Positions 1 to 64,000 of a DNA stretch of 64,000 nt are shown piece by piece. Position 1 is the stretch's first letter. Every line of letters starts with the position of its first letter. The stretch is from positions 27,393,759 to 27,457,758 of the forward strand of contig OZ038462.1 of the NCBI GenBank assembly GCA_964036295.1, in the 5' to 3' direction. Made by a program: the position numbers and the translations under genes. The notes beneath the pieces were generated by a model. It was not told the origin of the DNA. It saw nothing but the letters and a program-made list of their open reading frames with translations, and did no database searches. Origin of the DNA: Plumapathes pennacea (Eukaryota > Cnidaria > Anthozoa > Antipatharia > Myriopathidae).

Positions 1-1497
1 ATAGTATAATAACCCAATTCTTCATGCTTGCGACAGCAGAGATTCTGGTTTAAATTTGCTATTTAAGAAATGAAAACGGCGAAGTACCTCTCGGATCAAT
101 AGAGGGGGAAGCCATTGTGCCCCTTTATTCCGGGTGGTTTGTTAAGGTCTCGATAAAGGTTCGCGCGCCGTTTCGAGGAAAAAAATCATTGTAGTTAAGT
201 AACGTACATACACGTATTATATATCGTTGTAAAGGTCTTAGACGGGAGATTACAGATCTGGTGTTATTGTTTTCAGCATATTGAAGGTAAAGTACGATAG
301 AGGTTAAGGTGATTCCATCGAAAAAGAAATAGTAATTGAATTTTCTTAAAACTTTGCACAATTAGTAATTACTTCTAGTACATTAAAAAAATAAAATCAA
401 AATAGGGGGTCACCATGAAAAAATAGGCAATTTGATCATCTGGACGCTTGCCCTGAAACGCCTAAAAACATATTGTAATAGTGATTCAATGATAATATTT
501 CAAAATTGAGTAAAGATATTTTGTCTAAATTTCGATATATCATGGGGAGTCGTATTTTCTTAAAATACATGAAATAAAAAAGGGGGGTCACCATGCTTGT
601 TTTTGCGCAATTGTCCAGGAAAGGGCGAATTCACTTCAAAATACGTCTTTCCGAGAGGGGACTGGGGCGAGTTTCAACTTTAAAGGTGGCTGCTTCCACA
701 AGGAACGACAAAAAATAAAACTTATTTGCGTAACGAGTATAAAGAACTTTCGATCTTGAAGTTTCGGTGGTTCTTAATGTCCACCATCTCAAAAGTGTTG
801 TGCGCACTAAAGATGCGCAATGCAAAACTAGGGAATCACCTTAATTTGAAACTTTATTGTTTCGGAAACGGGAAACAAAACTTCTGTCGGTTTTGTTCGA
901 AAATACTAAGACAACTTTTTTCTGATACTCAATGAAGTTGACTAAAATACGTGTCAGCGAATTTTGATCCGTTTTGTTTTAAGGGTTTTATTTTCATTTA
1001 AAGCCTTTCAGGACCCGTTTTTTATACAAACTATTTAATAAAAATGAACAAAACAAATAATAAAAAATCTCTGACATGGTATTGGAGAAGAATGTGTTGT
1101 CTACAGCTCACGAAAATTTGAGCAATATTGACAAAAACGCTTGAAAGTTTTGTTTTCCGAAAGACCTGATTTTTCGCGAAAATCTTTCATCGATCTGATT
1201 TAGATTGCACTCTACCATTAACTTGTATGAGAAATGTAATACTATGTTAAATGCCCTTACAATTCCCTAAAATTGTGGAGATTCCGTTCTAGCCATGACA
1301 TGGGAAATTGATGTGTTTCTGTCGTCCTCTTTAAGTTTTTATTCATTTTGTCAGCTTTTTTTAGTATTAACTTAGAAGATTTCCACACAGTCATGCAACG
1401 ATTCACACTAACCTCGCAGCTGATTCCTTCTTGAGGAGAGGACTACGTTGTTGTGACTGACTGACTGCCAAGACACTGTGAGCGAATGATCAGCTTT

Positions 1498-2118
1498 CCC
1501 GTAGCGTTAGGTTTTATTAAGTTATTTTGCCATTCCCCCCAATCTTAATTCGGGCCATTGTTATCATGTAATGTCCTTAAAAATGTATAATGTCTAATGG
1601 ATTCACTTGTGTTTTTAAATGAAAAACCCAACGATCCGTAAAGTAAAAGGTAAAAATCCACTTGAAACGCCTAAAAGCGCTGGACGAATCTTTCGTGGCA
1701 CGTAAAGTGTTATTTTCAGGTGCTGCTGTTTAGTGGATCGAAGAATATGCCTTGCCGTTGACGAAATTAATGACATGATTGCTGAGTTGCGACGCTTCGC
1801 AATGTTTTAGTACGAGTTGCTTTAGTACAAGTCCATAGTTCCGGCCTTTCCATGACGTGGAAATTAGTCGGTTTCCCGTAGCGTTAGCTTTTGTTAAGTT
1901 ATCTTACCAATCTTTTAGGCCATCGTGATCAATACAGTGTAATGTCCTTAAATTAAAAATGTATGTTTTCTTTATTCTAATGGGTTAAATTGTGCTTTTA
2001 AACGAAAATCCCAACGGTTCGTAAAGTAAAAGGTAGTTTTAAAGGGCGGCTAAAAGCACTGGATAAGTCTTTCGCCAGCACGCAAAGTGAAGGTTGTCAG
2101 GTGCTGTTTAGTAGATGT
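1498..2118 (+). repeat. Direct duplication of a ~245-bp block
   Basis: The sequence at about 1498-1740 recurs at about 1872-2118 in the same orientation with many substitutions. Shared landmarks, in the same order, are TCCCGTAGCGTTAG, TAATGTCCTTAAA, CGTAAAGTAAAAGGTA, CTAAAAGC, and a closing CAGGTGCTG..TTTAGT. The offset is about 375 bp. No coding frame survives in both copies. It is probably part of a dispersed repeat or an old tandem duplication. Confidence 0.65.
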
Positions 2119-2889
2119 CAAAAATGTTGTGTGAAGTCTGAACTATAAACATAGCAATCGCAAAGGCACACCATGCAATGGAAAAGTACTATAGCGACCA
2201 TTACGCTGTGTACCGATAAAAGACTGATAGTCTTTCCGGATTCACTCTATTTACTATGATAACTATAAGAGACTATAAAAACCAAAACTAAAAACCAAGG
2301 TACATTTTTTAAAGTCCTTTTAAAAATTCTCACTAATTGCTTGCACGGGTGGACCGACACACTATATACGACACCTGACGAAACGTATACTTTGCAAAAA
2401 TCAGTTTAATGCGTCGAAATCAAAATTCGTCAATAATGTATAGCATTATAGACACATGAATATGGGGGAACCAGGGCTGATAACTGATCGAATTTGAAAA
2501 ACTCACCTCAAACGACGTTTAAGCCCGGAAGGAATTAGTCACCTTAAAGAAAGCGATATTCCCCAAACATGTTTTATAATGATTTTACTTCTAAAACAGA
2601 TGGGTTGCTCCATGCCACACTTCCACATGTAGTTTGCTCTAAAAAAAATTTTGCTGTCGCTCACAATTTTGTTTCAATTATATACCACACTTCATATAAC
2701 AGGTATGTAATGGGTGTCCCCTAAGTAAATAGTGCGGGGTAATTTACATTTCATTATTATATAACGTTTAGGATTATATGTTTTCATGTCCAAATTTTTA
2801 ATGTCAAAAATTTTGTGAGAAGTCTCAGACTATAAACATAGAAATCGCAAAGGCACCGGCCAATGGAAAAGAGCGACGATTGCCCAAGT
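2118..2889 (+). repeat. Second duplicated block (2118-2211 and 2801-2889)
   Basis: A block starting TGTCAAAAAT and containing GACTATAAACATAG and AATCGCAAAGGCAC, then CAATGGAAAAG, appears at about 2118-2211 and again at about 2801-2889 in the same orientation. The first copy directly follows the right unit of the preceding duplication, so both probably belong to one larger repeat family. Confidence 0.55.
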
Positions 2890-3577
2890 AAAAGGACTGA
2901 CTTAGTGTTTCGGGATTTAGTTAGTTTACTTTGATACAAGAGTATGAAAACTACTTTTCATTTCCAAGTCATTTAATTTCTCAAGTTTTTACTTTTGCGT
3001 GAATTTGCAAAAAGGTTTAACTACAATGACGGACAAAATGTGTTGACACATGCTTTAATTTAGTACTCTTGTCCGAATTACCAAGCTGCGAGTCATTCGG
3101 TTCCCCCCCAATCAATGTTGTATCTCAAGTGTGGAAGAGTTCTGGTAAGACTCTTTGACGGGAAACCGTGACAATTAATTTATCAACACTGAATGGGGAA
3201 AGGAGGAGAAAAATGTTGACACATTTCTCGGCGCGAAAACGTCAGTAAAAACTTTTTGTCTCTTTTGATCTCGGCGGTCGCAAACTTCGCCGAAATGCTG
3301 TAATCGCAACCTCAGATAGTTCATGGGTAAATAAATGCGGAGGGCAAGTTTCAGTTCTTTTATTTAAGTATTTCGTGAATTATTTCGCGTTATCTAGCCT
3401 CCCACTCAAACTCTTATAAAATGAAAATTCGCTTCCAGGTCCCTTAAGCCTTGGTCGCCTGTGGAGCAGAAAAGGAATGAGAAGAGTAGTGCCATTCCAG
3501 CGCGGCCGGATGCATTAAGTCAAAGAGAGCTTTGCACTTTATCCACAGCAACTTGTTTTAAATTGCCGAGGAACAGT

Positions 3578-6500
3578 ATGGATAGCAAAAAAGATAATCC
3601 AGAGCAAGGGGCTAACAGTTCTGATGAAGAAGCGGACTTTGAAAGCGCCGATGAAGGCGAACACGGCGATGTCGAAATAGCAGCCACGTCAGCTGATATG
3701 AGATCCAAACATTCCACGTCAAATATATCGGTTGACACAGAGGATATTATAGAGGGGGGAGGAGACGATCAGATCGAGACAACTCAACAACAAAGCTCCG
3801 AACAGTCGTCTTTAGTAACAGAAGGCACGGATTCAAGTGTCGATTCCCTTGCCACCGGTGGGAACAAGGACTCATTCATGGATACTGCAGACGACAGGAC
3901 TGCACCCATTGTAAATGCAGTTCACTCTACAGAAAATCCCCAAGAACACGGAGAAAACGGTGAATCCGTGAGTACAGAAACTCCCGATGAAACGAAAGAC
4001 GCGACCAGAGACGGAAACGAGACGTCGAGTGAAACGAAAGATCAATTATCCCCATCTGTCGGATCAGATGTAGACTCGAAGAGAGAATCAATCAGCAACT
4101 TGGACGAAATCGGCAACAACACCACGGATAGTAAAGGCCCGAAGATTCCTGATAAGGCTAAGATCACTGATGAACCAAGCAAAGGTCAAGATGAGAGGTA
4201 AATTACATGCCATAATAATAATACAAACTAAGTCATTGTTCTAATTTCTAATTTTTCTTATTTATCATTAATATTTAACACCTAATTAGTCTCTATCCAA
4301 AGAAAAAAACGTTTAAATTGTAATGACAACATCAATGAATCAATATCAGTAAATTACATATTGAATTACAGCATTTCATTTGTTCTGATGAGCAGTAACT
4401 AGGGACGGCTAATGCCACAGAGTGGTTTGCTATGATTGGCTATGAGCAGTTGTATATGGCAATCAAGCAGTTATTGATTTGGCCAATCTCTTTATCAATA
4501 ATTTAACACAGTTTTATAGGGATAGCATAGGGATAGCATATAGCATAGGCAATATTTTGAGGGAATTAGCTGTCCATACTACTGTCAGTAATATGCTATC
4601 CTTGACTTGCATCCTGCTGAAGATGTGCTTGAATCAGAAATAGAGTTCACAAGTTCCAAGTGACTTGGAAGTTGATCACTCTTGGGAACTGGGTAAAAGG
4701 GTTAACATTTAATTATCCTGTCTATTCGGACTAGTGTGGGCAGTGCAAGATCAGATGGAAAGGAGCAAGCTGCAACTCAAGGAGGGTGGGGTTGGGGCGG
4801 TTGGTTGTCCCAGGCTACTGCATCAGTAACATCAGGGCTAACGTCAGTCATTGAGACAGTGGAGTCATCACTGGGTGTCCCAGACCCAAATGAAATGGCT
4901 AAGAAAGTGAAAGCTGAGGAAGAAGAGCAAATTCAGAAAGAAGACCACAGCACAAAGGAAGACATGTGTGAGGATTCTGCACAAGGAACTGCAGAAGGTA
5001 CGGTGAGACAGCCTCTAACTCCCACTCAAAACAGTATCAGCCAACATGCATGTATCCTTTACAGCTCTTGACTTCAGAGTTGCTCCAATGAATGGCTAAT
5101 AACATCAGTTTTACTATTTTTACAGCTTAATAGGTGTGTTTATACTGTACGATGAATCAACACTGCATGGGTTGATATATAACAAGTAGCTTTGTTGCTA
5201 GAAAAGAAGTAACAAATGCAAAAATACATATAAAATAGCAAAAATACATACCACTTCGAGAAATAGGATATAGGGGATGCTCTTGGCATCCCCTAAAAAC
5301 TGGATGCCATACATTATTTAATAATGATTCTGAGCTGAAGTTAAGTATTAGTCCTTTGTTGGAGCATACTGGGAATTATGGATTAGGAGTCAAGGTTTAT
5401 ATGGGGTGAGGTAGACTGACACCTTGGAGGAAACAGGGTTTAGTGGTCAATAGGCCTTTTGCATCGGGCTGCATGGTCACATGACCAAACCCCACCACAT
5501 GACTGAAAATTCATCACCTCAGACTTTTTGAGTGCCAGAAATGGGCATGGAAAAATAAGCAGGAATGCAAAATTTCAGGCCCACAGCATTTACTTATTGT
5601 GGTATAGAATTATCGAATTTGGCAGCAGTTTAAAGTTCAGAAATGTTAAGAAGACTTCTATAGGAAAAGTTGCTGTGATGCAAGCTGGGCTTCCATTCAA
5701 CCCTTATTTTATTTTTTATTACACTGTTTAAACACAACGGTTTTTTTTTTGTCTGTCTGTCATTTGATCTTTAGGCACTGGAACATTCTTGTCATCACTT
5801 GGGATGTCTGCTCTCACCGATGTGGTACACAACAGGGGAATGGAGCTGGTATCTGGCGGACTGGATGCCCTAGAGTTCATTGGCAAAAGGACAATGGATG
5901 TGCTGAGTGAGGGAGATGCAGGCCTGAGAGAGAAAAGAGTCCAGCTGTTAAGCAAGGGACCCACTCTGTCACAGGTAAATATTGTGAACCCCTCTCAATG
6001 TTTTGAACCTGCTGTTAGAATTTGTACTCACTGAGAGCTTTAATTTGAGTGGTCACATCTTAAGGTTTCATGTAACAATTCAGGAATTGGGAGTGAACAC
6101 TGATATTAGAATGTACTCACTGAGAGCTTTCGTTTGAGTGGTCACACCTTTTGGTTTCATTTAATACTGTAGTTCAGGAGTTGGAAGTGAACACTGCTAT
6201 TAGAATGTACCCGAATGTACCCTTTGAGAGCTTTCATTTGAATCCTGGGACATTTAGGTTTTGTTTAACAGTTCATGTAGGAAGGGCATGAACACTCATC
6301 CAATTTCTTTCTATCTATTTCCCTTTGATTTTCTTTAATATACACTGTAGTTCCACTTTCCTGGGTCTTATTAACTCTTTAACTTTTTTTTTTTTTTTTT
6401 TTGGCAATATTATCGTTTGTTTTTAAGGTTTTACGAGAAGGAAAAGAAGCATCAGAAAGGAAGGCCAGTGACAATGCTGGTCAGGGGTGTGGGCAAACTC

Positions 6501-8172
6501 CGGTTGTGGACGTATTTACCAAGTTTGAAGAACATCAGGGCATGGCACATCTGGAGGCTTTGGAAATTCTGTCTCACGAGTGTGAAGCAAAGGTGGGTCA
6601 TAGAAAAAAAAAAAGAAGAAAATAATTCATTCATTATTGCTCAGTAATACGGTAATTCTTTTTTTACTGTACTTTCGTGTTGTTAAAACACATGCCTTGC
6701 GGAGAGTGAACAATCTAGGCTTCCCCTGCTACACTGTAGATAGTGGTAGTGTAGTACTACTGCTTCTGATACTACAGCTGCTGCTGCTGCTAAACTAACT
6801 ACTATTATGACCCATCAAATATTTCCTCCCGCGCGTGATTGGTAGAATCGTGACACGTGACCGAGCGGACGTTATCAGCGAATAACCCCCGCCTGGCGAA
6901 CTAACGCTGTTTATTGACAATATCCGAACACAGTTCTATTTATTTAGTCACAAAAATCATTACAAGATGACTACTGAGGAGGACATCAATTTATTGGTCG
7001 AAAAAGCAGTTCCAGAAAGCACTAAAAAGCTTCACAGTTTCCGCGCCGTTATTTGCGCTGCGAGAGGAAATATTTGAAGGATAATAAAGACAATAAACTA
7101 CTTTTGGCTTCGGAAATAAGCACGGATAATTGTCCGAGGACATTATCTGTTCCTCGAAGCTCACAGTTGCCCTCGAGCTTTGCTCTCGGGCAACTGTTCG
7201 CTTCTCGGAACAGATAATATCCTCGGACAATTATCCGTGCATATTTCCTCGCCAAAAGTAGTTTATTGTTTATATAATTACTACTACTACTTCTTCTACT
7301 TACTAACTACAACTACTGAATACGACTACTCCTGCTATACCACTTCCACTAGTCTAATACTACTGTACTATCGCTACTGGTCTGCTATTGCTGCTAGTAT
7401 TACTTCTACACAGCTGCTAAACTGCTTCTGCTGTTGCCTGCTGCTGTTGTACTGTAACTAAAGATCCTCCACTACTACAACCAGTGATTTATTGTTCTTA
7501 CAGGTGGAGTCGCAGATGATAGACTTGGCAGAGGAAGACCTGTGTGTTTTAAAGCCGGTTTTACGGGCTGTAGAACAAGTATTTCATGTCGAGGAAGTTG
7601 ATGAGGACGATTACGATATCGATTGTGAAGAAGGCGACTTTGAGTCGAAAGTTGTTGAGAGCTTGAGTGCCCTGAACTTGACCGTGCGCCCAGATAAGCT
7701 AGTCAACGCTCAAAAACTGGGAAAAGAATGGCTTAATGCTTGTGTAAAAGAACAAGATGCCAAATCAGGAAACAGAGCAGGACAGGAAATTTATGAGACA
7801 GCTGTTGGTACCATGGGAGAACTCACAGCACGAACTGTGGAGATGTTTCACAAAGTCGCCGAGCTCATCGTGTTTCAAAGTAACAGAGGCTCTGGGACGT
7901 CTTCTCTGGTGCAAGCGCAGCTTCTTAGAAAATTGTCAGACACGGTTTCAAGAGAGAGCTCGTCGCTAGCAACGCATTTTGCAGGTTGCTTGAATACAGC
8001 AGCGGATGATTCTGAGGAGCCGGACACCATTAGCCCAATGATTACGAATATTTATTTGGACTCGTCCACTTCCGCGTCATATTTGCAAAATTCCTGTAAG
8101 CTTCTGTGTCCTATACTACAGTTTTCTTCCATCAATGAGAAGAGAACAAAAGAGGACGGATTTGGATGTTAA
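3578..8172 (+). CDS. FAM114A: FAM114A1/A2-like protein (NOXP20 family), five coding exons
   Basis: Coding exons are 3578-4197, 4735-4997, 5775-5974, 6428-6592 and 7504-8172. All junctions are GT-AG and the phases agree, giving 638 residues; human FAM114A1 and A2 are about 560 and 505. The ATG at 3578 is chosen because the acidic N-terminus starts there; the open frame extends upstream without another in-frame ATG. Visible family features, in order: an acidic, Ser/Glu-rich N-terminus; the Gly-Trp motif GGWGWGGW at the start of exon 2; GLDALEFIGKRTMDVL in exon 3; GMAHLEALEILSHE in exon 4; and a C-terminus ending near CKLLCPILQ, which matches the family's conserved last helix. Family knowledge: FAM114 proteins are cytosolic or Golgi-associated and reported to bind Rab2. 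Exon 5 contains a usable internal donor (TGTAAGC at 8095), but reading through it keeps the conserved C-terminus, so I treat it as unused. Confidence 0.9.
6012..6300 (+). repeat. Tandem ~92-bp repeat in intron 3 of the FAM114A-like gene
   Basis: Three decayed units start at about 6016, 6107 and 6201. Each carries TAGAAT.TGTAC, GAGAGCTTT, TTTGAGTGGTCACA (weak in the third) and GAAGTGAACACT-like segments. The same family occurs at 32949-33062 and as an inverted fragment at about 13178-13207, so this is a dispersed intronic and intergenic repeat and not a local satellite. Confidence 0.75.
7091..7268. mobile_element. Fold-back (MITE-like) element in intron 4 of the FAM114A-like gene
   Basis: Two arms of about 80 bp are near-perfect inverted copies. 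The left arm runs from CAATAAACTACTTTTGGC and the right arm ends in GCCAAAAGTAGTTTATTG, with the turn around 7172-7184. No reading frame for a transposase is present, so it is non-autonomous. One arm plus the turn recurs almost unchanged at 60136-60240, which shows that the family is dispersed. Confidence 0.8.
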
Positions 8173-8554
8173 TCTTGCAAACAAGAGAAAATCAGAAGAG
8201 CGCATACGTGTCAGTGAGTTAGAGGGCGAGAAAATGAGCAAGCAATTAAATGGATGGGTTATGATGAATGAAATAAAGATAAGGGATATACATTTGACAG
8301 TTGTGCACACTTCAAAGAGCAAAACTATATGCCAAATAGTTTGAAAGCAGTGGTACTCACTGGTTCCCGCTACCACTCACCGAACTCACACTATTATCCC
8401 TATTAGTGCAAGACTAACAGAGATTTCAGTGCAGGAGACGGAACGGGAGGTACAAGGGGATGCGAGTGTGAGATCGGGAGTAGGAGAAGAGTAGCAGCAC
8501 GAACAGTATCGGAGACGGGGGGAGTGGGAGTAGGGCAGGGCTGGGACGTCAAAC
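8173..8554 (+). other. 3' flank of the FAM114A-like gene with a polyadenylation signal
   Basis: About 380 bp of non-coding sequence follow the stop codon. An AATAAA hexamer at 8272-8277 lies 100 bp after the stop and is a reasonable polyadenylation signal. Nothing else is recognised before the satellite-like array begins. Confidence 0.5.
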
Positions 8555-10930
8555 GCTGCAGAAAAATACGGCAAATGTATTGCAAAAAGTATCCTTATAA
8601 TCCCAGGAAGGTTTCCTGAAAGTTTCAAGTGATTAAAATTTTTGCTCAAAATCGACCATATTTGGCAAAAAACATGGACTATACCCTTACCAATTTTTCA
8701 AAAAAGTGGCCATTTTCGGCCTAATCTCAGAATCGCATGAAACTTTTTGATAATATGTGTGATAATGTATGCAGCAGGTCGCCAGTAATAAGAGAAAATC
8801 ATCGATTAACACATCGCACTCTTCAAACAAAGGAACCAATTTTACTAATTAAAAAGTTTAAATGTTTTTTTTTCTGTATCTCGTCAACAGCTGAAGATAG
8901 ATAAAGCAAATGTATCGCAAAACTACTCGTTATAGTCGTAGGAAGGCTTACTGAAAGTTTCAAGAGATTCACATTTTTTCTCAAAATCGGCCATTTTTGG
9001 CAAAAAGCATGGATTATACCCTTACCAATTTTTCAAAAAATGGCCATTTTCGGCCTAATCTCAGTATCGCATGAAACTTTCAGAAATGTTCCTGGGAGTC
9101 TAGTGAAGGTTTTGATATAATATGTATGGTATTCTATGAAGCAGGTCGCTAGTAATAAGAAAAAAGCGTCGATTAACACATTGCACTTTTCAAACAAAGG
9201 AGTTAATTTTACAAAAGTTTTTTTAAAGTGGTTTTATTGCTATATCTCGTCAACGGATAAAGATAGATAAGCAAATGTATTGAAAAAAGTCTCGTTATAG
9301 ACCCACGAAGGTTTACTGAAAGTTTCAATAGATTTACATTTTTGCTCAAAATCGGCCATTTTTGGCAAATGGTAAACCATTTTTTCAAAAAAATGGCCAT
9401 TTTCGGCCTAATCTCAGAATCGCATGAAACTTTCAGGAAATGTTCCTAGGAATATAGTGAAAGGTTTTGATATAATATGTGTGATATTGCATTCAGCAGG
9501 TCGCTAGTAATAAGAGAAAATCATCGATTAACACATCGCACTCTTCAAACAAAGGAACAAATTTTACTAATTAAAAAAGCTTTAAGTGGTTTTGTTTCTG
9601 TATCTCGTCAACAGCTGAAGATAGATAAAGCAAATGTATCGCAAAAATACTCGTTATAGTCGTAGGAAGGCTTACTGAAAGTTTCAAGAGTATTACATTT
9701 TTCCTCAAAATCGGCCATTTTTGGCAAACTATACCCTTACCAATTTTTCAAAAAATGGCCATTTTCGGCCTAATCTCAGAATCGCATGAAACATCCAGGA
9801 AATGTTCCTGGGAGTCTAGTGAAGGTTTTGATATAATCTGTGTGATATTCTATGAAGCAGCAGGTCGCTAGTAATAAGAGGAAGTCATCGATTTTTCATC
9901 GCACTCTTCAAATACTAATTAAAAAGTTTTTAAATGGTTTTGTTTCTGTATCTCGTCAACAGCTGAAGAGAGATAAGGCAAATGTATTGCAAAAAGTCTC
10001 GTTATAGTCTAGTCCCAGGAAGGTTTGCTGAAAATTTCAAGAGAATTACATTTTTCCTCAAAATCGGCCCTTTTTGGCAAAAAGCATGGACTACACCCTT
10101 ACCAATTTTTCAAAAAATGGCCATTTTCGGCCTAATCTCAGTATCGCATGAAACTTTCAGGAAATGTTCTTGGGAGTCTACTGAAGGTTTTGATATAATA
10201 TGTGTGATATTGTATGCAGCAAGTCACTAGTAATAGGAGAAAATAATCTATTAACACAGCGCACTCTTCAAACAAAGGAACCAATTTTACTAACTAAAAA
10301 ATTTTTAAATGGTTTTGTTTCTGTATTTCGTCAACAGCTGAAGATAGATAAGGCAAATGTATTGCAAAAAGTCTCGTTATAGTCCCAGGAAGGTTCACTA
10401 AAAGTTTTAAGCTAGAGATGTAAATTTTTGTTCAAAATCGGCCCTTTTTGGCAAAAAGCATGGACTACACCCTTACCATTTTTTCAAAAAAATGGCCATT
10501 TTCGGCCTAATCTCAGTATCGCATGAAACTTTCAGAAATGTTCCTGGGAGTCTAGTGAAGGTTTTGATATAATATGTGTGGTATTCTATGAAGCAGGTCG
10601 CTAGTAATAAGAAAAAATAATCGATAACACATTGCACTTTTTAGGAGTTAATTTTACAAAAGTTTTTTTAAAGTGGTTTTACTGCTATATCTCGTCAACG
10701 GATAAAGATAGATAAGCAAATGTATTGAAAAAAGTCTCGTTATAGACCCACGAAGGTTTACTGAAAGTTTCAATAGATGTAAATTTTTGCTAAAAATCGA
10801 CCATTTTTGGCAAAAAGCATAGACCCTTATCTTTTTTTTTTTTTTTTTTTTTTTTTAATGACCATTTTCGGCCTAATCTCAGAACCTCATGAAACTTTCA
10901 GGACGTCTAGCGATAGTTTTGATATTATAT
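8555..10930 (+). repeat. Satellite-like tandem array of ~350-370-bp units
   Basis: About six and a half units are present. The landmark GGCCATTTTCGGCCTAATCTC occurs about every 335-375 bp (near 8707, 9042, 9393, 9756, 10120, 10495, 10862), and TCGTCAAC about every 350-370 bp (near 8881, 9247, 9606, 9955, 10329, 10693). Units also share CAGGTCGCTAGTAATAAG, TCTTCAAACAAAGGA and AAAATCGGCC.TTTTTGGCAA. The pair CGGCCATTTTTGG and AAAAATGGCC inside a unit can form a stem. Two unit types exist: CAACAGCTGAAG (most units) and CAACGGATAAAG (the units near 9247 and 10693). There is no coding capacity. It lies just beyond the 3' end of the FAM114A-like gene. Confidence 0.9.
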
Positions 10931-13900
10931 CTGTAAGTCCTGGCTGCGATTTTCAAGACGCTTCCATTCAGGCAAATCGCTCAGACGTCAAGGCTCACCT
11001 CTCTCTTTTAATCGTCTCTGGTAATGTATTTACCACAACTTATAAATCATCAGTTGTATTATCGTTATTGAATCATATTTTGTTCTTGTTTTCGTGATTG
11101 CTGTTGTTGTTTCCACGACGGGAAAGACGCGATACCTCTACAAGAAAATCAAGCTTTAAAATTGCGATTGTGTCAAGACAAGAACGCCGATGAAATAATA
11201 AAAAGCACGTTCACGTACCAAATGCTACGATCAGTTTCGCTGGAATACCGCCTATAAAGTTTGGCAGCAACTTGTGCATTTTTTGTATTTCTGTCTCTCT
11301 ACTCCGTCCTCACCGGCTCAAACCTTTATTATAAGGAAAATATATTCGCTTAGACCGTTTCCCGTGGACTCGGAGCTAAAAACTCTGAGCCTTTATTTGA
11401 GATTGATTTCGGATGAGGAGGTCAAGTACACCGAACTCAAACCCCCTGTCGCAGTCATTACTTCATCGGTTGTCGGCCCTCACTGTCGGCCCTCGCTGTC
11501 GGCCCACGTAGTCGGCAGAAAGGGGAACGTGACTAACTTTTGTACATTTGTTTTTCGAACCCTTATAGTTTTGCTCTGACGAGCATATTCTTTAGAGATT
11601 TTCCTCTCTTAAAACTGACCTCTATCGGCCATTGTAGATTCCTGCCTTGAACCATGAAAAGAAAATGGTTTTCCCGACTGTCGACCCCGTTTGCTGCACA
11701 CCTCCAGCTTTTTCCAAGCTCCTCTTGAGTACGAAGTGCATGTTATTTGATATTTTATATGAAACTTCGGTATGATATTTTCCCACTCACAATAAAACGA
11801 CAGTAAAAAATAACAGACCTTAGCGAAAGACCGACGAATCGCAGCAACGGAACTGTTTGCCACACTGAACAGTGAAAAAGTTCATTTTCGCTCACTTGTC
11901 TACTTGTAAATTCGAGCAATGCACACAAAAAGTATGTACCAGAAAAAGAAGCACTATTTCTGTGATTTATTTTGATTTCCCAGTTTCACTATGTAAGATA
12001 TTCATGTATGAGTAACACTGAAAATAGGGGAGAGTAAGGGAAGATGTGAGTATTTTTGGCTGCCTTCCTAGCTCAAAATGTGCAATATGTGCGTTATCAT
12101 TGCAAAATAGGAAGATTCGTCGTCCTGTTTCTTCTTGGAGAGTTGTTTTTTTTGTTATTGTTATTGTTATTGTTATATTTCGGTGTTACAGTGAAAGATG
12201 CCTGGCATCAAGATCTACAAGGAAGTGGCAAAAAATTCTCAATCATAAATAAGTTGTGTTGGTACAAGCATTGTTGCGTTTTACCGTCTATCATTACTCG
12301 AGTTTTTAGAGGAAACCCTATTAACTACATATTCAGTGTCTAATGTTTTATGACCGATCAAAACCTTAATATCAACCCTTAAAACCAAATCCTTATAGAC
12401 GTGATCTTTTGTGTGTATTGATATTTTTTTCCCGGCGGTTTTCTTTTGTGCCCGAATAAAAGCCGTCAAATAAATTTAGGGCGGCAGGTTGTGTTCCAGA
12501 TTACTGTATACTCTTTTTTATCAGTGAGACAGTAAACAGCACATTTAATTTACGACACATCAGTGAACGCAAGACGAAAGCTGAAATATTTTACCCATCA
12601 CACCAACTCAGTCAGCTATTGCCGGAATATACACAAACGAACCCACACTATAGTGATGGGAAGCGGACTTCTATAGCTTCTAAAAGCCATGGCATAATGA
12701 CCGAGTTATTTTGCCACTGAATTTGCTCACGAGAACTGTGTTTATTCTTACATCATTTTTAGAAGGAAACTGTTCGACATTACTGCTGCACCTGTAACAG
12801 CTTTGGAAAGAGGTTCAATGTTCAAAGCAAACTATGGTCGCCATAGACATCGCTTGAGACACGTGGCACGGCTTGCTTCTAGTTTCTTCAAGTGACAGTA
12901 GATCGGTATCATTTCTATTGGCAAAGAATAACGTGATTGTACTTTTTAAAATTTTGTAAGAGTTTTTGTACTCAAAGTAACTTTGCAGTCCTACCTGATA
13001 AAGTTGTGATCCTAATGGATGTTTGTTTGACCAAACAATAAACTTGAATAAAGAAAACCGCAGAGTCATTCTAATCAATTTTACTCTGGCGAATTACATT
13101 AACACTTGATCACTACAGTCAACCAAAGAAAATATTTCAAACGTCTGAAGTGTGGTATGCATGCGGGCAACACTCAAATGAAGGCTGTCAGTGAGTACAT
13201 TCTAAGATAATTTTAGTTCACTCTGTTTGGTTTTACGTTTTTTATTCTAATTTCAAAAGAAAAACATCGCAGTGAAATCACGCTACACTGATTCACGTAT
13301 ACTAGTGGAGGGGCCCTTTTACATCTTAACATCGTATAGCTATTCACCAATTTTCATATAGTGGTATAATCAGGTGCAACCCTAATTGAACAAAACATTT
13401 GTGTTTATACTAGAAAAGATTATCCGAGAACCAGTTGCGTATTATCCATTGCTATCTGCAAAACGTGACGCAAATGAAAGCTTGATAGCCGATAACGCCT
13501 TGTATGCCATCAGTTTGTCGTTTATCTGGACTCCATCGTGTCTGTTTAAGCAAACCACTGCGATTGACAAATACCATGGGTGGAACAATTATTATTTGTG
13601 TGTCGTTTTGTTATCATTGTGTCCATGGTCTATTTAATAGTCTATATACTATTTGTCACTGAAAAATATGATATATAGGAGGCGGATCTCATTTAAAATG
13701 ACACTATCCAAGTACAACTAGGTATTAATGTGATGCTTTTTATCAATTTTGTATATAGTGTTAAATATACTCAAGAAGATATTATTTTTATCAAATGTAC
13801 CTCTAAATACACGTCTGCTAAATGCACGCGAGGTAAGTTTTGTCACGATCATTTGAACGTTCCAACGAACTGCTGTGGAAATTCGTGTGATGGCGTTTAG

Positions 13901-16900
13901 AGTTGTCCACTCTTGGATTTTTATATAATAAGGAGAACCAAACCTCGCAGGACCTCTAAGTTTCGCTTATATTACGACCCCAAAAGGTACTCCAAAACGA
14001 GGGACTAACTGAAATTACAGCGTAAGAAATTCCGTGTTTTTTCCTTCATTTCGATCGGGAATCAACGGCCAAATGAAAAAAAAAAAAAAAAAAACGCTCG
14101 AAATTTCTCTGGAATTGAGCGGCGCCGAGGTTAATGTTGACTTCGCCGTAATTCAAAAATGACGTTGAGACTTATACTGGTTTTCAAAGTCATTGTATAA
14201 AAGTTTTACTTCTCTGGTATTTCATTGCCAATCTGATTTTTAACTTTACAGTAAATGTAGCCCGTTACCGTTTCCTTTCTTCTCTTTGTAAATATTCTAT
14301 ATATGGTAATATGCTCGTGTTAGTGCGTGTACTTCACTCCAAAAAGACTCTCATGGTACAAATGTACCTAATGCGACTGATGTAGTGCTGACTGACGGCT
14401 GACTTTCGTCATTTGGTCAAAAAATCAAAATAAAATAAATAAAGGGAAAAACAAATTTGAAGCATTGAAAATCTAAAAAACAAACACTTGTAAAAAAAAT
14501 ATACATGGAGCAATTGCTATATGTGGAATTTATTCCTTTAACAATATATTTTTTCTGTCAAAGCAGTCTTACACATTTCTGCAAAAAAAAAAAAAAAAAA
14601 AAAAGAAAAAAAAAGCCAGGTTACATTTCACAAAAGCATTTCTTTAAAGTAGCTAAGAATCAACCAACAACAGTGAGAGGCGGCTCTTATATTTGAAAGT
14701 TAATCAATTGCATAGTACAACTGAATGTACAGTATTACTCAATGTTTCGACAAGGGTTTGAATTCGGCTAGAATAAAACCACTTGAACAAGACATTCGGA
14801 TTTACTTGCCAACTTATAAGGGACTTTTAAGTCTAGTTAAAAGTTTCGTTCAGACGACACGAGCCCTTTTTTGCCAACACCCGTTCGGCGTTGAAGAATC
14901 TCGTTTCGATCACTCATTGGTTCCCATTGGTTCCCATGTGCGCAGGCTCAGACACACGAAATTGAAAAGCGAGAGAATGTACAAGCAATTTTAAAGCAAA
15001 TATAACCATTTCCTGGCTTTGTAAATCTACTATGAATGCAACACTATTTGAAAGTTTTCGGCGGCTTCCTTTCCATTACACTACAGTATTACGAGGATCT
15101 GTTATCTTATGTCAGTTCTTAACGAGAAAATCACACTGATCAAATTTTTATGTATGTGGCATTTTATGCAAATGTTTAATCGTCTCCGCCCAGGTGATGT
15201 TGTGCAAAGGGTCGACGATTGAAGTTCAGCCCTAGTCATTGTTTGGGAACATGAAACGACTTTTTTTGACTTGATAAAAGGCGCACAGTTGACGCAACAG
15301 TAAGTACTAATGACAAATGATCTATTGTCCCTTTGGGAGATCAGCCAATTCTTTAATTTTAGTTGTAATGCTTTTAGTCGGAAAAACTGTTTAAAGCTGG
15401 TGCATTGCTACACAACAAATGTGGATTGACAGAGCAAAAAGTAGAAAATGACCACGCATAATCTGACAATAAGCAAACCGACAAAATCACCTGGTCAAGA
15501 AACAAATTAGCAAAATGAATCGAAATAATCGACCCGGCTGCTAAAAGAATTTTATGATAATTCACAGTGAGCTAGAATGATGTTTCTTTCCTTCCTTCGT
15601 TCTCATACTGTTGTAGGCTAACTACTTTGTTTCGCATCAAGTTCAAAAAGGAACTACCTTGTCCAAGTATATCGCCAGATAATTTCAATTTGACCCTTCG
15701 GCAATCATCGATATTTTAACAAAACACCTGAATCGGTTGGATTAAACTCTTAGAACATCAATCTGGATGAGCCCGTCGATCTATTTAACTCTCGTTTCTC
15801 ACTATCCGCGGTAAAAGTTTGCAACTATATTTCTCCAATCAATAGTTAGTTTCAGTAGAGTGAAGTTATTTGTTGCTTCTTACACATTCATCATAGATCG
15901 AGCTATTTTTAACAATTATTCAACTAAATGTGAACATATCATTAAAATAAGCGAGGGTGGTCCATTTGTTTCACTCATAAATACGTTGCGGCTGCACGAA
16001 AAAGCTTTAAGCGCCGAGCTTAGAAGATGAAAAAGCTTTCAGTTCATTAGAGTATTCATGAATAGCAAAGCCAGTATATCCGCTTGATTCTCTTGCCAAC
16101 AAAACCGCAATTGACGTCAATTGACCTGATTTTCAAAACAATACTGAGTCTTTCGATGCAGAATGCATTCCAATTACACGACAATTTAAGCCAAAACGAC
16201 GACTCGACTATTTTGGGTCATTTCTTTCCCGAATTTTCTACAAAAGAACGACATTTCTCAGCGAAGCCTTATAGTCACGAAAACTGAATTATTAAACAGC
16301 AGCGTTAACAAACAACCACAAACAAATTATTTCAACAAACTCCGCGCCCTTAAGGTTTTTCTGAAGAAATTCATAAAATTATTGACCGCACGCAGGGGGA
16401 AAAAATCCTTTTTTCATGCTTTCGTAGATAAAATGGTAATTCAAGCTTCAAATTTATTATCAGCAAAGACGAAGAAAAAGAGATAAATGAAAATTGTCTC
16501 CGAAGGATATTTTCGAGGTTATTTAGTTGGCCTTGGTAATTGTCTGGTTGATTATTCTGACAAAAGTAATTTGACTATCGCTTGAGGTTTATTCCGCTGT
16601 TTTGTCTCGAATCGGCTCCGTTGGTCCGACCATTATTCTGAGCTGGTTTCCGGCCTTCAAACTAAACATACGAGTTATATAACTACTAAAAAAGATCATA
16701 CTACACATAAAACAAATAAACAATGCGAGACAACGTCATCGTCACTTGCTTGCTTGCGTGAGAATATCGCAAATGAGTTTTGCTTTTGTTCCTGATTGGC
16801 CGAAAATGCTGCCAAAACTAATTGGGCCAATCCAAAAGCGTAGCAAACGCAAAACCAAAGCAAACTCACAAGATTACTTTCGACAGTCATCCGAAACGAC

Positions 16901-17289
16901 TCTAATTTCCAAACTCACACCCACTTATACCAACATCCCGACCCGCTTAGAGAAACTAGCCGTGAGCAAAAGTGCTAAATAAGTTGGTCTGATCAGCTTG
17001 AGAAGGCACCATATGGGGTCTGATAAAAGGGAGATAAACAAAAGTTCCAATCCAAAACTAATTAGTTCAATTATGCCATTTTACTGCAAATGTCAAACCG
17101 TCCTGTTTAAACCACAGTAATCACAACCACACTTTGAATTTGCGTGCTAAAGGGAAATGTTTTCGTATAGTACTCTTATTGTCATAGAATAGTGGTACGT
17201 ATTTCACTCCTCTTTTTCCTTCTTCTTCTTTTTGGTCGTTCATCAGATCAATGTCTATGCTTAATTTCTAGACACACTCTAAGAGGAAA
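10931..17289. other. Long gene-poor stretch
   Basis: No exon with recognisable homology is seen. Open frames are around 100 codons or less and lack conserved motifs. The stretch holds poly-A runs near 14073 and 14583, an inverted fragment of the GAGTGGTCACA repeat near 13178-13207, and a loose inverted repeat at about 16770-16870 (GAGTTTTGCTTTTG against CAAAACCAAAGCAAACTC). The last few hundred bases probably include the promoter and 5' untranslated region of the ABCC gene, but no element could be fixed. Confidence 0.45.
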
Positions 17290-20200
17290 ATGTTCAACCC
17301 TTCCTTCGAAAAAGCATGGAAGTATTCCTTGTTCATGAAAAACCCCAAGGAGCGTGCTGGCTTTTTTTCTCGCCTCACGTTTTCGTGGCTAGACGCTTTC
17401 ATGAAGATTGGCTATCGCAGAAGCTTAGAACACAACGACCTTCTTCCCCTGCTGGATGATGACAAAGCCAAAGAGCTCACTTGCAAGCTGGAACATACAT
17501 GGAGTGAAGAAGTCAGGAACTCGCACATTAGGCACAGAAAAGCTCGCTTATCCAGAGCCATGCTCAAGATACTTCCCTGGAACGAATACGGGTTGGTTGG
17601 ACTTGCGTTGTCTCTTGGAATCGCCTGCAGGATTCTCCAGCCGTTGCTCCTTGGTCTTCTCTTGACCGTGTTCTTGAATCCAAGCACGGACAGTAGGTTT
17701 CACTTGAAGTATGTCTACGCCTTCCTCTTGCTATGCATTGTATTGGTGAATGCACTAGCGTTTAACCAATACCATAACAAGGTGCAGTTCATGGGCATGC
17801 GCTGGAGAGCCGCGGCTCTGGGCCTCGCTTTCAAGAAGGTAGTGGTGCTTATCGACAAACTATTCGTCATCATTATGTGTTCTTTTTCTTTGCAGACTTC
17901 TAAATTCTAGCAGCGCATGCTCGTCAAAAACAAAAGCTCTGAAGAAAGTGAAATAATTTACGGAGCATCACAATCAGTCCTCTCCTTCTGCGTCGTAAGA
18001 TGCTAAAATGTTCTGAGTACGAGTTATACAAAATCGACAGGATGTTTTTAAGTAAGACGAATCACTCCAAACCAAATCACAACAAACAAAACCAACCCAA
18101 CCCAAACCATATCACACCATACCATACCATATATCATACCAAACCGAACTAAACCACACCACACCACAGCAAACCATACCATACCATACCATACCACACC
18201 ATATATCATGCAATACCATAACGAATCGAACCAAACCAAACCAAACCACACCAAACCACAACACACCATATAACACCATACCACAACATACCATATCATA
18301 CCATACCATTTACCATAGTATACCACACCACTCCACACCACACTAAGCTAAACCAAACCAAATTAGACCAAACCAAACCAAAACTAAACCCAAACCACAC
18401 CATACCACCTCCACATGATAACCTACCTCTCATATATAATATATCTTTATATAGCGTCAGGTATATGATTATCAAATCATATTTATGATTCATCTCCATA
18501 AAAGGTTCTGAAATTGCGACAGAAAGACATCGCCGCAATCTCGCACGAGGCCGTGTTATCTCTGGTATCCAACGAAGTGCAGCGCCTGAACGTAATATTC
18601 CAAAAAGTAGGCCACCTTATCCAAGCGTTTGTAGAGCTAATCACGATAACGGCCCTACTGTGGCGCCTTGTGGGCTTCCAGGCCGTCTCTGGGATCATCT
18701 TCCTGATCTTTCTTTTAGCCTACTACATCGGCACGTGGGACGTGTGTGTTTCACTGCGACAGCAGATTCGTCGTTGGACGGACAAACGTTTGCAAGCCAT
18801 TCAGAATATTGTGTCTAACATCCGCCTGATTAAGATGAACACTTGGGAGTGGTTATATGAAGAAAAGGCGCAGGACATGCAAAGGTTTCTGTTCTTCTTC
18901 GTACCATCCTACTTCTCCCTCTTCTCTTTTTTCTACTCGATCTTTGCCTCCTCCTCCTCTTCCTTATCCGTTTCCTTCTTCTTCTGCTACTTCTCCTTTC
19001 CCTCCTCCTCCTCCTTCTTTGAACTTCTTCATTTTTGTCTCCTCCATCTGATTCTTTTTGTTGTTCTTCTCTAAGTGTGATTACTAGCAAATAATGTGTT
19101 TCTCTTTTTTCACTCCGCATAGTAAAGAGATGCTTGGCATCAAACAGAAGAGTACCATCCTCTTGACGTTCGCCGTCTTTCTTCACACGAGTTCTACAAT
19201 CGTTTGCTTCATCTCCCTTACAACTCTTATCATTACCGGGGCAGAGGCTACCACTTACAAAATCTTCGTGACCATGGCTTTACTGTTCACCCTTCGGCAG
19301 TCCACATCCCCAACGTTTGCAACGGCAGTCAACTACCTTGGAGAGATCTCCACCACTCTGGGAAGAATACAAACCTTTCTGGAACTGGAAGAGTCGGTCT
19401 TCCTCGAAGGCAGTTACTGCAGCAGTAAACGCACCCGCCAATCGAAAGACCGCTCCTTCCTCGATTTGACGGACAACGATTTGGGTAAGTATCTCTCGTC
19501 CGAAGACGTGTCTAAGATTTCTTCCGACATACGAAGCGGTAAGCGTCACTACGAACCTAGACCGTTTCACGCACTGCCAGGCGACGGTGCTGAGTGCCTG
19601 GAATCTCATGTGACTTTCGAGGAAGTCACGTGTCACTGGAAAAGCGGGAGTAAGATATTTGCTTTGAACGGAATCAACATGAAGATAAGTGTGAAAGAAC
19701 TGGCCTTCATTAATGGGCCCGCTGGTTGTGGCAAATCGTCTCTTCTCTCGGCCATTCTTGGGGAATTGCCCCCAACAGGAGGGAAAATCTCGTGCTGCGG
19801 AAAAATGGCTTACGTTCCGCAGAGACCTTGGGTTTTCATGGACTCTGTGCGGGAGAATATCCTGTTTGGTCAGCCGTACAACCCTTTCCGCTACCAAGCC
19901 GTGCTGAATTCATGCAAGCTACAAAAGGAGGCGGATAAGTTTCCTGACGGCGATATGACAGTGATTGGTAGCCACGGAGTGCAACTTAGTGAAGATCTCA
20001 AAGCGCGCATTAGTTTGGCCAGGGCAGCGTATTCTGATGCAGACATTTACTTGTTGGATGATCCCCTCTGTGAAGTGGACGGGCGCGTGGCGGAACAGGT
20101 ACATGATGCTTGTTGATTTTTAATCGATTTTGAATTATTTAGGCTGCTGATGGCTGAGATTGATTGAACGTACTTTATTTTCCTATTCGCCCTTTAGGTT

Positions 20201-23200
20201 CTTGCAAAACGTTCTATACTGGAAAACTTAACATTTGATCGTTTGTACAGTTGGCAGTGGAAGGACTTGCTTTGCTGAATTTGCCTTGTGTTTATAAATC
20301 TTATTCCAGATTTTTGAAAAGTGCATCTGTGGACTTTTGTCAAAACGACTTCGGATCTTAACGAGTCGTCAGCTGCAGTATGTGGAGCGCGCTGACCAAA
20401 TCCTGACAATGCGCGCGGGAGCAATCATCAACGAAGTTACCGCACAGGTATTTATCTTACATTTAATTACTATATTACTGTCAATATCTCATTATCGTCA
20501 AACAAATTATCATAAAATTTAGCTCCTGGAATCACCAAGCAAGTAAATACAGTTATCATAATAAATATAGCTATCACGAAATTTTTGCTTCTCAGCCAGG
20601 CCATGTCCGTATCCCGCGTTTTCGTTTGAAAATGGATTTTTTTCTCCGTTCTCAAAAATTCCTCAGTCCAGTTTTCTGGTGTCCACGCGAGTGTGTGAAA
20701 ACGGCATTTACAAAAATTTTCACTTTGGAGAGCGTTCTCGAATAGTTCCGTTTTCGATTACCGTTTTCACCGTTTGCGGGTGGACGGATGGCCAAATCGC
20801 AAAGGGGAAAAATCGTTTTCAACCGAAAACTGATACGTGTGGACGGGGCCGCAATATTCCTATGAATAGCAGTTAATGGTATACTTTAGGAAATTGTCTG
20901 AAGCCCTAGATCAGCGACATTTACCTTCAAAGTTTTCGGCTTCTAGGTGAAGGGAGTCAAGTCAACTAAAGTGCAAAAAAATGCATCCAAGACGGTGGAG
21001 TTTGCGGAGGAATTGGAAGTGCCGGCAAACTTCGGATCAAGGCCGGCATTCTTTGAAGAAGAGGAGATGGTTGGTCCCGTGCCGTGCTGGGTTTACTGGA
21101 GATATTTTACTGTCAAGACCTGGGTGCCGATCATCATGCTGTTGGCACTTCTCTTCTTTGCAATTCAAGGTAGGGAAATACAAACTATTAATACCAGAAA
21201 GCATATTATTTTAGTTCATTAGAAAAAACACATTGGATCAAAATCACTGAATCCCGCATCTAAACCTGTTGGGACAGGATGAGGGGATAGCCTGCAAACA
21301 TCGTATTTCTAGTATATAACAGTGGCCCTGAAAACACCCTTGCCCTTGATGACTGACCCTGACTGACCGATCGACCGACCGACCCACAGACTGACCGAAT
21401 GATTGACTGAATATTGATTGATTGACTGACTGGTTGGAGATGAATGATTAGTTGGTTGGTTGGTTGGTTGGTTGGTTGGTTGATTGACTGATTGACTGAT
21501 TGACTGATTGACTGATTGACTGATTGACTGATTGACTGATTGATTGATTGATTGACGGCTGATTGATTGATTGATTATTTTACATCTGAATAGATTTACT
21601 TTTGCCCTTATCTACACTATTGTCGATCTGAATATGCTTAACGCCGTAAAGAATGTTCAGGCCGACGTTCCAAGTGTTGTTCGTCAATTAAAGTAAAGTG
21701 ATAACATTAATTGTCTGAATATACTAATAGAGTAACCGACTGACTCTTCCAGGTGCCTTGATCGCGCCTGATATCTGGTTAGTGCGCATGACCAAGAGAC
21801 CAGCTGAGTTAAACCTGAGCCATACCAGTTGGACCATCTATAGCGCTCTGGTAGTCGGGGCATTTGCCCTGTCAGTCTTCCGATCGTCGGCTTTTTACAC
21901 GATCGCTCTGAGATCGTCTACAGAGCTGCATAAAAAGATGCTTAAGGCCATCCTAAAAGCCCCTGTAGTCTTCTTCGATAACAACTCGACCAGCAACATA
22001 CTGAATCGCTTCTCAAAAGACATTAGCTGCATGGACGAAGTGCTCCCTAGAATGTTCATAAGCGCGACCCAAACAGTTCTTTTTGGCATGTCTGCCGTGT
22101 TCGTTCCCATTCTACTCAATCCGGTCGTTGCGGTCCTCACAGTACCCCTCTTGGTTGCATTTGTCGTCTGTTGGAGGTACTACCTGCTCACGTCGAGGCA
22201 AGTCAGAGGCCTGGAGATGAGTAACCGTCCACCTGTTGTGTCGCTGTTCAGAGAAACTCTGAAAGGCCTGGTACTGATCCGTGGAAATGCACTTCAGGAG
22301 AGCTTCACTAAAGACTTTTACAGGTAGAGTACCCGGGGGAGGGGTGAGATCTGAACGGTCTCCTGATGTGCGAGGTACTCCGGAAACCCTTGAGGCTTGG
22401 TTCTCTAAACGCCATTTTGCCATTTCCTGTCATTTATGAAAGGTGGGGACTAAATTCTAAAAATCTGACCTGCTTCCGTAAACAAATGGAAACCGGCCTG
22501 GGTCCGCCCCCCTGAGTAACTCCTTTGTTTTCATGCTAACCTTGAAAAATGCCCACCCCCTTAAGGGGTGCAAGAACTAGTACCTGCCCGTGTCCACTAT
22601 TTCTCCGTCTGAAACACAAGGAACTGTTGACGTTTATTGCCTTAATTTGCAACACCACCACTTTAACTAGAACAAACATTTCTCCCTGCCATGGCCACTC
22701 TAGTTTATCCACTGTTCGTCTATCTCAGATACCAGGACACTCACAGCCAAGCTTGGTGTGCGGCTATCATGAGCGCTAGCTGGGTAGGAATTCGCCTCGA
22801 CTTCGTGTGTGTCATCTTCGTGGCCGTTGTACTATTCGGCACCATTGTTTGCCACGTGACTGCAGGTACGCGAGGCTGAGTGACCAGGCTTATGTGTGGG
22901 AGTGAATAAAAAGGCCGCAGATAAACTCCATTTATCCCGTGATAAAGTTGATCGTGTAGACAAAACATCCAGTTGATAAGATTAGACGAGACAGATGGTA
23001 TGTAAATTGACTGAATTAGTTAATTTATTAGTAACTTAAAGTACTAGTGCATTAGCTAGTTAACAGATGAAATGACAAAACCAAGTTAGTCAGTTAATTT
23101 GCTTAGCCCCAGGGCGAGTGTGCGTTTTTAGTTGATATTTAGTTATTGTTAGTCGGCCACCAGACCTTTTCTCGCAGTCTAGCCTTGGTACGGACCATCC

Positions 23201-24414
23201 CTTGATGTCCCTCGTGTGCTAGTGCAATGGTCTGATTCCACAGATATTTTGCTAGTCAATCAGTTGGGAATATTGAGGTAATATATTTAATTTCTGTTTA
23301 GATAGTTGTACAGTTAAATATATATAAGATGGTTATTACTAATTATTGCAAAGCGCTGACTAATACCAAACGAACCCCCAAACAGGAAAAAAAGAGGTTG
23401 ACAAAACTGACAAAGTGTGAAGATTGCTGAGCCAAACCGATAACTTACTGATTTCCTGCTAGATGTCTCCAGTTTTACTTTGCATTTTGTTTGCCTCCAG
23501 CTGTTATGGCAGTCTCATTGATCTACTCACTGCAACTGGTTCAAGACATCACACATGAGGGTGTTCAGCGCTGTTCTGACGTCGAAAATTACATGTCAGC
23601 GGTCGAACGTGTCCACGGTTGCACCGAGATCGAATCAGAACGAGGCTACGAGTATCAGTCCCAACCTCCAAAGCAGTGGCCCAAGGGTGGGTCACTCAGC
23701 TTCAACAACGTGTCCTTGAAGTATTTCAGAGAGGGGCCACGGGTCTTGAAGGATGTCAGCTTCTCGGTGAAGTCTGGGGAAAAGCTCGGCATTACTGGGG
23801 CTCCTGGGTCAGGCAAATCAGCCGTCATACATGCCTTGTTTCTGATGTCGGCCTACGATGGGCAAATCCTGGTAGATGACGTGAAAATGAAGCACTTGAA
23901 CCTGCAGACAGCTCGCCAGAGTCTCTCCGTCATCACAAAGGATGTTATTCTATTCATGAGAAGCGTTCGTGCCAATGTTGATCCGTTTGAAAAGCACACT
24001 GACAAGGACATTTGGGGCGCTCTGGAGAGGGTGCAGCTAAAGGCCTGGGTCCAGGGCCTTCCGAAGCAGCTTTACCAGGACCTCTCTGAAGTCGACTTAA
24101 ATCCCGGGAATAACGAGTGCCAGCTAATGTCGCTGGCACGTGCATTGCTGAAAGAGAGCAAAATCCTATTAATCGATGAAGCGTCGTCGTGCGTCGATTA
24201 CAAGACGGATCGCATCATCCAGGAAACGATCCGCTCTCATTTCCAGGCCACCACAGTCATCACTGTCCCACACCGCCTGAGTGCTATTGTCGACTATGAC
24301 CGCGTCATGGTCCTGGACCGAGGCCGGATTGTAGAGTTGGACAAACCGGAAGTGCTGCTGAAGAAAGAGGATGGCTACTTTGCACATATGTACGAATGCC
24401 GGAAGTCAACCTAG
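17290..24414 (+). CDS. ABCC4: ABC transporter subfamily C, MRP4-like, with degenerate ATP-site motifs
   Basis: Coding exons are 17290-17838, 18505-18884, 19123-20098, 20310-20447, 20947-21169, 21753-22323, 22729-22865 and 23501-24414. Phases agree and give 1295 residues, close to human ABCC4 (1325). The order is TMD1-NBD1-TMD2-NBD2 with no extra N-terminal TMD0, the short-MRP layout; these export organic anions at membranes. The N-terminus FFSRLTFSWLDAFMKIGYRR is typical. NBD1: Walker A GPAGCGKS (508-515), then LSEDL at 598-602 where LSGGQ is expected, LLDDP for Walker B, and TSRQLQ with Arg655 where the H-loop His belongs. NBD2: Walker A GAPGSGKS (1091-1098), Lys1138 at the Q-loop Gln position, LNPGNNECQL where the signature belongs, intact Glu1218 and His1249. 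Loss of the NBD1 catalytic Glu is normal in this subfamily; the other changes are not. NBD2 lies in one long exon. The symbol is given by similarity; it may be a diverged paralogue with a lost or altered ATPase cycle. Confidence 0.9.
18052..18415 (+). repeat. ACCAT/ACCAAA simple-sequence tract in ABCC intron 1
   Basis: About 360 bp consist almost only of A, C and T in short words such as ACCAT, ACCAAA and ACCACA. The complementary strand is accordingly open in several frames (Trp/Val/Tyr/Gly-rich), but this is a composition artefact. The tract ends about 90 bp before the acceptor of exon 2. Confidence 0.85.
21355..21575 (+). repeat. Tetranucleotide tract (GACC, TTGG, GATTGACT) in ABCC intron 5
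   Basis: A compound microsatellite: degenerate GACTGACC words, then an uninterrupted GGTT run around 21451-21481, then repeats of GATTGACT to about 21540, then GATT. It lies wholly inside the intron between exons 5 and 6 of the ABCC gene. Confidence 0.9.
22391..22515 (+). repeat. Dispersed repeat, copy 1 (partner at 30596-30705)
   Basis: This intronic segment contains TCTAAACGCCATTTT, GGGACTAAATT, TTCCGTAAAC and a closing GG.CTGG.TCCGC. The same ordered landmarks occur at 30596-30705 inside an intron of the fibrinogen-like gene. Both copies read in the + direction and lack a coding frame. It could be a SINE or MITE relic; no target-site duplication was identified. Confidence 0.6.
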
Positions 24415-25300
24415 AGAAGCTGTTGCTGTCGCTCCTGACTGGATGAGCTGATTGTTTGTGACCGCGGACGCTGAAGCGTTGCGTCTCGGTTTCGAAGTCT
24501 AGGAACCCGGAGTTTGCTGTGTGAAGAGCACATGCTGCTGTCAGATAAAACAAACTGTACATTTAAGAGGGTAAGGATATCCGAAAAATTGGCATTGAAT
24601 AGCCTCAAAAAGGCTACTTGCTCAAAGTTGTGTGGCTATTTCAACAATCGCTGAGAAAGCTTTATATGACGCCACTTTTATTGCCTGTTTCGAATGAGCC
24701 AATGTTATTAAACCGTGAGGAACTGCATATTTATCGTTTGAAGCTGGCTATCCCAAGATACATATGGGGTATTGCTTGGAATGTACACAACTTGGACTTT
24801 AAACTTTGAGATTTACCATGATTTATGTGAAGCTTGGGGTTGTCTACCACAGCTTTGTTCTCAGGAAGTTAATTATAACTGGCAAAGCGTATTGCTTAGA
24901 CATGGTATTAGTGAAAGCAGGCCGAAACAAGGTCATTGAAATTATGCACATGTTTTAGCACTCCAAACTCGACTTCTTTATCAATTTACTGTAGATTTTA
25001 TCGAGACTTTTAAAGACCCATTAGCACTTACCATGATGCACTGCGCTCGCTAAAAAATTCTGGGGCCACAAAAATAAATTTTCTCGTATTTTACAGTACG
25101 TTGCGAAAAATCCTTTGTCATCCGATCATTCGTGGCATGTCTGACCTTTATTTAATTGCAAGGGCTCGATTATGTATCTGGCAGTGTCTTTGTAGTGTTC
25201 TTTTGTGTTATAATTGGTATTCAATCGTTAATTCATTATGGCACCAAAACGATTCTAGACTCCGGCTTTCCTGACGGGTCTTCGAATTCTGGGTCTCGAT
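24415..25300 (+). other. 3' flank of the ABCC gene
   Basis: No gene is recognised. An AATAAA hexamer at 25073-25078, about 660 bp after the ABCC stop, is a candidate polyadenylation signal. The ABCC gene and the minus-strand cysteine-rich gene converge here. Confidence 0.4.
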
Positions 25301-25309
25301 CCTCGCTCA

Positions 25310-25990
25310 TTACATTCTTTGCGTAGTCCAAAGTCCCGTTTCCATTTGATAGAAGGTATAAATAAGAAGCTCGTCCTTCTTTTGAGCAGGAAGACTAGAT
25401 ACAAACGCCTGAAAACGGGAAAGCTTGAGTAAATCAACAGAGAAGATAAATAGCATTTGCTTTGTTTGCAAGTGCCTTATTGTAAAACTCAAGAACGTAC
25501 CTTGATTTCATCCATTGCCTGCTGAAATTCGGCACTGTGACGGTCAAATGCATTGCTTGGCAAATTCTGCGCGTTGGCTCGTTCGATTGCTTCGTTTCTG
25601 CCATTTTTGTATGCAAGTTTTCCCTTGCCGCATCCACATTGTTCACCACATTTTTTGTCGGCATTACGGCATGGGCAACCTGCCGATCGCGCCGTCTTCT
25701 TACTACACTGCAGGTTGTTTTGCACGAACAAGACTGTGGATTCAGAAGTACGGCACGTGAGACCGGAAAACGACAACAAAATATATCATACAAAACAGAA
25801 ATACTTATAAAATACACAAGAAAGATAAATTTCTCACCACTACAGTTTCAGCACGTGTGCCGACTTCGTCTTCATTTGGTTCTGCCGATTCATCCTCGGC
25901 CACGAGAGACCCGTAGCGATTGTATCTAACAGAACCGCTTCTTGGCACTAGCCTGGTAATGTCGATTGACAATTCAGAATCCTCATCCAT
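25310..25990 (-). pseudogene. Cysteine-rich three-exon gene, probably frameshifted
   Basis: Three minus-strand exons are suggested: 25990-25838 (acidic, from an ATG reading MDEDSELSIDITR), 25733-25501 and 25408-25310 (ending in stop). All splice sites fit GT-AG. Exon 1 ends in phase 0. Entering exon 2 in that phase gives the Cys-rich start SCSCKTTC, but the rest of a CXC-like cluster (SKKTARSAGCPCR, then KKCGEQCGCGKGK) is in another frame, and only that second frame continues into exon 3 (AFVSSLPAQKKDELL). The short duplication AGTGTAGT between the two halves looks like a small insertion that broke the frame. A tyrosine also sits where a Cys would be expected (KLAYKN). The family is not recognised with certainty. 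It could be a pseudogene, a polymorphic or mis-assembled allele, or my exon 1 may be wrong. Confidence 0.45.
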
Positions 25991-26159
25991 TTCGTGGTCA
26001 GCTGCCACGATTTCGACCAACTCTCTCACGACTGTAAAGCCTCGCACCGACGTCCGGGTCGTTCCGATGGGGGTGACGTATCATAATAAACAATGCGCGG
26101 TGCATCATGGTAAGTGCTAATGGGTCTTTAATCACGATTTTAAATATGCCTGTTTATGT

Positions 26160-26330
26160 CGGGGTGGTGAAATTTTTGAAGCTTTTCCTGATGCCAGAGT
26201 AAAGAAAAAACAGTGATGCCGGGGTGGTGGATGTCTTGTACGAGGTGAAAATGTTAAAATTAAATTCTGATGCCGGGGTGGTGAGAATTTCAGAAAAATT
26301 TCCTAAAGCCAGAATGATAAAAACTTCAGC
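26160..26330 (+). repeat. Three spaced copies of GATGCCGGGGTGGTG-like phrase
   Basis: The phrase TG(A)TGCCGGGGTGGTG, or TGTCGGGGTGGTG, occurs at about 26158, 26216 and 26270, with AT-rich sequence containing AAAATTT between. It is a short degenerate tandem repeat with no coding signal. Confidence 0.55.
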
Positions 26331-26635
26331 AGAATTTTATCTTGCGGTGTACCACCATGTGACTGCTGCTCAAAACTGAGTGGTGCACAACAATACAATT
26401 TGTTTTACTTCTTCTAGTCTTCTGACTGGATTTCGTTGAGACTCAAACAAAAATACAAGAATATCAATTCTGTAGATGTGCAACAGAACATTCAAGAAAA
26501 GAGCAATCAAAGTATGTGCTGATGAAGTTGGAAATATTTTCCCATTGAAATAAAAGTGCTCCTGCGTTCTTGTTTCGAATTGTCTTGCCGAGAAAAGCGG
26601 GTAACCGTCCGATCACAGCCAGGAATGTTTCAGGA

Positions 26636-26770
26636 CTGTGATCAGATCATGATCAGATATGTTTCCATATTATGGTCGATCATGGTCAGATAAATTGTTT
26701 CTGGACTACAATTGATCATGGTCAAATATGTTTCAGGACTATGATTGATCATGGTCAGATATATCTCCGA
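26636..26770 (+). repeat. Minisatellite of ~31-35-bp units (GATCATGGTCAGATAT)
   Basis: About four units contain GATCATGGTCAGATAT or a close variant followed by GTTTC..GACTA..ATT. The GATCATGGTC word is itself nearly palindromic. No gene overlaps. Confidence 0.75.
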
Positions 26771-27694
26771 CCCAGAGGGAAGGGGGGTGGGTACTCCCAT
26801 ATATTTCCTACATAGGGAGGTTCTGCCCGATAGGGTATTGTTTTCTGGGTCCTCTGTCTTATACATGGTATAAAATAAACAGGGCTACCTCCCAGAAGAT
26901 CTCCTCCTCCCCTCCCCCCTCCACCACATTTTTGGCACAATTTCTTCGCATGCTTCTGTGGAAATGTGTGCAATGCAGGCTGACTTATCTCTGGTTTGAA
27001 TAGGGTAAATTTTGGTCTGGTTTTGAACAGGGTCACAAATTTGAGCACTGTGTCTTAGACAGGACATACATACAGAAACAAGAGCATGTCACCTGCACAG
27101 TAGCCAATAATTTATTATTTCTCAGGCAAATGCTGATCTCTACTGTAACCCTCCACTCAGAGCTCACATGCAAAATATATAATTCTCCCAACATTCAAGA
27201 TCAACATTTATGAGTGATAAAGTGAGAATCGGCAGCCAACTCAGTAAATGTTAAAGATGAACTTACCATTCCACTAGCTTTGTTGGAGCACAGGCTTGTA
27301 AGACCTTGACAAATATTGCTCAAAGTAGTCCTTAACCTCTCTCCCAACATATGAGAATGCCAAGACCAAATTTGTTCAACTTCAGTCCCTTCATATCAAC
27401 TTGTCCACCTCTTCAGAGAATGTGTCACATGTCAAATCAGCAGCACTTCTTAAAATAACATTGAAGAGGGTAGACTATATACCCTACCAAAACAAACAAA
27501 CAGAAAAGATTTAGTCAGGAGACACATATACATAATCTATATTTCTTTATAAATTATACTAAATGTTCAAACAGACTTATAAACAGTTACTGATCAGAAT
27601 TGGTACACCAGTGAGTGACACAAGTGAGAACAAAGCATTGTTTGACTTTTTATGTTACAGTTAAGAAATATAAAACATGTGCCATATTTACATA
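26771..27694. other. Gene-free stretch with a dispersed repeat fragment
   Basis: The first 300 bp contain GGTACTCCCATATATTTCC and GGTCTGGTTTTGAACAGGG. These phrases resemble those in the block at about 56240-56490 (GGAGTACTCCCCC, GGTCTGAAATAGGGT), so this is probably the same repeat family in another orientation or state. Nothing is recognised in the remaining 600 bp. Confidence 0.4.
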
Positions 27695-27827
27695 GCCTGA
27701 TGCAAACATGAGGGGGAGTTTGGGAGAACTCGCAAGTTGGTGCAAACCCGAGCCGCCACCACAAGGGTTTTACAGAAAAACGTTTGAGTTCTCCCAAACA
27801 ACGACACTCGAGTGTTTTGCATCAGGC
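27695..27827. mobile_element. Small TIR element (GCCTGATGCAAA ends)
   Basis: The ends are inverted copies: GCCTGATGCAAA at 27695 and TTTTGCATCAGGC ending at 27827. Inside, TTTGGGAGAACTC (left) and GAGTTCTCCCAAA (right) are also inverted matches. At about 133 bp and without an open frame, it fits a non-autonomous MITE. The flanks share CAT close to both ends, but a target-site duplication is not certain. Confidence 0.7.
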
Positions 27828-28630
27828 CATGGGCAGAAATTCGGGATTTCACAAGATGACCGCCGAGCATGCACAGAGCGTAATTGACCAGTTTTTAAAC
27901 ATGGCGTCCGTAATAAGGACTCAAAGTAAATACAGTATTTGAATGTTAAAATATATCACTTTCACCAGAAGAAGTTCCTTTTGCCAACATCTAGAAATGC
28001 TGCCTGATTCATCAACTTCAACTCCTGGAAATTTCAGGCTAAAATATTACTCGCACATATTACCTTGGTTCCTTTCGCCTCTGATTGAGATCCTTATCTT
28101 CTCCATTCATGCTCTTACAAAAGGCATCACATTTCGTTCATGACACTATCTCGAAGCCGTGTAACTTCGATCCTGTGTTTGTGCGGTTACTGTACGATAA
28201 ATATCGACCTTTTGTTTGTCGTTTTATGCCGTTTTCGAGGTAATTAAGGCCTGGGAAGTGACTTCCATGTTCATATCCACTTCCAGATGCAATTAAGAGG
28301 TTTGATCGGTTCGCAAAAGCCATAATATGTCGTCGATCGGCTGTTTTGAGTATAAAGTGTCCATAGACAGCGCCATTTTATTTACTGATGTGAGATACCG
28401 CTGTCCTGCAGTATTTCAGTCACAAAATGTCCGAGTGAGGCCATAGGACCCCTGAGTTTTCGGAATATTTCCGACTTTACGATGACGTCACACGAAACCA
28501 TAATTCGGAAAAACAAGATGGCAGACATGCGAGCGCCACAGCGACAAAATATAAAAAACCAGAGGGGTGGGGTTGGGATTTTGATGACATCTCTAACTGA
28601 GCTGTCAACAGTCCCGGTTTTATTCAATAT
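27828..28630. other. Stretch without a confident gene
   Basis: A 61-codon ATG-initiated minus-strand frame at 28138-28323 looks fairly coding-like but has no domain, no splice partner and no neighbour to explain it. ATGGCG words near 27900, 28376 (minus) and 28508 resemble translation-start contexts but do not lead into long frames. No call is made. Confidence 0.35.
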
Positions 28631-29004
28631 TAGGGACTTCAAGCACCAGGACGGCAACGGCAACGGCAACGGCAACGTCGGTGAAACAATAGAAATAATA
28701 GCAGAAGACAAAAGGAGCACGTGAATATCTGAAATTGATCTGATCTCGGGGTCGTCGTGAGCTCCGGCGTGCGACTTTAAATGCTTCTTTCTTACGTTGG
28801 TATCAGAACGTGGACAGCATTTCGAGAAATTACTACAGTCGTTCTTCTCAGTAGGAGATGATGAATGCAATAGAACCTCGGCAAAAACGGAGCAAATTCA
28901 GCAACCTAAGAATAGGCAAAGTTACAAAGACGTAAGGAATATGGACGGACTTTTTTCTGGTTCCTCGTGTTGCCGTCGCCGTCCTAGTTTGCTTAAAGTC
29001 CCTA
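28631..29004. mobile_element. TIR element, 374 bp (TAGGGACTT ends)
   Basis: The left end TAGGGACTTCAAGCA is matched, inverted, by the right end TGCTTAAAGTCCCTA. The match continues inward as AGGACGGC.ACGGC on the left and GCCGTCGCCGTCCT on the right, and the left side carries an extra run of GGCAAC words. The interior has no transposase-like frame, so it is a non-autonomous DNA element. Overlapping open frames on both strands owe their length to the GGCAAC run. The target-site duplication is unclear. Confidence 0.75.
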
Positions 29005-30079
29005 TTTATTGCTGAAAACCTAGCATAGTATCCTTCTTTCTAAAAAGTCGCGGCAGAATAGATATGCGCGTCAAAAGGCACCTGTGCGAGCCTGCTTCTA
29101 CCGCTGACCGTCCCTCTTGTGTGCCTATGCTATGCCAACACGGCAAGTGTTTTATATTTCTTTTATAAAATAAACTACAGTTACGCCAATTACGCAAAAT
29201 ACGTCTATTTTACGTCACACACGTCATGTCCAAATGCACCTTGGGTGGCCTCGCTTCCAGGGCCGTGGGACTTCAGTTCCAGGGCCTTCGCAACAGACAG
29301 TTTGTAACACAAAAGTTCAACGGGATTTGCTTCTTTTCTTATTTTATTTGCTCCTTCTACGCTATAACGGATAAACATGACAAATATTTATCGCATTGCG
29401 GAGTCCATCAGGGGCCACAGTTTACAGTCACGTGACGACCGGGTCTGCGTAATGAAAGTATGAGTTGTTATCAGGAGAAGTGGAGACAACGGAGTAAATA
29501 AGAATGAAGAAGAAGAAGAAAAACTGAGAACGAGGCTAAGAAGAAGGCGAGGAAAAAAAAGACTAGATAAAGAAACAGAAAAAGAAAAAAAACGGAGCCA
29601 GTGTTACCTTTACTGAACGTAAACCGCCATAATTTCGGCAGAACCAACGTTTCCTATATCGTGACGAGAACAATGATATATGTATCAGTTTAGAAAATTA
29701 ATAGTCAGAAGAAGCAGCAACGGTACAATTGATAAAAAAAGAGAAAATGTTTTAAGACGGGTTTACAATCAAAATATAGAACTTTAAATTACAAGCTTAA
29801 AAAAATACTGGGAGATTGGTTGTATAAAGTCTATGATAAACTTCTACCAAAGAAACTGTGAGTAAATGCACATCTGTTCAATACATTCTTTGTATTTAAG
29901 CAATATAGCACACGTTTCCAGCAATATGAACACTTGCATGGGATGTTATGAGAACGCGAGAAAACTTTTTCGAATGTTCTCACAACGTCCCAAGTGTTTA
30001 TATAAGAGTACAAAGACATAGGATAGCGTGTTATATTGCTTAAATATAGTACTGTGTTTTTTCCCTAATTTGCGCTAGC
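29005..30079. other. Stretch without a gene; purine-rich tract
   Basis: Nothing coding is recognised. An A/G-rich tract (GAAGAAGAAG and related words) lies at about 29505-29595. The right end is the 3' flank of the minus-strand fibrinogen-like gene. Confidence 0.4.
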
Positions 30080-33000
30080 CTATGAACATTTCAATCTGTA
30101 TACCATACCGTATACGTTCCAGTTTGTGTATGTCTTTGCTTTACTGTAGATGACAGTTGGATACGGAAATCTCTTCTCCCAGGAACATGCATTTCCTGAC
30201 ATCTCAAACCAGCCCGCATCCGCGTGACAGCCGCCATAGTTTCTGTTGATAAAGAAGAAGCGCTTATTCCGACCGTCTCCCGATACCGAAAAGTAGTTTT
30301 TACGTTCGGTTTTTACGTCCGTGTAGGGTGAGCTCAACAGTCTTGCAGCAGTAAACCAGTTCAGGTAGCTGGACGTCTTGCCGTTGAACTTCATGACGAG
30401 TTTTTCCCTTCCTCCTGTGTAGAGGACAACTTTGACCTGAAGAAAATCAAACGAGAAACAAACCGTACAGTTTCTTTAGGTGTCTCCAAAAAGCAGTACA
30501 ATCACCAGGGGCGGATCCTTGCAGGAGAAAATCAGGCCGGTTTCCAAATGTGCGAGCGCCAAAGGCTCGAGCTTCTACAGCGAAATGTTTTTGAGATCGG
30601 GCTCTCCAAACGTCATTTTCAGAGGCCGGGAACTAAATTTCAAATTTTGACCGGTTTCCGTAAACCAGTGTAAAGCGGTCTGGATCCGCTTCTGAGTTAT
30701 GCCAAAAAAGCCTTAAAGGGTAAGCATTTGTCCGAATTGTCTCATCCCATCTGCTAGAACAAATGAACCGGCGCAGGAACTCACATAAGAGGGGTTAAAT
30801 TTCTTCCAGTTTGCGTCCAAAACGATCCTGTTCTTGTAATGACTATTGAACTTGTTTGTGATGCTCATGGCGTCGACCACGTGTTCGTTGCCTGGAGTCG
30901 TTGACTTGTACGCTGCCAGGACGTCTTGACTATTTCCGCTGACCATCTTAAACGCCAGGGTGTATCCTGGAAAAAGATTAGTTAGTTCGAACGTAGAACG
31001 TGGCTAAGAACGTGTTGCATCGTTCCAACCGATTTGCAGAACAAAGTACTGGGCAAGGTAGCTGTTCAGTTGGTAGCCCTGAAATTGAGCCGGTCAAATA
31101 AGATATTTACCAGGAGTCGCGCAACATCTTTATAACACTCTGATTGGCTAACACTGTTGTTATGTAAGAAACGTTTGAAAACAAACGGCCCAAAAAGAGC
31201 AACCAACTAGCAGCCCGGCATGCAATGAAAATGTTCTGAGGAGATTTTAGTAATCTGATTTACCAGTTTTGTGTATAAGTTAAACGGCCATGTTAATTTA
31301 CGTACCGCCCGATTTCATGTCACAGTAAACCTGGAAAGGATCGGCTTCCCCTGCAAAGTGAAGGAACATTCAGTACAAACAACGTGCACCCTCAAACAAA
31401 AGTTGAATTGGTATATTTGCATACCCGGCCATTCAAGCCACCTTGCATGAAACTCGGATTCAGGAGGTTCGTGTTCCGATAATAAATCATCCAGATTTCT
31501 ACGAGCAGTTTACAGCCAATTGGGTCAAAAAGTCCTAAAATTATTCGCTGGGCAACAACTGAATATGTAAAGTGCTAACTGACTATAAGAGATTTCGCAC
31601 TTACAACTGAACTTGATCCAAAAGATTCCGTTCTCTACGTGGCCTTGTCTTGCCCCCAGGATGTCTTTGCACGAGTGCCCAGGATTTTCTTCAGATCCTC
31701 TAGGCCCTGCAGCTCTGTTGTCCTTCTCTTTCACAAACACAGCCAGCACGTCAGCAACGCCAACGCTCTCTGTGCAAGCAGCAATGAAATCAGGGAACGG
31801 CAGACACGTTAGATTCCTTCCTCTATTGTGTTCTATTTGAAGGGCTGCATTGTACACTACGCTACACAACAGTCCGGTCAACCCTGACACCACTACACCA
31901 CATTATACTAAATATACATTATAACAACATGTCCACACTATTTCACGTACACAACGCACAACACAAACACATACTTCACCACACTACATGTGAGACTAGA
32001 CTGGACTGGACAACATTTCAGTGCACAACACCACACTATAGCACACCGAGCTCCAGTGACACCACCCACTACTATATACTGGGACAATGTACTCTACTAA
32101 ATTATACGGTATAAGCTATCTACAGACCGTGCGCTACACTCCCATGATTACACCACGCCATACCACCGGCCACTGGAGTAGACTAGACTAGATTGTCTAC
32201 TACACTAGAGTATAGACCACTCTATGCTAAACTCATGGATCACCCGATACTATGCTACAGTTTTCTGACACTACAGCACCGGCACTATATAGTTGTACTA
32301 TATAATATCTATTACATCACACCCGGCTACGCCAAAGTAAAAGACATGTAACATGCCACATGATAGTCGCTTAAAAATAGCACACACACACACACAAACA
32401 AAATGGAAATGCTAACATTGAGACGCCGTGTACACATAGTTGCGCATGCACCGCCGATACCTGCTCTGTTCCAGTTAATGTAGGTCTTTTTCTTGCTGTA
32501 GAGTATCGCTGGCCAGGGTCCATGCGCTTTTTCCCAGTTACACGCCTTCCCAGTTGTAACAAGCCAACCTGCATCTTTGTGGCACCCGCCATAGTTTCTG
32601 TTGATGAAGAAATCGCGACACAACGGATGACAGCCTCCTTTGATTGAGAAGTAGTTTTTAGGCTGGTACTTCAGGTCTGGCCACGGGGAACCCGTCAGTT
32701 TTGAGGCGGAGAACCAGTTCAGGTAGTCCGAGGATTTACCCAAGAATTTGGCGTCGAAACGGAGAGAAAGCAGTTCATGGCCACTTTTAAAGAGGACAAC
32801 TTTGACCTAGAAGAGTAATTAAAATAGTTATGGATCAGTTTACTAAAGCTCTTCTGTGAGAAATCTCATTTTCATACTTCAAAATACCAAAAACGTGAAG
32901 TTCCTCTCAAAAACAACGTGAGCATTTCCGTCAAAATGTTTTTAACATTAAGGCTTTCATTTGAGTGGTCACACCCGCTTAGGTGTTATTGACAGCTCAG

Positions 33001-34313
33001 GAGTTGGAAGTGAACCCTGCTCTTAGAATGTACATTAAGTCCATTTGAGTGGTCACAACTTTACATTCCTTTGGCAGTTCTTTCAGTTCAAACGGCCCAA
33101 GTCAAATTCACCCCGATTGTCAGCCAGACACACGGGTCTGTCGGATCCTCAGTCGTTCTCTCTTAAAGCCGTAAACATTAAAAATACATATCAGACTCAG
33201 TTTACCATAGACGGATCAAACTTTGCAAAGTTTTCCTTCAACATGATCCTGTTCTTGTAGTGCTTTTCCTTATAGCGGTTCGTTAGGTCCAAGGCTTCTT
33301 TCACACCTTCAGCGCTTGTCTTGTCAGAACTGTACGTCGGGTAAATGTCTTTGTTGTTTCCTGCTACAGCTTTGAAGACCATTGTGTAGCCTAAAAGCCG
33401 TATAAAAAGTTAACTTTGAACAAAACAGTGGCTAAGTTTCAAATTCAGTATATTTAGGGCGGCAGTCATGAGCAAAGTGAGTGCGATCGCTCTTCCGCTG
33501 TCGTTGGCCGTGGCTCTCCATGACACGTGCGCGATGTGACCAATAAGAAAACAGGCTCCGGGCTCAATGATCGGAAACAAAATAAATAAATTGTAATTGG
33601 TCTGCGTCAGTCACGTGTTTTCTCTCCAGCAACTCTGAGTGGTTGACAAGCGCTAGCTTTTGTACCTTTGTTATGATTTAGCGGTAGTACAAAGGCCACA
33701 GCTGAGAGCCGTGTTATAATATAAATCCGGTGCAGTGACACTTACCTCCCGCTTCCATGTCGCAGTAAACCTGGAACCCCGAATCCGCTTCCCCTGTAGG
33801 GTAATAGAGATCACTATATTTATGAAATTATTAGACAGATTAACAACGAGGAATAAAACTTTTGCCCCTGCACGACTGACGACCAGCAACCTCATCGCCC
33901 GATCACTGACTCATTCGAGTTCTTATTTTCCTTGTCACTGCTTCTCTCACTCGATGAGTTCAATGCGATCTGATAGGTCGACACGCACCTTTCACCCTGA
34001 TGTAGTAAAGGCCATTGTGCAGTTTGGTTTTGCTGTTCTCCAAGATATGCTGGCAAGAAAACCCGGGCCTTTCTTTGCTTCCTAGCTCGCCTTCATACTG
34101 CAGGGCGGACCACTCTCTGCCGTTACAAACCATAAGTTTACCATTAGCGTACTTTAGGGAGCCCTCATTTTTGATACTGCAAGCACAGTGATGTTTTCCC
34201 ACGTTGTACATATGGTACATAGTTTCCTCGTTATCGCACCATGCTTCTGGGATCGAAGAGCCGCCATGAACGAACACCCAAAAGGCGCTAACAAACAACA
34301 CGATGTACTGCAT
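30080..34313 (-). CDS. Secreted protein with two fibrinogen-like (FReD-like) repeats, eight exons
   Basis: Exons on the minus strand: 34313-33989, 33793-33746, 33390-33206, 32806-32461, 31769-31605, 31350-31306, 30966-30785 and 30436-30080. All fit GT-AG, phases agree, and the sum is 550 residues. The N-terminus MQYIVLFVSAFWVFVHGGSS is a clear signal peptide. Each repeat starts with a Pro-Gly-x-Ser-Cys motif (PGFSCQHIL, PGHSCKDIL), then a Gly-(L/I)-(Y/F)-(Y/W)-I strand, then FQVYCDM plus GY, as in fibrinogen C-terminal domains. Each ends in a cnidarian-type half with FFINRNYGGCH, D-A-G-W and a Cys before W-E-K. The usual FReD calcium site and C-terminal Gly-Trp-Trp motif are not apparent, so the assignment is to a divergent relative; a lectin-like or matrix role is possible but inferred. 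Exon lengths and phases repeat between the halves, showing internal duplication. The second repeat stops shortly after the point where the first is spliced onward. Confidence 0.8.
30596..30705 (+). repeat. Dispersed repeat, copy 2 (partner at 22391-22515)
   Basis: It carries the same ordered landmarks as the ABCC-intron copy: TCCAAACGTCATTTT, GGAACTAAATT, TTTCCGTAAAC and TGGATCCGC. It lies in the last intron of the fibrinogen-like gene. Confidence 0.6.
31870..32340 (+). repeat. CACTA/CTACAC-rich simple sequence in an intron
   Basis: About 450 bp of irregular CA- and CTA-rich words fill the intron between exons 4 and 5 of the fibrinogen-like gene. A pure CA run is nearby at about 32382-32395. 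It has no coding capacity. Confidence 0.6.
32949..33062 (+). repeat. Copy of the GAGTGGTCACA repeat family
   Basis: It contains GGCTTTCATTTGAGTGGTC, CAGGAGTTGGAAGTGAA and CTTAGAATGTAC, in the same order as the tandem units at 6012-6300. It lies in an intron of the fibrinogen-like gene, between exons 3 and 4. Confidence 0.7.
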
Positions 34314-37300
34314 CTGCCATGAGTAAAATAATAAAAAATAAAAATAATGAAAATCTGCTGTGTTCTATATGACCACACCTTTGAGGCTAACCGTTTGAGT
34401 TTTCCTGTCAGTTTTTTTTTTTTTTTTTCTTCTTCTTCTTCTTCTTCTTCTTCTTTTATCTGCGTGTACCCAAAGAATAATCTTTTTAAGGAAGAAGTGA
34501 CTCCTTTGCAGAAACGGACCGGAAAAAACACTGTCAGAGTTACTTTGATTTTTTGACTAGTGGTATTCTTGGCACTAGTTGTGGCTCAAGGTTGGATGTC
34601 GCCTTTGGCCTCCTGTGATAAGAAATATCATTTACGGCGGGGGCCTCTATTATACTTTGCACTGAGCTGAAAATTGACGACGGCTTAAAAATATTGAGCG
34701 GAATATAGACGGCACTTGAGTTCTTTAAACAAGCTTCTAACCTTGAAGGAAGGCGCCTGTCTTGATTCTCTTGGATAGATTGTTTAGAGTCCGCTGTAGT
34801 CCAAAAAAGAATGGGACATCTACTTTGAAGGTCCGTGAGTATATATACATGTATATGTCCCAGAAAAAACAAACAGGGTTGTGATTAGTGTCATTGGGTA
34901 CCAACATTCTAGTTAAACAAAATAAGGCGGCTGGGTATCATTGTTTATCATCTTAACATCTCATTAGTCTGTCGGTAACCGTTATTTAACTTTTTATTTT
35001 GCGAGAGGTTATTTTCGGAAAGTCTTCCCATATTCTTATCCGAGTCGTGCAGCCCAGGTGACAAAACGGTAAAACTAATTAAGTTAATTTGGTATAAAAA
35101 CTCCTTTAACCAGAGGTTTCCTTTGATGATTGTTATCTGTCTGTCACTCTATCCAGCCAGTTTCATGACTAGTACAGTCAAAACCCGCTTTTTCGAACTC
35201 GGTTGATACAAAGTCCCCGTTATTTCGAAGTCATGCTGAATCCCCTTGGATTAGCTTGACCAGCTTGATTATTTCGAAACACCGCTATTTCGAACTTTTT
35301 TTCATGTCCCGTGGAACTTCGAAATAGCGGGGTTCGACTGTGCATGATAATTTAGCACATGAGCATTATAATTAAAGTGTTTACAGACTAATAACGTCGT
35401 TGGTCCGACTAAAAATTGACGTAAATCTCACTCTATATATCTATGCCAAATATTGCATAGCAAATACCACGACATTAAATTTGCCAACGAAAACTTGTAT
35501 AACAAAAAGCAACCAAACAATAAGTCGAAGATCTTTTTTTCTTTAGCCAATCGCCAAGGAACTACTCCGGCTTACACGAATCCAGATAATCACTGCTATT
35601 TTTGCCAATGCCACAACCATTTTCTAACGCTTATAGAGAAATTGAAGCTTTGTGCCGTATTATGATCGTCTAACAATGTGTGGGCCCCAAAATGTGAAAA
35701 CAATTGGCATAGCAACATTAAAGGTGGTCAATTCTACCCTATTATTGAACTTTTAAGGTTTATAACATACTAAACAGTGACACCTTTATTTATTTTCCAA
35801 ATTTGTATTATTGCATTTATCAAACGAAAAATTCGACAAAGTTTTAAAAACTTTTGTCTGGCGGGTTCTGTGCCACCTTAAATTATCGTGGATAAATTAA
35901 CTTGAAACCTTTGACGTAATATTTTACTGATGTTGTCAAAGTTTTCGTTTGGTCAATAAGACAAAATTTAATTTAAAAAGGAAAACAAAAACAAAAACAA
36001 AAAAAACAAGGTTTGCCGTGCAGTTTTAATGTTACTAGCAATTATGTCCCGAAAATGGGATAGGTTTAATCAAATTTTGTGTTGCCGTGGTAAGTTAGTA
36101 TGAGAGTAAGGCCGGTCAGTTTCAGTAAACGTTTCTCTGTTAGCACCTCGTAAAATTACCTCCTCACATAACAGTGATCACTGGAATGTTTTATCGCCTA
36201 TTATATATAACGGTCACTAGCGGTCTGAACATCTTCAGTCCGGCCAACCCCATACATGATTCTCTTAATGTTTCTAAAATTGTCACAGAATTTTCATTTC
36301 TAATGCTTACAGTCGAGGACACAAATTTTGCCATTTCGCTTTAACTTTCTTTTCATAGTTTGGGCTGAGGCGGATGAATTTTAGGATAAAATAAATTAGG
36401 TAATATTGCATGTTTGCCGATTTGTGGCGGACAGACTAATATTGCATCTCAGCGTTAAAACAATATTTTGATTGAACAACAATCTTGACTACTGACAATC
36501 TGAGTCGGCTATTTCCATTTATTATGAAATTGGCTGATTGGTTTTGAATTAAATCAGTGGGGAATCACGTTTCAGTGGAACCCCGATAAAGGCACCCCTT
36601 ACTTTACAAACTCCTATTTAGCAAACGTTTACTTAACGAACTCATTGGTCATGATAACGAACGGTATTCAGTTCAGCCTGGCCAGAGTTACAGTAAAATG
36701 TGTATAAAACAAAACCCCGATGTATAACATACCCCGCCCGGTATAATGAAAATCCCCATTTAACGAACATATACAATCCAGGAGCCCAAACTTAAAATCT
36801 GCAAGCGCGATACTAAACAATAAATGTCGTCTGAATCAGATGAAATATAGATTGTGCGAATACGAGAAATCGGTTTAAATCCACATGCAGACATTAAGGG
36901 CCGATTTTTCAAACAAGGTTTAGACTGTCTTCTTTAGAAAGTCCTGGTCTAAACAAAATTCATACAATAGCCATCCTTATCCTTACCTTTTGATGGTCTT
37001 AGCTCTCGTAACCGACCGCTCAAAGGGTTTGACTCGTATTAGTCAACATTTTACTGAAAGTGAACACTACTTGATTGCATTTTCAGTAATGATATGACAT
37101 ATTGCGCTAATGGTTCGTTTGATAAGATCTCGAATTAGAAGTTCAAGGGAGTTTTGGGTGGAGCATCCGAGCGGCTTTAGGCTAAAAGCGGCAAGCCTCT
37201 ATTGTTTCAGCGTGTGGTCGCTTACAAGAGCCCATTCTCCAGATCTACTTCGTATCACTTTCAATGTCAAACAATAATTCAGAATCGATTCCCAACGACT
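34314..37300. other. Intergenic stretch with a poly-T/CTT tract and TIR relics
   Basis: No gene is recognised. A poly-T plus (CTT) tract lies at about 34410-34455, directly upstream of the fibrinogen-like gene's start. A pogo-like small element is listed separately. A second possible relic starts CAGTGGAACCCCGATAAAGG at 36573, but its right terminus is not found. Confidence 0.4.
35175..35340. mobile_element. Pogo/Tigger-like MITE
   Basis: The left end CAGTCAAAACCCGCTTTTTC matches, inverted, the right end GAAATAGCGGGGTTCGACTG. Termini of the form CAGT..AACCCCGCTAT are characteristic of pogo/Tigger-type Tc1-mariner elements. At 166 bp it carries no transposase. The left flank ends in TA, the usual target; the right flank reads TG, so the duplication has probably decayed. 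Confidence 0.7.
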
Positions 37301-38120
37301 TATAAAACTGCAACAAGAACTGAGACGCGAACGTGTACACTAGTTGAACCTAAACTTATTTTTATTAATCAAAACGTCCAGTACAATTGGAATACCAGAG
37401 CAGTATACTAAATCTGACAGCATCACTGCCTTTACAATGGAAGCAAAGTATATAAAACTTGTCCCGGATTTCTGTACTTAAGGCTCTGTCACTGTGGAAA
37501 ACAAGTTGTCCCAGGGACCCACCGATGCACCCGAGCCAACTTATCGTTTGGTGCATAAATGGTGCATGTCAGCTACCAAGGGTCACCTTTCTTAATAACC
37601 CAGTGCCCCTGCCCGTCCCAGCAGGGTCACCTCACCTGACGTACTCCTCGTGTAATAGCCTCATAGTATATGACACTACGCGGGTTGACTTGGAGGGGGG
37701 GGTAACTCGGGACAACCTTTCTCTTACAAGGCCTAAGAAAGCAGCCATGCACCCAATACTCATTAGAAAATTGAGATACAGCCTTGGTTAGTCTACGGTA
37801 TAAATGCAGTAAAACTATCTTTAACTACTTTTCGCTCTCGATTACAGGAACGACAAGCACTTCATCAAAACTATTTTTGAAGTAATATTTTTCAGGCAGA
37901 AAGACTCTGCAGTTTTCGAGATCCTACCTAATCAACTTGACGGGATTCAAATCTATGTACAAGTAAATCTATGGCCGCATACACGTATGCCGGATCGACC
38001 ATAATTACCTCACATTGCTTTGGCTTCTGTGGCCCCCCTCCCCCCCCCTCCCCTCCCCCTCCTCCCTGTCCAAAGAATAGGACGAGGAGAGATGTTGATG
38101 TCACAGTTTGATAGGTGCAC

Positions 38121-38126
38121 TTTATT
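38121..38126 (-). terminator. Polyadenylation signal for the distal TNF receptor
   Basis: TTTATT on the plus strand gives AATAAA on the minus strand, 122 bp after the receptor's stop codon. This position supports the short last exon. Confidence 0.5.
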
Positions 38127-38247
38127 CTGGGTCCCTAGTTTTTCGTCTATTCCAAATTCCCCCTTTACTAGGATTCGTTCAATCACAAATAGATCAACTG
38201 AAATACGCCTAATAAATGAACTCACCATTTCTTTACTATAAATGAAA

Positions 38248-39457
38248 CTAAACTTTAGTTTCAAGGGAGAGTTCTGGTGGCAAAGAAGCTACTTCCACGC
38301 TGGCCTCATAACGGCCTCCGACTTTCTCTGGGTAGAACTCACGACATCGATCCGTCGACTTCTGCACTAGGAGCGCTGAGTGTTAGAAAAATGGGCAAGC
38401 TGTGAATTTCACTTTATCTAATGAAAGCGAGTTTCGAATACAAAGGGCAAGACTAGAGGTGACACTAAATAGAGATTAACAACAATTGAATAAGTTGCGC
38501 AGTGCCGAGGCAAGTTTTTCATAACTGTTCTGTAACTCGTTTTCCACGGAAATTATGAAACATTACTTACTCTCCTGAGACAACGTTCCCGGAGTTTCAG
38601 AAACTTGGATGGGAAAAGGTATAGACTCTTCTTTCCGCGGTGAGCCGGTGCCAAATGGAACCAAGACCTCGCTCTCAGGCGATCTTATTTCCATGGTCGG
38701 AGCAGGGATTCTTCTGCGCCCTTTACAAAAGCAGCGGTACAGTACCACGCCCAAGACCAGAACAAGGAGCAAGCTCCCCCCTGAGAAAGCCAGGATAAGT
38801 GCGTTCGATGAAAAGTCAGCCTGTTGCTGTTGCCTCGCCAGACTATCTGGGGCGCTCGGATTTGGCTGCCGTAATACGACGCCAGAACTGTTGGTTCCGG
38901 CTACGGACGCCGCTACCTTGGTCACAGTGGAACCCTTCAAGGGGGAGCTGGGGGTTGCCGTCTTCGCAGTCTTGTCACTTGGGCCTGGCGTGGTGGAATT
39001 CCTGTGGCACTTGTCAGATCGGATCACATTACACACCTGGTCAACTGGCAGCTTTTGGTCTTCGCACTCCCTTTCTTTGATGTCTCGTCCATCTCCGCAA
39101 CAGGAAGAGCATATCTCACACTGGCCTGTATTAGCATCCAGGTAGGAACCAGGTTTGCAGACACCGCATTCACTGTTAGAAGTCAGGGTGCAGTTCTTTA
39201 CTGTCACTCTATTATGTTCGGAGCAAGTGTTGCAGGCCTCACAAATTCCCGTGCCATGCCATGCGGAGAATGTTTCACCACGGACGCAGGCCTGGCACAT
39301 GATCCGCTTCCCTGGAGGAATCGTGGAATAACACTGTACGGACGCTCCCTCTCCCTTGGGGCACGTGGGGCACGAAACACATGATTGCATGTTTATGGTC
39401 GGATCCTTCACCGTGATTTCGTCAACTCCACAAGCTTTCGGCATGTTCGTTTGATTG
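38248..39457 (-). CDS. TNF receptor superfamily member (EDAR-like ectodomain), short tail; distal copy
   Basis: Two coding exons: 39457-38571 and 38375-38248 (stop), spliced in phase 1. The first begins at a phase-2 acceptor, so a 5' exon with start codon and signal peptide is missing from my model; a non-coding 5' exon ends at 44850. The visible 338 residues have cysteine-rich repeats from CGVDEITVKD through CVSCPTCPKGEGASVQCY, CQACVRGETFS, CEACNTCSEHNR and CGVCKPGSY to a third repeat with CSSCCGDGRD. A Ser/Thr/Pro stalk and a transmembrane helix (NALILAFSGGSLLLVLVLG, then basic residues) follow. The spacing recalls EDAR/TROY-type receptors, which bind TNF ligands at the cell surface. The tail ends soon after a segment (LLVQKSTDRCREFY) that aligns with the start of the last exon in the proximal copy, then diverges and stops. 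No death domain is visible. It could signal through a TRAF-type motif or act as a decoy; both are inference. Confidence 0.85.
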
Positions 39458-39654
39458 CTGCGGCATAACAATGAAAAAGAACCATAAAAAACCTGGTACA
39501 TTTTTCCATGTGATGGTCTAATCCAATCCATCAGTATAACATATCAAGTCACATAACGTACAGTAAACTGTCGGTTAAGTACAAGAATACATCCCGACAG
39601 TTGGTTAGCATTCCTAGGAAACTCAGTAAGTATGGACTATAATGCATGAGTATT

Positions 39655-39860
39655 TATTACACGACTTCACATTTTCGAGTGCAAATACGGGCCAAAACGA
39701 GTGCAAATATGGGAGCGTATTGCACTCGTCAGGAACCAGATCAACTGGTTTATTAGCTTGCGTGACCAATTTTCGCAAGCAAAGTTTACGAACGCGTCAT
39801 TTTTTGTTCCATTTTGCGCGCGGCGAGAATGTTTGCCCTGCTTCGTTTGTCGTGTAATAA
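39655..39860. mobile_element. TIR element with TTATTACACG ends, copy 1
   Basis: It starts TTATTACACGACTTC and ends CGTTTGTCGTGTAATAA, with several GAGTGCAAATA.GGG words inside. It has no transposase. It abuts a second element with the same terminal decamer, separated only by CAA or so. It lies in the long first intron or 5' flank of the distal TNF receptor. Confidence 0.65.
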
Positions 39861-39863
39861 ACA

Positions 39864-40003
39864 ATTTATTACACGAAAAAGTCGTGCAATACGGCTGTAT
39901 TTTTACTCGTCAGTTTTATTTTTTCTCGCCTGAAGCAGGCTCGAAAAAATAAAACAGACTCGTAAAAATACTCCGCCGTATTGCACTCCTTCCCGTGTAA
40001 TAA
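39864..40003. mobile_element. TIR element with TTATTACACG ends, copy 2 (long hairpin)
   Basis: It starts TTATTACACGAAAAAG and ends TCCCGTGTAATAA. Inside, AATACGGCTGTATTTTTAC pairs with GTAAAAATACTCCGCCGTATT, and GTTTTATTTTTTCTCG with CGAAAAAATAAAAC, so nearly the whole element folds back. It is non-autonomous. Confidence 0.75.
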
Positions 40004-40899
40004 CCTCTTTATACAGTTACATCTAACGTTTATACTAACATGCAGATGCGCGCAGTCAAGGATTGTAACCTTTTTTCTAACGCGCGTTTACTCCACGGAG
40101 CTATGTAGTTATTCATAGTCAGTGAGGACAACATGACAAGAGCTGATTGATCTATCAATTCTCACCATTAACAGGCATTTTTTTACATCAGCTAATTCTC
40201 ACTAAATCATTCATAAATCAAAAATTGATTTTAAAACTTGAACTAAAAAGGACCTAGATCATTGAAGCTCCTTAACCCCTCCCCCCTCCCCCCTAAAAAA
40301 AAGCCAAAAGAAAAGCCTGCTGTGTGGTTTCAACCCACGTAATTGACCTCAATTGCTGATTGGCTTAAGCTGTTTCCGCACGAGACTGATTCCCGCCAAA
40401 GGAAAAACAATTTTAAAAACATGTAATCCTTCTTTAAAGCCGCACGCCTACACTAAACTGAGGTACCGGATCATTACCCTCAAATTGACTTGCTGAGTCA
40501 CTATTATGTTTTGCGAAACGTCACAAGCTTATCTCACGAAACTTTAGACCTATCATTTTATTTAGTGCTTCAATTTTTATGGTTTTTGAAGTCAACATGC
40601 TCATAGCGCGCCAGGACATTTTTTTTAAATATATGTTGAGAATCTGAATGTCTTGGAAACGTCCCAAGCATTTGGACTATGCCAGTGAGTAAATATCGTT
40701 AAGTCACTCAGAACTAGACAACAACTTGACATTGTCATGATGTGAAAGCTACAATAGCTCTTGGTTCATCCCGTGGAACTCTCGCTTTCTCTGATGCAGC
40801 TTCGTCATTTCATTGTGCGGGCTGTCGAAACACTGTACTATTCTGACTGTCTCAAGTCCTTTCCTACACGGAAAAAGGACTTGAAATTCCGAGTTCCCA

Positions 40900-41140
40900 G
40901 GTTCAAGTCCCGCTCTAACCACTAGCTGAATTTACAACACGGTAGCCCTGAGTTCAAATCCTCGGCCACACTTTGTAAATAGCCAACTGGTTAGCCTCCG
41001 ACCAGTTGGAATTCTTAACGAGTTTGTGTTCAGTTTATGATATTTCGTTTCTGCATTTCAAGTCTCCCCAATTAGTACGGCAAGTGCTAAATACATTGAG
41101 ACTTAAATAAAGTGATTTATTTATTTTTATTTATTTTTAA
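40900..41140 (+). mobile_element. SINE-like retroposon fragment
   Basis: A tRNA-type B-box sequence, GGTTCAAGTCC, lies at about 40909, with a second similar word (GAGTTCAAATCC) at about 40950. The element-like region runs to an AATAAAGTGATTTATTTATT tail at about 41106-41135. Together these suggest a tRNA-derived SINE, or the 3' end of a LINE. An A-box was not located, and there is no clear target-site duplication. Confidence 0.45.
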
Positions 41141-42795
41141 CACAATGATCGAGAATTTATCGCAGCTAGTCCGAACACGCCAAGTTAAAAAAATACCTGT
41201 TTTCGAGCGGAAACTGAGTCAGGGTTAATTCGTGCCGACAGGAAGGAAACGAATATTGAATCGAGCTTGTTGTCCCAAAAGTTGCCGTGGAAAGCAGAAC
41301 TGAAGAAGCAGGAAGCACTTAAAATTGAAAGGATTAACACATTTCTTTTTTCGGGTTGTGCTGAGAAGATTTAAAGTTTATTTTCATTTTCAAATCGAAT
41401 GAAGTCTTAGTTTCAAACAGCTTTCGAGATCATTATTTTGAGTCTAATGAAAAAGCATCCAGTCGAACGCCAAACACATAAGCATCAACTCCGTTCAACT
41501 GAACCGGAAACAGACTCGTATATTTTACCGCCGGCCAAGGAACTGAGTCTGCAAAGTCATCGGCACTCAACAATATACCGGAAAACTATTATCATAATGT
41601 GAAGCCCCAGGGCAAGAGAACTTGGTATTGTCCAACCAAACATATACTGTTGTTTCTGAGCGGCAAGATAAACAGAAATATTAAGCATTTCACAAAAGAA
41701 AAAGTTTCTTTTGTATTCCCCAAGCTGTTCGCAAATGAATACAAACTAAGCGTATTCACAAGGACTGACCCCAAGTGTGAACCCTCTTTGGTTCATAAAA
41801 AGTCCGAATGATTAAAAAGTCAAGCCGTCACTCCAAGATTAACAGTTTCCGATCTAGTGCCGTCTGTCAAACTAAAAGTATATAAATTTGTCTTTCCTTA
41901 AAAGGTCCAAGTACTGTATGACTGTTAGACCAGTTTGCTTGTTTGCTCTTCGGTTGACTATCCTTAAATCACGTCACCCCAATTTAGCAACAGGTTTAGA
42001 TTCTCGTCACGTGATAAACAGGAATATATGCACTGATCACACATATGGCTTCTTCGCTCGGCCCATACCAAATTGAATGCTTTAAAACGTGAGTCTTGAT
42101 TATATCTTTTCCTTTCGAGATTACACGAGTAGCGTCAGTTACGAACGGCCCGGCTGACAACGTGGTAAAAAAGTACAATTAACCAGTGATGGAGTTGATA
42201 GCCTACGAGCAGGCTCTCCGTTGGGTTCCATGGACGCAGGCTATGGAGTTGAGTGTGGTCAGAACACCATGGTTGGTGTAAATATATTTTTTCATTTGTT
42301 TTTCTAGGGCACAGCTAATAACTTAATGTGAGTACCTGACAAAATCTCCTGAGCACAACAAGAATTATCAAACCTATTCTCTCATCCCAAACACTACAAA
42401 ATTTCGACAAACAAAATCAATGTATTGAGACCTACAGTACCTTTTAATTTCCTCGTAATTTCCACAGCTCCTTCCACGTGTGAGTCAAACATGAAAATCA
42501 ACAAAGCACACTGGGGGCCACTTACTAAGACATTATAAAGTCACGTGCAAGAACTGGTGACAAGAACAGTCGTGACGTCCATGGCATTGGCGGCAAAAAT
42601 GTCTTTCGGATGACCTGGTCTGACAAGACCGCTTATAGAAACCTAATCGCCATAAATCAGATCACAGCCGTTACCAAAGCTACGTAACGAAAACGTCGCC
42701 AAAAAGACTAATATTCGCAGTATAAGAGGTTTTCGATTCAGTCTGTCACTGCTTTCTCACAAATTTGAACGTCAGCCGGTGTCGAAAGTTATGCC

Positions 42796-42806
42796 CCACC
42801 CCACCC

Positions 42807-42837
<31 letters not shown>

Positions 42838-42839
42838 AA
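42796..42839 (+). repeat. Poly-C followed by CA repeat
   Basis: A run of about 20 C residues flanked by CCCCACCCC on the left and a short (CA)n run on the right. It is a simple repeat in the duplicated receptor region. Confidence 0.9.
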
Positions 42840-44849
42840 CCCCTTCCCCAGAGCATAGAAATGTTATTGTTTAAATATTATCACGAATATATAGAGTAGT
42901 ACCCGACGTCAGGCCGTAACGAATGACTCGTATCAGCCGAAAAATCGTACAATAAACACAAATTCCAATAAATAAATTTTAACGCCATCAAATGTACAAG
43001 ATTCATATAACGCGACAGCTATATTTGAAACTAAACCTGCATGTTTACTCCCAAAGAATGTAAGTCATTTCATAATAAAACAGCTGCGTACTAATTTGAG
43101 ACAGCAGTTTCCGTTTAAGCAAAAGGGAAAGTCCCTAGGAACTTCCAGGCCTCGGGTCAATTTACAATAAGGTCGGTCCGCATTAAAAAGTTGCCAGTCA
43201 AGCCGAAAATAGTTTTAAAACTTCACGAAAATAAACTGACAGTCGTGCGACGGATGTTTATATTGTCGCAATACATGCCTAACGAACCAAGATTAACCGT
43301 TGTGTTTTATTCAAAATTGCTGTACATAGAAAAGCGCGTGGTCCAAGTCTCTCAAAACACATCAGGTGCATTACTGAAAGTGACATGAGACTTGTGTTTC
43401 TTTTCTGACCAACTTGTGGAGGAAATATAAATCGCGCCGTTACCAAATTCCATACAAATGCACTTAAACTAACTGAATGAGTTGGTTATAACACTATAAC
43501 ACTTCGAACACTGAGACTGAGATGAAGTATAACATTAAAGAAGACAATACTATAAAATATAAAGAATAGAAACAGATAAACCTACCGAACTACCTGAAAC
43601 GCGACCTGCTTCACACACCAATGAAACAAACTGGGTTTGGCTTACACAAACCTGTCAACTTTAAAACACCCGCACATAGAATAAACTTCATTTGCAGCTT
43701 TAAAGTCTGATGAAATAATATAATGGGCTGACGAAACTTCTGAAATGGTTTTGGTTTACACAATCCCGTCAACTAAAAACATCAGCACATTCAGCAAACT
43801 GTTGCTGATGCAATATTTGGGCTCAGTGATGCAACTTCCGTAACAAAAATACTTCTTTGTTTCGAACAAACGTTTCCACTGACAAGACCCTGACAAATGT
43901 TATTCGAATATCAAAAAATGGCTGGATGTAAAAGTTCCTTCGTCAATGTTTTGGCTTGATTTATTAGACAGCGGTTCGTGCCTCGATGGCGACCTCAAAA
44001 ATGAAAGGTCAAAACTGAAAACTGAACTGGCAGTTCTTCTTGAGTTCTTGTAATTTATAAAGAAAGCAAGTAAAGTTTTCCTTGCTTCTTTCCCGCTTAA
44101 TATTTGAAACGACACTCGTCCTCGACAAATAAGTCAAAGAGAAGAATAAAAAATATTTGTCATTAATACAAGACAGTCGCGTAATAAAAGTCGGGTGAAA
44201 ATGAAAAGCCAAGACTCACTTGTACAAGTCCAACGCATGAAGACAGAACTTCTAAACCAAGTTTTACCTGACTTGGTGCTGTATCAACGATACAATAATC
44301 GCAAACATCCGCCGAAACAAAGCTACGTGCTGACCGAATGAACCAAATTCCTGAATATCCGTCAAGAATAGTTTTGTCTCAGTTTAGTACTAACTCATGT
44401 GCGCGCTCGTCGTTATGCAGCAACTTTTAAAGCTTCAGTTACAAGAACCTACCATTAAATACAACTGCACTGACTTGTTCCCGTTTCTATGTTCTTTCAG
44501 CGTTTCCGATGTGAAACAAACTGCCGATCGACTCAGCTATAATGACTGCTCAAGAGCAATAAAGTGTATCCGCTAAACGTCTCGACAACAAGACGAACAG
44601 GTTCCGTAAAAGAATATCCGCATTATTGCGACACGCACTGCTCACAAGGCACATCACTTATTCTAACTTCTATGTGAATTGTATGGGCTCATGAGATAAT
44701 CGATTGCGAATGACCAATGCTGACTCAGTATTTAATAACAACGTGTGTCGCCCGCGCCTTGCGAACAGCACGGTCGCGTTTCCCTCCGCGTAACATCACC
44801 AGAACAAGTCCTCGCCAAGACTCACTACTCTAACTAGGGCAACTCTTAC

Positions 44850-44945
44850 CTTCGTAGAGGTTTTTTCCACTGCGTGCTAGACTGTGTAACGCATCGGATG
44901 AAGTGAATAACTTTTAGTAAACGCCGCCTACACGTGACGAGGCGG
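44850..44945 (-). promoter_or_regulatory. Candidate promoter and non-coding first exon of the distal TNF receptor
   Basis: On the minus strand, CCTCTACGAAG followed by the donor GTAAGAG ends at 44850. The partner block has CCTCTACGAATAAG followed by GTAAGG ending at 55762. Upstream of both lies the conserved GCCGCCTACACGTGACG, then GGCGG.GACCAC (44926-44950 and 55820-55850), which contains an E-box CACGTG. Because the block is conserved in front of both receptors and ends in a donor, I infer a 5' untranslated exon with its promoter. No ATG lies in the retained exon portion. Confidence 0.5.
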
Positions 44946-46127
44946 CGACCACGCAACAGGAGAGACACTGAGGTCGAGTTGGTTTGATTCTGGTCAATGC
45001 CGGTTTAGTATGGTACAAAAGTACTGATTCGCGCTGAAACCACGGCTTTGCTTCTGTCAACACATGCAACGAAAGTGCCGAGTAAGCACATCGGACTTCC
45101 TTTTCACTTATTAGTAAGCCCAACGGACTTCTTTGTCACTTAAATAAGCACATCCGACTTCATGTCATGTCGGCGGCGTTCAACAAAGCGACCAGAATGT
45201 CGTCTGCCTTCTCTTCAAATTGGACTGTGAATAATCTCTCCTTTTCTGGCTAAAGATTGTATGTACGAGTGAAAAATGAAGTTGAAGCCGAGGTTTTTTC
45301 CTGTTTGAGACATAGACAGCCTGCAGTATCAGCGGCGTGTTGTTCAACAACAGGAGATCTTTTCCTTTGGGTTCAATCGTCAAGGGCTATTATCACGATG
45401 GCTCCCAAAAATCTTCTCTGCCTCAAAATCGTCCACAGAACTGATGAGGCAGCGCAGAAGGCTTCCCAATCTAATTCGTTGTCATTTTCAATATCAAAGT
45501 TACTGTTGAAAACAGGTGCACAAACTAAGGCGTTTATTCATTTGGCATCTGAACGTCCAATGATAAGACTACATCAAGAGTTGCACTATGAGATGCGAAC
45601 GTGTGAGCTAGTTAAACACAAACTTATTTCATTTTCCCTAACCTTCACTAACCTTAGCTTTGAGGAACACTACAGCAGAAAACTATACAAAATTTGACCA
45701 CACCACGGTTTCAATGGAAGCAAAGCAAATATACAATGTCCTGCCGATCCTGCACTACAAATATGAAAACACTGATATGAAAATTATAGATACAGTGAAG
45801 CCTCATTTAGTCACAAGGGAACCCTTTTGATTACAGGAACAACATGCAAGCCCCGCTTTAAAGTAGGAGGCATGAAGTAATAAAAGTTGCAACCAGTTGT
45901 TCAATTTACCAAGCCGCTATTGGTTTCATAACTCCTCTGAAGCTTAAAGCAAACTTAAGGCAAACGTCCCTTGCGGCTGTGTAGTTTATACTCACAATCC
46001 CTATCTGGTAAAAACCCCTCTGAATTGCATTATTTACAAGAAACACGACAATAACTGCTATACAAATAATACATGATTTCACAAAAACACCCATCCACGC
46101 CCACTCCTCGTCAGCAAAACGGCTACA

Positions 46128-46160
<33 letters not shown>

Positions 46161-46234
46161 CCAGAGACAGCGACGTATAGGGTGTTGAGAGCCAAAGTCT
46201 GTGTGTTTAAACCACTTTGACACAATCGATGGTA

Positions 46235-46647
46235 TTAAACATCAGTTTCCCGTAAAAGTTTTCCAATTACAGCTTCGAAGAATTCTTTCCCAGACATCAA
46301 CGGGTATTTCTTCATAACTGCATCAACAAAGACCCTGCCGACAACACGTTCTTTGGGGTCAATGCCCACCTCGCCTACTGTGGTCTCAAAGCGGTGAAGT
46401 GCGGTGTCCGCGCCTCCAGCTTTCACAATAACCTGGTTTACTTCCACGTAGAAGTCCCGCGACGAATCATGTGACATCTCCACCAAGGGTTCTAAATACA
46501 GTAAACAATGAACAGAGGATAAGTGGGCAATAAACAATGCTAATTTTAACTTGATATTTAACTTTGTATTACGCCATGCAGGGTTCGTCACTGTACAAAC
46601 TGCGGCCAAATGTACGGTTGAAAGACTATATATATATATATATATAC

Positions 46648-46681
<34 letters not shown>

Positions 46682-47745
46682 GATAATGATAAAGAAAGAG
46701 ACAACAAATTTGAATTTTTGGCCGAGTTGTGAAACATTCAAGAGCTTTACAGGTTTCTTTTAAACGTTGTCCTGAAATAAGCAGCCATTACTTACTGTCC
46801 ACAAAATATCTTCCTGGGCCCTCAGTGTTTTGAGTGGGTAAACCCTCTTCCTCCTGTTTTTGCTCGTCTGTTGCCATGCCAACCAACTTCGCACTTTCAG
46901 GGCCACCTTCCTCGATAGTCGGTATAGAGGATCTCTTGGGTCTCCGGCATGTTGGCCAACGTTTATACTTGAGGCGATACACAATGGCCAGAATAACGAG
47001 CACGATTGCAAATAGGATTGCTAACATTGGTGTGGATAAATCATCTGTACGGCGAAGAGGCAGTTGATCGGTGGACATCGCCACATGCATGATGGCAGAA
47101 CCGTTGCGTGTCCGTAGTTTGGGTGTAGGACCAACAGTCTGCTTAGATGTGAAGACAGAACTGTTGGCTGGCGGTGCTTTCTTGGGTTTAGAAGCCGTCA
47201 TGCCGGATTTTTTTCGCAGGCTCGGACTGGATGCTGTCACGGGTGCGGTAGTTGCTGGACGTGGCGGGGTGGATGTCCTACCGCACGGTTTACTTCGCCC
47301 AAAACGACATACCTGGTCGTCTGGCATGCTTTGATCTTTGCACTCGCTTACCACGGTGTCTTTTCCGTCCCCGCAACATGGGGAGCAAGGCTCGCACTGG
47401 CTTGTAAAACGATCCGGATAGAAACCAGGCTTGCAGCCACCACATTCACTGTCGGAAGTCAGGGTGCAGTCCTTTACTGTTAGGCGATTGTGCTTCGGGC
47501 AACTGTAGCAGTGCTCACAAATTCCTGTGCCCTTTTCTGCGGAGAAGGTCTCGCCAAGGACGCAGGCCTTGCACATGAGGGACGTCTCTGGAGTGATCAC
47601 GGAATAACACTGGACGGATGCTCCGCTTCCCATGGAACACCGGGGACAATTCAGACATTGCAAAATGACGTCTTTGCCCGGTTCTTTCACCGTGATTTGG
47701 TCATTTCCACACCCGTTCGGCATCTTAGTGTGATCACTGTGATTT
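46235..47745 (-). CDS. TNF receptor superfamily member (EDAR-like ectodomain) with 84-residue tail exon; proximal copy
   Basis: Two coding exons: 47745-46796 and 46491-46235 (stop), phase 1, with the same first-exon acceptor phase and the same GTAAGTAATG donor as the distal copy. A start/signal-peptide exon is not identified; a non-coding 5' exon is inferred at 55762. The 402 visible residues contain cysteine-rich repeats (CGNDQITVKE; CLNCPRCSMGSGASVQCY; CKACVLGETFS; CEHCYSCPKHNR; CGGCKPGFYPD; CSPCCGDGKD), a Pro/Ser/Lys-rich stalk, a transmembrane segment (MLAILFAIVLVILAIVYRL) and a basic stop-transfer YKRWPTCRR. The last exon adds 84 residues beginning PLVEMSHDSSRDFY and ending GKEFFEAVIGKLLRETDV. 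Its size and helical look are near those of a death domain, but the Trp/Leu pattern of known death domains is not visible. The TA and AAT microsatellites at 46629-46680 lie in the single intron. Expected at the plasma membrane as a TNF-ligand receptor. Confidence 0.85.
46629..46680 (+). repeat. (TA)n(AAT)n microsatellite in a receptor intron
   Basis: About nine TA units are followed by about twelve AAT units, within the intron of the proximal TNF receptor gene. A separate (CAA)n run is at about 46133-46160, downstream of the gene, and makes a spurious poly-Leu frame on the minus strand. Confidence 0.9.
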
Positions 47746-47825
47746 CTGTGGAAAAAGGCCATGCAGACCAGTTTATTCCAAGGAGAGTATTCTTAGGAAA
47801 CTATCTAACTATACGCTCAAGCTAA

Positions 47826-49455
47826 TTCACAGAATAATCCATTGTTACAATAGCAACCTAATGTAATTTTTTTTGTTGCAAATGCGATTAAGGTTAACTT
47901 CCAGTTCTTGACCCCAGTTATGTAGGGCACCGTGGAAACACGTTCTTTACGTTACTTCCGTTGATCAGCGTTCGTCGCTATCACTATGAAACCTGGGTCT
48001 AACCAGAAGTAACATTTCACCTCTTGTGCAAGCCCCGTGTTTCTTTTTGCGCAACTAATGTTGTATAGCACATGTATTGAATCAACTTGTACTTGACCAT
48101 CAAGTCTTAGCTTTGAGCTTTTTAGATAAGTTTTAGCTAGGATTTACAAGCGTTACACGAACAACAAAAACTGTACTTTTCCACAATTATGTTTAATGAC
48201 CGCTGACTCAAAAATATGGTGATCGCACAGTCGAAAAACGTATTTCCGCGTTCTCATTCATGAAGTGTGAGCACAACATGGCCTCTCGTCATACTTAGTT
48301 GCCTGGACGAGAAGTGAAAATCATTGGGGAATTTGTATTGTGGGGCAAAGTTTATCCATATATCACTGAAATAAAAAATTCGATGATTTATTGCACGATT
48401 CCCAATAACAGACAGGTAGGTAGTGTAATTATCTCAAGAATGAATTGAGATTTTGCTGGTTCTAGAAAACGGAAACCCATCCCCGGACGTGAGCGGGAAA
48501 CGTCTACTTTTGATATGTTACCACTATATTCTCGAATGTCTTGGCACAGTAGTTGAAACAAGGCGTATATGACACAAAATAGAAATCAAAGCACAAAAGC
48601 ACAAAGCCAAAACAAGCAAACCTGCTATGTAAGTTTCCTGTGCTGCAGCCCACGCAAGTGACCTCGCTTGCTGATTGGCTTAATCAAGAGACAAGATTTC
48701 CGCTGAAGGAACACTTTGTAACTTCTGGAATCCTTCTCAAAATCCTCTGTACGACTCTGGAACTCCCTGTTATGTAATTTCACTTTGGGTCTTTTGTATG
48801 TTCATCATGAAATGATCATGAATTTAAAAAATATTCGAATCTCATGACTCATCAAATTTTCGGAGCCTCAAGTAAGCACGAAGAGTCTCAAAAGGCCAGG
48901 CATCCCTTTCAGTATGATCGAGAAGGTGAGCCAAGCCTGGCTAAAACGAGTACGTAATGTCGTAAGCCGGACAGCTAAGAACTAGTTAGATAATAGAATG
49001 TAAGTCATAAGTTAGAGATTGATCAGTCGTGTTCTTTGATTTTACCAGTTCCGACTCGTGGAACTGTGACTCAATCTATTACCCCATATCTCTCTCTGTT
49101 CGGCCATCACTCGTGGTAAATTTGCACGTGAAAAAGATTAAAACTAAACTTCGACTTATTTACCGACCTCTTCAGTGCGCGGGAGCCTACCGAAACGCTG
49201 TTCTGTCTCAAGTCCGTTCCCACGCTGACATACAAACTCAACTGGTCGGAACTAACACGCCAAGTCACAAAAAGAGCTGTTTTCCGAGCGGAAAACGAGT
49301 TATGGTAACAATTATATGCGCTGACAGGAAGGAAATGGACAGTGAATCGCTGCCTGAGCCTCTTGGCCCAAAACGTTGCCGCGTAAAGCAAGATTGAATG
49401 AACAGGAAATGGAAAACTAACAGGAACACAGTCATTTCCGGGATGAGTGGGCATA
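47826..49455. other. First-intron or 5' flank sequence of the proximal receptor
   Basis: No coding exon is recognised. The block at about 48640-48720 (CCCACGCAAGTGACC, then TTGCTGATTGGCTTAAT) recurs at about 40335-40375 and 51905-51945, in line with the duplicated intron structure. The signal-peptide exon of the receptor should lie somewhere between here and 55762 but was not found. Confidence 0.4.
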
Positions 49456-49458
49456 CAT

Positions 49459-52400
49459 AAGCTGGTTACTGATTGGCTTAATTTGTTTCTGAAAGAAATC
49501 AGATTCTAATCTTTCTCAAAAAGTCGTACCTCCCCTCATGTGGTAACCGGCTCACTTACTATCTTTATATTTTGACTTCGCTTTAACTTCAGGTCTTTAG
49601 CAAAAGTCACAAATTCGGTTATTGGTTCGTCACGTAAAACACTACTCTGTCTCAAATCCTTTTCGACACTGGCACAACAAACCCTATTGTTCGGGAATGT
49701 ATCACTAGTCCAAACACGCCAAGCGGCTAAGTTATAAAAAGAGCTGTTTTCGAGTGGAAAACGAGTTACATTAGAGAACTGGTAGAGGAAATGAAGACTG
49801 AATCACTGCCTGAGCTGTTAGTCCCAAAACACTGACGCGGAAAGCAGGATTGAAAGAACAGGAAATGGAAAACCGAAGGGAACACAGTCATTTCCGGGAT
49901 GATTGGGATACATAAGCTGTTTGTTTGCAAACTACAAAAAGATTTTTTTATTAAGTACATTTTCGAGATTTCACTCGACTTGCTGTGTTGTTTAATAAAT
50001 TATGAATAAATATCAAACTCACAAAGCATGGACTCGTCTCAGCTGACCTGGAAACATACATCGCAACTCAACAATAAACATGCACACTGTTATTAATATT
50101 GTACAGCCCCAGGGCGTTATTTTTTTCATGAGCATAATTAGAACTTGGTGTTGTCCAACCAATTCTTCTGTTGTTTCTGACAGAAACAACTATGTATACT
50201 TTGCTTTTGTAAGTGACCTATTTGCAAATAAAACCCATTCAGTTCTGGTAAATGAAATCATATGACGTAGCATGGAGCTCATTTGGCTGTATAGGGAAAC
50301 TCAGACGTCCCCTTGTATGAATCTTGGATGCTTTGACTCATGAAAAGTCCGACGATTTAATATAAAGTCAACAAGAGTCACGCCAGGATCGACATTTTCC
50401 GAAATCGCATGGTGTTGCCTTCCCTGTTTTTCAAATCACTCAAAAAATGCTAAACTGGTCGGCTTTCGTTGATAGTTCCACCTACTGTACGACTGTTGGA
50501 ACAGTATTAGTCGCGCCTTCGCTCTGACGACAAATAGTTAAACCTTTCTTTGAATTATTAAAGATCAAGCCACTAATAATTAGCAACACGTTCAAACTCT
50601 CGTCACGTGATTGTCACAGGAACACAGATCTGAATCAATATACCTCAAACAAAAACTGTAGATGTTTTGAACATTCATAAATTTATCATATTCCTTCCTT
50701 TTAAGATAATGAGAGCATCTTGTGATACAAGGTGCCTCGGGTAACTTCACCAATTTACGGAAAACAGAACCTCCGTAATATCGCGCGCCAGCATGCTTTT
50801 TTGCTTCTACCAAATTCAACTCTGACTTGTACCATTTTAGCTCACTTGAGCCTGAAAGCGTAGCTTCGTTTCGATTTGTTATACTACATCGCAGCTCAGG
50901 TAATAATTCATAATAAATCAACCAGAACAAGTATCAGTGGGAAGAACAACAATTCTTATCGCAGTTACCATGTGTTCTGTTTCGGCAAGTATAATGTACA
51001 TAATTTACAGACCTACCTCGTGCTTGCCACAGTTCGCGTGAGTCCAAAATGGAAATGGATAAAAGGGGCATTGGGCGCCGCTTGATAACGCAATTATGAC
51101 GTCATTTAACAATCACGTGTCTGTGACTCCCAAGGGAAGGCGTGTCAGTGTAGGCGGCAAAAATACATAAACTGATGCTCGGATGACCAGTCGACTCGAC
51201 TTGTGACTCGATAATAAAGCGATGTCGAAAATCTATTCCATTTCAATACTCCCTCCTCTTTTTTCCCCAGCTTCGACCATACTGCACAGGCTTTTTCATG
51301 GTGAAAAAAAGAAAAACACTGGTAGCTGGTGATGAGAACAAGAAACAATTGGGATCTTACTTGCCTTAGCTTTGTCCACTCTTCTTCACAACTGATGCAG
51401 CTCAAAGAAGCTTGAGGAGAGGCACTGGGTCATAGTAGTCGCTCTACGCAATATTCAGTAACAATTATACTGCCTAGATAATACTCTGTGAATCGGCTGC
51501 CGAGAATTATACAAACTCTAGTAATTTTTTTTCTTTTTTTTTTTTTTTTTAACTAATCTTGTTTAGCCAAAACAATTGCAAGCCATTTCTTCGCGGCCAG
51601 ATGGAGATGTGTTTATTTGGAGCAGTTACGAAGCAGATCGAAGGGAAAGTCCCTTGGAGTCTCCATCCAGTTCCGGCTCCGCGGTAAACTACAAAGCGGT
51701 CGGTGCTTCGCGCAAACTGATCAAACAAAGCGTTATGGAAAAAGTTACCAGCTTTCAAAAATGCTGTCATAGTCACGTAACTCCCAAAAACGGCGATGGA
51801 TCCCAGATTCAAAACCTCACAGAAAGAAATCCACAGCCTAGTACTTGGACTTGTCCAAGTAAAATGGTAAAAAAAAGACCTGCTGTGTTAGTTTCCTGTG
51901 CTACAGCCCACGCAAGTGGCCTTGGTTACTGATGGGCTTAATTTGTTTCTGAAAAAAATAAGATTCTAATCCTTCTCAAAAGTCGTACCTCTCCTCACGT
52001 GGTAACCGGCTCACTTACTATCTTTATATTTTGACTCGCTTTCACTTTAGGAATTTTAGCAAAAGTCACAAGTTCATTAACCTCCCTCGCAGCGGTTATT
52101 GGTTCGTCACGCAAAACACTACTCTGTCTCAAATCCTTTAAATTTCCCACACTGGCACAACAAACCCTATTGTTCGGGAATGTATCACTAGTCCAAACAC
52201 GCCGAGCGGCCAAGTTATAAAAAGAGCTTTTTTCGAGTGGAAAACGAATTACAGTAGATGAACTGGTAGAGGAAAAAGTACTGAATCACTGCCTGAGCTG
52301 TTAGTCCTAAAACGTTGCCGCGGAAAGCAGGATTGAAATAATAGAAAATGGAAAACTGAAGAGAACACAGTCATGGAATGAGTGGGCATACATAAGCTGT
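49459..52400 (+). repeat. Internal duplication within unit 2 (49459-49960 and 51930-52400)
   Basis: The two blocks are very similar over hundreds of bases and in the same orientation. Shared words include GTGGTAACCGGCTCACTTAC, GGTTATTGGTTCGTCACG, AAAACACTACTCTGTCTC, CCCTATTGTTCGGGAATGTA and GAACACAGTCAT. They appear less diverged than the gene-level duplication, so this is a later event. A more distant copy is seen at about 49200-49455. Confidence 0.8.
51097..51119 (+). promoter_or_regulatory. CRE plus E-box composite, copy 1
   Basis: The palindrome TGACGTCA at 51097-51104 is followed about 10 bp later by CACGTG at 51114-51119. The same pair with nearly the same spacing is at 53289-53310. 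Both are textbook bZIP and bHLH-type sites. Function is inferred from sequence and from conservation between duplicated copies only. Confidence 0.45.
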
Positions 52401-52789
52401 TTTGTTTGCAAACCGCTAATAAAGGTTCATTTATTGGTTGTCGACGGTTTACGGTTGTCGACATAATTTCACTGGACCGATGCTGCTGTGACAAATAATG
52501 AAAAGGTATCAAAATCACAAGGCATGAACGTGTCTCAACTGTTTATTCATATAACAAAACCCATTCAGGTTTTGGCCAACTAAATTAAGGGGACGTGATG
52601 GCATACTGATCTAAAGTAAGGGATCCGGCAAAGCTAAAAATGTTTAAGACACTGTGACTGTTCGTTTTAGGTATGTTCTTCCCGTTCCGTGTGAATCAGA
52701 TTCCTGTGACGCTAGATTTAACGGTCACGTGACAAACTGAGTCTAAAAGGCTGAATTGCTACTCGTTAGAGTGAAGACGCTAACTAGTT

Positions 52790-52940
52790 CAATAATCAGC
52801 GAAAACCGACCAATTTAGCTTTTTTGAGTGGTTTGACAGGCAGGAAGGGCGCGGTGACACCACTGAAACTCGCGCTATTATCGGTACATTGTCGCTCTTG
52901 GAGTGACTCTTGACTTAATTTATAATCGTTGGACTTTTCA
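52790..52940 (-). repeat. Intron module inverted relative to its paralogues
   Basis: Read on the minus strand, this block gives CATGAAAAGTCCAACGATT, then AAGTCAAGAGTCACTCCAAG, then CACTCAAAAAAGCTAAATTGG. The plus strand at about 50338-50475 gives CATGAAAAGTCCGACGATTT, then the same succession to CACTCAAAAAATGCTAAACTGG. A more decayed plus-strand copy starts at about 41795. One copy has been inverted. Confidence 0.65.
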
Positions 52941-53288
52941 TGAGCTAAACAATATCCATTCAAAGAGCATCTTGTGGCACAAGGTGTCTGGGTAGTTTCA
53001 CAAATTTGCAGAAAATAGAACCGGCCGTAAATCAGCAGCATGCTTTTTGCTTCTAGCAAATTAAACTCGGACTTGTATCACTTCTTGTTACAACCCTAGA
53101 ACACTTGAGACTGAAAGCCGGCTAAATCAGAATCAATAACACTCAATTCTTATCGCGGCAGTTACTGCATGCCTTCAATTAGGCAAATATAATGTACATT
53201 TACAGATCTTACCTTGTGCTTGCCACAGTTCCCTACACGTGCGAGTCAAAATGGGTCAAAGTACATTGGGGCCTGCTTGATAACACAA

Positions 53289-53421
53289 TGACGTCATCAA
53301 CAATCACGTGTCTATGACTCCCGAGAGAAAGTGCATCAGTGTGGGCGGCAAAAATTGCTTGGTCATGGAAATATAAACTGCTGCTCGGATGACCTGATAC
53401 TGACAAGACCGCCTATATAAA
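53289..53421 (+). promoter_or_regulatory. CRE, E-box and TATA box: candidate plus-strand promoter
   Basis: TGACGTCA at 53289-53296, CACGTG at 53305-53310 and TATATAAA at 53414-53421 are in promoter-like order on the plus strand. A diverged relative at about 42612-42660 (GGATGACCTGGTCTGACAAG, then GACCGCTTATAGAAACC) lacks the CRE and has a weaker TATA. No plus-strand coding exon was found downstream, so this may drive a non-coding or antisense transcript, or be a relic. Confidence 0.35.
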
Positions 53422-55761
53422 GAAACCACATCGCCACTGAACTCAGTCGATTTGTGGCAAGGCTAACGAAAGAGACAGCCGATTTAATTTGTTGCCTGCG
53501 CTAATTAACGTACCTTCCCCGGCCTTCAATCTCAAGACTCTTTCGCAGTGAAAAGAAAGAAAAGACGACTTTATAATTATGAGAATAGCTTGAAAATCTA
53601 GCAAACTCGGGATCGCTTCTATGTCCCCAAAGCTCTGATCATTCTTTCTTTGGCTTCATTATGTTGGTAACTTGTTTCCTAATGCATAACTATTTTGATG
53701 CAGTTCGAAGAGAGGCCCTGGTCCGGAGCAATCGATCAGAAAGAAGCCACACTTATTGACACTTGCTGACACCAGAAATGTTATTGTTTAAATTATAATG
53801 TCATGAATAAGTATACCTCAGCCGGGAACTCGCACAACACAACACAAACCCTAGTTAATGACTTCAAACACCATCAAATGTTCAAGTTTTGAATAACGCG
53901 GCAGCTATATTTGAAACTGATTAAACCTACATGAATCTAAAGAATGCAAGTCATTTTCATGACAAAACAGCTGCGTATATTTTAAGACAGCTGTTTCCGT
54001 TCAAGCAAAAGGGAAAGTCCCTCAGAAATTCAGGCCTGCTATATCGGATAGTTTCAAAACTTAACACAAAGAATTTTACAGTCGTGGGGACAGCATTGTT
54101 GTATTGAAAAGTATGTCTGGAAGACTACAATCCCTAATCAATTTATATTTACAACTTCCTTGTCCAAGTAAAGCAGGTGAATCTTGGGTTACGCAATAAT
54201 TAAATTTGCATTTTCTGCACATAGAAATTCGCGAGGTCAAGTCTGTCAAAACACACCAGAAGTGACATGAGACCAGTGCGCATTTTTTTCAGACCAGCTT
54301 GTAGAGCAAGTAATCCCGCAGTTACCAAATCCCACTCTACATCCATATAATACGTCATTAAGGCACTTTAACTGGATGAGTTGGATAATAAACAATACAC
54401 TTTGCACACTCGTGCGGACTGAGATAAAGGCTCATAAAGCAGACAAGATAAAATAAAAGGGATTAAAACAAAAAACTTACTGAGCTGCCTGAAACACGCC
54501 ACTTGCCTAACAAACGCTGACTTCACCAGTGAAACAAAATGGTTTTGGCTCGTGTACACAAACCCGCCAACTTTAAAGCACCCGTACATGCTATGCAGCA
54601 AACTTAATGTGCATCTTTAAAACAGCTGATGCAATAATTAGTTGTGGGCTGACGCAACTTCCGTAATGGTTTTGGGTTCTTTTACACGATCCCACCAGCT
54701 TTTCGAATGAAACACAGCAATGATATAGCGAAACAAACAAAACAAAACAAAACAACGGAAGTCGTACGCGGCCTCTATTATTTCTCAGATGTTTTCTTTT
54801 TTTATCTAAGTGCTTCATTTTGATGAGATACTTTGACAGGCATAGCCAAAAATATTTGCCCAATCCAAGACTCGAAAGACACCAGATAAAAATGAAACGA
54901 CAATTGGTAATTGGGTATTATGTGACACTTGTACAGGTCCAATGTAAATAAGAGGAAAATGAAGCTTTATACCTCAGTCGAATGTACGGTATCAACGATT
55001 ACCGTAACATACAATGAATTTATCAAAGCGAAACTGTTGCGATATGAAGTGATTTCAGAGCGCTTGGAAACTCCAACATTTTCTTCCAGTCGCTACGAAA
55101 AAGAACGTGGAAAAAACTTATAACAATTTAGTCAGGAATACAGTGAGATGATTTAAATCTGATGTGCATATAACTGCGATGCAGCAACTAAAAATGAGCC
55201 GAAATTAACTAACCACGTGCTGACCGAATGAACCGAATTCCTGAATTTCCTCAAGGATAGTTTCATCTTTGTATGAAAAGTCATGCAACTTTTGAAGCTT
55301 CAGCTATATACAAGAACTAGCTACACAGGCTTGCGCCCGATTCTCTGTGTTCAGCGTTTCCCATATTTTACATAAATCTGCTGATTGCTCAAAAGATATG
55401 TATCCCGCGGCAATCACTCATTATGTCAACAGGACGAAGAGGTTCTGAAATAATTCTGCGTTATTTACTGTTCACAAGGTCCGCTTTGTAGCGGAGACAG
55501 CAGCAAGCCCGGCTTATTCATACTAGTCTATGTTAATTGCGATTCTCTAATGACATAATCGGCTGATAATGGTCAAAATCTGTAGACAGGTGCTGACTCA
55601 GTAAAATGGCGTGTGTAGCCGGCCAAACAGCAATCGGACGGCGCGTAACATATCATTACACAGAACGATATCTCACTAAGACTTACTAAAACTACAAATT
55701 CACATTCTATGGCACAACTAATGAGTTTCCATCTAAAGAGGACATCCCTTACCGACCTTAC

Positions 55762-55850
55762 CTTATTCGTAGAGGTAGTATCCGCTGGCGCGCCAGATGA
55801 AGTGAACGGCTAAGCAATTGCCGCCTACACGTGACGTGGCGGTGACCACA
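55762..55850 (-). promoter_or_regulatory. Candidate promoter and non-coding first exon of the proximal TNF receptor
   Basis: The minus-strand exon ends CCTCTACGAATAAG and is followed by the donor GTAAGG. Upstream, the conserved module GCCGCCTACACGTGACG is followed by TGGCGGTGACCAC. Overlapping CACGTG and TGACGTGG cores match E-box and ATF6/XBP1-like consensus sites; the second site is present only in this copy (the distal one reads TGACGAGG). Conservation with 44850-44945 supports the call. Confidence 0.5.
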
Positions 55851-56239
55851 TGACACTGGATAATAAACTGATCAGTAAAACCCTGAGGTCGAGTTGGTTT
55901 GATTTGGGTCCTTCCCACTGTTGTTCGGTCTCATGTAAAGGTTCCTTTAAAAAAAAATGGGGCGAATTAGTACATAAAGACTCGTGATGAATCGTGATGA
56001 ATCGTGATGAAACGATGAACACACGCGACGAAAGTGCCGAGTAAGCACATCGGACTTCCTTGTCACTCACTTCTGTCACGTCGGTATTCAACAAAGCGAC
56101 CGGAATGTTGCCTGTTGTCTCTGGTAAGTAATCCATCCTTTTCTGTCCGAGTGAAAATTGAACGGAGTTGAAGCCAACGGACCTCGCTCGGCCGGCCTCG
56201 CTCTCAAACTTCGGCTTCAAATCATGCCTTCATTTTTTC

Positions 56240-57900
56240 ACTCGCGCGTACTCCCATACATAAGCCATATAATCATTTTCAGCATTTTAGTCTGAAATAG
56301 GGTATTGATTGTGAACCTTTGAGTCTGGAATAGGGTGGGAGATTTTGATATGTGGTCTGAAAAAGTGTCGAAAAGCGCACGTTGCGGTCTGAAATAGGGT
56401 CGAAAAGGCGCAAATTTTGGTCTAGAAAACGGTCGAAAACCAAATATTTTGGTCTGAAAATTGTTGTGAGGAGTACTCCCCCCCGCCGGAAATCTTTCGC
56501 CAGAAAAGGAGGGGCTGCTTACAGTCAACTTTAAAATTAAACTGAGCGTCCTTATTTGGCTGCTCTCAGCCGTCCAATCGTAACAAAGGGTTTAACGAAT
56601 TTTAGTCCTCGACAAAGGAATCATCCAAATCTCCACGTCTGCCAAATGAAACCTGAAGTGGTGAAGTCTAAAAGCATAGCGGCGTTTCCTTTATCTAAGA
56701 ATTTAGACAGCTGGCTACAAGAACATGGACGGAGCGAGTGTACCAGTAAGAGAAGTCCGCATTATTCGACCACTCTGGTATAGGGAGACATGATGATTCG
56801 GAAAATATTGCATGCTCGTTACATTACATATGTTAGTGTTTTGTCCGGTCCGGTCTCTGCAAGAAAATTCCTCTTTGGGAGCATAGGGTGGTCAAAAACA
56901 ATAGAAAATACTCAAACAGTGAACCTCAAAGGCGATCTCACCGTCGCTTACGAGAGGTGTCACTAAAATTATGACTGAGACACCAATCGGTGAAGTGGTC
57001 GCTCAGGGAGGACCACTGTAGCTACAGAGTGCCCTGCATTTTTGGAGGCTCCCCTTGAAAACGAGTGGATACGCGGATACACACTGATTTTCTTTCGTTT
57101 TTTTTTTTTTTTTCTTTTTTTTCCGAGGATTAGATGAAGCGGAATATACACGCATGCCAGTGGGACTAGACCACCCCTCCCCTACGTTTTTTGGAGCCGT
57201 ATTCACTAAAAAAATATGCTAGCATAAGTCGCATGCGTAATCCGCTGATCGGAAAGTGTCAAGCCCATCCTATCTCTTTTCTGTACAGCAATCGTCGCAG
57301 ACTCATGCGGACGTTTAATGACATAATACTGTCAAAAACACTGCAAGCTGTTATGATTTCGCGTTTTGCAAAGAGCAATACAGTTATGCAATGAACTCGA
57401 CTTAGCCTCAACTTTAGGGAGAAATTACATGCTGATCATCTCGTTTAAAAGTAACACATAATCTTCCCAGTTCTCTTATCAGTATTCATGATATAAAATA
57501 CAGGTCTACATATACTTGACCTGAACCCGAATAATCCTAAGATTGGTTTATCTACACATACACTAAAGGAAATTACCCAATTCAACCTGTGACACGTGCG
57601 TTAAGTCGAACGCTGGGGTCCTTCCTAGAATCGTTCGATACTATAATATATTACAAATTTATGTGAATTTAACCCTTTGAATCACTCAATTCACACTGCA
57701 AATTCGCCCAAGCCACCCAGTTTAAGAAAATATATCCATGAGTTATGTATTCAAAGACTGATTGTTCAATTAGCTTCCAGCTGGGCAAGGTATCAAAACG
57801 AAAGTTCTCATTTACTGTATGCTACATCTGTGGTAAAAAATAACTGAAACAGAATATAATTGAAGTTCACCACCCACTGGGAGTTCAAGGCCGTTTACAG
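56240..57900. other. Spacer between the receptor duplication and FADD
   Basis: Roughly 56240-56490 is a degenerate repeat of a GGTCTGAAATAGGGTCGAAAA-like phrase (about six occurrences), closing in GGAGTACTCCCCC. A poly-T run lies at about 57098-57122. No gene is recognised in the rest. FADD transcripts should end near the right edge of this stretch. Confidence 0.5.
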
Positions 57901-57914
57901 AACAGCTTATCACT

Positions 57915-59752
57915 TCAGAGTATGAGAGTTTCTTTGCCTCGAGTCTCAAGAAAAGGTTTCAACACTGCAGCGGCGTCAGGTCGATGAATTAAGACTTGTA
58001 ATGTGTAGTAAAGTTTGTAGACCGTAGCGTCGGGAGTTGTAGCGGACCAGTCTTGAAGCAACAGCTGTGTACTCTGGGTTGGCTCAAGTTTGAAGTTCAT
58101 AGCTTGTGTGTGTGTATAGCCAAGTTTCCCCGCCAGATACACCCAGTTCCTCATTGCCTTTGGGTTGAGATAAAAGCCAAGCTGTTCAAAAATGTCCGCC
58201 CCCAAGTCCTTCACCATCTCCACGCCATGGTTCCCTAAAATCAGAGAAAATTCTTTGAATAATACAGATATAACACTATTTTTAAAAAAAATCTCGAGCA
58301 AAATCTCCAAATGCGTCCTGGGAAGCATCCCCATGGATTCCCCCGCGAAGCTCGCGCCTTCGCCGCTTGCACAATTGGAAACCGGTCAGATTCTCCAATG
58401 GACAACGCCCCTGAGAATCCCCGGATAATCTTCTTCTTGTTTGCATCAACACAACAGCAAAGCAATTCAATAGTATTATATAGACACAAGTGTTTTACTG
58501 AAAAATATACCGTGCGTAAAATTCGTACGAAACTACATCCGGGACTCGAGATTTCCCACTTCTGTTTGTGCATTTTCTCATAAAACACTCGTGTCTATAT
58601 AATAAAAAGAAAATTACACGGGGGCTTGAAGATACAGATTTCTTTTTTTTCTCGTGGTATTTTTCTTATTTTTCTCGTGGTAAAATTCATATCTTTGCGC
58701 CGCCGTGTAATATCCTTTATTTTTTATTTCTGTGACTCAATCTTATTTCAGAGTTAGCAGATCAGATTGAATCAACCAACGACATCATTTCAACAGGTTT
58801 CCCCGTTCGTTGCAGGCAAGTTTTCGTTTGGTAGTGAAAATGAGGCGAGGCAAAAGTTGCGGAGGGGGGGGGGGGGGGGGGGGAAAGGGCGGAGGTGCCC
58901 CGCCCCCTCCCCTCCCCCGCCCCATTCTACTCGCAAACGAAAAATGTTAAGGTCTGCAAAACGGTTTGGAACACTTTTATCACCTAATTGAATGCACTGT
59001 CAGTGTTCTAAACACAATATCGCAGATAATAAATTTGGTCATGTGCCAAAGGTCGGTCTACTCTCGTCAGCTGTCGCCGCGACTGATATACGATCCTTCC
59101 CAGCTGTGTGTACAATATTGGGCCGCAAGAAATGTTTTGTCGTTAAACAGGATATGCCGCTTCACTGATCATCCATAAATCACTTTTCACTAAGCCGTTT
59201 CGCAAAAGCAAGTCATTAAACGGAGCACACAGCCGAATAATAAGAAGACGAGACGTACAATTAAAAGGATCAGGTTTAACAGGCGGTGACGAGAATATTA
59301 GACAAATAAACAATCTCCTGGCCTATGCCAACACAAAATATCGCCAAACCTGGTTTGTCTTCCAAGAATCTGCCTGCTGTTGCTGCTCCTGTCGTGATAT
59401 TAGAGTCAGTCACGACTTCCAGTGATCCTCCGATGTTGGAACTCGGCCAGTTTGTAGATTCGTTCCCGATCTGAAAATCGTCAACCTTCCTTGCCAGATC
59501 AACCCTTCCAATCTGTTCGAGAAGGTCCTTGAGGTAGAGAAGCTGTCCTTTTTGGACGAGGCCTGCGCGATGCAAGAGATTCACCAAACCGAGTGCGTCC
59601 GCTGATTCCAACATTTCCGGCGGAATGTGTTCCTGGCACAAAAACTTCATTCCTTGAACTTGATTGCTTGTCAAATCTTTACAGATGGCCAGGAGAAATT
59701 TTAAGTAATCTGAAATCACCGACTGGCCCATTATATTTGATCTGTTTATCAT
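57915..59752 (-). CDS. FADD: FADD-like adaptor: death effector domain plus death domain
   Basis: Two coding exons, 59752-59350 and 58234-57915, joined in phase 1, give 240 residues (human FADD 208). Start: the ATG at 59752; a second Met seven residues later (MGQSVISDYLKFLL) may be the real start, since the domain begins there. Residues about 8-92 form a death effector domain, with LKFLLAICKDLTSNQ, MKFLCQEHIP, LVNLLHRAGLV and LYLKDLLEQIGRVDLARKV matching helices 1-6. A Ser/Thr/Gly linker follows, then a death domain from about 145 (DIFEQLGFYLNP, NWVYLAGKLGY, LLLQDWSATTPDATVYKLYYTL, VLKPFLETRG). In animals FADD joins death receptors, through the death domain, to caspase-8, through the effector domain, in the cytosol. 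It lies directly upstream of two TNF receptors on the same strand. The intron carries two fold-back elements. The donor is G followed by GTTTGG, weaker than usual, but it is the one that keeps phase. Confidence 0.9.
58474..58604. mobile_element. Fold-back element in the FADD intron, copy A
   Basis: The left arm TATTATATAGACACAAGTG and the right arm CACTCGTGTCTATATAATA are inverted copies, and the match extends inward through the TTTTA and CTGA/TCAT region. The element is 131 bp with no open frame, consistent with a MITE. Confidence 0.75.
58613..58711. mobile_element. Fold-back element in the FADD intron, copy B (ATTACACGG ends)
   Basis: It starts ATTACACGGGGGCTTGAAGA and ends CTTTGCGCCGCCGTGTAAT, with a T-rich centre. 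The terminal ATTACACG core is the same as in the elements at 39655-40003, which suggests one family. It sits 9 bp from the preceding element. Confidence 0.65.
58862..58882 (+). repeat. Poly-G run in the FADD intron
   Basis: An uninterrupted run of about 20 G residues followed by purine-rich and then C-rich sequence. Tracts like this can form quadruplexes and are prone to assembly error. Confidence 0.85.
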
Positions 59753-60135
59753 TCTCTCTGCAACGCACGTGTTTGTTGAAGGCTAAGGGGATGTCCCTTT
59801 CCCAGAACTCATTGCGGGCATTGAGGATACGTAATCTATACTGATGAACCGCCCAGACTTCTAACACAAGTCGATTGGAGAACTCAGAAGCAGAAAGGAA
59901 ACAAAACAAGTGCATATTACCGAAAAAATACCTGTCCCCTGATATGCATCTGTAACTTTAAAAAATTGCATCACAGATCGGGTGTACAGTCAAGGGAGCG
60001 ATCAAACACCCGATCAAATAAGAGATTCTCAGAATGGATGCGTGACAAACAAACCTTTCGTGACAAGCAGGAGATTATAGCCGTCGATTAGCTCAGGTGA
60101 CCAGAATTGGTATCAAGTTGATTATTATTTAAAGT

Positions 60136-60240
60136 TTTGCCGAGCTTCGCTCTCGGGCAACTGTTCGCTTCTCGGAACAGATAATATCCTCGGACAATTA
60201 TCCGTGCATATTTCCTCGCCAAAAGTAGTTTATTGTTTAT
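60136..60240 (+). mobile_element. Half copy of the 7091-7268 fold-back element
   Basis: It begins GCCGAGCTTCGCTCTCGGGC and ends GCCAAAAGTAGTTTATTG. From the CTCTCGGGCAACTG word onward it is nearly identical to the right arm at 7182-7268. The other arm is missing, so this is a single-arm (solo) or truncated insertion. Confidence 0.8.
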
Positions 60241-60277
60241 ATATTTGTACGCAAAGGCAAGATGTTTCTCTAGAATG

Positions 60278-60442
60278 CTATCTGTGTGAGAATGTGGTCC
60301 CGGCGAGATAATTGAATAATACGTCAAAGCTAAGCTCATTCGTTTTGATCTGGAAAGTTCCGCCGGGGTTTATATCAAATTGTTCCCCCGCCTTAATCCC
60401 AATCCCGACGTCCATCAAGATGTCCTCAAGGAAACCACACAT
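60278..60442 (-). other. Coding-like fragment of unknown identity
   Basis: A minus-strand frame from an ATG at 60442 (MCGFLEDILMDVGIGIKAG, then FDINPGGTFQIKTNELSF) to a stop at 60278 has the residue mix of real protein, and the frame is open further upstream to about 60496. I do not recognise it. An acceptor-like AGCAATCAG lies near 60499, so it could be a last exon, an upstream FADD exon or a pseudogene remnant. The half fold-back element starts only about 40 bp downstream of its stop. Confidence 0.3.
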
Positions 60443-60971
60443 TGTAACCCGAAAACAACGCAAATTTGGACACCAATCGACAATAAACAACCTCACTGAT
60501 TGCTCCTTCTTCAGATCGAAGAAACGACAAAAAAAATTACAGTAAATCCAATAGAGTGAAGTGGGCTGCTGCTCGTGTGTTCAATTATCTATCAGTCGGA
60601 ACAGAGCAACCCATTTTGATGACGTCTAGAAGGTTAGTATTTCACCGGAATACAGACTTATTTAGATAATTCGATGATGTTATCATAAAGGTTTCTGTCA
60701 TAAGAGTCTATGAGGGCGTGACTGAAAGGTCAGCAGGCCTCACGAGTCACACATTAACATAATCATATTCACGGCTCATTCCTCACGCGAAGATAGAACG
60801 AGCCGTCTGTTATCTTTCTCTCGACTCAGCAAGGATCTGTCTCGTCACAGTTTGGCCGACCCAATAATCAGTTTAGTATAAGACGAAAGAACGTCTGGAC
60901 CGTGAAACCGCGGCGTCGAGCAGATAGTTTGAGCGCGTACAGTATATCGCACCGCAGTCTGCAACATTTTT

Positions 60972-60981
60972 TGGTAAGTAT
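60972..60981 (+). other. Candidate donor ending a 5' untranslated exon of the plus-strand gene
   Basis: CATTTTTTGGTAAGTATC contains a strong donor, GTAAGTAT, at about 60973. The preceding GC-richer stretch (about 60880-60970, with GAAACCGCGGCGTCGAGC) has no long frame and could be the first, non-coding exon of the gene whose ATG is at 63567. Pairing the two exons is inference. Confidence 0.3.
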
Positions 60982-61618
60982 CTTGAGGTAGTCTAAAATA
61001 CACTATTGATGAATTTTCTCTTGTGTTCAACGCGCGATGACCAGGGAGGGTTTGAAATAAATAACTTTGTCTTGATCATGACAACTGCACCAACTGAGTA
61101 TATCACTATGTTTGTACACAGTCTTTGATTAATTTTTTATGGTGCCGTAGCTTAGTCCACACGAAAAGTCATTTCTATTTCCTTGCGTTTGCGTTTGCGC
61201 GTCATAAATGTTTAACATTGTTTAACATAATATCGTGTGAACCGGTCGGTTTGCGTTAGCTCTTGCCTTAATTGCTTTACTCGTGCACATGTGGAGTTAT
61301 TATATATTGATTGTTTGGTAAGTCACTAAGGGAAGATATACTATTAATCAAAACTGAGCTTGCAGACGGCTTTGTCACAAGTTGTTATATTGTATATCAA
61401 GAACACACACTAACAGCAGACCCTTGAGATGTGTCTCATGACCTGATCCAATTTCAATGCAAAATTGATGCTGTAACTTTTTCCTGGATAATTTCACGCA
61501 AAGAGAAACATGTACCAGATTTATCTGCTCGTCATTTATACATCAACTGTAAATCCTGCCGTCATACATCATGTGTGTCTGAACTACATTGTTGCGGCGC
61601 AACTCGCGGCAGCTGTGT

Positions 61619-61857
61619 TTACATAACATTGCACCGTTGTTTGGTAAACCGCTCTTTTTCTTTTGACGGTCGATTTTTAGAATACACATCATCAGTCTTC
61701 ATAAAGGTGTCAGCCGCTTCAGTCATGTAGTCCGACTGTACGGCAGAACCGTCGCCCGGAAGCAAAATATTCGTATCGTTGAAGTATTTGTTGTCGCTGT
61801 GGTGGTTCTCTGCTCTCTGTCGGCTTCCAACTGACACGTCATCTGGTGGTGGCACGA
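61619..61857 (-). CDS. Candidate last exon of a minus-strand gene, ending in a CaaX-like box
   Basis: A pyrimidine-rich tract (CTCTCCCCCTCTCCC) and AAAG acceptor precede 61857. From there a phase-1 frame runs to TAA at 61619. The 78 or so residues are hydrophilic and look coding (VPPPDDVSVGSRQRAENHH; YMTEAADTFMKTDDVYSKN), finishing with the basic KEKERFTKQRCNVM. Cys followed by three residues with Met last, after basic residues, resembles a farnesylation (CaaX) signal as in Ras proteins, lamins or paralemmins, and would direct the protein to a membrane. Upstream exons were not found; they would lie within the plus-strand gene's intron or beyond the window. It could also be a retained fragment or chance. 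Confidence 0.4.
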
Positions 61858-62025
61858 CTTTGGGAGAGGGGGAGAGGGGGAGAGTGGAAACACTTCAAAA
61901 AGCCCTGGTGTTATAATTCATCCTTAGAGCAAAGTTGTACACTGATTCGAATGATCAGCTTTGGCTGGCGGTTAGCCAGATTTACCCAAGTAAAACAATA
62001 GAGCGTCGTGGGGTAGATAATAACG

Positions 62026-62056
<31 letters not shown>

Positions 62057-62727
62057 GGAAGAATTAGATAGCAAGGGGAACTTGGAAATCCTTGATAATG
62101 ACACACCTTCCGCTGGTATTATTGGTTATCTCGATTTTCATGCGACACGACACGGTGGTTTGACGAACCAAGAAGCTCGAAATAATGATATGGCAGAATG
62201 GAGATATAAAAGACGTTCAGTTTTAACTCTTTCCAATCCAATAGTAAACTAAATCTGGGTATTTATCGACGTAGGGGGTTATGAAGATAAGCGGGCTGAT
62301 AGTAATCCGGCAAATCTGAGGTAGAAGCTTGCCTCACACGCGACATTTTTGACATACCTTCGGGACCGCCGACCCAGGAAAATTAGTGAGCCGGCAAATT
62401 ATTACGAGCAAAACACCCTGAAGCTCCGTTTGCAGCAACTGAGACTGTTACATGCATTGCACCGATAAGAAAATTAAATAACAGCAACAGCGAGTAAAAT
62501 GAGTAGCGTAATAGCTGTTGGAAGGCTCTTATTTGATAGGTTTACTTATGTTTCACAGCTCCATCGTTTTTAGGTTAGGATTTGTGTTTGGTTGTTTTGA
62601 AACATTTTGTTGGCAAAATGGTGCAAGATTTTACGAGAGGTCCATGCGAATAAATTATACTTTGTGTTGAAAACCTGTATTTGACAAATTGATTCCAAAA
62701 TCAAGCATGACTCCTTTACTCCTCAGA

Positions 62728-62840
62728 TGGTGCACTCTGGGTGCCAGAAGTTTCTCGCTCTCGGAAGCTCCGGTGCCCTACGCGGCCGCACTGGAGCTTC
62801 CAAGAGCGAGAAACCTCTGGCACCCAGGGTAATGGTGCAC
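62728..62840. mobile_element. Fold-back element with ~50-bp arms
   Basis: TGGTGCACTCTGGGTGCCAG and, inward, GTTTCTCGCTCTCGGAAGCT pair with the inverted right arm GGAGCTTCCAAGAGCGAG through CTGGCACCCAGGGTAATGG to TGCACA. The loop is GC-rich and contains a GCGGCCGC octamer. Open frames on both strands cross it because of the symmetry; none is a gene. Confidence 0.75.
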
Positions 62841-63566
62841 AGACAAAATACACAGTCCACGCCTGTATTGGCGTATGTGGGTAAATTATTGCGCAGAAAT
62901 GTCTTAAAATAGATCCTGCAATGCTGCTGGAGGAAATTGCTAAACCTTTTAACAATGTGTATAGTTTTTGCGGGCTCTAAATCTCCAACGAAATGTTAAT
63001 TCAGTTTCCGCCTAATCGCAAAAAAAAAATAGAGCGATAAAATTTGGCACTCCACTGACTGTTTGCCTCTCAAGTAATACAGGCAGGATTCCGGGCCTGC
63101 AGTTACAAGTAGAAACTACAGACAGTTACTGTTCCGTAACGCGTCACCACTGTCATCTCATTGTGATTTGGCCTTTGCTTTCGAAGATCGAGGTAACGTA
63201 ACCTTCTCTAGCTCGTTTGCATTTTCAACTCATTCGTAAAACTTCCTTGGACCAACCGTTTGATGAAGCGTTTTAACAAAACGAAAAGACTATATACATC
63301 AAAGAAATGAAGATAATATACAACTACATAAGCTAACCTTCGACACTGGCCGTTTTGTTTCATGTTTTCTTTGTCGTTTGGTAGTTCTCTGTAGGAAAAT
63401 GCTTTTTTACCTTGTTTTATAGACAAAATCATATAACCTTTTGATTTTGTCAAGTTATAAACTTTTCATGGGACTAACATTTATATTTTTTGTTATTTCA
63501 GATAGCGGAACTTTGTTTTTACTTGAGAACGTAATTGTACACTGTTGAATACCATTGACGTAAAGA

Positions 63567-63612
63567 ATGAAGCGCATACTATCGAAAAAGAAGGACAAGA
63601 AAGAAGCCAAAG
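63567..63612 (+). CDS. First coding exon of an unidentified gene, truncated by the window end
   Basis: An acceptor (TTGTTATTTCAG) ends at 63501. The ATG at 63567 opens 15 codons plus one base reading MKRILSKKKDKKEAK, and the donor GTGAGCC follows at 63613. The very basic N-terminus could contact membrane or nucleic acid, but the family cannot be named from it. No further exon is visible in the remaining 390 bp. A 5' untranslated exon ending near 60972 is possible. Confidence 0.45.
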
Positions 63613-64000
63613 GTGAGCCACCTGCTCTCATTACAAATGTGTACTGTCTCTTTTGTTCAACCTGATGTGATAGATAAAGACATTTCCCTCAAAAGCAATC
63701 AGTGCATTTCGATTACTTCAGCTTAATCAACTGCTCCTGTCAACTGTGTGGTTTCACATAAGACATTCACTTTATGTGTTTTGTCACGTATAAATCACAT
63801 ATCGTTCAAAGAACTGTTGGCATGCTACCTGTTATCAACCGACGCTTACAGTATCTCTAATATATGTGATAAGTGTCACATATAGTTTAGCGAGAACTTT
63901 ACACTTGATAGCTTGCTCACTCAGGACAGTCTGATTTAACAGTCAAATTCTCTACATCACTCATACATCGGGAAGACTGATTTGTGTTATGAACTCAAGA

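Follow-up and report, generated by a model that had tools for sequence, protein, structure and literature searches.

A predicted DED adaptor with a p75-type death domain lies beside two tandem TNF receptor-like genes in Plumapathes pennacea

The window, a stretch of 64,000 nucleotides from Plumapathes pennacea, harbors two TNF receptor (TNFR) family genes, R1 and R2, and an adaptor gene that combines a DED with a death domain (DD). All three lie on the minus strand and together span 21.5 kb, from the R1 stop (38248) to the first ATG of the adaptor (59752). This layout, as first described in the initial annotation, is borne out by the gene models and the Pfam matches. No other recognised gene was said to lie between the three, in agreement with ten tested ORFs, a subset of those in the intergenic gaps, none of which reached the Pfam cut-off. 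The features, with exon limits of the adaptor read from the sequence, are as follows.

59350..59752, minus strand: adaptor exon 1, starting MINRSNI(M)GQ..., DED with an RVDL stretch; donor CAG|GTTTGG, phase 1
57915..58234, minus strand: adaptor exon 2, p75/NGFR-receptor-type DD; acceptor TTTTAG|GG, phase 1; stop at 57915-57917
55215..56067, no strand assigned: further R2 upstream blocks (55215-55263 and 56018-56067), partners of those at 44325-45108
53818..54693, no strand assigned: R2 upstream block, partner of 42933-43767
46796..47745, minus strand: R2 main exon, with cysteine-rich ectodomain, stalk, hydrophobic (transmembrane) segment and start of the cytoplasmic tail with PTQNT
46235..46491, minus strand: R2 last exon, an 84-residue tail, DD not detected
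44325..45108, no strand assigned: further R1 upstream blocks (44325-44374 and 45059-45108), homologous to 55215-55263 and 56018-56067
42933..43767, no strand assigned: R1 upstream block, homologous to R2 upstream 53818-54693
38571..39457, minus strand: R1 main exon, with cysteine-rich ectodomain, stalk, hydrophobic (transmembrane) segment and start of the cytoplasmic tail with PIQVS
38248..38375, minus strand: R1 last exon, a tail of ~42 residues, its start homologous to the R2 tail, DD not detected

The R1 ectodomain exceeds the Pfam cut-off for TNFR_c6 (E 8e-8), and that of R2 scores below it (E 7.2e-5; 23.6 bits for a cut-off of 29.4). Despite this score, R2 is a clear homologue of R1: the ectodomains share 60% identity over 152 residues, and 139 of the 289 aligned residues of the main exons are identical. 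A hydrophobic membrane segment is visible by eye in both. Scans for an ATG, a hydrophobic core and a phase-2 donor yielded no convincing pair of signal-peptide first exons, and both receptor models are therefore incomplete at their 5' ends. The upstream blocks 42933-43767 and 53818-54693 match only these two places in a search of the genome. R1 and R2 are local tandem duplicates, the duplicated unit comprising the receptor gene and its 5' region. The ectodomain dS of ~0.57 (dS being saturated outside the ectodomain) indicates that this duplication is not very recent; of the "recent receptor expansion" initially considered, the local tandem duplication stands and the recent date does not. A BLAST comparison of 57.8-64 kb with 37-57.8 kb returned no match, leaving the adaptor outside the receptor duplication.

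Both receptors belong to a family represented in this genome by ~34 matching stretches in 17 clusters, stretches being counted when at least 2.5 kb apart, so that some may be exons of one gene. In the tree, the human EDAR DD is joined by those of DD-bearing R1 and R2 relatives from this genome (92/88, under the starred level). The name "EDAR-like" is thus plausible for R1 and R2 only through their family; R2 itself has low-scoring PDB matches of several kinds (TNFRSF9, CD27, EDAR, DR5, and phage baseplate proteins; E 0.016-0.8).

Pfam Death finds no match in R1 or R2. The R2 last exon cannot be told from its own shuffles with two profiles of the DD (ranks 115 and 157 among 204), and HMMER and hhalign comparisons of the R2 tail with 6 EDAR-like and 10 receptor DDs gave no signal of a hidden DD. 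Elsewhere in the genome, this tail finds nothing beyond its self-match at E <= 1. On present evidence, R1 and R2 are not to be annotated as death receptors, as they originally were. Six relatives, near C1:33.634, C1:33.663, C1:32.355, C11:10.154, C11:10.168, and C11:10.575 Mb, possess DD exons located 1.6-6.8 kb downstream, and the ancestor of R1 and R2 may therefore have had a DD. Over the family, a recognised DD exon occurs within 9 kb of at least 6 of 24 receptor-like loci, R1 and R2 included.

The two tails carry at an aligned position a TRAF-like PxQx[S/T] stretch, PIQVS in R1 and PTQNT in R2. This pattern arises in 5.6% (R1) and 2.8% (R2) of shuffled tails, having been picked after sight of the stretch. 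Published TRAF-binding sites include Px(Q/E)E, Px(Q/E)xxD, and Px(Q/E)xT (PMC7215387). PTQNT fits the last of these; the R1 stretch is an inexact consensus site because its final residue is S, not T. R1 and R2 agree at 18 of the 53 positions aligned in the stretch of tail that the main exon encodes. The genome holds 66 TRAF MATH matches. Since no DD was detected and both receptors present the TRAF-like stretch, TRAF signalling or a decoy role would be likelier for them than death signalling.

The adaptor is modelled with two exons, an N-terminal DED, a C-terminal DD, and an intron between the domains, amounting to 240 residues from the first ATG. Splicing is a sequence-based prediction, and the donor is of moderate quality. 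In the hand-spliced protein, Pfam recognises the DED at E 1.3e-17 and Death at E 1.3e-7. The DED retrieves caspase-8 (E 7e-8) and FADD (E 7e-7) from the PDB; in the DED tree the branching is unresolved and the source of this DED is not placed. No relatives of the adaptor were found in viral contigs. Ten DED matches lie ~345 kb from the adaptor; among the genes that contain them, NB-ARC-like frames are seen in three by eye and in one by Pfam. A caspase-8 cluster near the adaptor was considered and rejected, this DED group having no caspase match.

Judged by sequence, the DD of the adaptor is of the p75/NGFR-receptor class, not of the FADD class. Its best matches in the genome are at C9:5006000 (43%), C5:7174920 (42%), and C9:7307019 (38%), with E from 2e-15 to 1e-12, each lying downstream of same-strand TNFR_c6 matches, at a distance of 1.6-2.5 kb. 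In a tree of 25 DDs, where human and mouse rows are partial, it forms a group with four DDs from p75/NGFR-like TNFRs of the same genome (97/94). A wider clade with human NGFR and NRADD (PDB) is neither recovered nor rejected (p 0.29). All five PDB matches of the adaptor DD are TNFRSF16 (p75) or NRADD and none is FADD, at weak E values of 0.046-1.2; the receptor DD at C9:5006 finds NRADD/TNFRSF16 at 1e-7 to 1e-5. In 5/5 DD exons, those of the four p75-like receptors and the adaptor, the acceptor judged most plausible by eye is in phase 1 and immediately precedes the DD.

A second DED+DD gene is located at C9:1271748-1273270 and displays a THOC1/FADD-type DD. In the PDB, this DD matches THOC1 best and also finds FADD (5.6e-4), and the best matches of the DED are caspase-8 and PEA-15. 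It is a better FADD candidate than the linked adaptor. The AU test rejects a clade uniting the adaptor DD with this gene and with FADD of human and mouse, whose rows are partial (p 7e-5), and also one with this gene alone (p 2e-4). The name FADD, given initially to the linked adaptor, thus holds for the domain content, DED and DD; orthology is not confirmed, because the DD is closest to those of p75/NGFR-like receptors. The DD of the C9 gene is preceded by a phase-1 acceptor as well, and intron phase is therefore no proof of exon capture.

The linkage of receptors and adaptor is weak evidence for an association. A DED gene is found no more than 12.5 kb away from one of the 17 TNFR clusters, for 0.06 expected (P 0.06); when DED, TRAF, and caspase genes are counted, such an event occurs in 16% of random placements (12.5 kb). 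At 25 kb and with these three gene classes pooled, 2 of 17 clusters have such a neighbour, for 0.26 expected (P 0.025). The placement model is uniform and ignores gene density, and these P values are uncorrected for the choice of case, which was found by looking for something striking. For DED genes within 12.5-25 kb of a TNFR cluster, P is ~0.06-0.10, compatible with the chance linkage that the initial annotation had listed among its options; the receptors and the adaptor are quite possibly neighbours by chance. At the level of titles and abstract openings, nothing was found in the literature on TNFR-FADD linkage or on DED adaptors whose DD is p75-type, nor in the available portions of PMC8195603, PMC13367198, and PMC3697994.

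The best explanation overall, with a probability of roughly 0.6, is that of two different things side by side, quite possibly by chance, namely a pair of duplicated TNFRs with no DD detected and a DED adaptor with a p75-class DD. A co-regulated, selected cluster of the three genes is very doubtful: the single strand, the 21.5 kb span, and the counts at 12.5 and 25 kb speak for it, but those counts carry the uncorrected P values and the uniform model described above, the search for a DD in the receptors gave the adaptor no counterpart, and the adaptor took no part in the receptor duplication. The "compact death-receptor neighbourhood" is likewise unsupported, since the receptors show no DD and the DD of the adaptor is of another receptor class. 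The adaptor as a FADD orthologue serving the linked receptors, its DD having converged on or drifted towards receptor DDs, is also very doubtful. The domain order, the two exons with the intron between domains, and the caspase-8 and FADD matches of the DED would suit such an origin, and the C9 gene is itself an imperfect FADD, with THOC1 as its best DD match. Both AU tests, however, reject the required clades, FADD is found by the C9 DD and not by that of the adaptor, and R1 and R2 offer no detected DD to bind.

As for the receptors, a death domain diverged past sequence recognition in the R2 last exon, leaving R2 a death receptor, is improbable. The six relatives with DD exons give it some footing, but profile scores are no better than those of shuffles, Pfam is silent, and DD exons were recognised at a minority of family loci, itself a lower bound. 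It is rather unlikely that R1 and R2 are decoys, binding ligand without signalling. Decoys form a recognised TNFR subgroup (PMC7905041), and the missing DD and the short, fast-diverging tails are consistent with this role, yet both copies have kept the hydrophobic membrane segment and, at an aligned position, the TRAF-like stretch.

Under the preferred explanation, a receptor gene together with its 5' region was duplicated segmentally in tandem, within an expanded EDAR-like TNFR family, to give R1 and R2. These would most likely signal through TRAF proteins at the PxQx[S/T] site, or act as decoys. The adaptor may act as FADD does, the DD taking it to an activated receptor and the DED nucleating DED-containing effectors. 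Given a DD of the p75/NGFR-receptor class, it would likely pair, like with like through the DDs, with the four p75-like receptors encoded at other loci of the genome rather than with R1 and R2. The gene probably arose when the terminal exon of a p75-type receptor and a DED exon were brought together across a phase-1 intron. That the animal thereby has a further, dedicated DED adaptor, which would connect p75-type receptors directly with DED effectors alongside FADD, is put forward tentatively and with some reserve.

What remains of interest at the locus is a DED adaptor whose receptor-type DD was possibly acquired by exon capture and which may connect receptors of the p75 type with DED effectors. 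If some anthozoans possess two DED+DD adaptors that differ in DD class, "coral FADD" could refer to either gene in expression and binding studies, and a direct and testable path to DED effectors would be open to p75-type receptors. For annotation, R1 and R2 should not be counted among death receptors.

In Acropora digitifera, DD-bearing TNFRs chosen for their DD group with EDAR (PMC4979521); the expanded EDAR-like family described here is similar, whereas R1 and R2 differ from that set, in which a DD was required, by having none detected. The DD of adaptor exon 2 shares its class with p75NTR/NGFR (TNFRSF16) and NRADD. In these the DD belongs to a membrane protein, whereas the two-exon model couples it to a DED and lacks any receptor portion.

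CD40, TNFR2, and CD27 are TRAF-binding TNFRs devoid of a DD. R1 and R2 resemble them in their cysteine-rich ectodomain, hydrophobic segment, and short tail with PxQx[S/T]. They differ in the terminal S of the R1 stretch, in a TRAF binding that is putative, and in their closest genome relatives, which are EDAR-like and in some cases have DD exons. Vertebrate FADD has an intron between DED and DD. The adaptor is similarly built, with an N-terminal DED, a C-terminal DD, and an intron between them, and has 240 residues from the first ATG, for up to 216 in PDB FADD chains. In contrast to FADD, its DD groups with those of p75/NGFR-like receptors, and the better FADD candidate is on C9; like FADD, it is predicted to form a bridge between the DDs of receptors and DED effectors.

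Three genes lie on the minus strand of the window, in the order adaptor, R2 and R1 along transcription. R1 and R2 are TNF receptor genes, and the adaptor, a gene with a death effector domain (DED) and a death domain (DD) upstream of R2, had been called FADD in the initial annotation. A second DED and DD gene of the same genome, the C9 gene, is found on contig C9.

Exons of the three genes (window coordinates) and of the C9 gene
59752-59350, minus strand: adaptor exon 1, DED (Pfam E 1.3e-17)
58234-57915, minus strand: adaptor exon 2, DD (Pfam Death E 1.3e-7)
47745-46796, minus strand: R2 main exon, TNFR_c6, below the cut-off
46491-46235, minus strand: R2 last exon
39457-38571, minus strand: R1 main exon, TNFR_c6, above the cut-off
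38375-38248, minus strand: R1 last exon
C9:1273270-1271748, minus strand: C9 gene, DED exon (Pfam 1.4e-21) then DD exon (9.5e-12)

The adaptor is 240 residues long, assuming a start at the first ATG. TNFR_c6 is present in both receptors, R1 alone passing the Pfam cut-off, and their main exons share the same start phase and the same end phase. In the gaps between the genes, none of 10 ORFs, a part of those present there, reached the Pfam cut-off. The initial annotation's three-gene observation is partly confirmed: the genes share one strand, and the coordinates given coincide exactly with the stop of R1 and with the first ATG of the adaptor. Elsewhere, the window harbors an ABC transporter gene (19088-24411, plus strand) with two ABC_tran domains, ABCC-like by eye, and an array of repeated DNA units at 8547-10934, 74-84% identical to one another. 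Two similar ORFs are found at 30083-32806, minus strand (30116-30256 matches 32468-32611), with no Pfam match at E <= 0.01.

Judged by its DD, the adaptor appears to be something other than a typical FADD. The nearest DDs in its own genome are those at C9:5006000 (43% identity), C5:7174920 (42%) and C9:7307019 (38%), with a fourth at C8:8074833 (30%). Each of the four is located 1.6-2.5 kb downstream of same-strand TNFR_c6 matches, and in the first three a reading frame between TNFR_c6 and DD shows, by eye, a hydrophobic membrane segment. The DD of one of these p75-like receptors matches NRADD and TNFRSF16 in the PDB (E 1e-7 to 1e-5); the adaptor DD yields five weak PDB matches (E 0.046-1.2), all of them NRADD or TNFRSF16. 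A maximum-likelihood tree was built from 25 DDs, of which 19 belong to the genome and 6 come from the PDB or a paper (the PDB rows partial); in it the adaptor groups with the four p75-like receptors with support of 97/94. This tree omits the near-identical C11:10167, L005 and the bulk of the 150 Death matches, and its groups were named after the genome search with the adaptor DD, before the tree was known. A clade joining the adaptor and p75-like receptors with human NGFR and NRADD is absent from the tree, its constraint not being rejected (p 0.29). A clade uniting the adaptor DD with the C9 gene and with FADD of human and mouse was rejected (40.6 log-likelihood units worse, AU p 7e-5), as was one uniting it with the C9 gene alone (p 2e-4).

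The adaptor may have originated by the joining of a DED exon to a p75-type DD exon, which would keep the reading frame. Its DD exon has a phase-1 acceptor 20 bases ahead of the DD, and those of the four p75-type receptors have phase-1 acceptors 8-14 bases ahead, picked by eye among the listed AGs; intron phase does not discriminate here, since the C9 gene DD is also preceded by a phase-1 acceptor. It is as an adaptor carrying a receptor-type DD that the locus merits follow-up.

Pfam reveals no death domain in R1 or R2. Against two DD profiles, the R2 last exon ranks 115 (six EDAR-like DDs) and 157 (ten receptor DDs) of 204 rows, comprising this exon, its 200 shuffled versions and three further test rows; the adaptor DD comes first and the C9 DD second. 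The R1 tail, of ~42 residues, is homologous to the start of the R2 tail, with a protein score reached by 0 of 1000 shuffles, although for the DNA alignment alone the best of 300 shuffles scores higher. In the tail part encoded by the main exons, PIQVSETPG of R1 aligns with PTQNTEGPG of R2, in a stretch identical at just 18 of 53 aligned positions. Px(Q/E)xT is described as a TRAF1/2/3/5 site in PMC7215387; R2 conforms to it, and R1 has S in place of T. The pattern, picked after inspection of the tails, occurs in 5.6% (R1) and 2.8% (R2) of shuffled tails. The genome holds 66 TRAF MATH matches, a large expansion with many inside one 1.5 Mb stretch of C11. Given these matches and the PxQx[S/T]-like stretch in both tails, TRAF signalling is the likeliest function predicted for R1 and R2, the main rival being that both would be decoy receptors.

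R1 and R2 are typical representatives of a large family. A genome search with the R2 ectodomain returned 28 matching stretches, chiefly at C1:33.4-33.7 Mb and C11:10.1-10.6 and 14.2 Mb; together with 29 PF00020 matches, these give 34 stretches spaced 2.5 kb or more, some of which may be exons of one gene, in 17 clusters. Once four second hits inside a locus are subtracted from the 28, the R2 family comes to 24 receptor-like loci, R1 and R2 among them. At least 6 of these 24 are followed on the same strand, no more than 9 kb downstream, by a recognised DD exon; the count is a lower bound, as 150 of the 257 Death candidates were scored. A few kb from the R2-like receptor C1:37614221, an open frame at C1:37618544-37618828 (L078) is Ig-domain-like by eye.

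R1 and R2 arose by tandem duplication at this locus. In self-BLAST, homologous blocks in mostly kept order run from the ectodomain exons up into the 41-45 kb region for R1 and the 49-56 kb region for R2. The R2 upstream flank (49259-53394) contains an internal repeat (49463-50045 and 51923-52541, 82% identical), so the two flanks do not correspond one to one along their whole length. An 835-base stretch from the R1 upstream region, the one block searched, matches the genome at the R1 and R2 flanks only. BLAST of 57.8-64 kb against 37-57.8 kb gives no match, which places the adaptor outside the duplicated unit. With ectodomain dS of 0.57 (dN 0.29) and synonymous sites saturated beyond the ectodomain, the duplicate is not very young.

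As a functional unit of three genes, the "death-receptor neighbourhood" proposed initially lacks support, no DD being found in R1 or R2 and the adaptor DD being that of a different receptor class. Among the 21 DED clusters, a single one has any of the 17 TNFR clusters within 25 kb. When TNFR clusters are placed at random, uniformly along contigs (C6 and C12 lengths guessed), 5.7% of 2000 trials put at least one of them within 12.5 kb of a DED gene and 9.6% within 25 kb, for a case selected for looking striking. With DED, TRAF and caspase genes all counted, the value at 12.5 kb is 16%; at 25 kb, where the observed number is two, it is 2.5%. Under the same model and with the same caveats, 3 of 17 TNFR clusters have TRAF genes no more than 120 kb away, the expected number being 0.35 (P 0.003); two of the three are not independent, since they adjoin the same C11 TRAF array. 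TRAF MATH and TNFR neighbours occur at C11:14.16-14.26 Mb, with the closest pair 23 kb apart, and at C2:33.83-33.98 Mb. About 345 kb from the adaptor, a tandem cluster of 10 DED matches (C1:27050734-27108069; L013, L015, L016) shows DED then NB-ARC-like frames at the three loci read, one of them Pfam-confirmed (NB-ARC E 8e-35).

The C9 gene is a stronger candidate for FADD than the adaptor. A DED tree gives no resolved placement for the DED of either gene, and against the PDB the C9 gene DED matches caspase-8 and PEA-15 ahead of FADD. Its DD matches THOC1 best (1.7e-6), then FADD (5.6e-4), and in the DD tree human and mouse FADD are its nearest by path, within an unresolved fork.
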